This document shows positions 1-64,000 of a stretch of DNA of 64,000 nucleotides, in pieces; position 1 is the first letter of the stretch, and every line of letters starts with the position of its first letter. The notes beneath the pieces are model-generated. The model had not been told where the DNA came from, did no database searches, and saw nothing but the letters and a program-made list of their open reading frames with translations. The stretch spans positions 17,817,775 through 17,881,774 of the forward strand of contig OZ005689.1 of the NCBI GenBank assembly GCA_963930775.1, given 5' to 3'. Source of the DNA: Cliona cf. orientalis. Lineage: Eukaryota > Porifera > Demospongiae > Clionaida > Clionaidae. Position numbers and translations under genes: made by a program.

Positions 1-3000
1 GCTCTTTTGACGACTGTATGCACCAATTTGAGCCCAGCCTCTTTGCCTAGCTAGTACACACAAGATACTTGGTTTATAATGTGAGGCTGGGTAGCCAGAG
101 GCTCTTTTGACGATTGTATGCACCAATTTGAGGCCAGCTTCACATTGCCTAGCTAGTACACACAAGATACTTGGTTTACAATGTGAGGCTGCGTTGTCAG
201 AGGCTCTTTTGACGACTGTATGCACCAATTTGAGGCCAGCCTCACATTGCCTAGCTAGTACACACAAGAAACATGGTTTATAATATGAGGATGGGTAGCC
301 AGAGGCTCTTTTGACGAGTGTAGGCACCAATTTGAGGCCAGCCTAACATTGCCTAGCTAGTACACACAAGATACTTGGTTTAGAATGTGAGGCTGGGTAG
401 CCAGAGGCTCTTTTGACGAGTGTATGCACCAATTTGAGGCCAGCCTCACATTGCCTAGCTAGTAGACACAAGGAACATGGTTTATAATACGAGGCTGGGT
501 AGCCAGAGGCTCTTTTGACGACTGTATGCACCAATTTGAGCCCAGCCTCATTGCCTAGCTAGTACACACAAGATACTTGGTTTATAATGTGAGGCTGGGT
601 AGCCAGAGGCTCTTTTGACGATTGTATGCACCAATTTCAGGCCAGCCTCACATTGCCTAGCTAGTACACACAAGATACTTGGTTTACAATGTGAGGCTGC
701 GTTGTCAGAGGCTCTTTTGACGACTGTATGCACCAATTTGAGGCCAGCCTCACATTGCCTAGCTAGTACACACAAGAAACATGGTTTATAATATGAGGAT
801 GGGTAGCCAGAGGCTCTTTTGACGAGTGTAGGCACCAATTTGAGGCCAGCCTAACATTGCCTAGCTAGTACACACAAGATACTTGGTTTATAATGTGAGG
901 CTGGGTAGCCAGAGGCTCTTTTGACGATTGTATGCACCAATTTCAGGCCAGCCTCACATTGCCTAGCTAGTACACACAAGATACTTGGTTTACAATGTGA
1001 GGCTGCGTTGTCAGAGGCTCTTTTGACGACTGTATGCACCAATTTGAGGCCAGCCTCACATTGCCTAGCTAGTACACACAAGAAACATGGTTTATAATAT
1101 GAGGATGGGTAGCCAGAGGCTCTTTTGACGAGTGTAGGCACCAATTTGAGGCCAGCCTAACATTGCCTAGCTAGTACACACAAGATACTTGGTTTAGAAT
1201 GTGAGGCTGGGTAGCCAGAGGCTCTTTTGACGAGTGTATGCACCAATTTGAGGCCAGCCTCACATTGCCTAGCTAGTAGACACAAGGAACATGGTTTATA
1301 ATACGAGGCTGGGTAGCCAGAGGCTCTTTTGATGACTGTATGAACCAATTTGAGCCCAGCCTCACATTGCCTAGCTAGCACACACAAGATACTTTGTGAG
1401 GCTGGGTAGCCAGAGGCTCTTTTGACGAGTGTAGGCACCAATTTGAGGCCAGCCTCACATTGCCCAGCTAGTACACACAAGATACTTGGTTTACAATGTG
1501 AGGCTGGGTAGCCAGAGGCTCTTTTGACGAGTGTAGGCACCAATTTGAGGCCAGCCTCACATTGCCTAGCTAGTACACACAAGATACTTGGTTTACAAAG
1601 TGAGGCTGGGTAGCTAGAGGCTCTTTTGACGAGTGTAGGCACCAATTTGAGGCCAGCCTCACATTGCCTAGCTAGTACATACAAGATACTTCGTTTACAA
1701 TGTTAGGCTGCATTGCCAGAGGCTCTTTTGACGACTGTATGCACCAATTTGAGCCCAGCCTCATTGCCTAGCTAGTACACACAAGATACTTGGTTTATAA
1801 TGTGAGGCTGGGTAGCCAGAGGCTCTTTTGACGATTGTATGCACCAATTTGAGGCCAGCTTCACATTGCCTAGCTAGTACACACAAGATACTTGGTTTAC
1901 AATGTGAGGCTGCGTTGTCAGAGGCTCTTTTGACGACTGTATGCACCAATTTGAGCCCAGCCTCATTGCCTAGCTAGTACACACAAGATACTTGGTTTAT
2001 AATGTGAGGCTGGGTAGCCAGAGGCTCTTTTGACGATTGTATGCACCAATTTGAGGCCAGCTTCACATTGCCTAGCTAGTACACACAAGATACTTGGTTT
2101 ACAATGTGAGGCTGCGTTGTCAGAGGCTCTTTTGACGACTGTATGCACCAATTTGAGGCCAGCCTCACATTGCCTAGCTAGTACACACAAGAAACATGGT
2201 TTATAATATGAGGATGGGTAGCCAGAGGCTCTTTTGACGAGTGTAGGCACCAATTTGAGGCCAGCCTAACATTGCCTAGCTAGTACACACAAGATACTTG
2301 GTTTAGAATGTGAGGCTGGGTAGCCAGAGGCTCTTTTGACGAGTGTATGCACCAATTTGAGGCCAGCCTCACATTGCCTAGCTAGTAGACACAAGGAACA
2401 TGGTTTATAATACGAGGCTGGGTAGCCAGAGGCTCTTTTGACGACTGTATGCACCAATTTGAGCCCAGCCTCATTGCCTAGCTAGTACACACAAGATACT
2501 TGGTTTATAATGTGAGGCTGGGTAGCCAGAGGCTCTTTTGACGATTGTATGCACCAATTTCAGGCCAGCCTCACATTGCCTAGCTAGTACACACAAGATA
2601 CTTGGTTTACAATGTGAGGCTGCGTTGTCAGAGGCTCTTTTGACGACTGTATGCACCAATTTGAGGCCAGCCTCACATTGCCTAGCTAGTACACACAAGA
2701 AACATGGTTTATAATATGAGGATGGGTAGCCAGAGGCTCTTTTGACGAGTGTAGGCACCAATTTGAGGCCAGCCTAACATTGCCTAGCTAGTACACACAA
2801 GATACTTGGTTTAGAATGTGAGGCTGGGTAGCCAGAGGCTCTTTTGACGAGTGTATGCACCAATTTGAGGCCAGCCTCACATTGCCTAGCTAGTAGACAC
2901 AAGGAACATGGTTTATAATACGAGGCTGGGTAGCCAGAGGCTCTTTTGATGACTGTATGAACCAATTTGAGCCCAGCCTCACATTGCCTAGCTAGCACAC

Positions 3001-6000
3001 ACAAGATACTTTGTGAGGCTGGGTAGCCAGAGGCTCTTTTGACGAGTGTAGGCACCAATTTGAGGCCAGCCTCACATTGCCCAGCTAGTACACACAAGAT
3101 ACTTGGTTTACAATGTGAGGCTGGGTAGCCAGAGGCTCTTTTGACGAGTGTAGGCACCAATTTGAGGCCAGCCTCACATTGCCCAGCTAGTACACACAAG
3201 ATACTTGGTTTACAAAGTGAGGCTGGGTAGCTAGAGGCTCTTTTGATGACTGTACCTACCAATTTGAGGCCAGCCTCACATTGCCTAGCTGGTACACACA
3301 AGATACTTGGTTTACAAAGTGAGGATGGGTAGCTAGAGGCTCTTTTGACGAGTGTAGGCACCAATTTGAGGCCAGCCTCACATTGCCTAGCTAGTACACA
3401 CAAGAAACATGGTTTGCAATGTGAGGCTGGGTAGCCACAGGCTCTTTTGACGAGTGTAGGCACCAATTTGAGGCCAGTCTCACATTGCCTAGCTAGTACA
3501 CACAAGAAACATGGTATATAATGTGAGGCAGGGGAGCTAGAGTCTCTTTTGACGAGTGTAGGCACCAATTTGAGGCCAGCCTCACATTGCCCAGCTAGTA
3601 CAGACAAGATACTTGGTTTACGATGTGAGGCTTGGTAGCCAGAGGCTCTTTTGACGAGTGTAGGCACCAATTTGAGGCCAGCCTCACATTGCCCAGCTAG
3701 TACACACAAGATACTTGGTTTACAAAGTGAGGCTGGGTAGCTAGAGGCTATTTTGATGACTGTACCTACCAATTTGAGGCCAGCCTCACATTGCCTAGCT
3801 AGTACACACAAGATACTTGGTTTACAATGTGAGGCTGGGTAGCCAGAGGCTCTTTTGAGGACTGTATGCACCAACTTGAGGCCAGCCTCACATTGCCTAG
3901 CTGGTACACACAAGAACATGGTTTACAATGTGAGGCTGGGTAGCCACAGGCTCTTTTGACGAGTGTAGGCACCAATTTGAGGCCAGCCTCACATTGCCTA
4001 GCTAGTACACACAAGAAACATGGTTTACAATGTGAGGCTGGGTAGCCACTGGCTCTTTTGACGAGAGTAGGCACCAATTTGAGGCCAGCCTCACATTGCC
4101 TAGCTAGTACACACAAGAAACATGGTTTACAATGTGAGGCTGGGTAGCCAGAGGCTCTTTTGACGAGTGTAGGCACCAATTTGAGGCCAGTCTCACATTG
4201 CCTAGCTAGTACACACAAGAAACATGGTATATAATGTGAGGCAGGGGAGCTAGAGTCTCTTTTGACGAGTGTAGGCACCAATTTGAGGCCAGCCTCACAT
4301 TGCCCAGCTAGTACAGACAAGATACTTGGTTTACGATGTGAGGCTTGGTAGCCAGAGGCTCTTTTGACGAGTGTAGGCACCAATTTGAGGCCAGCCTCAC
4401 ATTGCCCAGCTAGTACACACAAGATACAAGTGCGGCTGGGTAGCTAGAGGCTATTTTGATGACTGTACCTACCAATTTGAGGCCAGCCTCACATTGCCTA
4501 GCTAGTACACACAAGATACTTGGTTTACAATGTGAGGCTGGGTAGCCAGAGGCTCTTTTGAGGACTGTATGCACCAATTTGAGGCCAGCCTCACATTGCC
4601 TAGCTGGTACACACAAGAACATGGTTTACAATGTGAGGCTGGGTAGCCACAGGCTCTTTTGACGAGTGTAGGCACCAATTTGAGGCCAGCCTCACATTGC
4701 CTAGCTAGTACACACAAGAAACATGGTTTACAATGTGAGGCTGGGTAGCCACTGGCTCTTTTGACGAGAGTAGGCACCAATTTGAGGCCAGCCTCACATT
4801 GCCTAGCTAGTACACACAAGAAACATGGTTTACAATGTGAGGCTGGGTAGCCACAGGCTCTTTTGACGAGTGTAGGCAGGCCAGCCTCACATTGCCTAGC
4901 TACTACACACAAGATACTTGGTTTACAATGCCACGGTTAGGCTGGGTAGCCAGAGGCTCTTTTGACGAGTGTAGGCACCAAGTTGAGGCCAGCCTAACAT
5001 TGCCTAGCTAGTACACACAAGATCCTTGGTTTATAATGTGAGGCTGCGTTGCCAGAGGCTCTTTTGACGACTGTATGCACCAATTTGAGGCCAGCCTCAC
5101 ATTGCCTAGCTAGTACACACAAGATACTTGGTTTATAATGTGAGGCTGGGTAGCAAGAGGCTCTTTTGACGAGTGTAGGCACCAATTTGAGGCCAGCCTC
5201 ACATTGCCTAGCTAGTACACACACGATACTTGGATTATAATGTGAGGCTTGGTAGCCAGAGGCTCTTTTTGACGAGTGTAGGCACCAATTTGAGCCTAGT
5301 CTCACATTGCCTAGCTAGTATACACAAGATACTTGGTTTACAAAGTGAGGCTGCGTAGCTAGAGACTCTTCTGACGAGTGTAGACACCAATTGCCAGCCT
5401 CACATTGCCTAGGTAGTACACACAAGATACTTGGTTTACAATGTGAGGCTGCATTGCCAGAGGCTCTTTTGACGACTGTATGCACCAGTTTGAGCCCAGC
5501 CTCACATTGCCTAGCTAGTACACACAAGATACTTGGTTTACAATGTGAGGCTGGGTAGCCAGAGGCTCTTTTGACGAGTGTAGGCACCAATTTGAGGCAA
5601 GCCTCACATTGCCCAGCTAGTACACACAAGATACTTGGTTTACAAAGTGAGGCTGGGTAGCTAGAGGCTCTTTTAACGACTGTACCTACCAATTTGAGGC
5701 CAGCCTCACATTGCCTAGCTGGTACACACAAGATACTTGGTTTACAAAGTGAGGATGGGTAGCCAGAGGCTCTTTTGACGAGTGTAGGCACCAATTTGAG
5801 GCAAGCCTCACATTGCCCAGCTAGTACACACAAGATACTTGGTTTACAAAGTGAGGCTGGGTAGCTAGAGGCTCTTTTAACGACTGTACCTACCAATTTG
5901 AGGCCAGCCTCACATTGCCTAGCTGGTACACACAAGATACTTGGTTTACAAAGTGAGGATGGGTAGCTAGAGGCTCTTTTGACAAGTGTAGGCACCAATT

Positions 6001-6374
6001 TGAGGCCAGCCTCACATTGCCTAGCTAGTACACACAAGATACTTGGTTTACAATGTGAGGCTGGGTAGCTAGAGGCTCTTTTGACGAGTGTAGGCACCAA
6101 TTTGGAGCCAGCCTCACATTGCCTAGCTAGTACACACAAGATACTTGGTTTATAATGTGAGGCTGCGTTGTCAGAGGCTCTTTTGACGAATGTATGCACC
6201 AATTTGAGGCCAGCCTAACATTGCCTAGCTAGTACACACAAGATACTTGGTTTAGAATGTGATGCTGGGTAGCCAGAGGCTCTTTTGACGAGTGTATGCA
6301 CCAATTTGAGGCCAGCCTCACATTGCCTAGCTAGTACACACAAGGAACATGGTTTATAATATGAGGATGGGTAG
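1..6374. repeat. 102-bp tandem satellite array, about 62 units
   Basis: A head-to-tail repeat fills the start of the window and stops near 6374, where the sequence after GGATGGGTAGC becomes unique. The consensus unit is 102 bp. Each unit contains CCAGCCTCACATT and, about 34 bp later, its reverse complement AATGTGAGGCTGG, so every unit can form a hairpin or cruciform. The loop holds the palindrome CTAGCTAG. Because 102 is a multiple of three, one minus-strand frame stays open over many units and encodes a 34-residue repeat containing KRASGYPAS and CVLARQCEAGLKLV. Units that lack two bases (CCTCATTGCC instead of CCTCACATTGCC) break this frame. Variants recur in blocks, showing local duplication. 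No start context, splice pattern or unique flanking exon supports a gene, so I call it satellite. The left end lies outside the window. Confidence 0.95.
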
Positions 6375-7049
6375 CTTTGCACACACGTCATCACACTTCT
6401 TAAGTACAGCTACTTCGATTAAAAATGTTTGTAGTTCTATTGGCCATTTTTGTGGATGTGCATGCTGTCTTCCATTTATGTTACCTGAGCACAAGGAGCA
6501 CTCTTCTCCACTACATTTCTCTCTCTTGCTTGCCAAGGGTATACCTGTCACCAGCATTTCCTTTCCTGGAGAGTTGTGTATGTAGGAAGCCTTCCTTGTC
6601 GTTCCTGGTTACCACAACCACGTGTTCCTAGCCAATAAATGCACCACATTTGAGCGTGCATATCTCTGGAACCAGTTGATGGTAACTTTCCATTCCAGTG
6701 CTATGTTGTAGTCCAATGCCAGAGCTACAGACTCATGTCCAAACGATGAATATTGCATCAGGCAAAAATATTTGTTCCATGTGCGACTATTGCAACCGCG
6801 TGTTGGAACGCTCGCAGATAAGCGTTCACAGAACGGCCTAGGAGTGTCAGATCTGTTTCAAATTTGCACCATTGTGTAGTAGAAGAGTTTTGCTATCCTG
6901 AATCAGGCTCATGGATGTCCTGAAACGGTTTTGTGGCCCTTTGAAAAATTGGTAAGTTAGCGCTAGTTAATTACACAATGGAATGTGGCTACGCGTGTAC
7001 TTCCGGTATTTTTAACGTAAAGACTGTTGGCCCGTCGGCTGAAGCGACC
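6375..7049. other. Unique non-coding stretch after the satellite
   Basis: I see only short frames here and no recognisable protein, RNA or terminal inverted repeat. It separates the satellite from the first dispersed element. Confidence 0.5.
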
Positions 7050-7471
7050 AGGTAAGCTACCCACACTATCTTCATAATTTGAATACTATTGATTTCAGCG
7101 TTATTCAAGCACGGTTTCTAATCCAGAGCAAGGGCGGCCGCGATACTTCACCGTGTCATTGTGTCGTTGAAAATCTCAGCAGCCATATTAAGTGGGCGTC
7201 GCTACGATCGCTAGCCGTTTGTGTTGAAAGGTGGCGTATAGCTAGCTAGACTTACTTAGTTTTTCGGCTGTTTAGCACGTTACTTATCAATCTTACATAG
7301 ACTATTCTATTTTAAGTTCAGTTCTCATAAACCAGCCATTTGAGCAAGGGCAGCTACACATGGGTGCATATTCGAGTAAACAGTAAGTAGACCTTAGCAG
7401 GAAATCGAGCCCAAATTGGGGGATGGGCTGACATACCGTAGTGGGTCCTCTTTTGCGAGGGTGCAGTATAT
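7050..7471 (+). mobile_element. Non-autonomous element, family M (TATACYGTACCCTCGCG ends), copy 1, 5'-truncated
   Basis: This segment aligns by eye with the elements at 19435, 56288 and 56787. Shared landmarks are CAGGTAAGCTACCCAC near the left, AATCCAGAGCAAGGGCGG in the middle, and the right terminus GGGTCCTCTTTTGCGAGGG followed by TGCAGTATA. The left terminus is missing. Complete copies have about 28-bp inverted termini and look like TA-inserting Tc1/mariner-type MITEs; that class assignment is inference from the TA-rich ends. Confidence 0.75.
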
Positions 7472-7639
7472 AAATTATAATCATAGAGTCGGTAGCAGTT
7501 TACCTGTTGACGACCGGAAGTACATGTTTCATTGGAAAACCGCGCAATGTATTATACGTATGGGGTTAATGGTATGCATGACCGTTGACAACACTGGTGA
7601 AATTGTATACAGTGAAAACGACTAACCTTCTAGAAACAC

Positions 7640-7790
7640 AGCTAACCCACGTTCAAGTCTTAGGCCGATCGCGCGCTTTGTTGTGGAGATACAGCGCTTT
7701 GTTTGTGATCGCGCCACACCCCCAATAATCGAGAAATTACTGTCTAAAGGTGTTGCTATGCACGCGTATGGCGTTTCCACAACAATAATG
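7640..7790 (+). mobile_element. Fragment of family T element
   Basis: It matches the left-middle part of the elements at 24046, 34767 and 49473, sharing AGGCCGATCGCGCGCTT, GATACAGCGCTTTGTTTG, AATCGAGAAATTAC and GCGTATGGCGTTTCC. Neither GTGACC terminus is present, so this is a solo internal fragment. Confidence 0.7.
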
Positions 7791-7861
7791 AGCTCCGCTA
7801 ACCCCACTAAATTCATGGCAATTGCCGGTTCTTCAAGTTCTACTATGAACATCGAACTAAA

Positions 7862-8000
7862 CCGGGGGGCGGGGGGAGTCCCCATATTCACAGAAGGCTC
7901 CCAAAATTATAATGAAAATGGGGACCCGGGGTCCCCAAATTTCATAGGGTCCCCAAACGTTCATGATATGAAAATAGGGACCCCCCCCCCCCAATTGCGA
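7862..8000. repeat. G/C-run inverted-repeat patch
   Basis: Runs of G followed by AGTCCCC, the near-palindrome GGGGACCCGGGGTCCCC, GGGTCCCC and finally a run of C after GGGACC suggest a small, strongly foldable element with G-rich and C-rich ends. Target duplications are not clear. Confidence 0.4.
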
Positions 8001-8066
8001 AGTGAGCGATATACAGTGAATTAGGTGGCTATCAAGAGGCTCCTCAGCAGTCAGCATAACAGCCAG

Positions 8067-9030
8067 TTCACAACTTGAAGAGACACACCGCGCTACCTGG
8101 GCAGCCTTCTTTGTCAGCCACCTTGAAGGGATTGGTTAAGACTTCGTGCGCACACGCGAACTTCGGTACCTCCCATCTACTAGGTACTTGAGAGTTGAAT
8201 GAGCAAGCCTTATAAGATGGCATTGAAAACAGAATACTAAGAGCAATAAAAAAGAACAGAAACAAGTATAAAAAACAATACAATTGAAGGATAAAGTAGG
8301 GATGGCAGGGTCAAAACAAGATTTGTACGGCTTAAGCATCTGCTATACATCCCTACACTTGCTTTTTGAGGGTTGCAAAATAATACAACTGAATCAAAAC
8401 TGACTATCCTGAACCATTGTGACAACCAGGGAACAACCCTGAATGTCTCCCACATGCCGCACTCGACAAATACATCAACATTAATAGGTGCATAATAATC
8501 AAGAAAAGCAAGTGAAGGGAAGTATAGCAAATGCTTATGTCTTACAAATCTTGTTTGTGTACTTTTTGACCCTGCCATCCCTACTTCATCCTTCAATTGT
8601 ATTGTTTTTATTCTTGTCATAGAATCGATGGCCTGGATATATGTAATACATCCAAATATGTCAATACAGGTAATGTTGTGTACTTTCCTAGTGTCAAAAT
8701 CTGAATTTCCAGCAAACTGTGCATTTAACAAGACCAAGATCATTCATCGAAATAATTGTACACGTCAGAATTAGAAGTTTAAAAGTAGCTTATTTCTCAT
8801 TCTTTCTTTGTTTTTCATTATCAGGGCTAACTCAAGACTGCCTTATGCTCTCATCTTCGAGTATAAATCCAGTTCCTTTTGTAGCACGCAGGTCCATGAC
8901 ATGCTATTTTTGTGTTATCTCAATAGTTACTTAATGGTGGGTGTGTATAGAATGTTAACAATAGGGTGTGTCTGATAAGGCATTTTGTCATATAATGTGC
9001 ATGCTCACAATGTGTTGCCATATGGTGAGG
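8067..9030 (+). mobile_element. Composite inverted-repeat element, family E, copy 1
   Basis: Shares four blocks with the element at 61836-63240 (on its reverse strand): C, the CGCGAACTTCGGTACCTCCC block near 8155; D, a long inverted repeat with arms at about 8270-8345 and 8530-8612 bearing GTAGGGATGGC and CATCCCTACTTC; A, the ATATGTAATACATCCAAATA block at 8638; and B, the GTGTGTCTGATAAGGCATT block at 8965. Here the order is C-D-A-B, whereas the other copy reads A-B-C-D, so the two are circular permutations of one unit. No coding capacity is seen. Confidence 0.7.
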
Positions 9031-10119
9031 TCATGTAACAGAAGCCTGTGGTACCTAAGCAACAGTTGGTACCATATTTTCTCGTTACTAGGTGCACTTC
9101 GCTTATTATGTGTTTACGTTTATGTTTGTTTGTTAAGACGCATGATCTAATTAGCGCAAGAAAATTCGCGTTCTAGGATTTTTCAGTGCATCTTAATGGA
9201 GCGTGTGACGACCTTTACCAGAAATTTGCCAAAAATTTAGAATCGTAATTAATTTTCTATTAGCATAAACACGATAGCGCATATTCGTTAAGCGCTTACT
9301 ATTTTGTTGGCCTATTAGGCGCATTTCGCGTATAAGCACATAATATTATGTGACCCTTGACCTAGATGTCTGCACACCTGCTAGGTTCCAGTCACGATAG
9401 CTACTGTCGATTCTCATGTTCTTCCAGCATATATAATAGCTGTACTCACAGCAATGAACGCCATTTCGACCTGGGCGGAATGCAGCAACGTGAACAATCA
9501 TGACAAACGTGCGATCGAGCGATTGGCCACGCCCCTTAAATGATACCACGGAACGCGCATGCGTTCTTGATGTATTGTTAGGTGCATCTCGCTGTTAGGC
9601 ACACTTAGCTATTAAGCGCAGGTTTTCTTCCTGTGGAGATATAAGCGCATGCGCTTAATGGCGGGAAAGTACGGCATTGACTCTCTGTGTCCAGACTGTG
9701 ACCTATTGTCGTGTCGATACTATTTCTCTATCTTCGAATTCTCTCGCGGAGCTCTTTGAATTCGCCATCTTTCGAATATAATTGCCATAGTTACTTCTCC
9801 CTCAAAAATTTAATTGCTACTGTTATATTTTTTCTAAGTGTCCCTCACACCACTGTCAAAAACCTTCATTAAATATTAAACTAAGAGACTACAGCTAGTG
9901 AAGTTTGCTAAAGGTAAGTCTATGGTAATAATTATGTACAAGTTTACTAATGAAGTTAATAATATAGGTATTGATTATTGCGGTTCAGATATCAGATATT
10001 GACTACCGCCATTCCGTTTACTACCTGGCTGTTATACAATGCATCAGCAAGATAAGTTATTGTATTTCATAAGTTACAGTACCCACTGGTATTAGAAACT
10101 ACTGTAACCGACCCAGATT
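9031..10119. other. Non-coding, with recurrent GCGCTTA motifs
   Basis: Between about 9085 and 9660 the motif GCGCTTA or its complement TAAGCGC recurs (for example ATAAGCGCATGCGCTTAATGG near 9640), as do GGTGCATCTCGC-like segments. Similar GCGCTTA-rich DNA fills the element at 53622-54005, so a related degraded element is likely. I see no gene. Confidence 0.4.
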
Positions 10120-11570
10120 ATGCCTTCTGCCAAAAAGGGCTAAAAGAAGAGTATTATCAGAATGTTGATAAAGTCAGGAGCAAACAAAGAAATACTATAA
10201 AAAAGTAGGGAAAGCCAAGGCTGATGTTGATACCAAATAAATCAAAAACAAAAAATGACAGCCTCATGCGCCTACTCAAAGGCTAGTTATGCCCTTCAAC
10301 CAGAAAAAGAAGGCATCCTCACGTGCCTATTCAAATGCTAGCTATGGCACAGATCCAGATATAAAGAAGGCAGCCTCACGTGCCTATTCAAAGGCTATCT
10401 ATGGCAGCGAGCCAGAGAAAATAAGCCTCACGTGCCTATTCAAAGGCTAGCTATAGAAGTCAACCAGATATAAAGTTGGCGGCCTCATATTCCTAGCTAT
10501 AGCAGCGACCAGAAAAAAAGAAGGCAGCCTCAAAGGCTACATATAGTAGTAGGCCAGAAAAAAAAGATGGTTGCCTCACATGCTTACTCAAAGGCTATTT
10601 ATTTATAGCAGTCAGCCTGAAAAAAGGCAGCCTCACGTGCCTACTCTAAGGCACGCTACAGGGAAAAAATCTCTTCTACACATGGATATTACTCTTCTAA
10701 AAGAGATTCCATTTGTGCATTCCAAAGGGATAAGTATGCACTAGCTGAACCCAAATTTATTGTTTCAAGGGAGGCCTATATCAAGGACTTGAAAAACAGC
10801 CTGCTAAGCAATCCTGAAGTAAATTAAAATTGAGTCGTTTAAGAAACAACATACTGTCTGTAGTGAAAAGAGTGACTGGCAAAGCTGTTTGTAGTGTGGC
10901 AGCTAAGAGGCTGGTAACTAAAGCTTTGCAAGTACATAAATAGCATGCAGGGTCATTACTCAAAATTGTCAGAACAGTTCAAAGCATGCAAATTAATGGA
11001 GCTGAAGATTTCGGGGAGGGTTGTCACATAGCTTTGACAGAACCCTACTTTTATGATTCAGCTTACAATCCTGTAAAGAGAGACTATGCCTTGCGAATAG
11101 ATGAATGTAGAGGAAAGTATACGTTGGCCAGTGAAATCACCGATGATGATAAGTCCACTAAAGGCCATAGTAAACCCAAGCCTATGAAGTGGGCATGCAC
11201 TATTGAATGCAAAGGAACTCAATGATGACAAAGTGCATAACATTATTGGCTTGAAAGAGTCATTTGACTAGCCCGTACAGGAGGTGCGGCAAGCCTTAGA
11301 TGTTTGTGATGGTGACTGTCCCAATCTGCATTTCACAAAATGTGTACATAAGGTTGTAATTGACCATAAAAGTGATCCCTTGGTTAGCTCTGACGATGGG
11401 GAGTGTCACAATGTATACGAGAAAGAGATTGGTGTTCACCGTCAAGGTATGAAGCATGATCTCAGCCAATGCCTCCAAAGTGAGGTATATGAAGGCATTC
11501 GCGCCTCTTCACTGCACATTCTATCACTGACAATCCCTCGTACGTTGTTGTACCATAGTTTGTCTCTCCT
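10120..11570 (+). pseudogene. Decayed lysine/serine-rich repeat protein of Helitron-associated type
   Basis: Starts at an ATG followed by PSAKKG. From about 10240 to 10650 a roughly 60-bp repeat encodes about 20-residue units whose readable core is KKAASRAYSKASY, in shifting frames. Further down, 10986-11225 reads GEGCHIALTEPYFYDSAYN and ASEITDDDK, and 11284-11595 reads CDGDCPNLHFTKCVHKVVIDH, a segment with paired cysteines. From memory, this order (RAYSKASY repeats, then a YFYDSAYN region, then a cysteine-bearing region) occurs in long mobile-element proteins of sponges that continue into DUF6570 and Helitron helicase domains. Here a DUF6570-like segment lies just downstream but on the other strand. 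Several stops and frameshifts make it a pseudogene. Function is unknown; the lysine-rich repeats may bind nucleic acid. Confidence 0.6.
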
Positions 11571-11583
11571 GCCCAGCGATAGG

Positions 11584-12036
11584 TTAATGAACTGAACTGG
11601 CGTTTGTACACATTTCATACAGTGGGTTATTCAATTTTAACCACTGTAGTGCAGCAAGCACTTCAGCTGGTCGTACATATTGAAACATATAATGTCCCTT
11701 GTAGCACAGCTTTCGCTTCAGTTTCATTGGAACCATCTGCATTTGAGATGGAAGCCTTGGTAGAAGGGTACACACAGGAGTAAGATCAGTGGGGACTTTG
11801 ACAGCTGGTCCATGAATGACACGTTGTTTGCCACAGGGAAGTGCCACCATCTTCATGAAGGGGATCCTCAGCGAAATAAATCGCACCTCCAATGAATTTA
11901 AGTCTGATAACTCTGATGGTATATCCTCAAGGTCCAAATTATTGGCCTTGGCTTGAGTAGGCAACTTTCCCCCAAAGCAACAAATGCTTCTTAAAATACA
12001 ATATTCTAACAAAATTAATGATAGAAACCCTATCAT
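11584..12036 (-). pseudogene. DUF6570-like segment of a Helitron polyprotein
   Basis: The 150-residue frame contains EDIPSELSDLNSLEVRFISL, RIPFMKMVALPCGKQRVIHG, LPRLPSQMQMVPMKLKRKL, YKGHYMFQYVRPAEVLAAL and WLKLNNPLYE. This matches what I recall of DUF6570, which usually sits just N-terminal to the Helitron-like N domain of Rep-helicase proteins. No Rep or helicase follows on this strand, so it is an isolated fragment. Its 3' end nearly abuts the plus-strand repeat-protein remnant, so the two halves converge; an inversion is the simplest explanation. Confidence 0.65.
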
Positions 12037-12369
12037 TTCACTCTCACTGTTGCTATCACTTACTTAGGGATCCTTCTTGCTTATTTCCAGTGATAAAATT
12101 CGAGTACTCGTAAAATGGATTAGAGTACTCATAAAATGCATTAAGAAAAGCTGCCTTTCTTATTCCAGCAAAATCGGATATATAATCACATCCGGACGCT
12201 ATGAACAACATTTGTAGTGTGCTTGGTAATCGTTCCCTGCCTATACTCTAGCGACATCTGGGTCGTTGTCCAGGGCTGTTTGAAGATTAATGATACTCAA
12301 CAAACGTATGCTCATTAGAGTGGGGAAGATTTATTTGAACTATGCACTCTACATGGGAAGTAATGCTAG

Positions 12370-12960
12370 TTAGGGGCAGTCATATGCTGTACACATCTGT
12401 GTCTGGGGATAGATTAAAATCTTGTTAGGTTTGCTTTGATAAGCATGCCTCCAGATTCTCATATCTGCCTCCTCTATATTTGTGGTGTATGGTGTATGTA
12501 TAGTTCTCTGGTTTGGGATGATACTCCACCTGAGATTTCCCATGTTTTGGTGGGCTCCTAGTTTAGAATTACTTTCTGAAAGTAAGCTGGTGATACTGCT
12601 GCCATAAATAGGTTGTTTACACTCCCTACATTTGACCGATAAACTCCAATTATTGGGTATTAACATAGAGGGTGGAAAGGTAATGTGTACATAACTGATG
12701 CTTGAAGTACGAGTACCGTCCCTCCTTGTACGTTCATCATAACTCTTGGGGTTAAAAGCTTGTAGGCTGGGAGAATCGAATAGAACGTGGACTTCTATTG
12801 CGCCTATCTTGAAATGGATTAAGATGAACCTATTGAACAAAAGTTCAGCATATATTATTGGCTGATTGTTGATGTCTGCCCTAGTGGTGCACAAATATGC
12901 CATCAATTATTATGGCCTCTGGGATCCACCTACTGGGTAGAGTGTTGGGGATTGGCATGG
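12370..12960 (-). pseudogene. Orphan mobile-element-associated protein fragment
   Basis: Upstream of the frame's first ATG the minus strand still reads IPEAIIIDG-like sequence, followed by ELLFNRFILIHFKIGAIEVH, VLFDSPSLQAFNPKSYDERT, RRDGTRTSS, CRECKQPIYGSSI, and near the end NIEEADMRIWRHAYQSKPNK plus ILIYPQTQ. I recall a family in sponges and cnidarians with the same order of landmarks: a VIIDGMF start, EVHVLFD, RRD, a C-x2-C pair, then EETDTRIWLH and KILIYSPDTD. The family has no function I can name; the acidic IDG and SPDTD motifs are reminiscent of PIN/FEN-like nucleases, which is speculation. The SPDTD motif is degraded here (YPQTQ), so the copy is probably dead. Confidence 0.5.
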
Positions 12961-14072
12961 CTGTACCTTTTTCTTTGTTAGTCCAGTTTGATATTGTTCC
13001 TCTGTGGATTACCTGTAACATCAAATAGTGCACATGGGTAGATGACATTAGTTACATTGTAACTTTGTCCAGTTCTGTTGCACCACGTATGTCTCTCTGC
13101 CTGACTGTTTGCTTACTCTCACTCATCTTGAGTCATTCTTGTTTTTCTTTTTTGCTTTGTTGCAAATGTTAGCAGCCGTTGAGTTCTGATTGGTGCTGAT
13201 GTACTTGGCACTTTCAGTAACCTGTGTTTACGTACTGCAAACTTTTCCGGAAATTTAGAAGGTCATGGGTCTGAGCTATATTTGCTGTGGTGCCACTGAA
13301 CACGTTTGTTAACCCAGTTTCATTGTATGTCTTGTGGTAGTAGATTGAAATTCAGTATCGTCTGTATCACAGCTCACGTTTTCATTAGTTTTATTGCTTG
13401 TGCTCAGTAGAGTGTCATTACTTGGTTACTTTCTCTGATGGCAAATACACTTGCTTTCAGAGGTGCTTATGGGCAGTTGTTTTGAATCAAAAGTGCATCT
13501 GAATGACCTTTAATTTCTGTGAGGCTAACTGAAAATGCTCCCGCTTCAAAGTAGTTTAAGGTGCTTGTAGGAAATTTTAAGATCTGCTAAATGGTGAGGG
13601 ATATTTGCTGATAGTGAATTCTGTCGTACGTTGGGGCCATGTGCTTTAAGCAGGCTACTCTATGCCTCCACTTATGGTTTCTTATGGCTAGATACTGCTG
13701 GATGTAAGCTAAGCAGTCTTCACAAAGGTGTCTTCTTGGCAGCATTCTATGATAAATGACTGGAAATTTACATGCTCATCACTTAGTATTGAATCAACTT
13801 GACTCGGTATTCCGTTGATGAAATGTTTTTTCAATACTAATATTCCAATGCAATCTGTAAGCGAGAATAACATCCATTAAGCATTAAATTTTGTTGATAC
13901 AGTGCCCCCCAACCTTGAATCATAAAATTATTGTGTTCTCTTGAAGTGTGAACACCTTTCAAGGGAATTGAAAGTTTTACCTCTGTATCTCGAACTCAGC
14001 GATTTCTTTCAGGACAGCTTAACAGTATACTTTCATTAGCAGAAGGAAGGAGAGCGAACAAGTGTACAAATC
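12961..14072. other. Non-coding; no feature seen
   Basis: No extended frame, RNA gene or paired terminal repeat was recognised in this stretch. Confidence 0.5.
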
Positions 14073-14850
14073 ATGGCAAATCCTCAAGCAGGAAAGCATT
14101 CTGAAGTACCCTGCGGGCCAATTGTGGAAGAAAAAGATGAAACTCTCCAATGTGAAGGCAAATGCAGTCTGTGGCTACATTGGGGATACGCCAGTGTTTC
14201 CCTGAGCCTTTACAAGTTTCTATCCAATAGTGATGAGCCCTTCATCTGCCTCTGTTTCTGTTGCTCCTATATTCAGCTCAGGCAAGAGCTCACCAAGCTG
14301 AGATCAGAACTCCGAGACACGCTTATACACAAGTGGATCGCACCAAACGTAGATTTCTGATCTAGTCAGCACAGTTGCCGCACAGAAGATGGAAGTTTCA
14401 GTCAGTTGAAAGAAGCTCTCTCTTCAGTATCCTCAGACCTGACATCTATTCGTTCAAGTAGAAATGCAATGTATGCTTTGAAGGCAGCTGCTTGTAGGTC
14501 GGCTAAAACGAATGACAATACACATCACCTGTACCGCGGAACTGCAACCGCAACGAATCCTGATGCAAACGGAGCCAGGCGATACCCGAGCCAAGCAAGG
14601 CCAAGCAAAATCTACGCAGAGCAGCACTACCTAAACGTCCTAAACGTCATATTCCCCCCAAAGCTGTCATACTGTGAATAGGAAGCCATGCACACCAGTC
14701 TTAGGAGCTTGGGAAGTCTGGGATACTTTACGGTCCACTACAGTATCTGCCAATTCTAATGCCATCTGCTCAGTTACTAACGTAGATTAGTCAGACTCTG
14801 CATGCAACTGCATCACTATAGCGTAATATCAGTTCCAACTTCTATGAATC
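14073..14850 (+). pseudogene. LINE ORF1-like remnant with PHD finger and coiled coil
   Basis: The first frame reads CGPIVEEKDETLQCEGKCSL, WLHWGYASVSLSLYKFLSN and PFICLCFCC, which is the pattern of a PHD zinc finger with some ligand positions altered, followed by a heptad-rich QLRQELTKLRSELRDT. A second frame from 14406 continues with SVSSDLTSIRSSRN, a coiled-coil-like stretch. Farther on, in another frame, fragments resembling ARRVWGT are visible. PHD plus coiled coil is a known ORF1 architecture of some CR1/L2-type LINEs and is common in sponge repeats as far as I recall. No reverse transcriptase follows. The sequence ends near a GGTGAGT, possibly a chance splice donor. Confidence 0.5.
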
Positions 14851-15012
14851 AGGTGAGTTAAGGCCCCCGTCCAGTGATGTTCTCTCATTAAATATGTGTA
14901 TTAGTTGGTAAATGTTTTAACATAATATCATTTAAATGTTTTCTACATGTGAACCAAAGATGGTGGTCATGTGACCTACTATTACATCACAATGAGCTCA
15001 TAAACTTTAGTC

Positions 15013-15309
15013 TCATGAATATGAAAATCCGGACATCTAAACAGCCTTATAAACTACCTCATCTGTGACCAGTACATATTTCATCTGTTTTACCAATCTA
15101 GCTTGGAAATATTTCATGTTTTTAAAGTTTTTGCACGTTTTCCTATTAGAGCACACCGAAATGTGGTGTGCTTTATTTAGAAAACCAGTCATAACTCTTT
15201 AAATACAAATATTTTCACTTTTCCAAGAAAGGTTGATAAAAATAATGTAATGGTGATAGTTGAGGTCATTTTTAAGGCAATTTAGATATCCGGATTTGCA
15301 TATTCATGA
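15013..15309. mobile_element. Small inverted-repeat element (TCATGAATATG ends)
   Basis: The left end TCATGAATATGAAAATCCGG and the reverse complement of the right end TTCATGAATATGCAAATCCGG match over about 28 positions with two or three differences, including the shared ATCTAAA that follows. Length is 297 bp and there is no coding capacity, typical of a MITE. Confidence 0.75.
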
Positions 15310-16243
15310 ACCCAGCAACAAATTTTTATTAAGAATACGTATGATCTTAACATCTGACTTAAGATCAGTAAGCAAGATAATAAGATCTTAAGAAGCACCA
15401 GTAAGAACTACCTCAATTCATGTAAGATTTTCAACTGATCTTACTTATCTCATTCTTAACAATGAAGAGATAAGATTATTCATGTACGTCATAACAGATC
15501 TTCATAATATGATCCTATGTAAATCTTCATACAATCTTATGAAACAATGTTTTAGGTATTATCTGTAGACAATGGTTTCACACTGCTACATGTACATGAA
15601 TGTGAACAAGATGGTGCACATATAAAATGGTGTTTGTGTATTCATGTATACAGGGGATCCAACCTCTGGGTATAGACTAGTGGAGACCAAGCATCTTGAT
15701 TTATAATGGAGTGTGTAAATTAACAGAAAGTTATGCATGAAGTTCAGTGAGTTTGGCGTATGATCAACATTTGCATATCCTTATGAATAAGTGATAATTA
15801 CAACCACAAGACATGTTGTGAAAGAAATGTAAGGAAACTGCTCATGAAATGAGTAAAGTGATCAAATTGGAATGGTTGGGCGATGCTAAAATGTTTGATA
15901 TACAGAGTTAATGATGTTCGTATGTATTTGGTAATTTGACAATGTAGTCATATGACTCCCTTGATAGGAATATGTACACACTTAGAAATAGTTGAATTGG
16001 TGGGTACTGCAACTGTTCTCTGTGTTACAGAAATCTTTTGAACGTTAAATAAGTAGGAATTAATATCTTTGGACAGATTTAACTCTGAGATTGTTGAATC
16101 ACGAATGGATTTGAAAATGTCGCTGCTTGACCGGAAGACGGCAATGATGGCTATTGAGAGTCCATCGCAAAAGCAAAAGCAGCGAATGGATCCAAAGGAA
16201 GCTTGGCCGTTGGATTCAATAAATTTACATACCGAACTGTTCA
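15310..16243. other. Non-coding, with an AAGATCTTA-rich patch
   Basis: Between 15340 and 15550 the words GATCTTA, TAAGATC and TCTTAAGA recur on both strands, giving many short self-complementary pairings. The rest, up to the transposase gene, shows only short frames. Confidence 0.4.
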
Positions 16244-18564
16244 TTAGTCGATCGCTGTTCCGTGAGTGGTAAACCACTGAACCAAGTTTGTAGTATAACT
16301 AGTAACACTATAGTTACTGTAGTTATTGGTCCTCAATACTTGAATGTAATCACTGCTTAGTGTTTTGTGGGTGATTCTTCCTCTTGCACCATCACCTTTG
16401 TCCTCTGAAGAACAAGAAGTTAATTGTTTCATGCGAAGGTTGCACACCAGCTGAGGGAGGACATTTCTGGTACCATGGTAATGCTTTTTGAGGTATCCAT
16501 TCATGTTTTCGAAGCCAAAGCATGAATACGTCCAAAGGGGACCACAGCGTTCGACAGACTCACAAACGTGAATCATGCTATGCATGTTGTAAGTGCAAAC
16601 TTATTGTGGATAGAGCTGTGGAAGTGTTATAGAAAGCAAGAAGCATCTGTTCAGCGTTTTGAAGATCAGCTGATGATATACTTTTGTTCAATAGAATGTG
16701 CATTGAACAAACAAGGAGGCAGAGATGATGCACATAATCAGCTGGTAGAAATTCTACTAGTATCGGAACGGCATAAAACAGCAGCCATGCTCTCAGCTCT
16801 ATACTTAATGCTCATGCTGATTGGTCGTGGTGACCTTTGGAACTCATGAGGAGGTTTCAACATTTTGTCAATTGTGTTTACCTCCCTGCCAAGATAAAAG
16901 CGCATGGTGTGGTACTTGGTGTCAAACCATAATTTGCAGAGCATGGTTTTGGCAACACCTTCCAGCACTGCATGCATGTAATCGATGGGCACACTTTTAG
17001 TGCTGTTAGTGTATGGAGAAAGCACAGATTTACCTTTGATTCCAAACTTAGGTTTGACTGCCCTTGCAGCATCGACAGCCCAATCAAGGATGTTGGATTC
17101 GCACCGGGGCACATGATTTTCGTCAGGCATGTAAAGGTGTCGGTTGGAGATATGTATACCTTTATCAATGCAGTAGGCACATCCATAGTACCCATTAAAC
17201 TACACATAATTAAGTGCAGCTGCCTTACCTGGAAGGTCAAACACACTTGCCAGAAGAATGGCCTTTAGAGTTCGTGGGCCATGTGGTGTCACAATGGACG
17301 TACCTTTGGAGTAAAGATTGTGAATTCTCTCCAACACTGGTTTCAAAATCATGGAAAAGTCTGGAGGCTTAACAGGACCCAGCCAGACAGAAGCGAGGAG
17401 GTATTTCACATTCATTCTGATGTCTGGAGGAAGGCTCGTAATGCACAGCTGTACTGGCCACATCGATTGCCCTATTAAAACATGGTGTGAAGTAACCGTG
17501 TGCTCCAGGACAGACAGAACTTTCCTGGTCGAGAAAGCTTTTTGTACTTCTTTGTATCGTGTATGTCCTGTAAACAGCCAGCATGTCACCCTAGTGAAGG
17601 GATACTGAACAACATCCCAATTTTCTGCAGATAAATTGGGGTAGATTGGTTTACATATGTACTTTGTACAACACACCATTTAACTAACCTGCAAATATTT
17701 CTTTAAGACGATTTTCAAAAGGGAGAAAACAACGTAGCCCAGTTGAGAAAAATTCTTGCATGTTGTGAATACACACAGTTGTCTGCCGCAGACAAACATT
17801 TTTTGAGCTGATACAAACTCCTAGGGCAAGAATTAGGTGTGGGACAGTGAAGACTGATGAGGTCCAATAGCTCTTGGGTAGCTTTGTCGGTAAGATGATT
17901 TGAAGCAGCAAACCGATAAATTGAAAAACAACTGGTTTATTTGCTGATAGGTGCACCATTGTACAAAAGATCTGATAATGTTCCTTTGCCTGTACATAAT
18001 ATATGTCATTGATAAAGACAATAAACAGATGAAAGACATACCAAGATATTATAATAATTTCAACTAACCAAGAGAGAAAGAGGTCGCCAATGAAGGATGG
18101 AGAGAGTCGTGGTCATCTCCAAGCGAACCCAGGCTACCTGACGAGGAGTTGTGGGGGTCATGGTCGTCGTCACCACCTCTGAGGGAACCCAGGCTCCCTG
18201 ACGAGGAGTTGTGGGGGTCGTGGTCGTCATCACCGCCTCCAAGAGAACCCAGGCTTTCTGACGACGAGTTGCGAGGATCGTGATCGTCGTCACCGCCTCC
18301 GAGGCGTACTGTGCCATCAATAGTATTTGAAGACTCGAGGTGATTATCATCATGTTTTTTGCGGCTGTACCATGTCGTCTGTCTTGGTACTGCATACGCC
18401 GGGTCGAGCAAGTAACGTCTTCGCCTCTTAGAATTTGGTTTGGTGTCAGTCGTTTCTGTAGAGCACGAAGTTGATTCCTCTGCTGCCCAAGGAGATTTAG
18501 CGAGCCTCTTCAACGTAGACTTAGGTATCGGCTTCTGGGGATCACAAAGGTAGGCCCTTTTCAT
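16244..18564 (-). pseudogene. CACTA (EnSpm) type transposase gene, Tnp2-like
   Basis: I prefer the ATG at 18562-18564, reading MKRAYLCDPQKPIPKSTLKR. The N-terminal exon ends near 18064 in three to four copies of a 20-residue acidic repeat (GGGDDDHDPHNSSSGSLGSL), beside a GGTTAG donor-like site. A second coding block at about 17684-18000 follows a CTGTACAG or CTATCAG acceptor-like site. Then 17200-17679 reads KPPDFSMILKPVLERIHNLY and LASVFDLPGKAAALN; 16738-17130 reads SVPIDYMHAVLEGVAKTML, FDTKYHTMRFYLGREVNTID and PPHEFQRSPRPIS; 16244-16585 reads HSMIHVCESVERCGPLWTYS and CFGFENMNGYLKKHYHGT. These are the DYMHAVLEGV and CGP-W-YS-F-FE-MNG signatures of animal CACTA Tnp2/DUF4218 transposases (DDE enzymes that cut at CACTA ends). 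The blocks lie in different frames, with at least two or three lesions, so the gene is inactive. Confidence 0.8.
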
Positions 18565-18799
18565 CGTGCATCGAATATCTTTGACACGTTCGGGAACGAA
18601 CGAACTTAGCAACAATAAACCATGCCCTCTACTAAATCGATCGTGCATGCAATGCGCAAGCGCTTACGCACGAGCGGCCGGCGCCAGCCGATACATGCGC
18701 ACGCACGTGTGCTGGCCGGCCAGGCGCCACGTGCATGGCCAGCCGCCTGGTCACATTACACCGCTACGAAGTTTCACCACCTCGTTCAGGTATGTTCAT

Positions 18800-19335
18800 A
18801 TGCAAAAATTGGCAATTTTTAGTTCAATGATTTTTGCCAATACTGGCAATCTATATCTCTATAGAAAGAAGACTGCACTTGTCCAAAGTTGCCAATTTTG
18901 GCAATGTTTGACACCCGTCTCTCTATAGAGAAGACTACACTTCTCCAAAGTTGCCAATTCTGGCAATCTTTGACATCTATCTCTGTATAGAGAAGACTGC
19001 ACTTATCCAAAGTTGCCAATTCTGGCAATCTTTGACATCTATCTCTGTATAGAGAAGACTGCACTTGTCTAAAGTTTCCAATTCTGGCAATCTTTGACAT
19101 CTATAGCTCTGTACAGAGAAGACTGCACTTGTCTAAAGTTGCCAATTCTGGCAGTCTGACTTGTCCAAAGTTACCATGCCAATTCTGGCAATCTTTGACA
19201 TTTCTTTCTCTCTACTGAGAGAAGACTGCACTTGTCAAGTTGCCAATTCTCGCAATCTGACTTGTGCAAACTTGCCAATTGTGGTAATCTTTTAATATCA
19301 GTTGTCCAGAACTTGCAATTTTTGGGTTTGGGTTT
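18800..19335 (+). repeat. About 62-bp tandem repeat upstream of the CACTA transposase gene
   Basis: Six to eight degenerate copies share TTGCCAATTCTGGCAATCTT, TGACATCTATCTCTG, TATAGAGAAGACTGCACTTG and TCCAAAG. Each contains the dyad TTGCCA...TGGCAA. The block starts about 240 bp beyond the start codon of the CACTA transposase gene, on its 5' side. Known CACTA elements carry subterminal repeats that bind transposase, so I read it as a subterminal repeat region; the outer CACTA terminus was not located. Confidence 0.65.
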
Positions 19336-19434
19336 GGGGTCGGGTTCAATGCTTTTTGCCAACGATGGCAAAAAAAGCATTAAACAAAAGCTAGGTTGTC
19401 AATTTTGGATATCATTTGTATAGAACCTATATAA

Positions 19435-19904
19435 TACTGTATCCTTGCGAAAGAGGGCTCCCATGGGTGGTGCACCTTACAATGGGCCAAAATTGGGGGA
19501 TGGGCCGATATTCGAGGTATCAGTATCGCATTTATACTCGAAAGAGCGCCCAGGTAAGTTACCCATGCTAGCTTCATAATTTGAATAGTAGCAGTGGCTA
19601 CTTTTGATTTCAGCCTTGTTCAAGCACGGTTACCAATCCAGAGCAAGGGCGGCCGTGATACTTCACTGTGTGTTGTTGAGTGCAGCTGTATTCAGTGGGT
19701 GTGGCTACGATCGCTAGCCGTGTATGATCGTTTAGGTGTGCTAAAACATGGCATAAAGTTAGCTAGGCTTAGTTTTAGCACGTTACTTATCGATCTTACA
19801 TAGATTATTCGAAGTACAGTACTAGTCCAGCCATTTCATGCATTTGAGCTGAGCTTTCAAGGGCAGCTACGCATGGGCACGTATTCAAGTAAACACTAGA
19901 CCTA
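19435..19904 (+). mobile_element. Family M element, copy 2, 3'-truncated
   Basis: Left end ATACTGTATCCTTGCGAAAG followed by AGGGCTCCCATGGG and TGGGCCAAAATTGGGGG. The body matches the copies at 56288 and 56787 (AATCCAGAGCAAGGGCGG, CGATCGCTAGCCGTG, GGGCAGCTACGCATGGG). It breaks off after GTAAACACTAGACC without the GCGAGGG right terminus. Confidence 0.8.
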
Positions 19905-20520
19905 AGTATCGTGTGTGTTTGATGTACCTTTTCTGCCGTGTGCTGAATGCATTTTAGGAGATCCTTACTCAATGGCTCGTGGATATTTATAATATATGTA
20001 CGTGAAATAATTATTCGTATGCAGACATACATGTATATACATGTACATCTTGCATAATTTTACATGATTACCGGTACTGTGCACCAAATAGAAATGGTTT
20101 TTGTATCATGTATACTAAGTCAAGCAGTATAAGGCCATGTACATGTACACTTACGATTATTGTAATAAATATAATTCGTACATATATGCAGGGCAAGCAG
20201 TCTAAAAACTGCTCCAGTTCAAGGACATTCAGAAGGAGGATTTTGCTGATCTGGATTAGGTTAGTGCTATTTTTATGCTCATGCTATTGCAGAACCTTAC
20301 ATGTACGTATGTATTTATGCATGCACGTGTATAATTATCACCTAATCACTGAACACCAGGTACATGTGTAACCATATAGAAATTCCCCCTTGTGGATTCT
20401 CTCTCTGGACAATGTCTGTCAATGCATGCAAGGACAGGTATCTAAACGTTTATAATTTTTATGAATTTTTGTAGGAACACAGGGAGGGACTTCGCTGTTC
20501 TCATACTAATCTATTGCAGG
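19905..20520. other. Non-coding, rich in ACATGTA and ATGCATG words
   Basis: Between about 20020 and 20365 the palindromic words TACATGTA, ACATGT and ATGCATGC recur. No gene or paired termini were recognised. Confidence 0.4.
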
Positions 20521-21480
20521 CTAATCTTCTGGTGGGAACTCAGCCTCAGGCTCATCATTCTCCATGTCTGCCTCGAAAGTGGACTTGTAGTCCAGGGGCG
20601 GATCTAGGGGGGGGTTCAGGGGGTTGCAACCCCCCCAAACGATTTTGAGCAGCCCCTCCCACTTATATACAAGGCCTACTATAGCTTGGCATAGTAGCTG
20701 CCACTGTATGGCTAGCAGCAGACAAGCTGTGTAGTACATAATTGGCCTCAAACCAACAGGGTTGTTCACGGTGGTTAATGGTACATCCTGAACATGGCTT
20801 CAGCTATGAATAATCTACTATAAACCACAAGAGTCAGCTGTGGTGTGTGGTAAAGCTCTATACCTACAGTGTTGTAGTAACTCAGTGCTAGTGGATCACA
20901 GTCACTCCTTGGGGCGCGATTGAGCGGGCATAGGTGATTAAAAGTGGGCGTGGCTCATTAAAAGTGGGCGTGGTCGCAAAAATTTCGCGCGCTTTGCGCG
21001 CATTTATATTTACAACCCCACCATACTGAAATTCCTAGATCCGCCCCTGTAGTCTCGATTATTCCCATCATGGCTGGGGTACCTGGACCCGATCTCCTGG
21101 CGAGTGTAGAGAAAGGTAAGGATTTATGTAGTGTGGATACTGTAGTGTACGTGTACTTACAGTAACAACACATTTGGGCATAATTTCCCTTTTATCATGA
21201 ATGACGGTCCTTCCATCCTTCCTTCGCAGGTACTCCTCATCATTCCACAGCCCAACGTCACTCAATACCTTCTAGAAGAGGTGGTAGAGCCTGAACCTCT
21301 TCTCATCGTTGGCCGGATGAGGACTAGCTGACCCACGGAGGAAGTCGGGAGGTAGCTGGATGACACAAGGAGCACAGAAACAGTGGTGGCAGTGATCCGG
21401 TCCTCGAAGCACTGGGTACCGAGGATTCTCCCGATATCCACGGGGGTGACGAGGGAAATAACCTACATGCAGTTGCAAAT
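20521..21480 (-). pseudogene. Two-exon orphan gene remnant, last exon split by a transposon
   Basis: Exon A (to 21161) reads PDHCHHCFCAPCVIQLPPDF, LRGSASPHPANDEKRFRLYH, LFQKVLSDVGLWNDEEYLRR and DKREIMPKCVVT, and ends at a GTAAGT donor (21155-21160). A 64-nt intron ends in a pyrimidine tract and CGCCAG. Exon B begins at 21096 in the same phase with EIGSRYPSHDGNNRDYKSTF and runs to a TAG at 20521, ending EPEAEFPPED. Exon B is interrupted at 20593-21049 by an element; removing the element and one 5-bp duplication restores the frame exactly. The REIMPKCVVT..R.RYPS.DG pattern and the CHHCFCAPC cluster resemble small zinc-binding orphan proteins of early animals and, loosely, the P2X7 C-terminal domain; that link is weak. 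An upstream coding exon containing ATG-AAGCCTGC near 21500 is possible. Confidence 0.6.
20593..21049. mobile_element. 5-bp-TSD element with CAGGGGCGGATCTAGG ends (family G member 1)
   Basis: Termini CAGGGGCGGATCTAGG and CCTAGATCCGCCCCTG are perfect inverted repeats of 16 bp, flanked by the direct repeat TAGTC at 20588-20592 and 21050-21054. G-rich and C-rich runs lie just inside the ends. Internal DNA includes two GTGGGCGTGG words and the self-complementary GCGCGCTTTGCGCGC. There is no coding capacity. It lies inside a coding exon of the gene at 20521-21480. Confidence 0.9.
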
Positions 21481-21889
21481 TTCAGCATCAGTAGCAGGCT
21501 TCATGGTGAACCTTTAGTAACTTATCCCCTACTTGAGGCATCCACTGTGTCAGGACTATCAGAGGCTGGAGAGATGCTGTGACTCCACCTCAAAGCAACA
21601 GAGGAGTTCGGAGGCTGATTTGCCATAAAAAAGTCTGTGACCATCGCTACAAAGGCTGGAGGAACCTGGACTCCTTGACTCTCTTCTCTCACCTATCAAG
21701 TGTGGAAGACTTTACATGTAGTTTTTATGGTTTTATATTGAGTTACTATTCAATCTTACAGTTATTTCAGTCTGTTCTGTGCCAGAAGCCATTGGCAGTA
21801 AACACGCTAACAGTGGTTCCCAAAAAAAGGTTTCAGTAGTAACCAAGACAAGTTGCCATGTGTTCAAGAGCTCTAACAGAACTTACTGC

Positions 21890-22830
21890 GCGTGTGCATA
21901 GCTATGTAAATTCCGTGACTGAATCTGATTCGGCCATTCACCACTAAGCAAAGAGCAGTGATAATCATATGCTGCTGGTGTTCTCAACTGAAACTGTTCT
22001 TCATTGAACTGTGTAAGGATTAATGATAAATTTACATATAAACACAAGACACAATCTTCATGCAGCTTAATGATTTGCTATATCAAGCATTCAATTAATT
22101 TACAAAAGAAAATCCACAATGTAGGTTAATTACCTCTTAGTCTTTTCTCCCTCCCTGATGGCTATGACCGTGCACAATACGACTCTCATGGCCTTTGTAT
22201 GCATGCACACATATGCATGTACATGCCTATAGCCTCATAAATACCAAGGCCTTTCCAATATATTGTGTGTAATGTTTAAGATGTGAAGGCCTCCATGGGT
22301 ACAATGCTACTTGTACGCATGCAGATATAAGCAAAAAATGTTACCTTAGATCGGATATCCTCTCCAGTGGCCATACATTGTCAGCATTTGTGTAAAGCTC
22401 TACCAACTCCAGATTTATAGCCACCTAAATCATGTGCTGCTAGAGTATCCACTAGCATGACAAGCAGAGTACCATAAAACCTCTTTTCAAGTCCATCAAC
22501 TTTCAACACTAAGCCATCCTAAGTATAATTATTATGACATCACAGTGAATACAATAAAATCAATGTTGTAATTACCTTGGCTAAGATGTTTACATCCTTG
22601 ACAAATGGCTCGAGGATGGTCTCAAAACCATACTTGCCCAAGAGTGGGCAGGATACACATGCTATAAGTTGAATTGCTTTGTGTGATGACCACAATTCAG
22701 GCCTCAGAGTGCCCAAAGAATAGTGAACATACCTGAATACAGACAAGTGTTTCCTGTGACATACAGGATTGCATGTAGTAGAATAAATAAACTTACAAAG
22801 ATTACTATTGTGGCCAGCGACCTTTACCAA
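21890..22830 (-). pseudogene. Spliced remnant of an orphan transposon-type protein (N-terminal half)
   Basis: Three coding blocks lie on the minus strand. The first (22830 to about 22551) reads RYVHYSLGTLRPELWSSHKA, IQLIACVSCPLLGKYGFETI and LEPFVKDVNILAKV. The second (about 22500 to 22345) reads VDGLEKRFYGTLLVMLVDTL, AAHDLGGYKSGVGRALHKC. The third (about 22015 to 21900) reads FNEEQFQLRTPAAYDYHCSL. In proteins I recall from cnidarians, fish and sponges these come in this order (an LEPFV.D block, an ADT.A.H..GG.K block with CxxC, then F..E.F.LR) and are followed by a (L)PQDVMHDLFEGV block, which here is found separately at 33.3-34.1 kb. Function is unassigned; a transposase-like origin is likely. 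The second block has one in-frame stop in the CxxC region. Confidence 0.55.
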
Positions 22831-22949
22831 CTTTTGGACAAAATCGCAGTTTAGGCTGCCTGCTTGGTTCTACTCTACTATGCATCCAGTTCAATTATAT
22901 GGTGGTTTTTGGACAATTCTGTTTCTGCTTAGTGTGTGGTCTGCTTGTT

Positions 22950-23310
22950 ACACACTAGTCTAAGTAGAAAAAAAAAGATTTTAATTACTAGGACTGTGTG
23001 GAACAGTTGGGACCGTAATTTTTATATGGGCATGCAGAATGGACCAAATCATGAACTTTGATGAAAAGACGTTTTTGATTCACACCTTAGAATTAAAGTT
23101 ACGGCTCTTTGAAGTTTGTATAGGAAGCCATTCACTTGCAATGTGTGTCCATAGAAACTATTACGGGTAAGAAAAAATTTTGTGGGCGCACAGGGTATGT
23201 TGACCCTTTACCAAACATCGTGCATATTGCTTTTTTGGTGCTGGCTTGCATTGTATGCATCCAGCTTGACAGTGTGGTGATATTGGACCATTTTTTCTGC
23301 TTAATGTGTG
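22950..23310. mobile_element. MITE with ACACTAAGYAGAAAA ends, copy 1, plus a truncated neighbour
   Basis: Left end ACACACTAGTCTAAGTAGAAA and right end TTTTTTCTGCTTAATGTGTGG are inverted repeats. The body shares TTAAAGTTACGGCTCTTT and CAGAATGGACCAAA with the reverse strand of the copy at 54223-54603. The DNA just to the left (about 22860-22940) ends in TTTCTGCTTAGTGTGTGGTC and is the right end of another, truncated copy, so two copies lie side by side. Confidence 0.75.
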
Positions 23311-24045
23311 GTCCCCTTTGAAAATAAAAAGCTAATTAAGCATGTCAGACACTGTACATTGTGTGTGTTAATGCAGTTTTATTGCTTCCGATTGGGCGTG
23401 GCTTCACAAACCAATGCTTGGATATTGGGGCGCAGGACCGGGCCGCAGCGGTGGTGGGCGTGTCCTCGATGCGGTGTGACCTTTGACCTCCGCCTGGTGG
23501 CTTTGGGGGCATGACAGGAGGTCAATGGTGAGGCCATGTCTGTTAATGAGGCACTGTACGCCAGTGTGATTGACAGGACCGTACGATGGTTTGAAGCGGA
23601 TGTGGTTGCAATGATGTGTTGTTACCCCCCCCCGCCCACACAGAAACTGAGGTGAGCTCTTGTGTGGGTGGTGTGGCAGAACGGCCTTGAAGTGTTTGAC
23701 CTTGAGGAAGCTGTGTTTTAATTGGGATTGTGGGCTTCCGGTGGCGAATTGGCACTTGAATGGTGGTCCTTGAGGCACAGGGTGGCGCTGTTTTGGGCAT
23801 GGCCTGGTCCCTCCCTTCCGGCTCGGCTTCCGGTCCATTGAGAATATTAAATGAACACTTCCAGCTCTAGCAGCCACACCCCTGAGACGTGGGTGATTAA
23901 AAGTGCGTGGTCACACAACATGCACCACACTTATGACTTTGATGTGGTTTAGGGGGCGTATCCCTACATTACGCCCACACAATCAAGGTCGTGCCTTAAA
24001 CTAAATAGGCCTGTATCTCAGATTGATATCCAGCGCAAGAATTGA
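23311..24045. other. GC-richer stretch without a supported gene
   Basis: A 157-codon minus-strand frame (23404-23877) is open but its proline- and histidine-rich product resembles nothing I recognise, and the GC-rich composition alone can keep it open. Treated as non-coding. Confidence 0.4.
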
Positions 24046-24489
24046 AACCCGGCATATGGGATTTTTTTGTGGAAGTTGAATTTTATGTATGGTTGATAAG
24101 CTCTACCATAGAGCTAATCCGCGTTCAAGTTTCAGACCGACTGTGCGCTTCGTTGTGGAGATACAGCGCTTTGTTTGCCATCACGCCACACCCCCAACAA
24201 TCGAGAAATTACAGTCTAAAGGCGTTGCCATGCACGCGTATGGTGTTTCCGCATACTACGCGTGACCCGGAAATCAACAGAAGGGTGCAGTAATGGCTAA
24301 TTTACTAATTAGACTAAATTTGATACATATTTGACTGTCAAATAGTATAATGTACTAATTGATAGCTGTTGAAATATCAATTATCTAAGAAGCAAACATA
24401 GGAACATATCAAGCAGAGAGTATAATTTGTCTAATTTGTATATTTACATTTATGTATTGTATAATATTGTGTCAAACTAGTCAATTATA

Positions 24490-24985
24490 TGTTTAAACGC
24501 CTGGACCCCCCTGCCAAACCCCCTGACAAACCGTAGTTTTGTTTAAATGCCTCGACCCCCCTGCCAAACGTAATTTGTTTAAACGCCACTACCCGGTACC
24601 CCCTGATAAACCGTAGTTTTGTTTAAATGCCTCGACCCCCCTGCCAAACGTAATTTGTTTAAATGCCTCGCCCCCCTCCTAAACGTAATTTATTTAAACA
24701 CCACTACCCCCTGACAAACCGTAGTTTTATTTAAATGCCTCGACTCCCTTGCCAAACGTAATTTGTTTAAACGTCACTACCCGGTACCCCCTGACAAACC
24801 ATAGTTTTGATTAAATGCCTCAACCCCCCCTGCCAAACGTAATTTGTTTAAGCGCCACTACCCGGTACCCCCTGACAAACCGTAGTTTTGCTTAAATGCC
24901 TCGACCCCCCTGCCAAACGTAATTTGTTTAAACACCACTACCCCCTGACAAAAATGCCTCGACCCCCTACTGAATGTATAAAGTT
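24490..24985 (+). repeat. Minisatellite of alternating GTTTAAA-centred units
   Basis: Units alternate between GTTTAAACGCCACTACCCGG with CCCCCTGACAAACCGTAG, and TTTAAATGCCTCGACCCCCC with TGCCAAACGTAATTTG, giving a compound period of about 110-120 bp with variable deletions. It lies inside the hAT-like element. Confidence 0.8.
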
Positions 24986-25028
24986 GTATTTAAAGCCTCA
25001 ACCACCTTGCCAAATGTAATTTATATAA

Positions 25029-25500
25029 TTGTAATGCATTTTTACATTCCAAATTATACTGTATATTGTCAAATTGCTATATATTTTATGTATCAAGTTA
25101 TGTCAAGTTTATCTAATTATACAAAATATACAAATTAGACAAATTTGACACCCTCTATACGCTATAATTGAGTTATGCATATGTATTATTGTATATGTAT
25201 ACATACTATAATGCAATTTGACATTCCAAATTATACTGTATATTGTCAAATTGCTATATATTTTATGTATCAAATCAGAGTCAAACTTACTATATTATAC
25301 AAAATATACAAATTAGACAAATTTGACACCCTTTACACAGCTATACCTAGTTAAGTTAATTACAGTATATATAGTATAATGCAATTTGACATTCCAAATT
25401 ATACTGTATATTATCAAATTGCTATATACTTTATGTATCAAATCAGTATCAAACTTATTATATTATACAAAATATGCAAATTAGACAAATTTGACATCCT
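25029..25500 (+). repeat. Three AT-rich tandem copies of about 170-180 bp
   Basis: Copies start at ATGCATTTTTACATTCC (25029), ATGCAATTTGACATTCC (25211) and the same at 25380, each continuing AAATTATACTGTATATT, TTTATGTATCAA and ATACAAATTAGACAAATTTG. Spacing is 182 and 169 bp. All lie inside the hAT-like element. Confidence 0.85.
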
Positions 25501-26206
25501 ATTACTCATGATTATTTTGACAATCCAATGGTATAGTTTGTCAAATTATTATCTAATTAATGTATAAAATTAGTGTCAAACTTATCTAATGGTAACTGTA
25601 CTATAGCTACCATAAAATTGACAAAATATACTGGCAAAATCAAACTTTATCTTAATTTGACAAATCAAATGAGTGTAAAATACGTATAATATCATTGATA
25701 ATATACAGAAGTTATACACATGTCAAGTCAAATACCATTTATAAGGTAAAATTAGCCAAACTGCACCAGTCTCGAAATCAATTAAAAAGGCCTGGGCGGA
25801 GCCGTTCGAAATGAACTTGAAGATCGAGAGAGAGTCGCATTTCATTGTTGACGACAGCCGATTGTTCTTAGATGGCCAAGAAGCTAAAAAGGTGAGCGAA
25901 CGTACAGTAGTTCGATGAATCTAGCTGTATCTAGGTAGAGAATTCTAATTAGCGCCCATAGCAACTGGCTCCGTGTACAGTAGCTGTACAGACTAGGTAG
26001 GTCAAAATGAAGCCTTATTTCGCCTTTGTAACTTACGGTTAGCCTCCGTAGACGACGGCAAAGGTTAGTAGAAAGGTTCTTTGGCATGTATATGACAAAA
26101 ACTCAAACTTTGACATTTTTTGACTTGAGATACTAAAAATGCGCATTGCGCAAATAGCGTGCGGATCCCATATGCCGGGTTTTGTCAGATACGGTCACAT
26201 ATGATA

Positions 26207-26985
26207 ATGTTGCTTTTCAGTCAATATTTACCTCCAAAAGTAACTGCTCTCTGCCTACTGCTGGTACATCAAGCGAAATACATGTAGCTATGGTAAATAT
26301 TATAATTATGTGACCGAGGAATTCATAGGAAGTATCCTAAAGTCTAGTATATACAAAGCAACGTGGTTAATTATTTATGCTGCGATTATGTGTACGTCCC
26401 TCCCTCTCCCAATCACGATATTACCAAGCTCTCAGCACATGTGTATACTATATTGTGCTTGTCTTGCTCACCTTGTCCGGGTAATTGGAATACCAATAAA
26501 CTAACTAACACTCGGCGCATGTGCAAGGGTTACTTTAGCTGTTCTGTGTGTGTATCTGTCTGTTACCAAGCTAGTTGTAATATACATGAGTCCAGAGTAT
26601 TGAGTATTATACCATGGTTGTAAATTTTGACTAATCAGATTACTTCATATCAGGTGAATAAATCACTTATACACCTCCTGGAGAGGTGAATAAGTTGGCC
26701 TTCAGGCTACTATAGCTACAACACTCATTTTAAATAGTAAGCATGATCCTAAACAGTGTATAGTTGTAATAGCATATTAGATATATTGAAGCAGCACAGT
26801 CAACAGTACACTGAATAATTACAGAGGGAGATACATAATATAAATACATGACAGCTAGCTACATGGAGTTTCAACTGTTTAGAGTTAGTTGATATTGAAG
26901 TTAACTGTTACATCTGTACAGCCAGTGAAGTGAATAGACGGGATAAATGATGCACTTGATGATAATGAGTTCGCCTGGAAAGAGC
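26207..26985. other. Non-coding; no feature seen
   Basis: Only short frames are open and none resembles a known family. Confidence 0.45.
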
Positions 26986-28262
26986 TTACAGTACAGTGTT
27001 TGAAGTGGTGGGGATGTGAGTTGGTGATGAGATTGATGAAGATGGTGCAATTTTCATCATCTTACTGGAATGTGTTTCTTCTTCAGCATTGGTAGCTTCA
27101 TTGAGAATGTCCAATATCTGCTTTTGCTCGTCTCCAATTCTTTTGTATGTTCGTACACCTTCCACACTTCTGTGTCCAGTTCGTGACATAATTAGCTGCT
27201 CTTCCACCCCTTTCTGAAATAGCTGTGTTGCAGTTGTGAGTCTTAGTGAATGGTTGGTCTTGTAGCCTGTTATTCCAACAGCTTTGCAGATTCGGCTAAC
27301 TGTACTGTTGAGTGTATTGTGCCCAATTGGTGTCTTGCCGTACCACACATTGCCCTTTGGCTTTTTTAGTAGTGTCAAGTAGAACGCATCATTCTTGGCT
27401 TCTGATGGTCGATGCGACATATAAGCTTGGTACAAACGTACTAAACATCGTTTCGGGTTGGCATGATGAACTACGTGTTTTGGTTTCACTTTACGATGAG
27501 CAAGTCCACCGGCATTATTTTTTGAATAATTCTTGGTGTACTCTAGTTGCAGGACACCACTTGGAGAGGATGTGAGAGTAAACTGGGAAACCTGCAGACT
27601 CCGATGTTCTCCGCTTCGTAGGGCAAAATTGAGACCACATAAAAAGAGCATACTATCCACCAATGATTGAGGTGAGTGATCTCCAAGAACTCCTTTTTCC
27701 CATAGTTGGTTTTCTTCGTCAACTGTTATTGCTTCACAGATACTCCTAGACAGGTTGAACGTAGGCGTTTCATTTCTCCATCAAGAACCTTGCGATACCA
27801 GCAAACGAAGGTGAATCGAAGAGATTTACTTCTGGACGATAGACTTGAATCTACCTTTGTAGACCACAGCAGATAGCATAGAGAGTTTTAGGAGGATAGC
27901 AGTCTCCATTGCATTTCCGAGTCTCTAGAACAAACTTGCTCAGCCAGTAGTCAAGTTGTTGGCTGTCCACAAGATACAGATGAATAGGCCATTCACTGTA
28001 AGCACCAGGATGCAAAGATCGTCTGTGCTAGCTCCATTCTTTCCATATGTTAACACACCACAAGGTACTCTTGGCAGTATTCTTGGAGATAGCAGCAACC
28101 TTAGCTTCTTCTAACCGAGCATCGCTTATTAAAGCAAAACAAGAGCCATCGGTAGAACTAGGTTCAGTAGCGATAGTGACTGGCTCGACGGGCTGCAACA
28201 ATGAAGGGAGGGGCTGCTGCGAAGCATGTGCAGAAAGAAGCTAACCAAGTTCAAAGGTCATG
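26986..28262 (-). pseudogene. Crypton-type tyrosine recombinase (DUF3504 family)
   Basis: The intact 225-residue C-terminal frame (26986-27663) reads LCGLNFALRSGEHRSLQVSQ, TGYKTNHSLRLTTATQLFQK, SRTGHRSVEGVRTYKRIGD. This supplies the recombinase tetrad: Arg in LRSGEHR, His-x-x-Arg in NHSLR, His in TGHRS and Tyr in RTYKR, which cut and rejoin DNA through a phosphotyrosine. Upstream, in shifted frames, the minus strand reads ICEAITVDEENQLWEKGVLG, YPPKTLYAICCGLQ, YRPEVNLFDSPSF and earlier EEAKVAAISKNTAKSTLW, CVNIWKEW, the core-binding domain. Such DUF3504 proteins include Cryptons and host genes derived from them (ZMYM, QRICH1). At least two stops and one frameshift lie in the N-terminal half, so the gene is inactive as one unit. 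The tail is serine- and threonine-rich. Confidence 0.85.
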
Positions 28263-28488
28263 CTGCGATAGTTGAGAGAGAAGCGAGTCGAGTTGGTCTT
28301 TAGGGTCCATAGCTCGAAACAAAGCGATCGAAGCGACCAAAAAGAGCAAAATATTATAGAGAAAATATGAGCACTGTTGCTATGGTACGATCTTTTGTAC
28401 TCAGTACGTTGCTAAGCGTATCCAATGCAGCACAGGCTTATCCAATGCTGATTGGTTGCTATTAATAGCCATGGTATAAGTCGGTTAC

Positions 28489-28771
28489 CAGTGGCGGATC
28501 CAGGGGGGTAAGGGGGGTGCAAGTGTACCCCCCTTTGGGTTGCATCTAACACTAAGAAGTACTGATAATAAACTAAATGGAACCCCCCTTTCTGGTTATA
28601 GAACTAAGGAAACTGCTGCTATGGCTCACCTTTAGAATGCTTTAGAAGAAATTCGTTCGAAAACAGACTGGTAGGGCTGGTAGTTTGTCTCAAAAACGAT
28701 CAAAATGGGCGTGGTTTTGAGCGCAAGACTGTACTACAACCCCCCTTCTAGAAATCCTGGATCCACCACTG
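28489..28771. mobile_element. 5-bp-TSD element with CAGTGGCGGATCCAGG ends (family G member 2)
   Basis: Termini CAGTGGCGGATCCAGG and CCTGGATCCACCACTG are inverted repeats with one mismatch, flanked by the direct repeat GTTAC (28484-28488, 28772-28776). GGGGGGTAAGGGGGG and AACCCCCCTT lie inside the ends. Length is 283 bp and it is non-coding. Confidence 0.9.
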
Positions 28772-30315
28772 GTTACATCACTAGGTATCAGTCTCTACGT
28801 AATACACAGCCTCGAGCCTTAAGTGTGTAAATCGCATAGAGACCTCTACCTCGTGATGTAACCTACTATACTTATCTCCCTTTCAAATTCCAGATCCTCT
28901 CCCCATACCTACCTTTAGAGCGAGGACCGAAGCTAATCTTTCACAAAGGAAGCTTGTAGATGATGATAGGAAATCCATGGTTCGTGTTTTGGGTACGGTC
29001 CTTTGTACCTATGTCCAACGGCCAACAACGAAGAACTGTAGGACTGTTAACAACTGCATCTCTTGTACGCAAGTATGCCTTTCTCAAAGGAGTAAGTGAA
29101 AAATTTAATAATATATCAACACTTGTTATGGTTTTGTGCCAAATATGCAGGACTCTTGGACACAATTTCTCTATACCCGCTGCCAAAACATAAACAGAGA
29201 TTCAGGGGTCCTGATTCTGCTACAGCACCAAAAACGGTAAAGATAAGATCAACTAAGAGACACACTTATGCCAGTGTTTTGATGCCAGAAGATGATGAGG
29301 AAGCCAACAGAAGGAATGTGGCCAGTTAAAGCAGGAGGTCCTCAAGGGAACCACACGACTGGAAGCTAGAAAAAAAAAGCCTTGTATGCAGGACTTCCCA
29401 CTTAGATGAAGGCATACCTTGGAGGACTAACCCCGTGTAGAAATGCTGATTGAAAATTTTCCTCATCTCAAAAAGACCAGTCTTGTAAGCTTTGTTGTTT
29501 GTAACGAGCATTTTTGTGGTCATGATCACATCCACATTAAATTTAATGAGTTCATGCTTGCATGCATGCAGCTACTATTAGGGGCAGCTTAAGGGTGGCT
29601 ACTATTCAGGGTGCAGCTTCTATTAAAATTTAATGAACATGGTATCTTAATAGTATCACACAGTTTGATTTAGTGATGAAAGCGACTGATTCTCTGGACA
29701 ACTCCACTGGGAGCAGTACAAAAATGCCATTATAAGCTACTGCAAAGCTGGTAAGACCAAATCAGCATATCTCCAACGGGTTCTTGATTCTACGGATGAA
29801 GATGACCCTGGTAAGATACTTATCAGTGCATAATGTAACTGCTTAATATACTTTGTGTGTCAGTCTCTTGCTACAGATTCCTTTACACTTGGTGCATTCA
29901 AATGTATTTCATACTATTTGGTGCCAAAGCAAAGAGAGAAGGCGGAAAAGGAAGCTTCGCCATATTGTGTTATACCAAACTTACTGATGGACCTCCAGTA
30001 CGTATGTTAGCTCATCTCAGTCTACAGTAAGACCACCGGATGTCCATATACGTACAATATATTTTAGTGTCAATGCACGGTTTGCATGGCGCCTATGGGG
30101 GTTAAAATGATATGCATGCTAGCTTTAGGATGTAGATGGGGTGATGAGAGTGTGTGTGCCCATCCTTGTTAAGCTAAGAACTTTCATGTAATTACTATTG
30201 TTGGGGCTCTGTGCTTTGGTGATTTAATTATCCCGGCAGACTCCGTGAACGTAGTTTGGGTATAGGGTTGACTTTCGCCCTTAAAGCTGGAAGGGGGGAG
30301 TTCGGGTGCCTAAGG

Positions 30316-30387
30316 GTGGTCGTAGCTCAGTGGTAGAGCGCTGGTGGCTCAAGCCAGTGGCCCTGGGTTCGATTCCCGGTGGCTGCC
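30316..30387 (+). tRNA. tRNA-like gene, copy 1
   Basis: A 72-nt cloverleaf can be drawn: 7-bp acceptor GTGGTCG/TGGCTGC with several G-U pairs, TA at 8-9, D arm GCTC-AGTGGTA-GAGC, anticodon stem CTGGT/GCCAG around loop GGCTCAA, variable loop TGGCC, and T arm CTGGG-TTCGATT-CCCGG. The Pol III A box (TAGCTCAGTGG) and B box (GGTTCGATTCC) are perfect, and T6 lies at 30392-30397. The loop puts CTC at 34-36 (Glu codon GAG), but position 33 is G rather than the near-invariant U and the acceptor is weak. It may be a tRNA pseudogene, a tRNA-headed SINE or another Pol III RNA. CCA is not encoded, as expected in eukaryotes. Confidence 0.6.
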
Positions 30388-30603
30388 CGGATTTTTTCTC
30401 TTCCAGCTAGCTTTAGGATGTAGATGGGGTGATGAGAGTGTGTGTGCCCATCCTTGTTAAGCTAAGAACTTTCATGTAATTACTATTGTTGGGGCTCTGT
30501 GCTTTGGTGATTTAATTATCCCGGCAGACTCCGTGAACATAGTTTGGGTATAGGGTTGACTTTCGCCCTTAAAGCTGGAAGGGGGGAGTTCGGGTGCCTA
30601 AGG

Positions 30604-30675
30604 GTGGTCGTAGCTCAGTGGTAGAGCGCTGGTGGCTCAAGCCAGTGGCCCTGGGTTCGATTCCCGGTGGCTGCC
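30604..30675 (+). tRNA. tRNA-like gene, copy 2
   Basis: Identical by eye to the copy 288 bp upstream, with the same A box, B box, GGCTCAA anticodon loop and T-run terminator. Confidence 0.6.
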
Positions 30676-30891
30676 CGGATTTTTTCTCTTCCAGCTAGCT
30701 TTAGGATGTAGATGGGGTGATGAGAGTGTGTGTGCCCATCCTTGTTAAGCTAAGAACTTTCATGTAATTACTATTGTTGGGGCTCTGTGCTTTGGTGATT
30801 TAATTATCCCGGCAGACTCCGTGAACGTAGTTTGGGTATAGGGTTGACTTTCGCCCTTAAAGCTGGAAGGGGGGAGTTCGGGTGCCTAAGG

Positions 30892-30963
30892 GTGGTCGTA
30901 GCTCAGTGGTAGAGCGCTGGTGGCTCAAGCCAGTGGCCCTGGGTTCGATTCCCGGTGGCTGCC
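30892..30963 (+). tRNA. tRNA-like gene, copy 3
   Basis: Identical by eye to the other two copies. The partial fourth unit downstream ends before its tRNA-like part, so there is no fourth gene. Confidence 0.6.
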
Positions 30964-31270
30964 CGGATTTTTTCTCTTCCAGCTAGCTTTAGGATGTAGA
31001 TGGGGTGATGAGAGTGTGTGTGCCCATCCTTGTTAAGCTAAGAACTTTCATGCTATGCATATGGGGTCAAAAGTAGAGTATGTGTATGTACAACTGTATC
31101 TTCTAGTGTGAGATACTATCTTAAGTACTATTAAAAAGAGGAAGAGCTGAGCTTCATGTTGATACCAAGAACAAGTTGAAGCGTGCCGAGATGACCGATG
31201 TAGAGTTGACAAAGATTTCGGCTGCATATGAGTAACTATCAAACCAGTGCTAGGGCACTTAGTCCACAAG

Positions 31271-31461
31271 TACCGTAAATCGTGAATATTTTACGTCTAA
31301 AATATTTCATGCAATAAATTTTCATGTTAAATAATTTTTGGATAAACGACCCTGTACCGCATTATCGTTAATATTGCACATGTATTTTCATGCGTTTAAT
31401 TTTTGCACAAGCCAGGCTGTCCGAAAATATTTTAACAACAAAATATTCACGATTTACGGTA
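31271..31461. mobile_element. MITE with TACCGTAAATCGTGAATATT ends
   Basis: TACCGTAAATCGTGAATATT on the left and AATATTCACGATTTACGGTA on the right are perfect inverted repeats. TA at both borders suggests TA target duplication (Tc1/mariner-like). 191 bp, AT-rich and non-coding. Confidence 0.9.
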
Positions 31462-32505
31462 GGTAAGTACCAGAGCAGTTATTCTGCTGAATCCCGAGTC
31501 TTCCAGGACTACTCCGCCACCATGAGCGCACTTTGAAGATCTTTAGTCTGTTCTATTTTCTTAGTAGTAGTTAGCTAGATTGTCAACCGAAGAAAATACT
31601 AAACTTTAGCTATTAAACTAGCTAGGTTATAGCTACCAACTCTTCGTCTTGAGTACTTTCTTTGTGATACTTCAACTTGCTCGTCCATTTTTTTTATCTT
31701 TTCTGGGGGCAAATCGGTAACTCTCATTCCAGAACGAAAAACGAGGCATCGTCGATGTCTACACCATAGTAGCAGCGTGGAACAGAACCGCTTGAGGCGC
31801 TTCGAGAAACGAGCCTTCGAAAACGAGAAAAAATTCATTCTGTCCTGGGTAGGGCGCAGTACACGGATAGATATGCGGATGTATACGAGATTATTGCGTA
31901 TACCCGCGTACGTATTACGCAGGCGTACGTAATCATACGCAGCAAACATCACTTCCATTTTGCCATTAAACCTCACGTGAGGTCTTAGTGTAGACTGATC
32001 TTGAATCTTTCTCCTCTCTCAACTGCATGTGGTCATAGTAGTGAATCTCAGCTCCCCATCTATGGACCCGGCCTGTTATGATCTTGGGTGTATATAAAAC
32101 AGTTATACCAAAAATGCATCATATACCTTAAGGTATGTGAAACCGGAATAATTTCTATACAATATATATTTCAGAAGGGACACCACCTACAGAGGTCACT
32201 GACAAGTCAAACTACTGCCCCCATATTCTTCGATTAGTCAGCCCTCCGGGAGATGATTTGCAGTGCTCTTACTTCATTTCAGTTGAGCAGAGGATTCCAG
32301 TGGAATGCAGATCTGTTTCCGAAGCTCTCTTTTGCCTTTTAGCTGCACGCACACTACGTGTTTCATAATCATACAACCAAAATGTAAAGGATATCCTTTT
32401 TTCCTTCAGGAAAAGATTGCTGGATTCTCTAATCCTGGATTCTAGAAAACAGCAACTTATTCGAATATCTGTGCTGTGATAGAATGCTATCTGGACGATA
32501 GTGCT

Positions 32506-32844
32506 CACGGGCGTAGCCAGGATTTTAGGTAAGGGGGTGCTGGAGTACGCGCGCGAAAAATTTAAGCCACGCCCACTTATTAACCGTCAAAGTTCAAATT
32601 GTAAAAGAGAACGCGTTCTGAATGTAGCTAGCGAGCTAGCTCAAGGTTTTCGGCCGAATCTTGGGATGAGATAAGTTTCTAACTATCTTCTAAGCTGTTT
32701 TTTTTTGTAGTAGATGATAGTTTGGAGTAGCCAAGGGGGTGCTGGATGAGGCTGTTCTATGGACTATGTGAACTAGGCATGACTAGGCCAAGAGCAGAGG
32801 GGGGTGCTCGAGCCCCCTGAGCACCCCCCCTGCCTACGCCACTG
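32506..32844. mobile_element. 5-bp-TSD element with CAcgGGCGTAGCCAGG ends (family G member 3)
   Basis: Left CACGGGCGTAGCCAGG pairs with right CCTGCCTACGCCACTG; flanks carry the direct repeat GTGCT (32501-32505, 32845-32849). Inside the ends are AAGGGGGTGCTGG and GAGCACCCCCCC. 339 bp, non-coding. Confidence 0.9.
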
Positions 32845-32988
32845 GTGCTGAATAAGCTTAACTCTTGAACTTGAACACGTAGTACGTATCGTGTTGACAT
32901 TATTATAGCTGATGTATATTATGTAGTACCTTGGGTGACGATTAATTGCAGGTATATAGTTTTGTAATCTTCTATAGTGTATAGTAGC

Positions 32989-33156
32989 CAGGGTTTATTT
33001 CAGGGGGCCAGGGGGTGCTTTCGCCGCCCCCCCCTTGGAAATTGGCCTTACCTATGTTGCTCGGGTTGCTCGGGTTGCTCGGGTTGCTCGACCTTGAAGT
33101 TCACCACTATGCATTAATTTTGGTCCCTCTTCAGTGAAATCCTGAAATGCACCCTG
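32989..33156. mobile_element. 5-bp-TSD element with CAGGGTTTATTTCAGG ends (family G member 4)
   Basis: Left CAGGGTTTATTTCAGG and right CCTGAAATGCACCCTG are inverted repeats with one or two mismatches; flanks carry GTAGC (32984-32988, 33157-33161). It holds four copies of a 9-bp repeat, TTGCTCGGG, near 33058. 168 bp, non-coding. Confidence 0.9.
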
Positions 33157-33329
33157 GTAGCTATTGTCAGCCGGTAGGTACCGACTTTTGTTTTTGGGAC
33201 AATCCACAGAAATATGAAACGTTTAATTTAGTACCCATAATAAATGGTCACCTTAAACGAGGAGATCGCGCAGTCGCGAGATTGGGGCGGGGTATAAAAG
33301 GGGGAGGGCCCGGTACCGGAGGTTGGTTA

Positions 33330-34150
33330 GTATGTACCAGCAAATGGCGGCTACATTCAAACTTTCAAAACTCCCTCCACTATGGACCCTTAAACTACCG
33401 CAGTCCACCGAATGATATAGAGCATTTTCATGTTGCAAGCATGATGCAAATGCCTCAAGATGTAATGCATGATTTATTTGGAGGGTATTAGGAATGGAAA
33501 TTCACATGATGCTTTGTGAATTTTTCAAGAAGAGATATTTGACACTTGGTGTTTTGAATGAATGCCTCAACGCATTTGATCTTGGCACAGATGAAGCAAG
33601 GAATCAACCACCAAAGTCATTTAAGGAGGACTTTGCAGCCGTTAAGCCAGCGGTCCAATTGTTGCAGATCCAGGAAGTACATCCGGTGGCACATTCCAGT
33701 GCATGCAATTTTTGCCGTTTTTTTATCTATTTTTCTTACCTGTTCTATCTAGGCCATCTTTCACTTCTAGGACACCAAACAAAGACCAGAAGACAGAGCA
33801 ACTCTTCTACTTTCTGCTCATTCAAGTCCTGTAACCCGGAGACATTCATGAGCTCCGCGGTGACCACTTTTGTGCATGCTACTCTCAAGCGCTCACAAAA
33901 AGTGGCACGTTTTGGTTCCCTAGGATGGATTCCCATGATTCAAGTACCATTCCATAGCTCTTGTGTTGCTCTACAATATGAGACTAGAACGAAGTTTTTC
34001 CGTCGAGCGGTTCCAAAGTTATACGCTGTTAAAAATAGTATAAATTTTTGTTATTTCACCATAGAAACATTGAATAAAATACGTATAAATCAACGACAAA
34101 GCTTTCTAGGTGGTACAAAGATATTATGCAGCCATCAAAGGCCTTCTTGA
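33330..34150 (+). pseudogene. Orphan transposon-type protein remnant (C-terminal half)
   Basis: Reads SLHYGPLNYRSPPNDIEHFH, VASMMQMPQDVMHDLFGGY, then in a second frame from 33494 EIHMMLCEFFKKRYLTLGVL, NECLNAFDLGTDEARNQPPK, and farther on ALQYETRTKFFRRAVPKLYA. From memory, the MPQDVMH(D/V)LFEGVIPYE, LTL..LN and RYE.K..FFKR landmarks follow in that order in an orphan family of animal proteins whose N-terminal half is seen, on the other strand, at 21890-22830. The two fragments are thus probably the same family though not one gene. At least one frame change after LFGGY marks it as dead. Function unassigned. Confidence 0.55.
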
Positions 34151-34605
34151 AGGTTTGCAGAAGGTTGTTAAAGGTCCACATTTAGGAAGGAGGAAATGTG
34201 GTAAAGTTTATTTCCTATGCGGATGTCTCTGCCTATTGCTTTGTGCGTACTTAAAGCGTTGTATCTAGGTTGTGCAGTCACTTCGTGTCACCTATATTGT
34301 CCCTGTGTTGTGCATTGTGTTTGCTGCACTTTTATTAAAAAATCTCCGTGACCAGTGTCTGTTAAGTACAGTACCTAGCTAGTCTAGAGACTCGCCACTT
34401 GTGGATCAGTAGTCAGTACAGTGTAGAGTTAGCTAGCTAGAGTTACCATAGCAGTCTCTTTGTGGTCAAGTTACCACAGAGTACCAAGTTATCTTCAATT
34501 TGGTACTCGCCACAACTTCTGAAATTGGCAGTCAAGCCACTACTTGACAATGTTATCATAAAGATATACTTACTTCGTCACTGCATCCTTGTTGCATAAC
34601 ATCAT
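34151..34605. other. Non-coding; no feature seen
   Basis: No gene, RNA or paired repeat was recognised. Confidence 0.45.
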
Positions 34606-34850
34606 TCCCATTCCCATGGCCCATCCCATATGCATGTATAACAATATGTGTCAGGATTTGGGAGAACCCTCCGTATGGGATTTTTTCAGAAAATTGAGTT
34701 TGATGCATGATTGATAAGCTCTAGCATAGTTCCCATTCCCATGGTCCATATGCATGTATAACAATATGTGACCGGATTTGGAAAAACCCTCCGTATGGGA
34801 TTTTTTCAGAAAATTGACTGATGCGTGGTTGATAAGCTCTAGCATAGAGC
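34606..34850 (+). repeat. Direct duplication of flank plus family T 5' end
   Basis: The block TTCCCATTCCCATGGYCCAT, ATGCATGTATAACAATATGT and CCCTCCGTATGGGATTTTTT occurs twice, about 120 bp apart (from about 34606 and 34728). The first copy stops at AGCTCTAGCATAG; the second continues into the full element. Confidence 0.8.
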
Positions 34851-35439
34851 TAACCCACATTCAAATCTTAGGCTGATTGCACGCTTGGTTGTTGACAGAC
34901 AGACAGACAGACAGTGCTTTGTTTGCGATCGCACCACACCCACAATAATCGAGAAATTACAGTCCAAAGGTGTTGCTATGCAAGCGTATGGCGTTTCCGC
35001 ATACTACGCGTGACCCGGAAATCAATTAAATGGACCTGGGCGGAGCCGTTCGAAATGAACGTAAAGATCGAGCAAGAGTTGACTTTCGTCTGATTGTTCT
35101 TAGATGTCCAAGAAGCTAAAAAGGTGAGCGAACGTACAGTAGTTCGTTGAATCTAGCTGTATTTAGGTACAGAATTCTAATTAGCGCCCATAGCAACGGG
35201 CTTCGTGTAGGCGGTTGAGCCGACTAGGTGGAAGGCTTATTTTGCCTTTGTATAGATCGACTAGCCTCCGTAGGACTAGCGTCCGTAGAACACGGCAACA
35301 GTTAGAAGGGTTGTTCGACATGTATAATAATTATGACAAAATGTGGACTTTGACAAATTTCGACCTGAGCTACTAAATACGTGCATTGCGCGAATCACGT
35401 GCGGATCTCGTACAGAGGGTTTTTCTAAATCCGGTCACA
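34767..35439 (+). mobile_element. Family T element, near-complete copy
   Basis: Left TGTGACCGGATTTGGAAAAA and right TTTTTCTAAATCCGGTCACA are inverted repeats, continuing into CCCTCCGTATGGGA versus GGATCTCGTACAGAGGG. A (GACA)n run near 34893 replaces part of the left-middle. The internal ATGAACGTAAAGATCGAGC frame is interrupted in this copy. 673 bp. Confidence 0.85.
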
Positions 35440-36266
35440 TGTGAGAAAAATACATGAGACAAACAATGCACTTGAGCTGCACTGTAGCTCAGGCCGGCCA
35501 ATCGCTAGTGGGTTCGCGTGTGCATGCGCAAGCATACACTGCGTATGCAGCGGCGGACAAAAAAGCCCGTGCAGTTATCATGTGATTATCCATAGCAATT
35601 TGACTTTATTGCTCGGAATTTCAGCTGGAAACTATCGAAGCCAAACCACGGCGAGTTGTGCAACAAAAATTTTACTTACCCAGCAAACCTGGAGAGGCTT
35701 AAGCTGAGCAATAAGCATGTGTTTTTGTGTAACTTGGAACACAACTTCTCATGGTGGCATTAGTGATAGAGTGGAGTAAAATGCATTAGAAATAGTGGCA
35801 CAAGATCAACTGAAACCACAAGATAACACCACAGAAGATATTGACATACAGGATGGTGACATTAAGAGGACGAAATAATTAAGGTCAGCTATATGTATTG
35901 AGGAAACAATAATTATCTATAGCGAACCAGTGGCACACAATGTGGATGAGGACACTGGAACACATTAAAGAAGCAAATAATATGATTATTAAAATTAATT
36001 TTATTACTCCTTGATGTTGTGATGTAGTATTGGAGATGTTTCACAACACACCCTCCTTAATGGAAGGAAACGATTTTTTTCCATTCCCTTCTCGGACATT
36101 CATGTTACAGTCCTCAGCCAGTGCTACAATAAACAATACAATAAATTACATCAACATGTCACATTTCTTTATTTCTTTAGAGTCAACGTCATATGATCCA
36201 CACACACCAAGCCTCCATCAACTGAAAAAGACAGTAGATTCATTGAACTACTGTACGTTTGCTCAC
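35440..36266. other. Non-coding; no feature seen
   Basis: Only short unsupported frames. It lies between two family T copies of opposite orientation. Confidence 0.4.
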
Positions 36267-36546
36267 CTTTTTAGCTTCTTGGGCATCTAATCTAAGAACA
36301 ATTGGCTGTCGTCAACGAAATTCAACTCTTGCTCAATCTTTACGTTCATTTCGAACGGCTCCGCCCAGGTCCATTTAATTGATGTATGGCGTGATCGCAA
36401 ACAACGTGCTGTATCTCCACAATGAAGCGCGCGATCGGCCTAAGACTTGAACGTGGGTTAGCTCTATGGTAGAGCTTAGCAACCATGCATCAAACTCAAT
36501 TTTCAGAAAAAATCCCATATGGAGGGTTTTCCCAAATCCGGTCACA
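36267..36546 (-). mobile_element. Family T element, internally deleted copy
   Basis: On the minus strand it runs from TGTGACCGGATTTGGGAAAA (36546) through CCATATGGGATTTTTTCTGA and AGCTCTACCATAGAGCTAAC to the ATGAACGTAAAGATTGAGC frame and AGAAGCTAAAAAG. The right half and right terminus are absent, as is the AATCGAGAAATTAC segment. Confidence 0.8.
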
Positions 36547-36984
36547 AATTATGATGCAATTTACACTAAATTTTGAGATTAATAAAGTATTATAGATAGT
36601 GATAAGTAGCAATAAGATAATGGGCCACAACTAAATTTTTAGTAAGAATGGGTACAATGTTGGTAAGGAATATAGTCTACTTGTTGATTGAGCTGATCAC
36701 ATTGTTGCAAGTGTAAGTGAAACTGAACAGTTTTGCTGAGTAACTAGTTTTCAACAGTTGACAAAGTAGTGTCATCAGACAGATTAGGATCATCAATGAT
36801 GCATCAAATCATCCCAATAGGCACCAACAAGTATAATTTTTGTCGCCATCCATAATAAGCACCTTGGCTGACAGCTTTTGAGCATATTTATCGAGCTTCT
36901 GTGTCATGTTACACTTTGCACAGGTACCGAATTGATCATTTTTGCACTGCATATTTCCCTTACAAGCTTGGCACATCATGTTGT

Positions 36985-37700
36985 TTACTCATGCTCCAGT
37001 GATGGATGCATTGGAGACCTGTTTGTCTTCCACACTCTCTATCGGAACTGGTTGGATGTCTTGCACGACTGAGAACGTGAAGCCTGACTTGGGTTCAGAC
37101 AGATAGTTTTTGTCATTGAACGGTCTGACTTGAAGGCCTTGTAAACTGTATGAAGTTCCCACAGTAAACTCATCTATGGTATCTTGCCAGAGTGTCAGAC
37201 GGGCAGTTCTGGTCTCATCTGATATACTGAGATCCTGTTTGAACAAACCCGGTTTAACCTAAACTTTCTCACCAGCTTTTCCTGTCTTTGCTGACACATT
37301 TGACTATGTTGAAGTCTGGTACATCACTCAGCTTCTTTAGAGTGATGGTTTCAATAGGCATTTGAATAAGAAAAATCTTGCGAGGAGACAAGGATAACTT
37401 TGTTTTGCTGTTCCATTGTTTCAGAGAATCCAGATTTTTGTATTGCAGTTATCAAGCTGGATTGCATCAGGTTTGTTGTGCTTAGAAAGTTCTTGCCATT
37501 GCCAAGATACAAATCCAATCAACCTTTTTTAAGTAAGTGTTGTCCTTTAAATTTGCTTGAAAGAGCCCTGTGTCCTTATAAGGAGAAAGGTCTGACGATA
37601 CCGTGCACTCTCATGAATTTGGATGGTGATTTCGCCGACTGCAAGTCGTCCAATTCTGTCAAACTTTTACGAGGCCATGATGAGCAAATTTGTACTGCTT
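36985..37700 (-). pseudogene. OB-fold (RPA-like) orphan protein remnant
   Basis: The clearest frame (36989-37246) reads FKQDLSISDETRTARLTLWQ, DTIDEFTVGTSYSLQGLQVR and PFNDKNYLSEPKSGFTF. It matches the strand order of a replication-protein-A type OB-fold: a K(Q/E)(D/E)..I.D.T....LTLW core, then Y.L..L.VR.FN...YLS. Upstream minus-strand sequence in other frames gives SPSKFMRVHGIVRPFS and ETITLKKLSDVPDFN, a plausible preceding OB-fold. RPA-like OB proteins bind single-stranded DNA and are found both in hosts and in Helitrons; no Helitron helicase is adjacent here. Broken by stops and frame changes. Confidence 0.55.
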
Positions 37701-37720
37701 CAGTCAGAAAGACTAAGTGA

Positions 37721-38842
37721 CATTTCTTTCACAGCACTTTTAATCCACCGTAGATCCACTGAACGAGCTACAGCTAGCCGTAGTGTGCACCACGTGTTCT
37801 CTACAGACTCTACAGACTAGTGAGCATGCTCAGTATATTATCCCCGGGCCGCACATGCATGAGGAGATAGAGTATGTTTCTTTGTCGACCCTTTACCATA
37901 CCAGCTTTACTGTTGAGCAAAAAAATTCATTGTAACATTAAGACAGTAAAAATTGCATAAGCTCCTGGTATAAGTCTACATGTACAATAATGAATCCCTC
38001 AGATTATGATCCATGACTACACAATATGATGACTCTGTAGCTCTATTTGTGACACAGATAAGTATCAGTTGAGCATTAAACATTTATCATCATAGGGATT
38101 CCAGTCTTGTGATTGAGCTGCATAATGAAAAAGAAAAATTTTCAATACTATAATTTGGTACAAACATACTTGACTTTAATGGACTTTTCGTTCACCTAGG
38201 ACTAATAATACACCTGAGTGTGTGTTCACCTATGACTATTATGCCTGTTCTTTACGAACTTCACTTAGGACTTCACCTATGATTTGTATATGAGTTGCTT
38301 GTAGATGTTACTATGACTAACATACAATGCCATGTATATAACATGAACATCTTATCTTCTTTGAGGCCACATCAAACTACCCTAGTAATGGTAGATGGTA
38401 GTAAAATACTCAGTGGTAGTGGACTTGTGCTTATTTCACCTAAGACTAACAAGTTCAGTCTTCACCTATGACTTCACCTGGGACTTGGTGTGAAATATAC
38501 TTACTGTGTGCTCACACAGGACTTAGGATTTATTATGCCTACTGTTGACCAACTTGACTTAAGACTTGGCCTAGGACTTGTACACGAGTTGCTTGTCGAT
38601 GTGGATGTCTATTACTACCTACATGCACACGAACACTTTGTTGACTTTGAGATCATCTCTAACTACATTATTCATATTTACTCTGTGTGTGCTTGTTATG
38701 CACACTCATGCATGTGTGTCGGTGTGTTCACCAATATTATTATTGATTATGAACTTATCTGAAGTGTGTAAGAAGACAGATGAGTAACACAGTCCTGCAT
38801 ACAATAAAACACAAGGGTTAAAATTAAAGTGTGGAATTTACA
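37721..38842. other. Non-coding, with a decayed direct duplication
   Basis: Segments at about 38186-38310 and 38440-38605 share CACCTAWGACT, TGACTTCACCTRGGACTT, ATTATGCCTRYTSTT and ACGAGTTGCTTGT-like words in the same order, about 260-290 bp apart, so this looks like an old tandem duplication. No coding sequence recognised. Confidence 0.45.
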
Positions 38843-39021
38843 TACCGTACAGCGCCTTAATTTCGCGGATAGCTCTACAAAGTTTTCGTTGAATAATTTT
38901 CGCGGTTCCAGTCTGGTATGGGCACGCACTCGTGGGCATTGGAAAATTTCGTTCATGGAAGCCGCTGTATCCGCGAAAACAGCAAAAATTAAGTCCCACG
39001 AAATTTAAGTGCTATACGGTA
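38843..39021. mobile_element. MITE with TACCGTACAGCGCCTTAATT ends
   Basis: Left TACCGTACAGCGCCTTAATT and right AATTTAAGTGCTATACGGTA are inverted repeats with a few differences. Further inner pairing (TTTCGCGGATA with TATCCGCGAAA) extends the arms. 179 bp, non-coding, TA at the borders. Confidence 0.85.
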
Positions 39022-39403
39022 CTAGATACAATGAAAGTTTTTGCAGCCATGCCCACTTCTGCACCTGCCAAATTTTAGCCATCATGCCCATTTAGCAGTG
39101 TGCAAATTGATTCCAAGATGCAATGGAAGCAGCTTTTAATGGACTGTTTAGTGTTCTAAATATTTATTGTTCCAAAATAATTAATAATGGTTTGTGACAA
39201 TAGCTGTTCATATAACCTTACATATCTGACTCATTGTATATATACATTCCTTAGCCTTCGAGCACCCTGAGCACCACTGTAATGCATGCAGGTGACAATT
39301 TCAGACCAGTTAAGTAGTATAAAGAGGAGTACTTGTGACTTCTGACTGAAGATGTAGATTGGGCTGTAAGATACATACTGGATCTGGTGATTGGATGATA
39401 ATA
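39022..39403. other. Non-coding 3' flank of the Helentron-type remnant
   Basis: Nothing coding is seen. The 3' end of the Helitron-like element transcribed from the minus strand should fall here, but I could not fix its terminus. Confidence 0.35.
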
Positions 39404-40062
39404 TCAAGATGGAAGGGATATATAAGTGGCATCATGATCAGAATAGTATGTGTCAACCACATCAATAAATGTGTCCTCAACAACACCATTGTAGTAGATG
39501 TGGTCCAGCAATGATCCAGAATCTGTGGTAGGTACTTGGACCAGCTGAGAGAATTCTCTAGAGGACATCAGTTGGAGCAATGGGGATAGACTTGATAAAG
39601 AAAGCAGGTTGTTGTTAAAGTCCCCAAGAATGATGGTGGGTATGATTTGGGGAAGGTTTGCCATAATTAGTTGCTAAGAAGTGTCAAGAATGATGCTGAT
39701 GGTTGCTGTGGACGTCTGTAAACAGCTACAATACACATTCTAGAGCCAGAATGTGTGCGTGCGTGCAAGTTGCCAAAATACATTTCAAGCCGAGATCGAC
39801 ACTGAATGTTGATTCTGACAGGCTGTAGTAAAGTTGGACATACTATCATTAATACTCCACCCCTGGCTAGATCTTCACTCCTTATCTGTAGACGGTCCAT
39901 CCTGAAAACCTGATAGTCATCTTGATTATGAATAAAGGTACGCTCAATATCCTGGTAAGGTCTCAGGAATGTTCCAGTGAAACATATGATGTTAGCATTC
40001 TTCATAGATTCATCTCCTTGTTTTTCCAGGTAAGAGTGCACATTGAGATGGCCAATCTTCAT
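39404..40062 (-). pseudogene. Endonuclease domain (EEP fold) of a Helentron-type element
   Basis: The N-terminal frame (39667-40062) reads MKIGHLNVHSYLEK, ANIICFTGTFL, SEDLARGGVLMIV, MCIVAVYRRP; the C-terminal frame (39404-39664) reads IPTIILGDFNNNLL, SGSLLDHIYYN and DTYYSDHDATYISL. These are landmarks of the endonuclease-exonuclease-phosphatase fold: LN.(R/H)S start, GG...V, (V)YR.P, GDFN, LLDHIY and SDHD. The usual catalytic Glu of the FCE motif is changed (FTGTFL). The domain lies directly downstream of a PIF1-type helicase end on the same strand, the arrangement of Helentrons, where the endonuclease is a C-terminal domain. At least one frame change separates the two halves. Confidence 0.75.
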
Positions 40063-40159
40063 CCAGCTATGTGTAGGTAGACTTGAGTACCTTTAGTACT
40101 GCTTGACTGGGAAGGCTCTGCTTAGAGAGTCTTCATTTCATCTACAACATCAATGTTGA

Positions 40160-40898
40160 CTCTTATGTAGGCTGACCCTAAAGTTCTTGATGAATAGACC
40201 TTCAAGAGTCTTCACAAAGCTGAAAGCAACATATGCCAAACTCTTTGTCTACCATAATATTATCAACCACAATCTGATCCATTGTCAGCCCTTGTAATTT
40301 GTGGATTGTTGTGACCCAGGCTAGCACAAGAGGGAATTGCTTTCTGCTTACTTCAGCAGTTTTGTTTTGTTTTTTTTTCCGATGCAGAACACTGCCTTAT
40401 GTCGGCTGATTGGTACAGCTTCTGATGCTGGCTACGATACTGGTTTTGTGCGATTACTTTGGCACCTATTCAGGAATGGTGAAACTTGACAAGCACTAAG
40501 CTTACTTCACTACCAGTTTTGATGATGGCTTAAACTGTTCCTCTTGCACCATTTACTAATCCGTCTGAGACATCAACATTGACAGTCAGCATCACTTTGG
40601 CACCAACAGCAAGACATAGTTCACCAACCAGCCCACTTGTCTTAGCCTTGCTTTTAGCATTACTTTCTGGTATACTCAAGTTAAGCAGTTGGGTATGCTT
40701 GTCTTTGTCACTGTTGATGGATTTGATGATTTCATGCTCTCTTTCTGGAGCAAGTTCATGGAGTTTCAATTTACTTTGTTGATCCACATGACGACTGCGA
40801 GGGTAGGCATGTAGTGTATCATGAGGGTAATTTGGATGGTCATCTGTGACAGTTCTTGATTCCAGCCCAGCACCTTGATGGGAGAGTACATCAACCAC
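40160..40898 (-). pseudogene. PIF1-like helicase C-terminal part of a Helentron-type element
   Basis: Reads HPNYPHDTLHAYPRSRHVDQ, KLHELAPEREHEIIKSINS, SGLVGELCLAVGAKVMLTVN, VDVSDGLVNGARGTV; in other frames it continues with VSLVLVKF and LVLAWVTTIHKLQGLTMDQI. These are the GA.VML..N.D..DGLVNGA.G and (L)AWA.T.HK.QG.T motifs that end PIF1/Helitron superfamily 1 helicases. The Walker motifs are not on this strand upstream, so the copy is 5'-truncated. Its homologue is on the plus strand at 59558-59953. Several lesions are present. Confidence 0.75.
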
Positions 40899-41420
40899 TT
40901 GATTTTTAACGAACAGTCAAATACGCCCTTATCGAGACGTTTCAAGGTAGTCATCAGAGCATCACCATCGAAATCCAGAGACAATAGTGTATTTCGAGTA
41001 TCACCAAGAGCAGTCTTGATATCTTGCACCTGCTCTCCATATTGCTGTATCAGGCAAGGTTCAGACTCATCAGTAAGAGACGAAATGGCTTCACTGACAG
41101 ATATTAGATTCTTTTCGAGATGTGATAGCTTTCATTAAGCCGCTCTATGATCTGCAGATTCAACCTTAGCTGAACAGTCCAGAGTGGCGATAGCATCATC
41201 GTGCTCGTCTAACATGGCTTGTTCCCTTTCAATAGTTTCATCATCGATGAGGTCAATAAGACGATAGTGGTAGGTGTTGAACTCCCGAGTCCAACTCAGT
41301 CAACTTGAGGGATGTGCATAGAGTGAAATCGTGAGTGGTCTGATCGGTTTTGCCCTCCAGATCATCCAAACGACTGGAAAATCAAGTTATGGTGGTTCGA
41401 ACCACACCTCTTCTCCTTTG
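40899..41420 (-). pseudogene. Coiled-coil ORF fragment next to the helicase
   Basis: Minus-strand frames read SRLDDLEGKTDQTTHDFTLC, TSLKLTELDSG and, nearer the helicase, DIKTALGDTRNTLLSLDFDG, DALMTTLKRLDKGVFDCSLK. Heptad spacing of leucine and acidic or polar residues suggests a coiled coil. I do not recognise a family. It could be a host or mobile-element ORF truncated by the helicase fragment. Confidence 0.35.
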
Positions 41421-41473
41421 GATAGTAGCTGGCATTGCTTCTTAGCGCTTTTTATCGTGGAGAGTCAAGATAC

Positions 41474-41660
41474 TGTGGCGTTAGCTACTGTTCATTAGCA
41501 GCGATTGGCAAGATCGTAGAACCAAACTGAACACAATACACAATGCACACACAGTATGTATACACAGGATACAAGTCACACAAAACAGGGAGTATATACA
41601 AATAATAATATTGCACAAATGACCTTATAAGGTATTACCATAGTCAGTCATTATGCCACA
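41474..41660 (-). repeat. 3' LTR of the Ty3/gypsy element
   Basis: Bounded by TGTGGC and GCCACA, a short inverted repeat typical of LTR ends. It is longer than its partner because of a short extra segment near AGAACCAAACTGAACA. Confidence 0.95.
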
Positions 41661-44600
41661 TCTACCCTTCAAGCATAAAGCCTTCCTGGGGGTTTCACTG
41701 CAGTTCCGGTCTGCGATCTAGTTACAATCCTTCACGTCTCAGTTTCTATCTAAGGTTCAGTGTTCTCACTTGGCTGTGATGGAGCAACATTAAGATGTAT
41801 GCAATTTCTCCTTACAGTGCCAGAGGGGGTCTCTACCAAGTACGATCTTGGTGAGTTATAGATGAAACAACAGTACCTTCCGCCTGTCCACCTTCAGAAG
41901 TTACCCAAACAGAATTACAGGGGATTGCATCGGATTCTTTAGCTCGATTTGATTTGTCAAAATCCCGCTTCTGTCTGGCCTTAAACTTCTGATTTAGCTT
42001 TCTAAATTCCTCCAAGAACGACCAAGTCGGCTGGCAATTGAGCAACACGCGTTCGAAGTTGCCTCCCCATCAACAACTCGGCAGGACTACGTTTACACCA
42101 CGGTAGAGGGGTAGCAAGGTAGTTCAGTAGTATGGATCTTTAGACTGCTTCAACATCTTTGTGGTTTTCACAGTCCTCTCAACTTACCCGTTGCTTTGCG
42201 GGTACCTCGGACTACTAGTGGTGTGTTGGAATCCATATGCTTCCGCGAATGTCGAAAATTCTTGGGATACTGTGGACCATTGTCACTGCGTAAAATCTCT
42301 AGAATCCCATATCAGGCGAATGTTGACTTGAGAGAAGTAATCACAGCGGCGGATGTTGTGGATGCTAGTTTTGCTATCTCGGGGTATCTGGAGAAATAGT
42401 CCACTACAAGAAGGAAATGTTCTCCCGCTAGCTCAAACAGTTCTGAGACAACCATCTGCCATGGATAGTCAGGTAAGGGAGTAGAGTAGTTAGTAGTGGT
42501 TCTTTCTTTAGCACATTCTCCTTAGCACAGGAGGTACAATTGCGAATTTTCTCCTCAATGCTTCGACTGACACCTGGCCACCAGACTGCTGAGTTGATTA
42601 CAGTGCAACTGTGTTCAATCCCCTGATGTCCTTCGTGAATCTTCTCCAGGGTCTCGTCCTGAAGACTGTACGGGACTACAATGCGACTGTGATACAACAG
42701 CAGTCCGTTGTGGAGACTCAAGCTGTTTCTGACCTTCCAGTAGGGTAGCAGCTCTGCTTCTATCAGATGCTTCTTGGGCCACCCTGAGTTACAGAATTCC
42801 TTGACTCTGGAGTAGATGATTGAGCTAAGTTTCCAGTCCGCTTTTGCTCACTGGTAGATTTTCAGAAACACTTTCAATAAATGCCTCCACTTCCTCCTAT
42901 AACTCAAGTGTCTCTTCAACTCTTGCCTGAGGAGCACGGGAGAGTGCATCAGCCATGTACAGGAGTTTGCCGGGGACGTGTTGGATGCTGTGGTCGTATC
43001 TTGCTAGCCGGAGTCGAAATCAGAGTACACAGGGTGGCAGACGGTCTAGTTGCTTGGCGCTAAGTAATGGTACAAAGGTACAAGTGGTTTTTGATCCGTC
43101 TATCTGGAATGAACGGCCTAGGAGATAATCGGAAAACTTGTCGCAAGCCCAGGTCACAGCCAAGGCTTCTTTTTCTAGTTGGGTGCATTTCCTTTCTGCT
43201 TCACTCGTGGCTCTTGAAGCATATGCCACAGGCCTCCAGGTATCATCCACTCGCTGTAGAAGAACGGCGCCAAGTCCGTAGGATGACGCGTCCGCGGATA
43301 CTTTGGTGGGAACCATCGGGTTGTATGTTAGCACAGTGGGTTTCGTTAGCTCAGCTTTTACTTGTGAAAATGCTTCCTCTTGACTCAGTCCCCACATCCA
43401 GCTTCGTTTTGTGCTCAAAAGCTCTCTTAGTGGTTAGGTGAGTTCGGACACGTGGGGGGGGGGGATTTACCAAGGTGATTGACCATCTCCAGGAGTCAAC
43501 GTAACTCGGAGATGTTGTGGGGTGCTTTCATGTGGAGTATCGCGGAGACATTTTCTGGATCGGCTCGGATGCCCTCACGGTCAATTACGTGTCCTAGAAA
43601 CTTCACTCGGCTCTTAGTAAACTCACATTTCTCGGAGTTGAATGTTACACCAGCGGCTTCGATCCGTTTCATGGTGGCAATCAATCTCTCATCGTGTTGT
43701 GGTTTGTCACAACCGAAAATTAACATATCATCCATTTGGCATAACACTCCCTCCAGCCCTTCCAATATCTGATTTATTCTCTGCTGGAACAGCTCGGGTG
43801 CGCTGGAGACACCAAAAGGAAGCTTGTAGAAGTAATACCTCCCAAAGGGAGTTAGGAAGGCAGAGAGGGGTCGGAATTCTGGCGCTAGCGGCATCTGCCA
43901 GAATCCACTGTTGACGTCAAGTTTGCTGAATGTAGTAGCTCCAGAGAGTTGAGCCAAGGTTTCGTCGACCTTTGGAATCGGATGGACTTCACACAGAACA
44001 TTCTGGTTTTAAATTCACGCAGATTCTGACTGTGCCTGATCGTTTCAGAACCAACACCATGCCTGCACACCATGGTGTAAGATCACTGATTTTGGAGATG
44101 ACTCCCATCGCTTCCATTCAATGGAGTTCTTCCTTAACTTTGCTCTTCAGTGGTATTGCTACAGATCTGGGAGTGTAAATAGAATGCGGCACGGCTCCCT
44201 CCTTCAGCTTGATCTGATAGGGCTCTCCCAGCATTCCCTGACCAGAAAACACATTGGGAAACATCCTTCGAATATTGTCTCCTGTGCGGATGCTGTAGAC
44301 TCTCTGGATGAGTTGTAGGGAAACAATTGCGAGGAGACTGAGAAGGTTGTTTTTCAAACCTCGTACAACGAAGACAGACTGTGCAGAGGAGTGGTCTCCA
44401 TGTCGTAGAGTGGTTATAAACTGCCCTAGTACGTCTAGGGTGTGTCGTGCCAGGCCACAGAGGACTTTCATTGCCGTCAGTAGTCTTACACCACCCAGTT
44501 ATCGAAAGCTTTGCTCCGAGATGGCAGTGACCTCAGCCCCCGTGTCTAGCTTAAAGCGGACTTCTTTCCCTCGACGAGAAGTGTGGTGGTCCAGGGTGAC

Positions 44601-45439
44601 TGCTGTTTGGAGCTGACTGTCCCCACGAAAGCTGTGTCCAAGCTCAGCTCGCTGGTGGTGGCTGCTACCATCTTAGAAAAACATTTCCTCTGGAAATGAC
44701 CCTTTTTATTGCACTCGCCTCCTTTGCAGGACACCTGTCTCCTTTCTGGTGCTTTGATCTACCACAACGTGTACATTGGGACTTTCCAGGTGTACTGTGG
44801 GCAGCGCTTTTATCGTGTGTCGGCTTATCAGATGGGACTGTGTCACGTCTCCTTGCCTGCAGTTTGTTTCCTTAGCACGATCGGCGACTGTTTGCTGCCG
44901 TCTCCTCGCAGCTGCAGATTTTGCTCTGCGATTGCTTCTTTCAGACGGGCCATTGTCTTGGCTTTTTCGAGTGTCAGGGTAGCTTCGCCCTGCATGCGCT
45001 TGGATAGTGCAGTGTTGCATATTCCAACAAGGATCCTGTCGCATATTTCATCCTTGAGCGTTCCGTAGTCAGTTTTCAGCCAATGTATACAGGTCCGTGA
45101 TGAACTGTTCGACTCGCCCTCGAAATGGGCTCTCCTGTTGAACTTCGCTCTTTCGTTTCGCCGGACTTTGAAGAAAGCATCAAATTTTGCTTTCCTAGCA
45201 TCGTACTTCTCTCTGTCTGCATCACTGATACCAGTCGAGGATAACACTGATTCAGCCTCCTCTCCCATACAGTAGAGTGCTCACTTGTCTTGGCTCATCT
45301 TCTTGTTTGAGTCCGGAGGCAACTCTATACTGCTAGAAATGCTTCCTCCATTTATCCCAATTGTCAGGCTTCGAAAAGACGAAGTTGTCGGGCGGTTTTA
45401 GCTGCACTCGAACTGGTAGCGATCCCACTGCTGCCACGA

Positions 45440-45601
45440 TGTGGCGTTAGCTACTGTTCATTAGCAGCAATTGGCAAGATCATACACAATGCACACAGTA
45501 TATATACACAGGATACAAGTTACACAAAACAGGAAGTATATAGAAATAATATTGCAGAAATGACCATATAAGGTATTGCCATAGTCAGTCATTATGCCAC
45601 A
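45440..45601 (-). repeat. 5' LTR of the Ty3/gypsy element
   Basis: Same ends as the partner LTR. On the minus strand it is followed immediately by TGGCAGCAGTGGGATCG, where a tRNA primer-binding site would be expected. Confidence 0.95.
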
Positions 45602-45682
45602 GATACAAAGGTGGCATTAATTAGAATTAGCACATGATCAATCACAAAATGATTCGGATGAGAGATGACCATCAAGAGTGAT

Positions 45683-46377
45683 ATGTGACCCGCTATGGAA
45701 AAACTGACCACTCGCGCTAAAATATGATTTTGCAGTAGGGGGTTCGATACTCGACTCAACGTTATTTTTTCGAATTTTTTTTCTTTGGATATTCTGAAAG
45801 TATAGTCCTTTGCCCATCCATTTATAAAATTTCAGCACGATCCGAGCTTGTTCAGTGTGTGTACCGCTCGAAAGAAAGAATGGCGTTCAGTTTTAGCTAG
45901 CTACGTGAACGGACCTACAGTGTTATCAATCTATTATAATCTACAAGTCGCGGTCGATCACCATGACGATACCCGCGCTTAGCGAGCTAGCATAGCACAG
46001 TAAGTCAGTAGTGGCCGACTCGAGGCCCTTGTTTTGCTTTCGATCCTACACAGAGCAGCCGCTCACCATCGGCTCCACGATCGACGGCACCAGAAGTCAA
46101 TCAAGAAGACAGTCCCACCCATCCACCCCACCCCCTAATCATACAATACAGTCATAATACTGAATTAAATTGTTTACTAAAATCAATATCAATGCCTAAC
46201 TATCTATGTAGACCAGCATAGCTCAACAGCAGCAGCCCAGTCCTGCCTGAGGGAGCCCACAGCCTTGAGCACAACAGTTCCTTGAGCTGTCTGAAGACTC
46301 AGAGAATCTAAGAGGGAGGGGGGGGGGGCAGGGAGAAGAGAGAAAGAGATAGATGGAAAGGGGGGAGGGGGGGGAAC

Positions 46378-46457
<80 letters not shown>

Positions 46458-47623
46458 GAGGTACATGTAAATACAGAGGTAAATTACATGGACATACACA
46501 TACATTCACGGATAATTCGACATGCATGTTACTTGTACGGTTATGGACGAGGATAAAGGAACTAGTACCAGTGCAGCAAACTTCATAAACAGCTACTGAG
46601 AAGACCTTGTCAATGTATCAGTCTCAGAATCACTGTTGAGTCAACAGCCACTATCCTCGTTGACATCCACACAAACCCCAGCTCAAATGTGCCAGCTTGG
46701 ATACATACCTTTCCCACCGTATATGATCTCATGCAAGACTAGTCGACTCTCCTTCCTCATGTTTGTCGCTGGCTTTAAGCCCTTCTCTCCTTCCTCCTCC
46801 CCCCAATTTTACAAGTACATCATACATGTACATGCACGCATACATGCACACGCACACTCTTCAACATGCACACAAACTCTCCCTGTTTACTATACATGTA
46901 CCTTAGCTTTCCAAATCTTAAACAATGAGCAGACTCATCCTCACAGTGAGAGCATCACATCCAGTCAGTTGGTAGACTCACAGCGCAGTACAGAGCCTTC
47001 ATTTTCTACAACAAAGGTATAAAAGTTTTCACAACCTGCACAACGCAGTACAGAGCCTTCAAAATTACATTCTCTACAACAAAAGGTATACTGAGCTTTT
47101 CATAACCATAGCTCATACCAAACAGCGCACACAGCTAGCTAGTAAATTCACAGCTACGAATGGCTATCTCATGTGTCACACTCCTTTGTACTTTGCCAGA
47201 AGTACTTCATGTTGAATCACACCCAGGGGTGTTTATTACATGCAGCCTTAGCTATAAGAACAATCATAGACAACTTACGAAGTGTAGAGTCCATTGCTTC
47301 TCTCGATATCTTCTCCCTAAGACCAGGACCGCTGTACTGGCGCTCTCTCTGTGGCCATCTTTCCCGGCAAATTCATTATGGCGCTAACCGCGTGGTGTAA
47401 TACGGAGCGTATACGGAAACATTGAATGTTGAGCTATGTACGTACAAAATGCTCCGTTTCTTGAAAAATTGTGAACTGAGGCACGGGTGACCCGTGTACA
47501 ATTTTTTGGCCATAACTCGGCTTAGGAAACTTTTTAGAGCCTGGCTCTTTGACCGTTGAACTCTACAGTAAATTCTGCGTCGACCTATCGCGAGTGGTCG
47601 GTTTTTCCATAGCGGGTCACATA
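45683..47623. mobile_element. 1.9-kb non-autonomous element with ATGTGACCCGCTATGG ends
   Basis: Left ATGTGACCCGCTATGGAAAA continues ACTGACCACTCGCG; the right end reads CGCGAGTGGTCGGT then TTTTCCATAGCGGGTCACAT. The arms match for about 34 bp with one mismatch. AT lies on both borders. No transposase is seen inside; the interior holds an (AG)n tract and unremarkable DNA. The GTGACC start is shared with family T. Confidence 0.88.
46380..46458 (+). repeat. (AG)n microsatellite
   Basis: Nearly pure AG dinucleotides with a few interruptions, just right of a G-rich stretch (46316-46375). It produces a serine-leucine shadow frame on the minus strand. Confidence 0.95.
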
Positions 47624-47960
47624 TTTCGATTAATATCCGGCTTGAAGGACCAAAAAATGTTGAGCTCTCTCAGATGTGAAGAGATTTAGGTTGACTGACC
47701 GATCATGCAACTCACACTTGACGACCAGAACCAAATTTAACTAGAATAGACAATACATACTTAGCACATTTTATTATAGCAAACAGCATGCATGCAAAAT
47801 AAAATAATTCAAGAAAGTTCCATTATCCATTCGTGCATTAAAGACAATGACAGTCAATCAGTATCTTGGTGCCTTCTACTAAGTCTTACACTCAGGCCCT
47901 ATCCTTGTGGAATCAAGGAAAATACTGCACTCCTGTGTCAAAATTCCCATCCCAGGTACT
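47624..47960. other. Non-coding; no feature seen
   Basis: No supported gene between the large inverted-repeat element and the next coding remnant. Confidence 0.4.
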
Positions 47961-49025
47961 TTATATCACTTTGTTCGTCTCCTTGACCGTTAAATACCGT
48001 GACAGGTTTGTCATTCGGTAAAGGCGCCTGTAGTTGAGCTTGGCCCTAAAAAAATTTTCCTTGTTGGCTAGAATCACCAATGCTAAACACATGACAGCAA
48101 GGATGTTGCTCATATGTCCCCGTGTGTCGCATCGCACCCCTTCGAGTGCATTTCTGATGACACGAGTCGGATATGGCCTTCTCTGAATGGCTAGGACCTC
48201 TCTGTTTTTTACATCAAGGGTGTCCTTGAGCAGAGGAGTTGTGGCCAGTATCAATCTGTCCATGTCACCTGCAGTCGTCAGCCTGCTAGATAAACTCCCC
48301 TCGGTAAGCAGGGTACACACAGATGGGGAAAAGTTGATAACTCTGGAATGGACTGTGGTGAGTGGTACCATCTTCAACTCCTTCACAAGCTTCTGTGCCA
48401 CCTTCCTCAGTGTTGGCTGGTCCATTGCCATGGTTAAGAACGCCTTCATTGACATTTCTGACGGCAGATTCTGTGGCACAAACACATGGGACACATTCGT
48501 TGGCAGTCATGGTATCCCTTACGCAAGTATCCCCCAGTAGTTGCTTAGCACTTATCACCGCGCCCATTTCAATGAGATTGTGAATGAACTGATTCACTGT
48601 GATATCAGCAGCCCTGGTGGTGGCCATAAGGGAATCACGGCCTGCCTTCAACATCTCCAAGAACGTCAGCATAGCTGACGCCATCGCACGTGTGGTAGCC
48701 GTAAGTGATCCCATTGGTATCCAGATCTTTTCCAGTTTCGGTCTGTTGACGTACAGAAATCCATCACGTACAGTGGCTAAGGAACACAGGTCAACCCTCC
48801 GTGTTCTGGCCAGGGCACCTAAGGTACAATATCGTATGCCTTCAAGACACTGTAGATCTGTGAGTCTGTAACTAAGAATTGACTAAACTCACACTGATTG
48901 TCCCAAGAGCGCCTGGACCTGTCAGTGTACCCTGAATTGCAGCCTGCATGGGCTGTGATGAGGTTCTGTATGTATCCAGAGAAGCCATGATTCAACACAC
49001 GGGCATCTCTAATGATTTCACCCAT
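47961..49025 (-). pseudogene. Unidentified coding remnant
   Basis: Three minus-strand frames overlap or follow one another: one starting MGEIIRDARVLNHGFSGYIQ, one with MGSLTATTRAMASAMLTFLE, MLKAGRDSLMATTRAADITV and SAKQLLGDTCVRDTMTANEC, and one with SEMSMKAFLTMAMDQPTLRK, INFSPSVCTLLTEGSLSSRL and LAVMCLALVILANKENFF. The amino-acid texture (amphipathic helices, ordinary hydrophobic cores, few rare residues) looks like real protein rather than a shadow. I do not recognise the family. Whether it belongs to a host gene or to a mobile element is open, and I make no functional claim. Confidence 0.45.
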
Positions 49026-49472
49026 TGATAATTTTTACATAGGGGCTTGACCTCAGATGCTTTAAGGCGGGACCAAGGGTAATTTGATGTGAGAATTCTG
49101 ATAAACCACAAACCATGCCCATACGGACATTACGATATGACGTCATACTCTACTAACAGGTGGTTAAAGTTTAGGGGTTGACCTCAGATGTTTTAAGGCG
49201 GGATCAAGGGTAATTTGATGCGAGGATTCCAATAAACCACAAACCATGCCCACACAGACGTTACTTTTTAAGATGAGGCAGTATTGCCATAAACGTGCCC
49301 TGTGTGGGATTCTTTGGTGTAGGTTTGATCACACTGCAATGTCACTTCGAATATCTAATTCACCATATTGAATGTGTTGGTGCTGTACCTGTGTTCATTG
49401 ACCATTTCTTTAACAGTTCCTCTGAATCTGGGCCTGAAAGTAATCGACCAGGTGTTGCAATTCTTCTGTAAA
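49026..49472. other. Non-coding, with a 100-bp class direct repeat
   Basis: AGGGGCTTGACCTCAGATGC, TTTAAGGCGGGACCAAGGGT, AATTTGATGTGAG and ATAAACCACAAACCATGCCC at about 49040-49120 recur at about 49172-49252 (spacing near 132 bp) with a few substitutions: an old tandem duplication. Confidence 0.7.
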
Positions 49473-50122
49473 TGTGACCAGATTTGGGAAAATCCTCCAT
49501 ATGAAACGTTTTCAGAAAATTGAGATCGATGCATGGTTCATAAGCTCTAGCATAGAGCTAACCTGCGTTCAAGTCTTAGGCCGATCGCGTGCTTAGTTGT
49601 TGATATACAGTGCTTTGTTTGCGATCACACCACTCGAGAAATTACGGTTTGCTATGCATGCGTATGGCGTTTCCGCATACTACGCGTGACCCAAAAATCA
49701 ATTAAATAGACCTGGGCGAAGCCGTTTGAAATGAATGTAAAGGTCGAGCAAGAGTTCAATTTCGTTGTTGACAACAGCCAATTGTTCCTAGATGCCCAAC
49801 AAGCTATAAAGGTGAGCAAACGTACAGTAGTTCGATGAACCTACCTGTATCTCGGTAGAGAATTCTAATTAGCGCCCATAGCAACGGGCTCCGTGTACGG
49901 CGGCTGTGCCAACTAGGTGGGTCAAAATGAAGGCTTATTTCGCCTTCATATAGCATGATTAGGCTCCGTAGAAGATAGCAACAGTTAGAAGAAGGGTTGT
50001 TAGACATGTATATGACAAAATCTGGACTTTGACAAATTTCGACTGGAGCTACTAAAAACGGGCATTGCGCGAATCACGCGCGGATCCCATACAGAGGGTT
50101 TTCCCTCCCAAATCCGGTCACA
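49473..50122 (+). mobile_element. Family T element, complete copy
   Basis: Left TGTGACCAGATTTGGGAAAA then TCCTCCATATGAAACG; right GGATCCCATACAGAGGG, then CCCAAATCCGGTCACA: inverted repeats with several differences. The internal 35-codon frame is open (MNVKVEQEFNFVVDNSQLFL, DAQQAIKVSKRTVVR, stop) and crosses GGTGAGCA. 650 bp. Confidence 0.85.
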
Positions 50123-50691
50123 AATATTCCTCCCCTGTTTTTTTTCAGATGGCTAGGGAAATGATACATAAGACAGCATATTTACTCACCATAAACTGAC
50201 CATTGGATATACTTGCATCAGCGAGGAGTAGAGTCCACGTGCTCAAGAGACTGCTTTATGTGTTTTATCCACAACTCAGGAACTCCTGTGTGTGAAATAT
50301 AAAAAATACTCTGACAGTTATTTACCTACTTCATTTGAGGCAAAAATTGCTTTATCTTGTCTCCCCCTGGCCAATTCGAAGAGCCCTTGGATCAGTCAGC
50401 TTCAGAGGAGGGTGTCTGCATTGAGCAAGTTTGCTATCATGACCACTCCTGTCCTTTTATTGAATATGAATGTACTATGATGGCTTCTGCTTCTTGATGG
50501 TCTGCATCTTTTCATCAGAATCTGATTGGGGTCTACAGTTCATGAAAGACAACAGGATGATTATTTATAGTCAATATTATGATATGCTGGATTTACGTGA
50601 AACCCTTTCGTGGGCCTTGGCTGCCACTCTCCTGGAAGTGCACCTTCTTCCCTGTCGGGTTGCCTTTCTTACTCCTAGAGATACCGTAAAT
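50123..50691. other. Non-coding; no supported gene
   Basis: Short overlapping frames at 50292-50709 show no recognisable motif. Confidence 0.4.
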
Positions 50692-51092
50692 CTGGAAATT
50701 TTCGTGTAATAAAACTTTCGTAATAAAAAATTTCGTGTTTAAAAATTTTCGTAGGACGACTCAGCCTACGAAAATAATTTTACATCGAAATTTTATTAGC
50801 AATGCTTTTACTTACAAAGAAGATCACGAAAAGGCCTACAATCTAGTGAGCAGCCGTCGACAACAAAACTGAGATAGGTAGGCTGCAAGGTTGATCGACT
50901 CTTGAACACGCGGACCGCCCCGTACTGCACTGCTGGCTGTAGCTGTACGTACGTACGTTCGCGCATGCGCACACGCTCTAATATTTCGCTGCTTTAAAAT
51001 TTCAACGTAGAAAATATTTCGTGATATTTAATTTCGTAGTCGACAGGGACTACGAAAATATTTCAACAACGAAATTTTCCAGATTTACGGTA
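50692..51092. mobile_element. MITE with TACCGTAAATCTGGAAATTT ends
   Basis: TACCGTAAATCTGGAAATTT and AAATTTTCCAGATTTACGGTA are inverted repeats; inner arms also pair (TTTCGTAGGACGAC, with many TTTCG and CGAAA words). TA at both borders. 401 bp, non-coding. Confidence 0.9.
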
Positions 51093-52040
51093 GTTTAAAC
51101 AGTTCAATAATAAAAATTTAATTAAGTCTGAGCCAGACTGGTCTAATCCCAAATGTTGACTTAGCCCCCCGAAGCGTGAAATTGTGTTTCATAAGAGTGA
51201 TAGAGAATTCATATTTTGAAAGTTTGGCCATTTTTGAGCTTTTTGTACAATTCATTCCCACATTCAATTTGGGAGTAGCTATACTGGCTCTAAAATGTAA
51301 GATTGCATGATTCCTAATTTTGTTGTGAGCTACTTGACTGGGTGTTTCCAGTATGATGATTGATCAGTTAATTATCAAGAACACTAACACTAACATTGCT
51401 GATTTGTTGTTCACTTACACTAGTTACAGAATTTGATGATATTGATATAATAATGTGGCCAATTTCATTTATTACTTGACTAAACTTATCCATCTATCTG
51501 ACATCGAGGATTGAGTAATTATACAACCGTGTATGAATGCCCTGGTAGCTACTTCTACGTTCCTATTGTCACGGGTTAGTCGTTTGGTTTAAGTTTGTAC
51601 ATAGGTATTATATATAATAGTTCCTAGTTGGAATTTCACCGAATTACATTGGGCAGGACAAACGAAACAGTCTATTGTCACAGATTTTTGTATTATGCAT
51701 GCGGGCCGACAGACTTCAAACTAATAGAGTGTAAAGGAGTGCGAGAAAACATCGAGCTCGCAATCGCCCACCCTTGAATTGCAGCGTTCGAGGAGGCGGG
51801 GCCAATGTGCTATAATTGTGTTGCTGTATACAGTCTGAATCCATGCAGGCGTGCGGTGACAAACTGCGAATTCATTTTGCCCAACATTTCTTTTATGGAT
51901 AACGAATGGCAATCTCGCCACAATATTAAAGCTACAGGTAGCTTCTCTGCGTATAGCGTATTCTCGTGAGCCAGAACTTCACCCTTGTGCATGAAGGTCT
52001 GGCTCAGATGATTGCATATGTAGCCATTATACAGAGTCTA
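51093..52040. other. Non-coding; no supported gene
   Basis: Two overlapping minus-strand frames at 51721-51992 show no recognisable motif. No paired termini found. Confidence 0.4.
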
Positions 52041-53596
52041 TATTATTCCTCGTGTTTTGAGCTCCAACAGCAGTTAGAAGAGGAGATTGCTATGCTAAGG
52101 CGGTCGACTCCGCGATACTAGCTTAATGAACGTTTCCCATGCTTTTGCTATGATATTCAGTAGAAAGATTCGATAACAGCCGTTTCGACGACGAACAATG
52201 CTTCATTTTTTGCTGACAGTGCAATTTTCATAAGGTATGGTATGGTATGGTGGGGCATATAAACGACCAATTCGGTGACAGCTGATGTCATATTGCAGCG
52301 AAATGCAGAGGCAGGCGAGGTGATCACCATAGAATTAGAAAACCTTCAACTTATGGACGGATGTGAACAGGATATGGTGGGAAAATGGTGGAGATAGTGG
52401 GTAGAGGAGATAAAGACGGCAGATGAGATCGCTAGGGAAGAGGCTCGGAGGCAATGGAAGAGGGGGTGGGAGGAGAAAAAGGTGAGAGGGCAAAAAAATG
52501 GAGAAAGAGAAAAAGGAGTGAGGCCAGGATTAATGAACTGGACAACATCAGAAAAGGATTGCAGAAGTGGAGCAATTGGGAAGTGAGGATGGAAATGGAA
52601 GAGCAGAAAAGGAGAGAAGAGTGGAAAGACGAAGAACAGAAAAGGAAAGATAAAGTGGAGGAGAACTGGAGGAGCGAGTTGGAAGAGAAGATGAAAATGG
52701 GAGAATAGAAAAGGAGTGGAAAGATGAAGAACAGAAAAGGAAAGACGGAGTTGAGAACTGAAGGAGCGAATGTGAAGAAAAGATGAAATTAGAACAACAA
52801 AGGAGTGGGAAAATGAACAACAGAAAAGGAGAGACGGAGTGGAGAACTGGAGGAGCGAGTGTGAAGAAAATGGAAGAACAGAAAAGAAGAGTGGGAAGGC
52901 GAAGAACAGAAAAGGAAGGATGGAGTGGAGAATTAGAGAAGCGAGTGTGAGAAGATGAAAATAGAAGAACAGAAAAAGAGAGAAGAGTGGGAAGACCAAC
53001 AGCAGAAAAGGAGACAAAATAGAGGAAAAGTGGAGCGAGTGGGATGACAAGATTAATGCCAAAGAGCAGAAAGGAGAAACGAGGAGGATGAGCAATGAGT
53101 CACAAGCCACAAGGCAGAGTGAGTGGGAGGCTAATATGAGGAAGTGGAGAGAGGAGGAACACAGTGAGAGGATTAGGACGGATGAAGAATTGGGCGAGTC
53201 AAGGAGAGAAAGGAAAGACAAGGGAGAGAGCAGGGAGGAACAAAAAGTGGCAAGAAAAATTGGACAAAAGAGCGAAAGACGTGGAGGGAACAAGAGTGGC
53301 TGACCAAGGAACAAGAAAAGCAGGGCAAGATAATGAAAATGGAGCAGACTCTTGACACCCTTTGGACGAAGCAGTGCCAGCTGATGAACGACTTAGATAT
53401 GATGGAGCTTGAGCTGAAGCAAGCTGGCACTGTGAATCACCCCAGTCCCCTCACTCACATGGTGACAGACGACGGCGGGAATCCCAGTTACAGTCCCAGC
53501 CATAGTAGTTCCAGTCACAGTCCCCGCCATAGCCGTAGTCCCAGCCACTGTCGAAGTCACACCCCAAACGGTAGCCCTAGGTCCAGGCCCTTCTAG
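52041..53596 (+). pseudogene. Decayed coiled-coil gene with KR/E repeats and a Ser-Arg tail
   Basis: A leading block near 52065 reads LQQQLEEEIAMLRRSTPRY, with a possible second exon after TGTCATATTGCAG (52296) reading RNAEAGEVITIELENLQLMD. From 52454 the plus strand encodes RMEMEEQKRREEWKDEEQKR, KDKVEENWRSELEEKMKMGE, and the unit EEQKR..EW.DEEQKRK..VE.NWRSE.E recurs about every 75-80 bp in shifting frames to about 53040. 53088-53330 continues with WEANMRKWREEEHSERIRTD; 53333-53596 ends with TLWTKQCQLMNDLDMMELEL and a tail of SPSHSSSSHSPRHSRSPSHC. This is a charged, single-helix or coiled-coil protein with an SR-like tail. Lesions at most repeat units show decay. I cannot name the family. Confidence 0.55.
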
Positions 53597-53621
53597 CCAG
53601 AGGAGTTCAAAGAAAATTAGT

Positions 53622-54005
53622 TACCGTAGAAACTGGTTGTTAAGCGCATGCGCTTATAACACGCGGCAGCAAGAAAATATGTGCTTAACAAAAAGTATGC
53701 GCTTAACAGGAAGTATGCGCTTAATTAAAAGCGCTAAAACACGGTAGGTGGGGCGTGCGTAAAGAACGTGTCGAGGGTAGAAAGGCCTACAGCGGTGGCC
53801 AAGAAGCGACCAGAGAGCGTAATTCTCGACGTTTTCTTCTCCAGCCTACTTCTTTCCGGGCTCATGTAACCGACCGCTCATTCTTTAGCTGGCTTGCTCG
53901 GCATATGCACCTAACAAAGAGCGGTAAAGCTCGCACAAAACTATGCGCTTAATAAAAAGTATGCGCTTAACAGCGAGCAGCGCTTAACAACCAGTTTCTA
54001 CGGTA
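53622..54005. mobile_element. MITE with TACCGTAGAAACTGGTTG ends, GCGCTTAA-rich
   Basis: Left TACCGTAGAAACTGGTTGTT and right AACAACCAGTTTCTACGGTA are perfect inverted repeats extending into AAGCGC. The interior repeats TATGCGCTTAA on either side of a unique core. TA at both borders. 384 bp. Confidence 0.92.
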
Positions 54006-54222
54006 CCGTATTTTTGGCTCTACAACATTCGCTGAGGAGCAAGGATGAAAGTCAGTATGGGCGTAGATATATAATAATATTCACTAACATTCTTCCAATG
54101 TCCGACATGACACATACCCTTTCTATCAATGTGTATGTGGTGGAAGCACAACACATTATGATTGTGTATTATCCTTGACTCTCTAGTAACTATTCATATT
54201 ACTGCATTTTTTTTTTCAAGGT

Positions 54223-54603
54223 ACACTAAGCAGAAAAAAAATTGTCCAGAAAACCACATAATAGACCTAGGATGCACAGTAGAGCCATACAAAGCAAGCA
54301 AACAACCTATACTCCAATTCTGAGAAAGTTTCTAAATAATGCACACCACGGGTATTCCCCGTTTTTCACGTAGCGCGTGGGCAGAAAACATTGCAAACTC
54401 ATGGCTTCCCTATACAAACATATGGGAAAACTTTAAAGGGCCATAACTTTAATTGTAAGGCGTGAATCAAAAATCTGTCCGGTCAAATCTCTAGTTTCGA
54501 CCCATTCTGCGTGCCCATGTAAAAATTGTCCCCCCAATTGCTCCCAAACCCCCCATGAATTAGATTATTTATTTAATATGCTTTTTTTTTCTACTTAGTG
54601 TGT
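54223..54603. mobile_element. MITE with ACACTAAGYAGAAAA ends, copy 2
   Basis: ACACTAAGCAGAAAAAAAAT on the left and TTTTTTTCTACTTAGTGTGT on the right are inverted repeats. The interior includes GGGCCATAACTTTAATTG and CGACCCATTCTGCGTGCCC, which match the reverse strand of the copy at 22950-23310. Confidence 0.85.
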
Positions 54604-54690
54604 AATTTTCTCTATAACAATTTTTGCATATAGCAAAGGATACATGAATAGCTATTAGCTAATACAATGCATGTACCCAATCAAAAATGA

Positions 54691-55605
54691 TCAATTCTTC
54701 AGCTTTGATCTAGTCCTTGCTGCCACAGGAGTCCAAGATTGTGTCTTGCGAGTCCATAAAGATAGCCCTGGAGTGCCATCAATCTCTTTGTAGTGAATAC
54801 TGGCTGCCTCAGATGGAATCACTTCATCTAGGTCACAGTCTGATCCTGAGTCAGCATCAGGGTCTGGAACAGCATGGATCGGATGATCTGGTGGAAACCT
54901 ATGCCGTACATATTGAGGAACTGGGATCTTCCTTCTCCTTTTAGCCACTACAGGGGTCCAACCAGCTTCACTCGACTCAGTTTGGCGAAACGATACTCCA
55001 TGCTCACCATCTCTAACTTCATATTCAACGTGGGCACACTTTGATAAGTCAACTACAGCAGGTGGTGATTTCTCCTTGGACACTGAAGTATGTTGCAATT
55101 GAGCAAAAGTAATAGCAGTACTTTTAGACTGTATTGGAGTAGACTTTGATGGAAGGTCATGATCAGATGGGGTAGATTTTGATGGAGAGTCATGACCAGA
55201 GTGGTTAGCAGCAGTAGCAGATGGGGTGTTATTTGGCAGCACAGAAGATGTAGTAGCTTGATTAGTCTTACTAAAACTATTTAGGGGTAATTGACTAGCC
55301 TTAGCTCTCCTCCTTTTCCTCTTCTTCTTTCTCTTGGATCCATCAACTTTTTCAGGGGCAGGGGCAGGCCAGAATAGGCTAACAGAAAATCCATCAGGGG
55401 TGCTCCTAGCTGTCCATAAAGCCTCATTTAGTTTCAAACAGCTTACTTGTAGCTGGACACAAAGAGACAGTGGGAGCCCTATGCTTGACATGACAGCAAA
55501 GTCTCCCTCCAGAACAGACACTCTGATAGGTTTGTCAGCCATTAAAAAAGATGTGTACTTGTCTATGTTTAATCTTATTGATAATCTGCGACACTTGACA
55601 AGCAA
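54691..55605 (-). CDS. Intact 304-residue orphan ORF with duplicated C-terminal motif
   Basis: The longest intact, non-repetitive frame in the window, uninterrupted from ATG (55605) to stop (54691). Residues 1-80 are ordinary folded-looking sequence (LEGDFAVMSSIGLPLSLCVQ, EALWTARSTPDGFSVSLFWP). Residues about 90-105 are a basic cluster (KRKKKRKRRRAK), a likely nuclear or nucleic-acid signal. A Ser/Pro/Thr-rich linker with repeated SPSKSTP follows. The C-terminal third holds two related modules: VEYEVRDGEHGVSFRQTESS..GWTPVVAKRRR (about 190-230) and IHYKEIDGTPGLSLWTRKTQ.SWTPVAARTRS (about 265-300), separated by an acidic DPDADSGSDCDLDE. A WTP(V)(V/A)A+ ending is shared. No known domain is recognised; the pattern recalls repeated ORF1-like proteins of early-animal mobile elements, which is inference. 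A methionine at residue 22 (MADKPIRVS) is an alternative start. Confidence 0.6.
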   Translation of the reverse strand: MLVKCRRLSIRLNIDKYTSFLMADKPIRVSVLEGDFAVMSSIGLPLSLCVQLQVSCLKLNEALWTARSTPDGFSVSLFWPAPAPEKVDGSKRKKKRKRRRAKASQLPLNSFSKTNQATTSSVLPNNTPSATAANHSGHDSPSKSTPSDHDLPSKSTPIQSKSTAITFAQLQHTSVSKEKSPPAVVDLSKCAHVEYEVRDGEHGVSFRQTESSEAGWTPVVAKRRRKIPVPQYVRHRFPPDHPIHAVPDPDADSGSDCDLDEVIPSEAASIHYKEIDGTPGLSLWTRKTQSWTPVAARTRSKLKN

Positions 55606-55897
55606 AGAACTGAGTGAGTATAAAGGATATAAAATTTAATAGAGAGTATATAGCTGTGTCTGTGATAGACTCGCACATCAAACATTACATTATGCATAGT
55701 AAAGTATAAACGCCTTATTACCTCTATGGGGCTGATAGAGCAAAGGGAGGGGCCGGAGAACTGTCAGAGCGACTTAATGATTGAAGTGATATCCGAATCC
55801 AAAAGTAAATAGCCTGCCACACAATCGCTTGAGATCTTAACCACGCCCTCTATTAGATAAAATTTTTAAATTTTACACGTGCATTTTCCAGCATGGA

Positions 55898-56096
55898 TAC
55901 CGTAAGTCTGGTTTTAATGGCAAGTATCTATTAATTGCGAATTGCGACTTTTTCTACATTTCACAATTAATACATTCTCAAACATCAACGTGTGCATATA
56001 CTACAGTACGGTACGGGGTCGTCCATCGCAATTATTGGATTCACAATTTGGCCAGACTTGACAAGAATGCGATTATTAAAGTACACAATTACGGTA
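55898..56096. mobile_element. MITE with TACCGTAAGTC and ACAATTACGGTA ends
   Basis: TACCGTAAGTCTGG and, at the right, CACAATTACGGTA share TACCGTAA(G/T)T in inverted order. The interior pairs less well than in the other TACCGTA elements. 199 bp, AT-rich. Confidence 0.65.
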
Positions 56097-56287
56097 TACG
56101 GGCGCATATTAGTAGGAAATTGAGGCTAAAGGTACTCTAGCCCTAGCCCTAGCCTAGGCTAGCCTGCCTAACAGCCACACGATCGCGCGTACGATTAGCG
56201 AGCTTAACCACGCCTTAAGTATAATTAAGCATGCAGTGACGTGGCTACATCATATACAGGCGCATATTAGCAGGAAATTTAGGCTAA

Positions 56288-56786
56288 TATACTGTACCCT
56301 CGCGAAAGAGGGTCCGTGGGCGGTGCAACTTACATTGGGCCAAGATTGGAGGATGGGCCAATATCTGAGGTATCAGTATCGCATCGAAAAGAGTGTGCAG
56401 GTAAGTTACACGCATTACCTTCACATTTTAAATGGCAGCGACTACTATTGATTTTAGCCTTATTCAAGCAGAATCCAGAGCAAGAGTGACCGCAATACTT
56501 CACCATGTCGTTGATTGCAGCCGTATTAAGTGGGCATGGTTACGATAGCTAGCTGTGCACAATCATTCATTTGTGCTGAAATGTGGCTTATACGGCTGTT
56601 CATCAGGTGATATATCGATCTTACATAGATTATTCAAAGTTTAGTCGTCATAAACCAGCTATTTGAGTTGCGATTTCAAGGACAGCTACACATGGGCACA
56701 TATTTGAGTAAACACTAGACTAGCAGGAAATTGAGCCTGAAGTGGGGGTTGGCTGACATTCCATAGTGGGCCTTCTTTCGCGAGGG
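56288..56786 (+). mobile_element. Family M element, copy 3
   Basis: Left end TATACTGTACCCTCGCGAAA then GAGGGTCC; right end GGGCCTTCTTTCGCGAGGG. The left end is inverted-repeated by the intact right end of copy 4 (GGACCCTCTTTCGCGAGGGT, then ACGGTATA). It carries CAGGTAAGTTACACGC, a donor-like site at the same place as in other copies. Confidence 0.9.
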
Positions 56787-57298
56787 ACGAAAGAGGGCCC
56801 ATGGGAAGTGCACCTTACATTGGGCCAAGATTGGGGGATGGGCCGGTATTCGAGATATCAGTATCACGTTTATATGCGAAAAAGCACCCAGATAAGTTAC
56901 CCACGCTGGCATCATAAGTAGAAGCGGCTACTATTGATTTCAGCCTTATTCAAGCACGGTTACTAATCCAGAGCAAGGGTGGCCGTGATACTTCACCATG
57001 TGTCGTTCAATGGGCGTGGATATGATCGCTAGCTGTGTACGATGGTTTATTTGCGCTAAAACGTGGCATAAAGCTAGGTAGGCTTAGTTTTATGGCTGTT
57101 TACCATATTATTTATCGATCTTACTTGGACTATTTGAAGTTCAGTCCTCATAAACCAGCCGTTTGAGCTGCGTTTCAAGGGCAGCTACACATGGGCGCAT
57201 ATTCGAGTAAACAGTAGACCTTAGCAGGAAATTGAGCCCAAAGTGGGTGGGTGGGCCGACATTCCGTAGTGGACCCTCTTTCGCGAGGGTACGGTATA
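56787..57298 (+). mobile_element. Family M element, copy 4, fused to copy 3
   Basis: Begins ACGAAAGAGGGCCCATGGG directly after the GCGAGGG right end of copy 3, so part of its own left end is missing or shared. Right end is complete: GGACCCTCTTTCGCGAGGGT followed by ACGGTATA. Together the pair forms a head-to-tail tandem. Confidence 0.9.
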
Positions 57299-57599
57299 TT
57301 TAGTCTACCCACGATCAGATAGCGACCTTAACCACGCCCAGTCAGCGAATTACACGTGTATGTTCTCTAGCGTTGGTACAATTTCATATTATGACCAGGA
57401 CTAAAAGGCAGAGGCTAATTAAAAGGTATATAATATACAGACTGTGTATGACAGAAGATTTGTTATGAGTGAGGGGAGGTAATGATTAGTATATAGGTGA
57501 CATGGGGATAAACAATATACTCCCTTGATAACTTTTCTTTTGTGTTCATTGCTGCCTAGGAGCGACAACCCTCTTTATCCTCATATGGCAGTTGGTGAG
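57299..57599. other. Non-coding; no feature seen
   Basis: Short interval between the family M pair and the Helentron-type coding remnant; no motif recognised. Confidence 0.35.
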
Positions 57600-57639
57600 G
57601 CTTCTAAGGGCTAACCAACTACCAGCATAGCATTGACAG

Positions 57640-58580
57640 TGAATGTGATGCATTGCCAGCCTTTGATAGTGAAACCACCTCCAATCAAATTAAATTGACT
57701 CATAGTTATTGTAAAATGAACAAGCGCAAACGAGAAGCTGTGATAAGGTTTAGACGACACAATAAAGATGCTGAGCCTAGTAACTGGTACAGAGCCAAAC
57801 TAATGCTCTACTACCATGGTATAATGAATAAAATGACTTGCTAGGTGGCTATTCAACATACATAGGCTCCAACTTTTCCTAAACAGCTCCAGACATAGAC
57901 CACACCCACTGGATACGCCCATCATTAATTAAAACTCCACCCACACCACACCCAATATGATTGAATTTGATGACCACAATGCCCAGAATATACTTTCTAG
58001 AGCATGAATTTGCAAGCCTACTAGACCTCTTGTAGGTAGTGTTGGTACTGCAAAAACCAAAGTTTGTAAGGCACTACCACAAGCAGCTTGTTCATTTTAC
58101 CACCAGTAGATGACTATTTGTACTACTCCTACAGTGATTGTGCTAGTGTTTGGACCTCTTTCGGGACCAATAATACAATTGTAATAGAGACTTCCGGGAC
58201 ACGGGACAGTTGCTGAAAATCTGGGACTGTCCCGGAGATTCAGGGACAGTTGGAGCCTATGAACATATGAAGTGCATTATAGACATGTACATTTCACTGT
58301 GGTAGCAAATGATAACAAGTATAGCCAAGCAGATGTTGATGATGTAGACATTAAGATGGTCCACCTGAGCATTTATGGAGTTACATTGCACCCTCTACAG
58401 AAGAAAGCAGATCACAGTCACTAGCAGAAGGTAGTGAGTCACTGACTGAGGTATCTCAGGAAGACTTGAGAGACAATGCTAATCTTATGACATCAACCAC
58501 AACAGCTAGTTTACATCTGCAGCTTGAAAGTGCTACCAACAGGCAAGAGATCCCCCTGACCAATATTATAGGCAACTATT
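57640..58580 (+). pseudogene. Pre-helicase linker of the Helitron protein, split by a MITE
   Basis: Before the insert the frame reads LPAFDSETTSNQIKLTHSYC, KMNKRKREAVIRFRRHNKDA and EPSNWYRAKLMLYYHG; after the MITE it resumes VHFTVVANDNKYSQADVDDVDI. The KR+..VIR..R......P...YR..LML(Y/F)Y sequence is the usual segment between Rep and helicase in Helitron proteins. Skipping the MITE and one 6-bp duplication gives LGGYSTYEVHYRHVHF without interruption, as expected in intact relatives. Confidence 0.75.
57861..58261. mobile_element. 401-bp MITE inserted in the Helitron helicase gene
   Basis: Ends CATAGGCTCCAACTTTTCC and GGGACAGTTGGAGCCTATG are inverted repeats. The direct repeat AACATA lies at 57855-57860 and 58262-58267. 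The interior has GGGACTGTCCCGG and two GGGACAGTTG words near the right end. No coding capacity. Confidence 0.92.
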
Positions 58581-58599
58581 TAGAGAGCTAAATGCCAAG

Positions 58600-59373
58600 C
58601 AGCAAGAAAAAGTCACGTTTCATCGCAATTGGTGTTAAAAAAAAGCCATTATAGCTTTTAAAGAAGGCAAACCAGTTGATCCTTATCATGTGTTCCTCAG
58701 TGGTCCAGGTGGTGTTGGCAAATCCCATGTCATTAAATTGTTCTACTCTGACACACTCAAGTTCCTAAGGCTATCAGGTGCTATAGAGCCAGATGATGTA
58801 ATTGTGTTACTAACTGCCCCCACTGGTGTAGCAGCATTCAATATCAATGGTATCACCTTGCATTCTGCATTATTGTTAGGTAGCGGCAAGTACACTGGCC
58901 TTCAACCCCTTATCCATGAACGACTCAACACTTTGAGAACCAAACTATCTAAGCTAACATTAGTTATCATTGATGAAGTGAGCATGGTTGGGTCTAATAT
59001 GTTGCTTGAAATCCACAAACGGTTACAGCAAATCAAAGGTGTGTCTGATGATGTAACCTTTGGTGGTGTAAGCATACTAGCAGTGGGAGACTTGTATCAG
59101 TTGCCACTAGTTGCACAAACCCCATTATTCACCACAGTAGGTGACTGTTATGCCCAGTTGTATCATTTAGGCTCTCTATGGGTAGGTGAATTCCAACTGG
59201 TTGAACTAGATGAAATCATTAGGCAAAGAGGTGACAATACTTTTGCTGAGCTGTTGTGTAGAGTGAGAACTGATTGCACACCTGAGGACCCTGATATTCT
59301 CAAATCTAGGGTAATAACAGCTGATAGTCCATATTATCCCACCCATGTTTTTGTATGTGTACAGATTGAATGA
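58600..59373 (+). pseudogene. PIF1-type helicase N-terminal part of the Helitron protein
   Basis: Reads FKEGKPVDPYHVFLSGPGGV then GKSHVIKLFYSD: the Walker A (GPGGVGKSH). Then VIVLLTAPTGVAAFNINGIT (motif Ia), LTLVIIDEVSMVGSNMLLEI (Walker B, DEVSM), GGVSILAVGDLYQLPLV (motif III, GD..QL.PV) and LDEIIRQRGDNTFAELLCRV (motif IV-like RQ). This is a superfamily 1B 5'-3' DNA helicase. The open frame starts before the ATG at 58690; the region upstream to 58600 continues the same protein (RELNAKQQEKVTFH in an alternative frame). A frame change near 59350 separates it from the downstream part. Confidence 0.88.
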
Positions 59374-59953
59374 ATATGCTAATGACAGAAATAGACTGAT
59401 GTTGAACAGCTTGGCCCCACAATGTGAACAGTATACCATTAAGGCTAGTAATGCTATAGCTGGGCAAGCCCACACGCATTGATCTTCAAAGTCTGAGAAT
59501 AGAAATGAAACGGGTGGTCTTCATGGTACCCTTAAGCCAGCTATTGGAGCTCATGTTATGCTTGTAGTTAACACTGATGTGTCAGATGGCCTTGTCAATG
59601 GAGTGAGAGAAGTTGTCCATATTATCACTAATGATGACAACATGGTATCCAATGTGCTTGTGAAATTTGATAATCAACAGGTTGGCATAAAAGCAATCCA
59701 AACAAGCCCATACCAAGCTAAGTTTTCCAATGCAGTACCTTTGGGTAAACATGAAGTGGTGTTTCGTGCAGAACGCAAATGTGGCTCTGAAATCACACGA
59801 CTACAGTTCCCACTAACACTAGCTTGGGCAACCACTGTACATACAGTACAGGGTCTCACACTTGCTGAAATAGTTGTAGACATGAAAGGTGGCAGATTCA
59901 ATGTCGGGCAAGCCTATGTAGCATTCAGTCAAGTGAAACACTGCAAGGACTGA
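59374..59953 (+). pseudogene. PIF1-type helicase C-terminal part of the Helitron protein
   Basis: The stretch 59374-59480 reads LNEYANDRNRLMLNSL in another frame, then from 59530 GTLKPAIGAHVMLVVNTDVS, DGLVNGVREVVHII, and LAWATTVHTVQGLTLAEIVV, DMKGGRFNVGQAYVAFSQVK. GAHVMLV.N.D..DGLVNG is motif V-like, TVH..QG.T is motif V, and GQ.YVA.SQV+ is motif VI, lacking only the final arginine finger context (SQVKHCKD). The 59558-59953 frame is fully open. Confidence 0.85.
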
Positions 59954-60039
59954 ATATTTTAAAATTTAATGCCTCTAATTAAAAAGAGCAATGATGTGCA
60001 CAATCAAATGGTGAGATTAAATGCAAAGTTGTTGTAATC

Positions 60040-60640
60040 TGTGCCGTGCCAACCACATTACAATCGCATCACTGAATGCAAGATCAATTACTGCAAAACT
60101 GCCTGACATAGCTAATGATGGTGGTTTTAAACATGCTAGTGTACTATTGTTTTGTGAAAATGGCTAACTCCATCACAGCCTTCTGTATGCAGAGTAACAA
60201 AGGTGGAGTTATGATTAGCATTCTTAAAGATTTGCAACTAACTAACACACATACATATGCATCCAATGGCATTGAAGCACCGAGTACTACCCTATTAGCA
60301 AATAATACACACATCCAGATAGCACTATTGTACAGATCACCTAGTGTACCATTGTAAACAATGATCACCACACTCTCCACAATCTTAAACTAGGTATCCA
60401 TGCATAGGTTACCATATGTTATTCTAGGAGACTTCAATGAAGACAATTTACAGCAACTTAATGATAGAATTATAACCTTTATGTCCAACCATGGCTATAC
60501 AAGCTAATAACATTACCAACTATAGCTAATTGATCATGTATACGACAATGGCTCACCTGGCAACGCAACAGTACAAGTCCAAGACACATACTACAGTGAC
60601 CATGACACAGTTTATTATTCTGTCCTGTTAACAGTTAAAT
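60040..60640 (+). pseudogene. Endonuclease domain of the Helitron remnant
   Basis: Starts ITIASLNARSITAKLPDIAN then ASVLLFCE, an EEP-nuclease N-terminus with the catalytic-type Glu retained. The frame at 60115-60357 includes KGGVMISILKDLQ and IQIALLYRSPSVPL. Downstream, in another frame, come PYVILGDFNEDNLQQLNDRI, LIDHVYDNG and QVQDTYYSDHDTVYYSVLL. GDFNE, LIDH and SDHD are the usual catalytic landmarks. Broken by several stops. Confidence 0.75.
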
Positions 60641-60799
60641 AACTTGCAAGCGTCAAGTACTCAAATGCTCACCCCACACATAAAAGCATAGCACTCACAA
60701 GAAAACCAATGCTAGCTAAATTCTAGAACTCTTGAAGAACCTCACTCACATCACAACAGCATATATAGCCTACAAGTATGTTAATGAACATGCATATAT

Positions 60800-61477
60800 C
60801 AGGCCCGTAGCCAGACTTTTTTAAAGGGGGTGCACATGTGCAGGGTTTCATACAGAATTTTTTGTTAGGGGGGGAACTATATGTCGGTACCCGCTGCCCC
60901 CCCCCCCCCCCCCCCTCAGAAAAAGAATTGCATCTTAGGCCTATTTTGATCAAAAATTGGTACTGATAGATTGTGGCTGACAAATACATACCCACTAAGT
61001 AAGTGTGAAAATAGTGCATATAGATTAACTTTCCCAAATAGAGCACGGACTCGATACTAGACATTTTCAAACAGTCAAACCAACGAATCACTCTTTAACC
61101 TTAATTTAAATCTTGGTATTTGTTTATTTAGTATTGTACATTATACTAAACTTTCTCAATTCTTTAGGGGGGGGGAAATCCCAGGGCACCCCCCTCTAAA
61201 TGAAACACTGATGTGTATGAGTTTAATTATTACTATAATGTACTCGCAACAAGGGTTGGAATATTTCTTGCTGTTGTACTATACAATTTCAATGTACACA
61301 ACTGCTTATTGATTGAGGTGTGATGATAATTAGCTGCACTAAGTGGTTTTGTCAGCTGATAGAGAGGATAGCATGCAGCCTCAGTCTATTGCTCATGCAA
61401 TTAAGAACCATGAACTGACATGCAATTATTAGGCTGAAAAAGGGGGGTGCACATGCACCCCCCTGCCTACGGGCCTG
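60800..61477. mobile_element. Element with CAGGCCCGTAGCCAG ends (family G member 5), host of a nested one
   Basis: Left CAGGCCCGTAGCCAG and right CTGCCTACGGGCCTG are inverted repeats with one mismatch; GGGGGTGCACATGTG and CACATGCACCCCCC continue them. A target duplication is not perfect (TATAT versus ATAAT). Another member is nested at 60841-61210, so the original element was about 300 bp. Confidence 0.85.
60841..61210. mobile_element. 5-bp-TSD element with CAGGGTTTCATACAG ends, nested (family G member 6)
   Basis: Left CAGGGTTTCATACAGAA and right CTCTAAATGAAACACTG are inverted repeats with a few differences. The flanks carry ATGTG (60836-60840, 61211-61215). Poly-C at about 60897-60914 and poly-G near 61166. 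370 bp. Confidence 0.88.
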
Positions 61478-61835
61478 ATAATATTATATTGTGTATATGC
61501 TATAATAATACAATATCATGCGTGCATTATGCAGACTAACTACAGCACTTCTTACAGTGAAGTCTCTGAGACACAAACAACCAGTGTACCACACATTCCT
61601 AATTGATATTTGAAACTGAAAATATTCATATCACATCTTGAGGGGTAGACAATCGAACCATGTCCATCAGAAACACTTCATTATTACCTGAAGTCAGCAA
61701 CCAAGTTTGATTCTAAATATAAATCTGCAGGACTAATTGGAAATCATATACACAGCTTTTAAACAATCACTAACAACTCCATTCACATAATCAATGACAC
61801 ATGATATGTCTCACATATTTATTAACTATTTCTGT
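61478..61835. other. Non-coding; no feature seen
   Basis: AT-rich interval between two elements; only short frames. Confidence 0.4.
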
Positions 61836-63240
61836 ATCCATTATCAAACAATAATATTACTATTTGTCACAATCATTAGTATGACAAGTGTAAAAACAAT
61901 TGAATAAAACTGAAGGATGAAGTAGGGATGGCGTGCAATGCCAAAAAGTACACAAACAAGATTTTTAGGGATAAGAGATAATTACAACCACTACACATCC
62001 CTACGCTTGCTTTTATTGATCATAATTACAGACCAACTTATTCAAGACATACTAACCTTGGAGTGTTCTTGACTTGCATGTGGGAGAAATTCATGTTCTC
62101 CCTGTCAGTAATTTTATATTATTATTGATTCATGCTATATACGCAAAAAGCAAGCGTAGGGATGTATAGTGGTTGTGATTATCTCTTATCCCTAAAAATC
62201 TTGTTTGTGTACTTTTTGGCATTGCGCGCCATCCCTACTTCATCCTTCAATTTTATTCAATTGTTTTTACACTTGTTTCTGTTCTTTTTTATTGCATGAG
62301 TGCAACTATAATAATTATTGTTATACAGTAAGTATAGATGGGAGGTGCCGAAGTTCGCGCGTGCGCGTAAAAGTAGTAGCCACGCCCCTCGTTAACTCGC
62401 CTAGGCGATAAAGCTGTTTCAGGCAGCCAAGTAGCGATGAGACTCTAGTACCAGTGTAGCTATTATTGATTTATCGACTCTAGTATGGCCTCGAGTCTCC
62501 ATAACCCGGCCCAGTACTCTGAGCGCTGCACGCGCTAGCCTCTAGCTAGGTTTGCTTTATCGCGCTCGCGCTCGCACTGGCCTAGCTCGTGCGGGAGAGC
62601 CTGGCGCTTAGCTATGGCTAGGCTAAGCTAGCTTGGTTCGAGGCGCTAGTTAGCTGGCTTGCTAGCAAGTTGCTAGCGGCGGTAGCGCGCGCCGCTGACT
62701 ACAGTCACGATTTCACCATGGCAACGCATTATGAGCATGCGCATTATATGACAAAAATGGCATATCAGACACACCCTGTCTTTAATGCACCGTACATGCG
62801 CACCCACCATTATGTGACTGTAGAGATAACGCAAAACTAGCGTGCCACTGCACTGCGCGCTACAAAATAGAGTGGATTTATATGAGAACTAAGGTGAGAG
62901 ATCCAGAGAGTCTTGAGCTAGCCCTGGAAATGACAAAGAAAGATTGACAAATGGCTATTTTTTTTTAACATCTGGTTCTGGCATATACAATTGAGTTGAT
63001 GGATGATCTTGGTCTTGTTAGATAGATAATTTGCTGTAGATTCTGATTTTGACACTTAGAAATTTCACAAAGTTACCTGTTTTGAGATATTTGGATTTTT
63101 GTAATGGATTACATATATGGAGTATCCGTGCCATCCCTACTTATAGAGTCTACTGACTCTATGATGATTGTGACAAATAGTAATACATCATCATCATACT
63201 AATGATTGTGACAAATAGTAATATTATTGTTGATAATGGA
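61836..63240 (-). mobile_element. Composite inverted-repeat element, family E, copy 2
   Basis: Outer arms CCATTATCAAACAATAATAT, TACTATTTGTCACAATCATTAG (61838-61884) and their complement at 63190-63238; inner long inverted repeat with arms at about 61905-62010 and 62150-62262, each carrying GTAGGGATG and CTTGTTTGTGTACTTTTTGG. It also holds the GCCGAAGTTCGCGCG block (62350), the GCATATCAGACACACCC block (62760) and the GGATTACATATATGG block (63102) that copy 1 has in rotated order. A 300-bp GC-rich part (62400-62700) is full of GCTAGC words. Non-coding. Confidence 0.75.
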
Positions 63241-63402
63241 TGTTATGCATGTAACTTGAGTCACAGGGTACTACTACTTCCAAATTATCATGCCTCACTT
63301 CAACCAGGGAAGATAATGTATAGTCCCTGCTTCAACATACTTTCCTTTATACTAATTTGCACCAAGATGTAAACAAATTTACAATCCAAAATTAACACTC
63401 AT

Positions 63403-63928
63403 CACGGGCGTAGGAAGCATGGGTGCACCCATGAAATTTCTGAGTGAAACACACACAAAGTCACACTTTGCTCTGAATATTTATGTTATCGGTTTAGCAA
63501 GGGCGGAGAACAGGTAACAACAGGTCTCAGACCCTTGACTGTGTACTGTGACAACAGTTAGGCTGTGGGCATATTAGGGGGGTCTGGGGGCATGCTCCCC
63601 CAGAAAATCTTGGAGATTTCAACTCTCTGAGAGCGTTTCTGATCTATTCTGGCAGCAGTTTTTGGACTGATTTAATAGCAATTTTACTTGAAAACTCTTT
63701 TGCAAACATCTACAATTATGACAGAATTATGTTGCTGTACTTTTGTAGTATAGGGCATGTGATAAAATTGGGGGGGGGGGGGGGGGGGGGGCTCAGCTCC
63801 CTTTTACTTTCAAAGTGGGGGAGGGGGACTGAAGCCCCCCTGCCCCCCCCCCCCATTTCTCCGCCCCTGTTTAGTATACACATAGGCATCAGAGCACCCG
63901 TTTACCAAGTCATCTTCCTACGTCTATG
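63403..63928. mobile_element. 5-bp-TSD element with CACGGGCGTAGGAAG ends (family G member 7), host of a nested one
   Basis: Left CACGGGCGTAGGAAG and right CTTCCTACGTCTATG are inverted repeats with three differences. The direct repeat CTCAT flanks it (63398-63402, 63929-63933). Member 8 is nested inside; without it the element is about 150 bp. Confidence 0.88.
63498..63869. mobile_element. 5-bp-TSD element with CAAGGGCGGAGAA ends, nested (family G member 8)
   Basis: Left CAAGGGCGGAGAA and right TTCTCCGCCCCTG are inverted repeats with one mismatch. The direct repeat TTTAG lies at 63493-63497 and 63870-63874. Long poly-G (63770-63790) and poly-C (63841-63854) tracts lie toward the right end. 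Confidence 0.9.
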
Positions 63929-64000
63929 CTCATATTCACAATGCCTCAACATTTTCACAATTTTTGCTTCTAGCACTGTAAGAGGAAGTGAAATTATAAC

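Follow-up and report, generated by a model that had tools for sequence, protein, structure and literature searches.

The eight features studied here are in our reading nonautonomous hAT MITEs, which would be moved in trans by hAT transposases that cut their target with a stagger of 5 bp, occasionally 6 bp (probability about 0.93). They lie in a stretch of 64,000 nucleotides, called the window (C1:17817775-17881774), of a genome of 216.8 Mb. The elements are short and multi-copy, have terminal repeats (TIRs) and target duplications (TSDs), and contain no transposase gene. Elsewhere in the same genome, hAT proteins are encoded between similar or identical termini, and the ends of these longer elements share an asymmetric layout with most of the MITEs.

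The MITEs of the window and their duplications

All eight end pairs of the preliminary description, which was made from the sequence of the window, are present (Table 1), and each of the seven 5-bp duplications that it called perfect is perfect. The elements start CAGGGGCG or CAGGGTTT. The preliminary picture was borne out in that they are non-coding, end in TIRs, occur in many copies, carry 5-bp duplications and are in some cases nested.

Table 1. MITEs in the window. The strand is the direction of the motif-rich end (as set for 32506).
Element	Position	Strand	TIR	TSD	Remarks
hAT MITE	20593..21049	+	CAGGGGCGGATCTAGG	TAGTC	Motif-rich end left
hAT MITE	28489..28771	+	CAGTGGCGGATCCAGG	GTTAC	Motif-rich end left
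hAT MITE	32506..32844	-	CACGGGCGTAGCCAGG / CAGTGGCGTAGGCAGG	GTGCT	Motif-rich end right
hAT-like MITE	32989..33156	+	CAGGGTTTATTTCAGG	GTAGC	Within larger repeat
Outer MITE	60800..61477	-	CAGGCCCGTAGCCAG / CAGGCCCGTAGGCAG	Imperfect flanks TATAT/ATAAT	Split by 60841-61210
Inner MITE	60841..61210	-	CAGGGTTTCATACAGA / CAGTGTTTCATTTAGA	ATGTG	Empty sites in copies of 60800 family
Outer MITE	63403..63928	+	CACGGGCGTAGGAAGC / CATAGACGTAGGAAGA	CTCAT	Split by 63498-63869
Inner MITE	63498..63869	-	CAAGGGCGGAGAACAG / CAGGGGCGGAGAAATG	TTTAG	Empty sites in copies of 63403 family

We scanned the window for CA...TG pairs with ends at least 12/16 alike and 80-2500 bp apart, without supplying any coordinates. 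The scan yielded 2448 pairs, of which 2163 are in a satellite at 1-6400. Among the 285 pairs outside the satellite, exact duplications of 2 bp were found 19 times, of 3 bp five times, of 4 bp once and of 5 bp seven times, and none of 6-10 bp. The seven 5-bp cases are exactly those of the preliminary description. Twenty simulated windows matched in dinucleotide content yielded 206-271 pairs and zero to two 5-bp duplications each, eight in all. When the right flank was shifted by 6-59 bases, a mean of 0.57 five-bp duplications was found, with a maximum of 3. The observation of 5-bp duplications is confirmed as real.

Across the genome, each window element has at least 40 to 69 matches per query; these counts are lower bounds, and the best 31-40 candidates were scored. 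The 20593 family, for instance, is found at 40 or more places. Among family copies fetched from the genome, exact 5-bp duplications are present in 65 of 80 (64 by script, one by eye), 6 bp in three and none in 12. The 32506 family has 5 bp in 18 and 6 bp in two of 20 copies (the window's own copy, L001, is not counted), and the 20593 family has 5 bp in five of eight copies and 6 bp in one. Exact 5-bp TSDs were further found in 6/6 fetched copies of the 28489 family, 7/8 each of the 60841 and 63498 families, 6/9 of the 63403 family and 5/10 of the 32989 family. For 60800-61477 the preliminary description had reported matching ends and no perfect duplication. This holds for the window copy and not for its family, in which all 11 fetched copies have 5 bp, ten by script and the eleventh after a one-base shift of the left boundary by eye.

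The two nested pairs allowed us to read empty sites from alignments, a comparison named beforehand as a test of the duplication length. In the 60800 family, all 11 copies that were fetched lack the 60841 insert; ten have a single ATGTG and one (L047) has ATGTC. Likewise, the 63498 insert is missing from all nine fetched copies of the 63403 family, where a single TTTAG is found. Since the empty sites are single-copy, the duplication is truly 5 bp long at both inserts and is not a chance part of a longer or shorter one.

The 32989 family has to be treated separately. The outer flanks of 32989-33156 are common to nine of the ten fetched copies, so its GTAGC duplication represents one old insertion that was copied with its surroundings. 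The element has spread mostly inside a larger repeat, and we discount it as independent evidence; the only clearly independent insertion of the family, L158, has 5 bp.

hAT transposases in the same genome

The source search was directed at hAT and used the hAT dimerisation domain (Pfam: PF05699) against the genome. It gave 148 matches, none of them inside the window, in line with the earlier statement that the window holds no responsible transposase. We looked for paired ends around 42 of the 148 hAT loci, excluding E23, which has a right end and no left end. With TSD-aided choice of the ends, 19 loci have a duplication of 5 bp, eight of 6 bp, one of 7 bp and seven of 8 bp, and seven have none. 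With ends chosen by TIR likeness alone, the numbers are 17, 6, 2 and 3, with 14 loci having none; here the 7-bp case at C4_4.20 comes from a different end pair from its 5-bp one.

At many of the hAT loci a single frame stays open over about 730-800 aa. Elements that look intact and have both ends plus an exact 5-bp TSD include E35 (TSD CCCAT; 2850 bp, 769 aa), C1_32.06 (TSD TAGCC; 3110 bp, 789 aa), C10_8.77 (782 aa), C7_9.28 and C1_29.45 (741 aa). A Pfam scan of six proteins found Dimer_Tnp_hAT (Pfam: PF05699) over the cut-off in all six and DUF4371 in five. One protein, that of C1_32.06, was modelled (L083; pLDDT 76), and all 12 Foldseek matches of this model with E < 0.001 are Hermes chains (TM 0.37-0.41 by query length). 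The source elements have short TIRs with CA...TG ends, as in the hAT superfamily. In place of the 8 bp of the classical hAT rule, clades A, B and D of the transposase tree have 5-bp duplications; clade C has 8 bp. A longer element with the same ends had been proposed as the place to find the transposase, and longer elements with similar or identical termini do encode one. The preliminary description had set hAT aside as a maker of 8-bp duplications, which does not hold: hAT-coding elements of this genome combine similar or identical termini with 5-bp duplications, and hAT5 had already been published. Judged by sequence, the machinery behind the window MITEs is hAT. The pattern CAGGGTTTNATTCAGG occurs at 10 places in the genome, none of which entered the further analysis.

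Most links between MITEs and autonomous elements consist of 16 bp and a short subterminal stretch. The ends of 20593, 28489 and 32506 agree with clade A at 15-16 of 16 positions: those of 20593 match autonomous C1_27.64 at 15/16, one end of 28489 matches autonomous C1_27.59 at 16/16, and 32506 is 96% identical over 50 bp and 87% identical over 38 bp to the two ends of autonomous C1_32.06. Lineage A, with ends CAGNGGCGKAKCYAGG, would serve these three MITEs. Lineage B, with ends CAGGGCCGNAGGAAGC and alike, would serve 63403, which agrees with clade B at 14/16 and shares an identical 23-bp stretch with the end of autonomous C1_18.01. Lineage D, with ends CAGGGTTTCATCCAG, would serve 60841, one end of which matches clade D autonomous C7_9.28 at 15/16. 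The ends of 32989, 60800 and 63498 agree with autonomous ends at 11-13 of 16 positions (best ends 12/16, 13/16 and 13/16, respectively), and assigning these three to a source lineage by such similarity would be a guess.

Layout of the element ends

In the autonomous elements the two ends are built differently. One end has the 16-bp terminal repeat, a motif at position 17, the same motif again at 26 and an inverted copy at about 37-38. The other end has the terminal repeat, about 11 AT-rich bases and a single motif at 28. This register is fixed in 33 elements, and the inverted copy is found at one end only. The motif is about 9 bp long and differs between elements, but the two ends of any one element carry similar versions of it; examples are GGTCAGGCC, GGGGGTGCT, GGTAGGGCC and GGTTTCC. 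Three clade D elements, in which the motif-rich end lies 3' of the gene, were for that reason flipped by eye for the layout set. Five elements with another layout (C1_26.91, C13_3.99, C1_18.84, C9_5.03 and C18_5.27) are part of the 38-element test described below and are left out of the layout and fixed-register sets. Among the window MITEs the layout is clear in six of eight, while 63403 and 63498 do not decide. The G runs (GGGGGGTGC) noted next to the ends in the preliminary description are this subterminal motif.

The observed match of the motif within elements was reached by none of 20,000 permutations in the 38 elements and by 99 of 20,000 when permutation was done within clades only. Taken clade by clade, 135 (A), 55 (B) and 51 (C) of 20,000 permutations reached it; in clades D and F alone the match was not above permutation (14,214 and 15,006 of 20,000). 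The fixed-register test, for which the registers were read off the 33-element layout, gave 0 of 20,000 permutations for 33, 26 or 13 elements, the last set being without G runs.

These motif copies might also be no binding sites but side effects of duplicated ends or of low-complexity, G-rich sequence, as the many G runs among them and the weaker within-clade result, with clades D and F not significant alone, would suggest. We consider this unlikely, as the register is fixed over 33 elements, the signal persists without the G-run elements and the inverted copy is limited to one end.

In the mechanism that we propose, the catalytic region of the transposase would recognise the terminal repeat of about 16 bp, and the element-specific motif would be recognised in addition, probably by the N-terminal zinc finger. 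Zinc finger and motif show a weak co-variation (partial Mantel r 0.16, permutation p 0.025, 24 elements, two without a finger having been dropped). Three motif copies at one end against one at the other may then lead to asymmetric loading of a multimer, as in Hermes. In Hermes, BED domains bind three repeats of the left end, a palindrome among them, the repeats of the right end are unbound, and the asymmetry is needed for activity (PMC10368747). Hermes resembles the elements here in fold, as matched by the model above, and in having two ends that are unlike each other; by this analogy, a Hermes-like asymmetry logic is the likeliest reading of the layout. In contrast, the duplications made by Hermes are 8 bp long, and AAG(T/C) repeats lie dispersed over both of its ends (PMC10368747), whereas the elements here have three copies and one copy in a fixed register, with element-specific motifs. 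The concerted 3+1 layout is apparently new: in the literature outside subscription journals and Repbase Reports we came across no earlier description of subterminal motifs that vary in concert in hAT elements.

Duplication length, kinship and known systems

The transposase tree has 39 rows, three proteins of less than 400 aa having been left out. The 5-bp elements on it are clade A, clade B, clade D and C1_17.80. The 8-bp elements of clade C adjoin clade B, which is nested among 8-bp elements, and the 6-bp elements are placed outside. Duplication length needs at least seven changes of state on this tree. A topology with A, B and D as a single 5-bp clade is rejected (p 5e-12), so a 5-bp duplication does not mark out a single lineage; by the sequence comparison, at least three transposase lineages produce it. 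Grouping A and B together was not rejected (p 0.0745), nor was grouping the 8-bp elements of clade C (p 0.151), and it is therefore not established that 5 bp arose independently in A and B. A switch from 8 to 5 bp possibly took place inside one clade. Ends such as CAGTGGCGTAGC come with a 5-bp duplication on C1_32.06 and with an 8-bp duplication on E28, so the length is not fixed by the terminal motif.

The preliminary description had suggested that the MITE families share one machinery. That a single transposase moves all eight families is very improbable: the CA...TG ends, the 5-bp duplications and the subterminal layout are common to the families, but the terminal motifs are of two dissimilar types, each paired with a transposase lineage of its own, and the matching transposases belong to the lineages whose union is rejected above. 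Transib-like (RAG1-type) elements, to which the 5 bp had first pointed and which fit by the duplication and by CA...TG ends, can practically be dismissed, as Transib termini are CACWRTG, the window termini do not start in this way and, in the search directed at hAT, similar or identical ends were found to flank genes for hAT proteins.

Within the preferred hAT reading, the address of an element may have two parts. The terminal repeat would track the catalytic region, and the 9-bp word, in its 3+1 arrangement and fixed register, would change in concert at all four sites with the divergence of the lineages. Duplication length (5, 6 or 8 bp) would be a separate, labile property of the transposase; it would have changed repeatedly, perhaps from 8 to 5 bp within one clade, and left the layout undisturbed. 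We offer this combination tentatively, at slightly below even odds.

The names hAT5 and hAT6 date from 2007 (Kapitonov and Jurka 2007, Repbase Reports, cited in PMC12730594 and PMC9004415), and hAT7 was described from fungi (PMC12730594, PMC9004415). Families with 5-, 6- and 7-bp duplications are counted as hAT in PMC12730594. The combination of a hAT transposase with 5-bp target duplications, as in hAT5 (PMC12730594, PMC9004415), is found at the 19 autonomous loci counted above (17 with ends chosen blind to the TSD). The elements here would count as hAT5 by duplication length and hAT protein. The 5-bp elements of this genome are not one clade, so a hAT5 that is defined by nothing but duplication length would be no natural group. 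The eight 6-bp loci are alike hAT6 and one 7-bp locus (E17) is alike hAT7, although the 7 bp of E17 may be an exception, since this locus is found once, with a broken frame, next to relatives that have 8 bp. Beyond PMC12730594, several duplication lengths among the hAT lineages of one genome were not found in the literature outside subscription journals and Repbase Reports.

The window elements are thus of a known kind, 5-bp hAT, with full-length relatives elsewhere in the same genome. They correct two common shortcuts, namely that 5 bp means not hAT and that ends of this type mean one superfamily. What adds interest is that the end layout is asymmetric and concerted and that the duplication length changes. 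One genome with 5-, 6- and 8-bp hAT lineages and near-identical ends provides matched pairs for asking what sets the duplication length. Moreover, how hAT transposases distinguish their own two ends, a question raised by the Hermes structures, can be approached from sequence through the concerted subterminal word.

A module found in elements with different target duplications

MITE 63498, one of the hAT MITEs with 5-bp duplications, contains a stretch of about 60 bp (window 63569-63640) that is 88% identical to part of the 3' region of the 8-bp element E28, and the same stretch is found in the hAT transposase loci C14_4.43, C2_6.69 and E17, the last with a 7-bp duplication. Judged by sequence similarity, the GGGGGGTCTGGGGGCATG module of MITE 63498 is common to elements which differ in duplication length. 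In clade C elements (8-bp duplications) the counterpart of this stretch is positioned 3' subterminally.

The autonomous hAT element C1_17.80 encodes 708 aa, has CAGGGAAGTCAC ends and is flanked by the 5-bp duplication TTCTA. Its closest kin are elements with 6-bp duplications.

Features in and near the window
Feature	Position	Note
Autonomous hAT element C1_17.80	C1:17803977-17806468	11.3 kb before window
102-bp satellite	window 1-6375	63 copies, 90% match
Paired CAGTCTACAGTAAGAC ends, 15/16 alike	window 30018-31997	4-bp duplication ATCT
DUF3504/tyrosine recombinase piece	window 26989-27663	
Reverse transcriptase piece	window 43499-43957	
PIF1-like helicase piece	window 58690-59370	
DUF6570 piece	window 11587-12036	

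Other repeats of the window

The paired CAGTCTACAGTAAGAC ends enclose a 288-bp tandem repeat (window 30118-31052), and together they are perhaps another transposon type. The DUF3504/tyrosine recombinase, reverse transcriptase, PIF1-like helicase and DUF6570 pieces also come from mobile elements. With a unit length divisible by 3 and one frame that lacks stops, the satellite yields minus-strand ORFs of up to 381 aa; a Pfam scan of one of these gave no match.

Genomic neighbourhood

The window lies within C1 ~16-37.5 Mb, a tenth of the genome that holds 90 of the 148 matches to the hAT dimerisation domain (Pfam: PF05699). By hand count, 25 of the best 40 matches of the 32506 MITE family fall in this region, and about 4 of the best 40 for each of 60841 and 20593. 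It looks like a half chromosome rich in transposable elements, perhaps one of low recombination.
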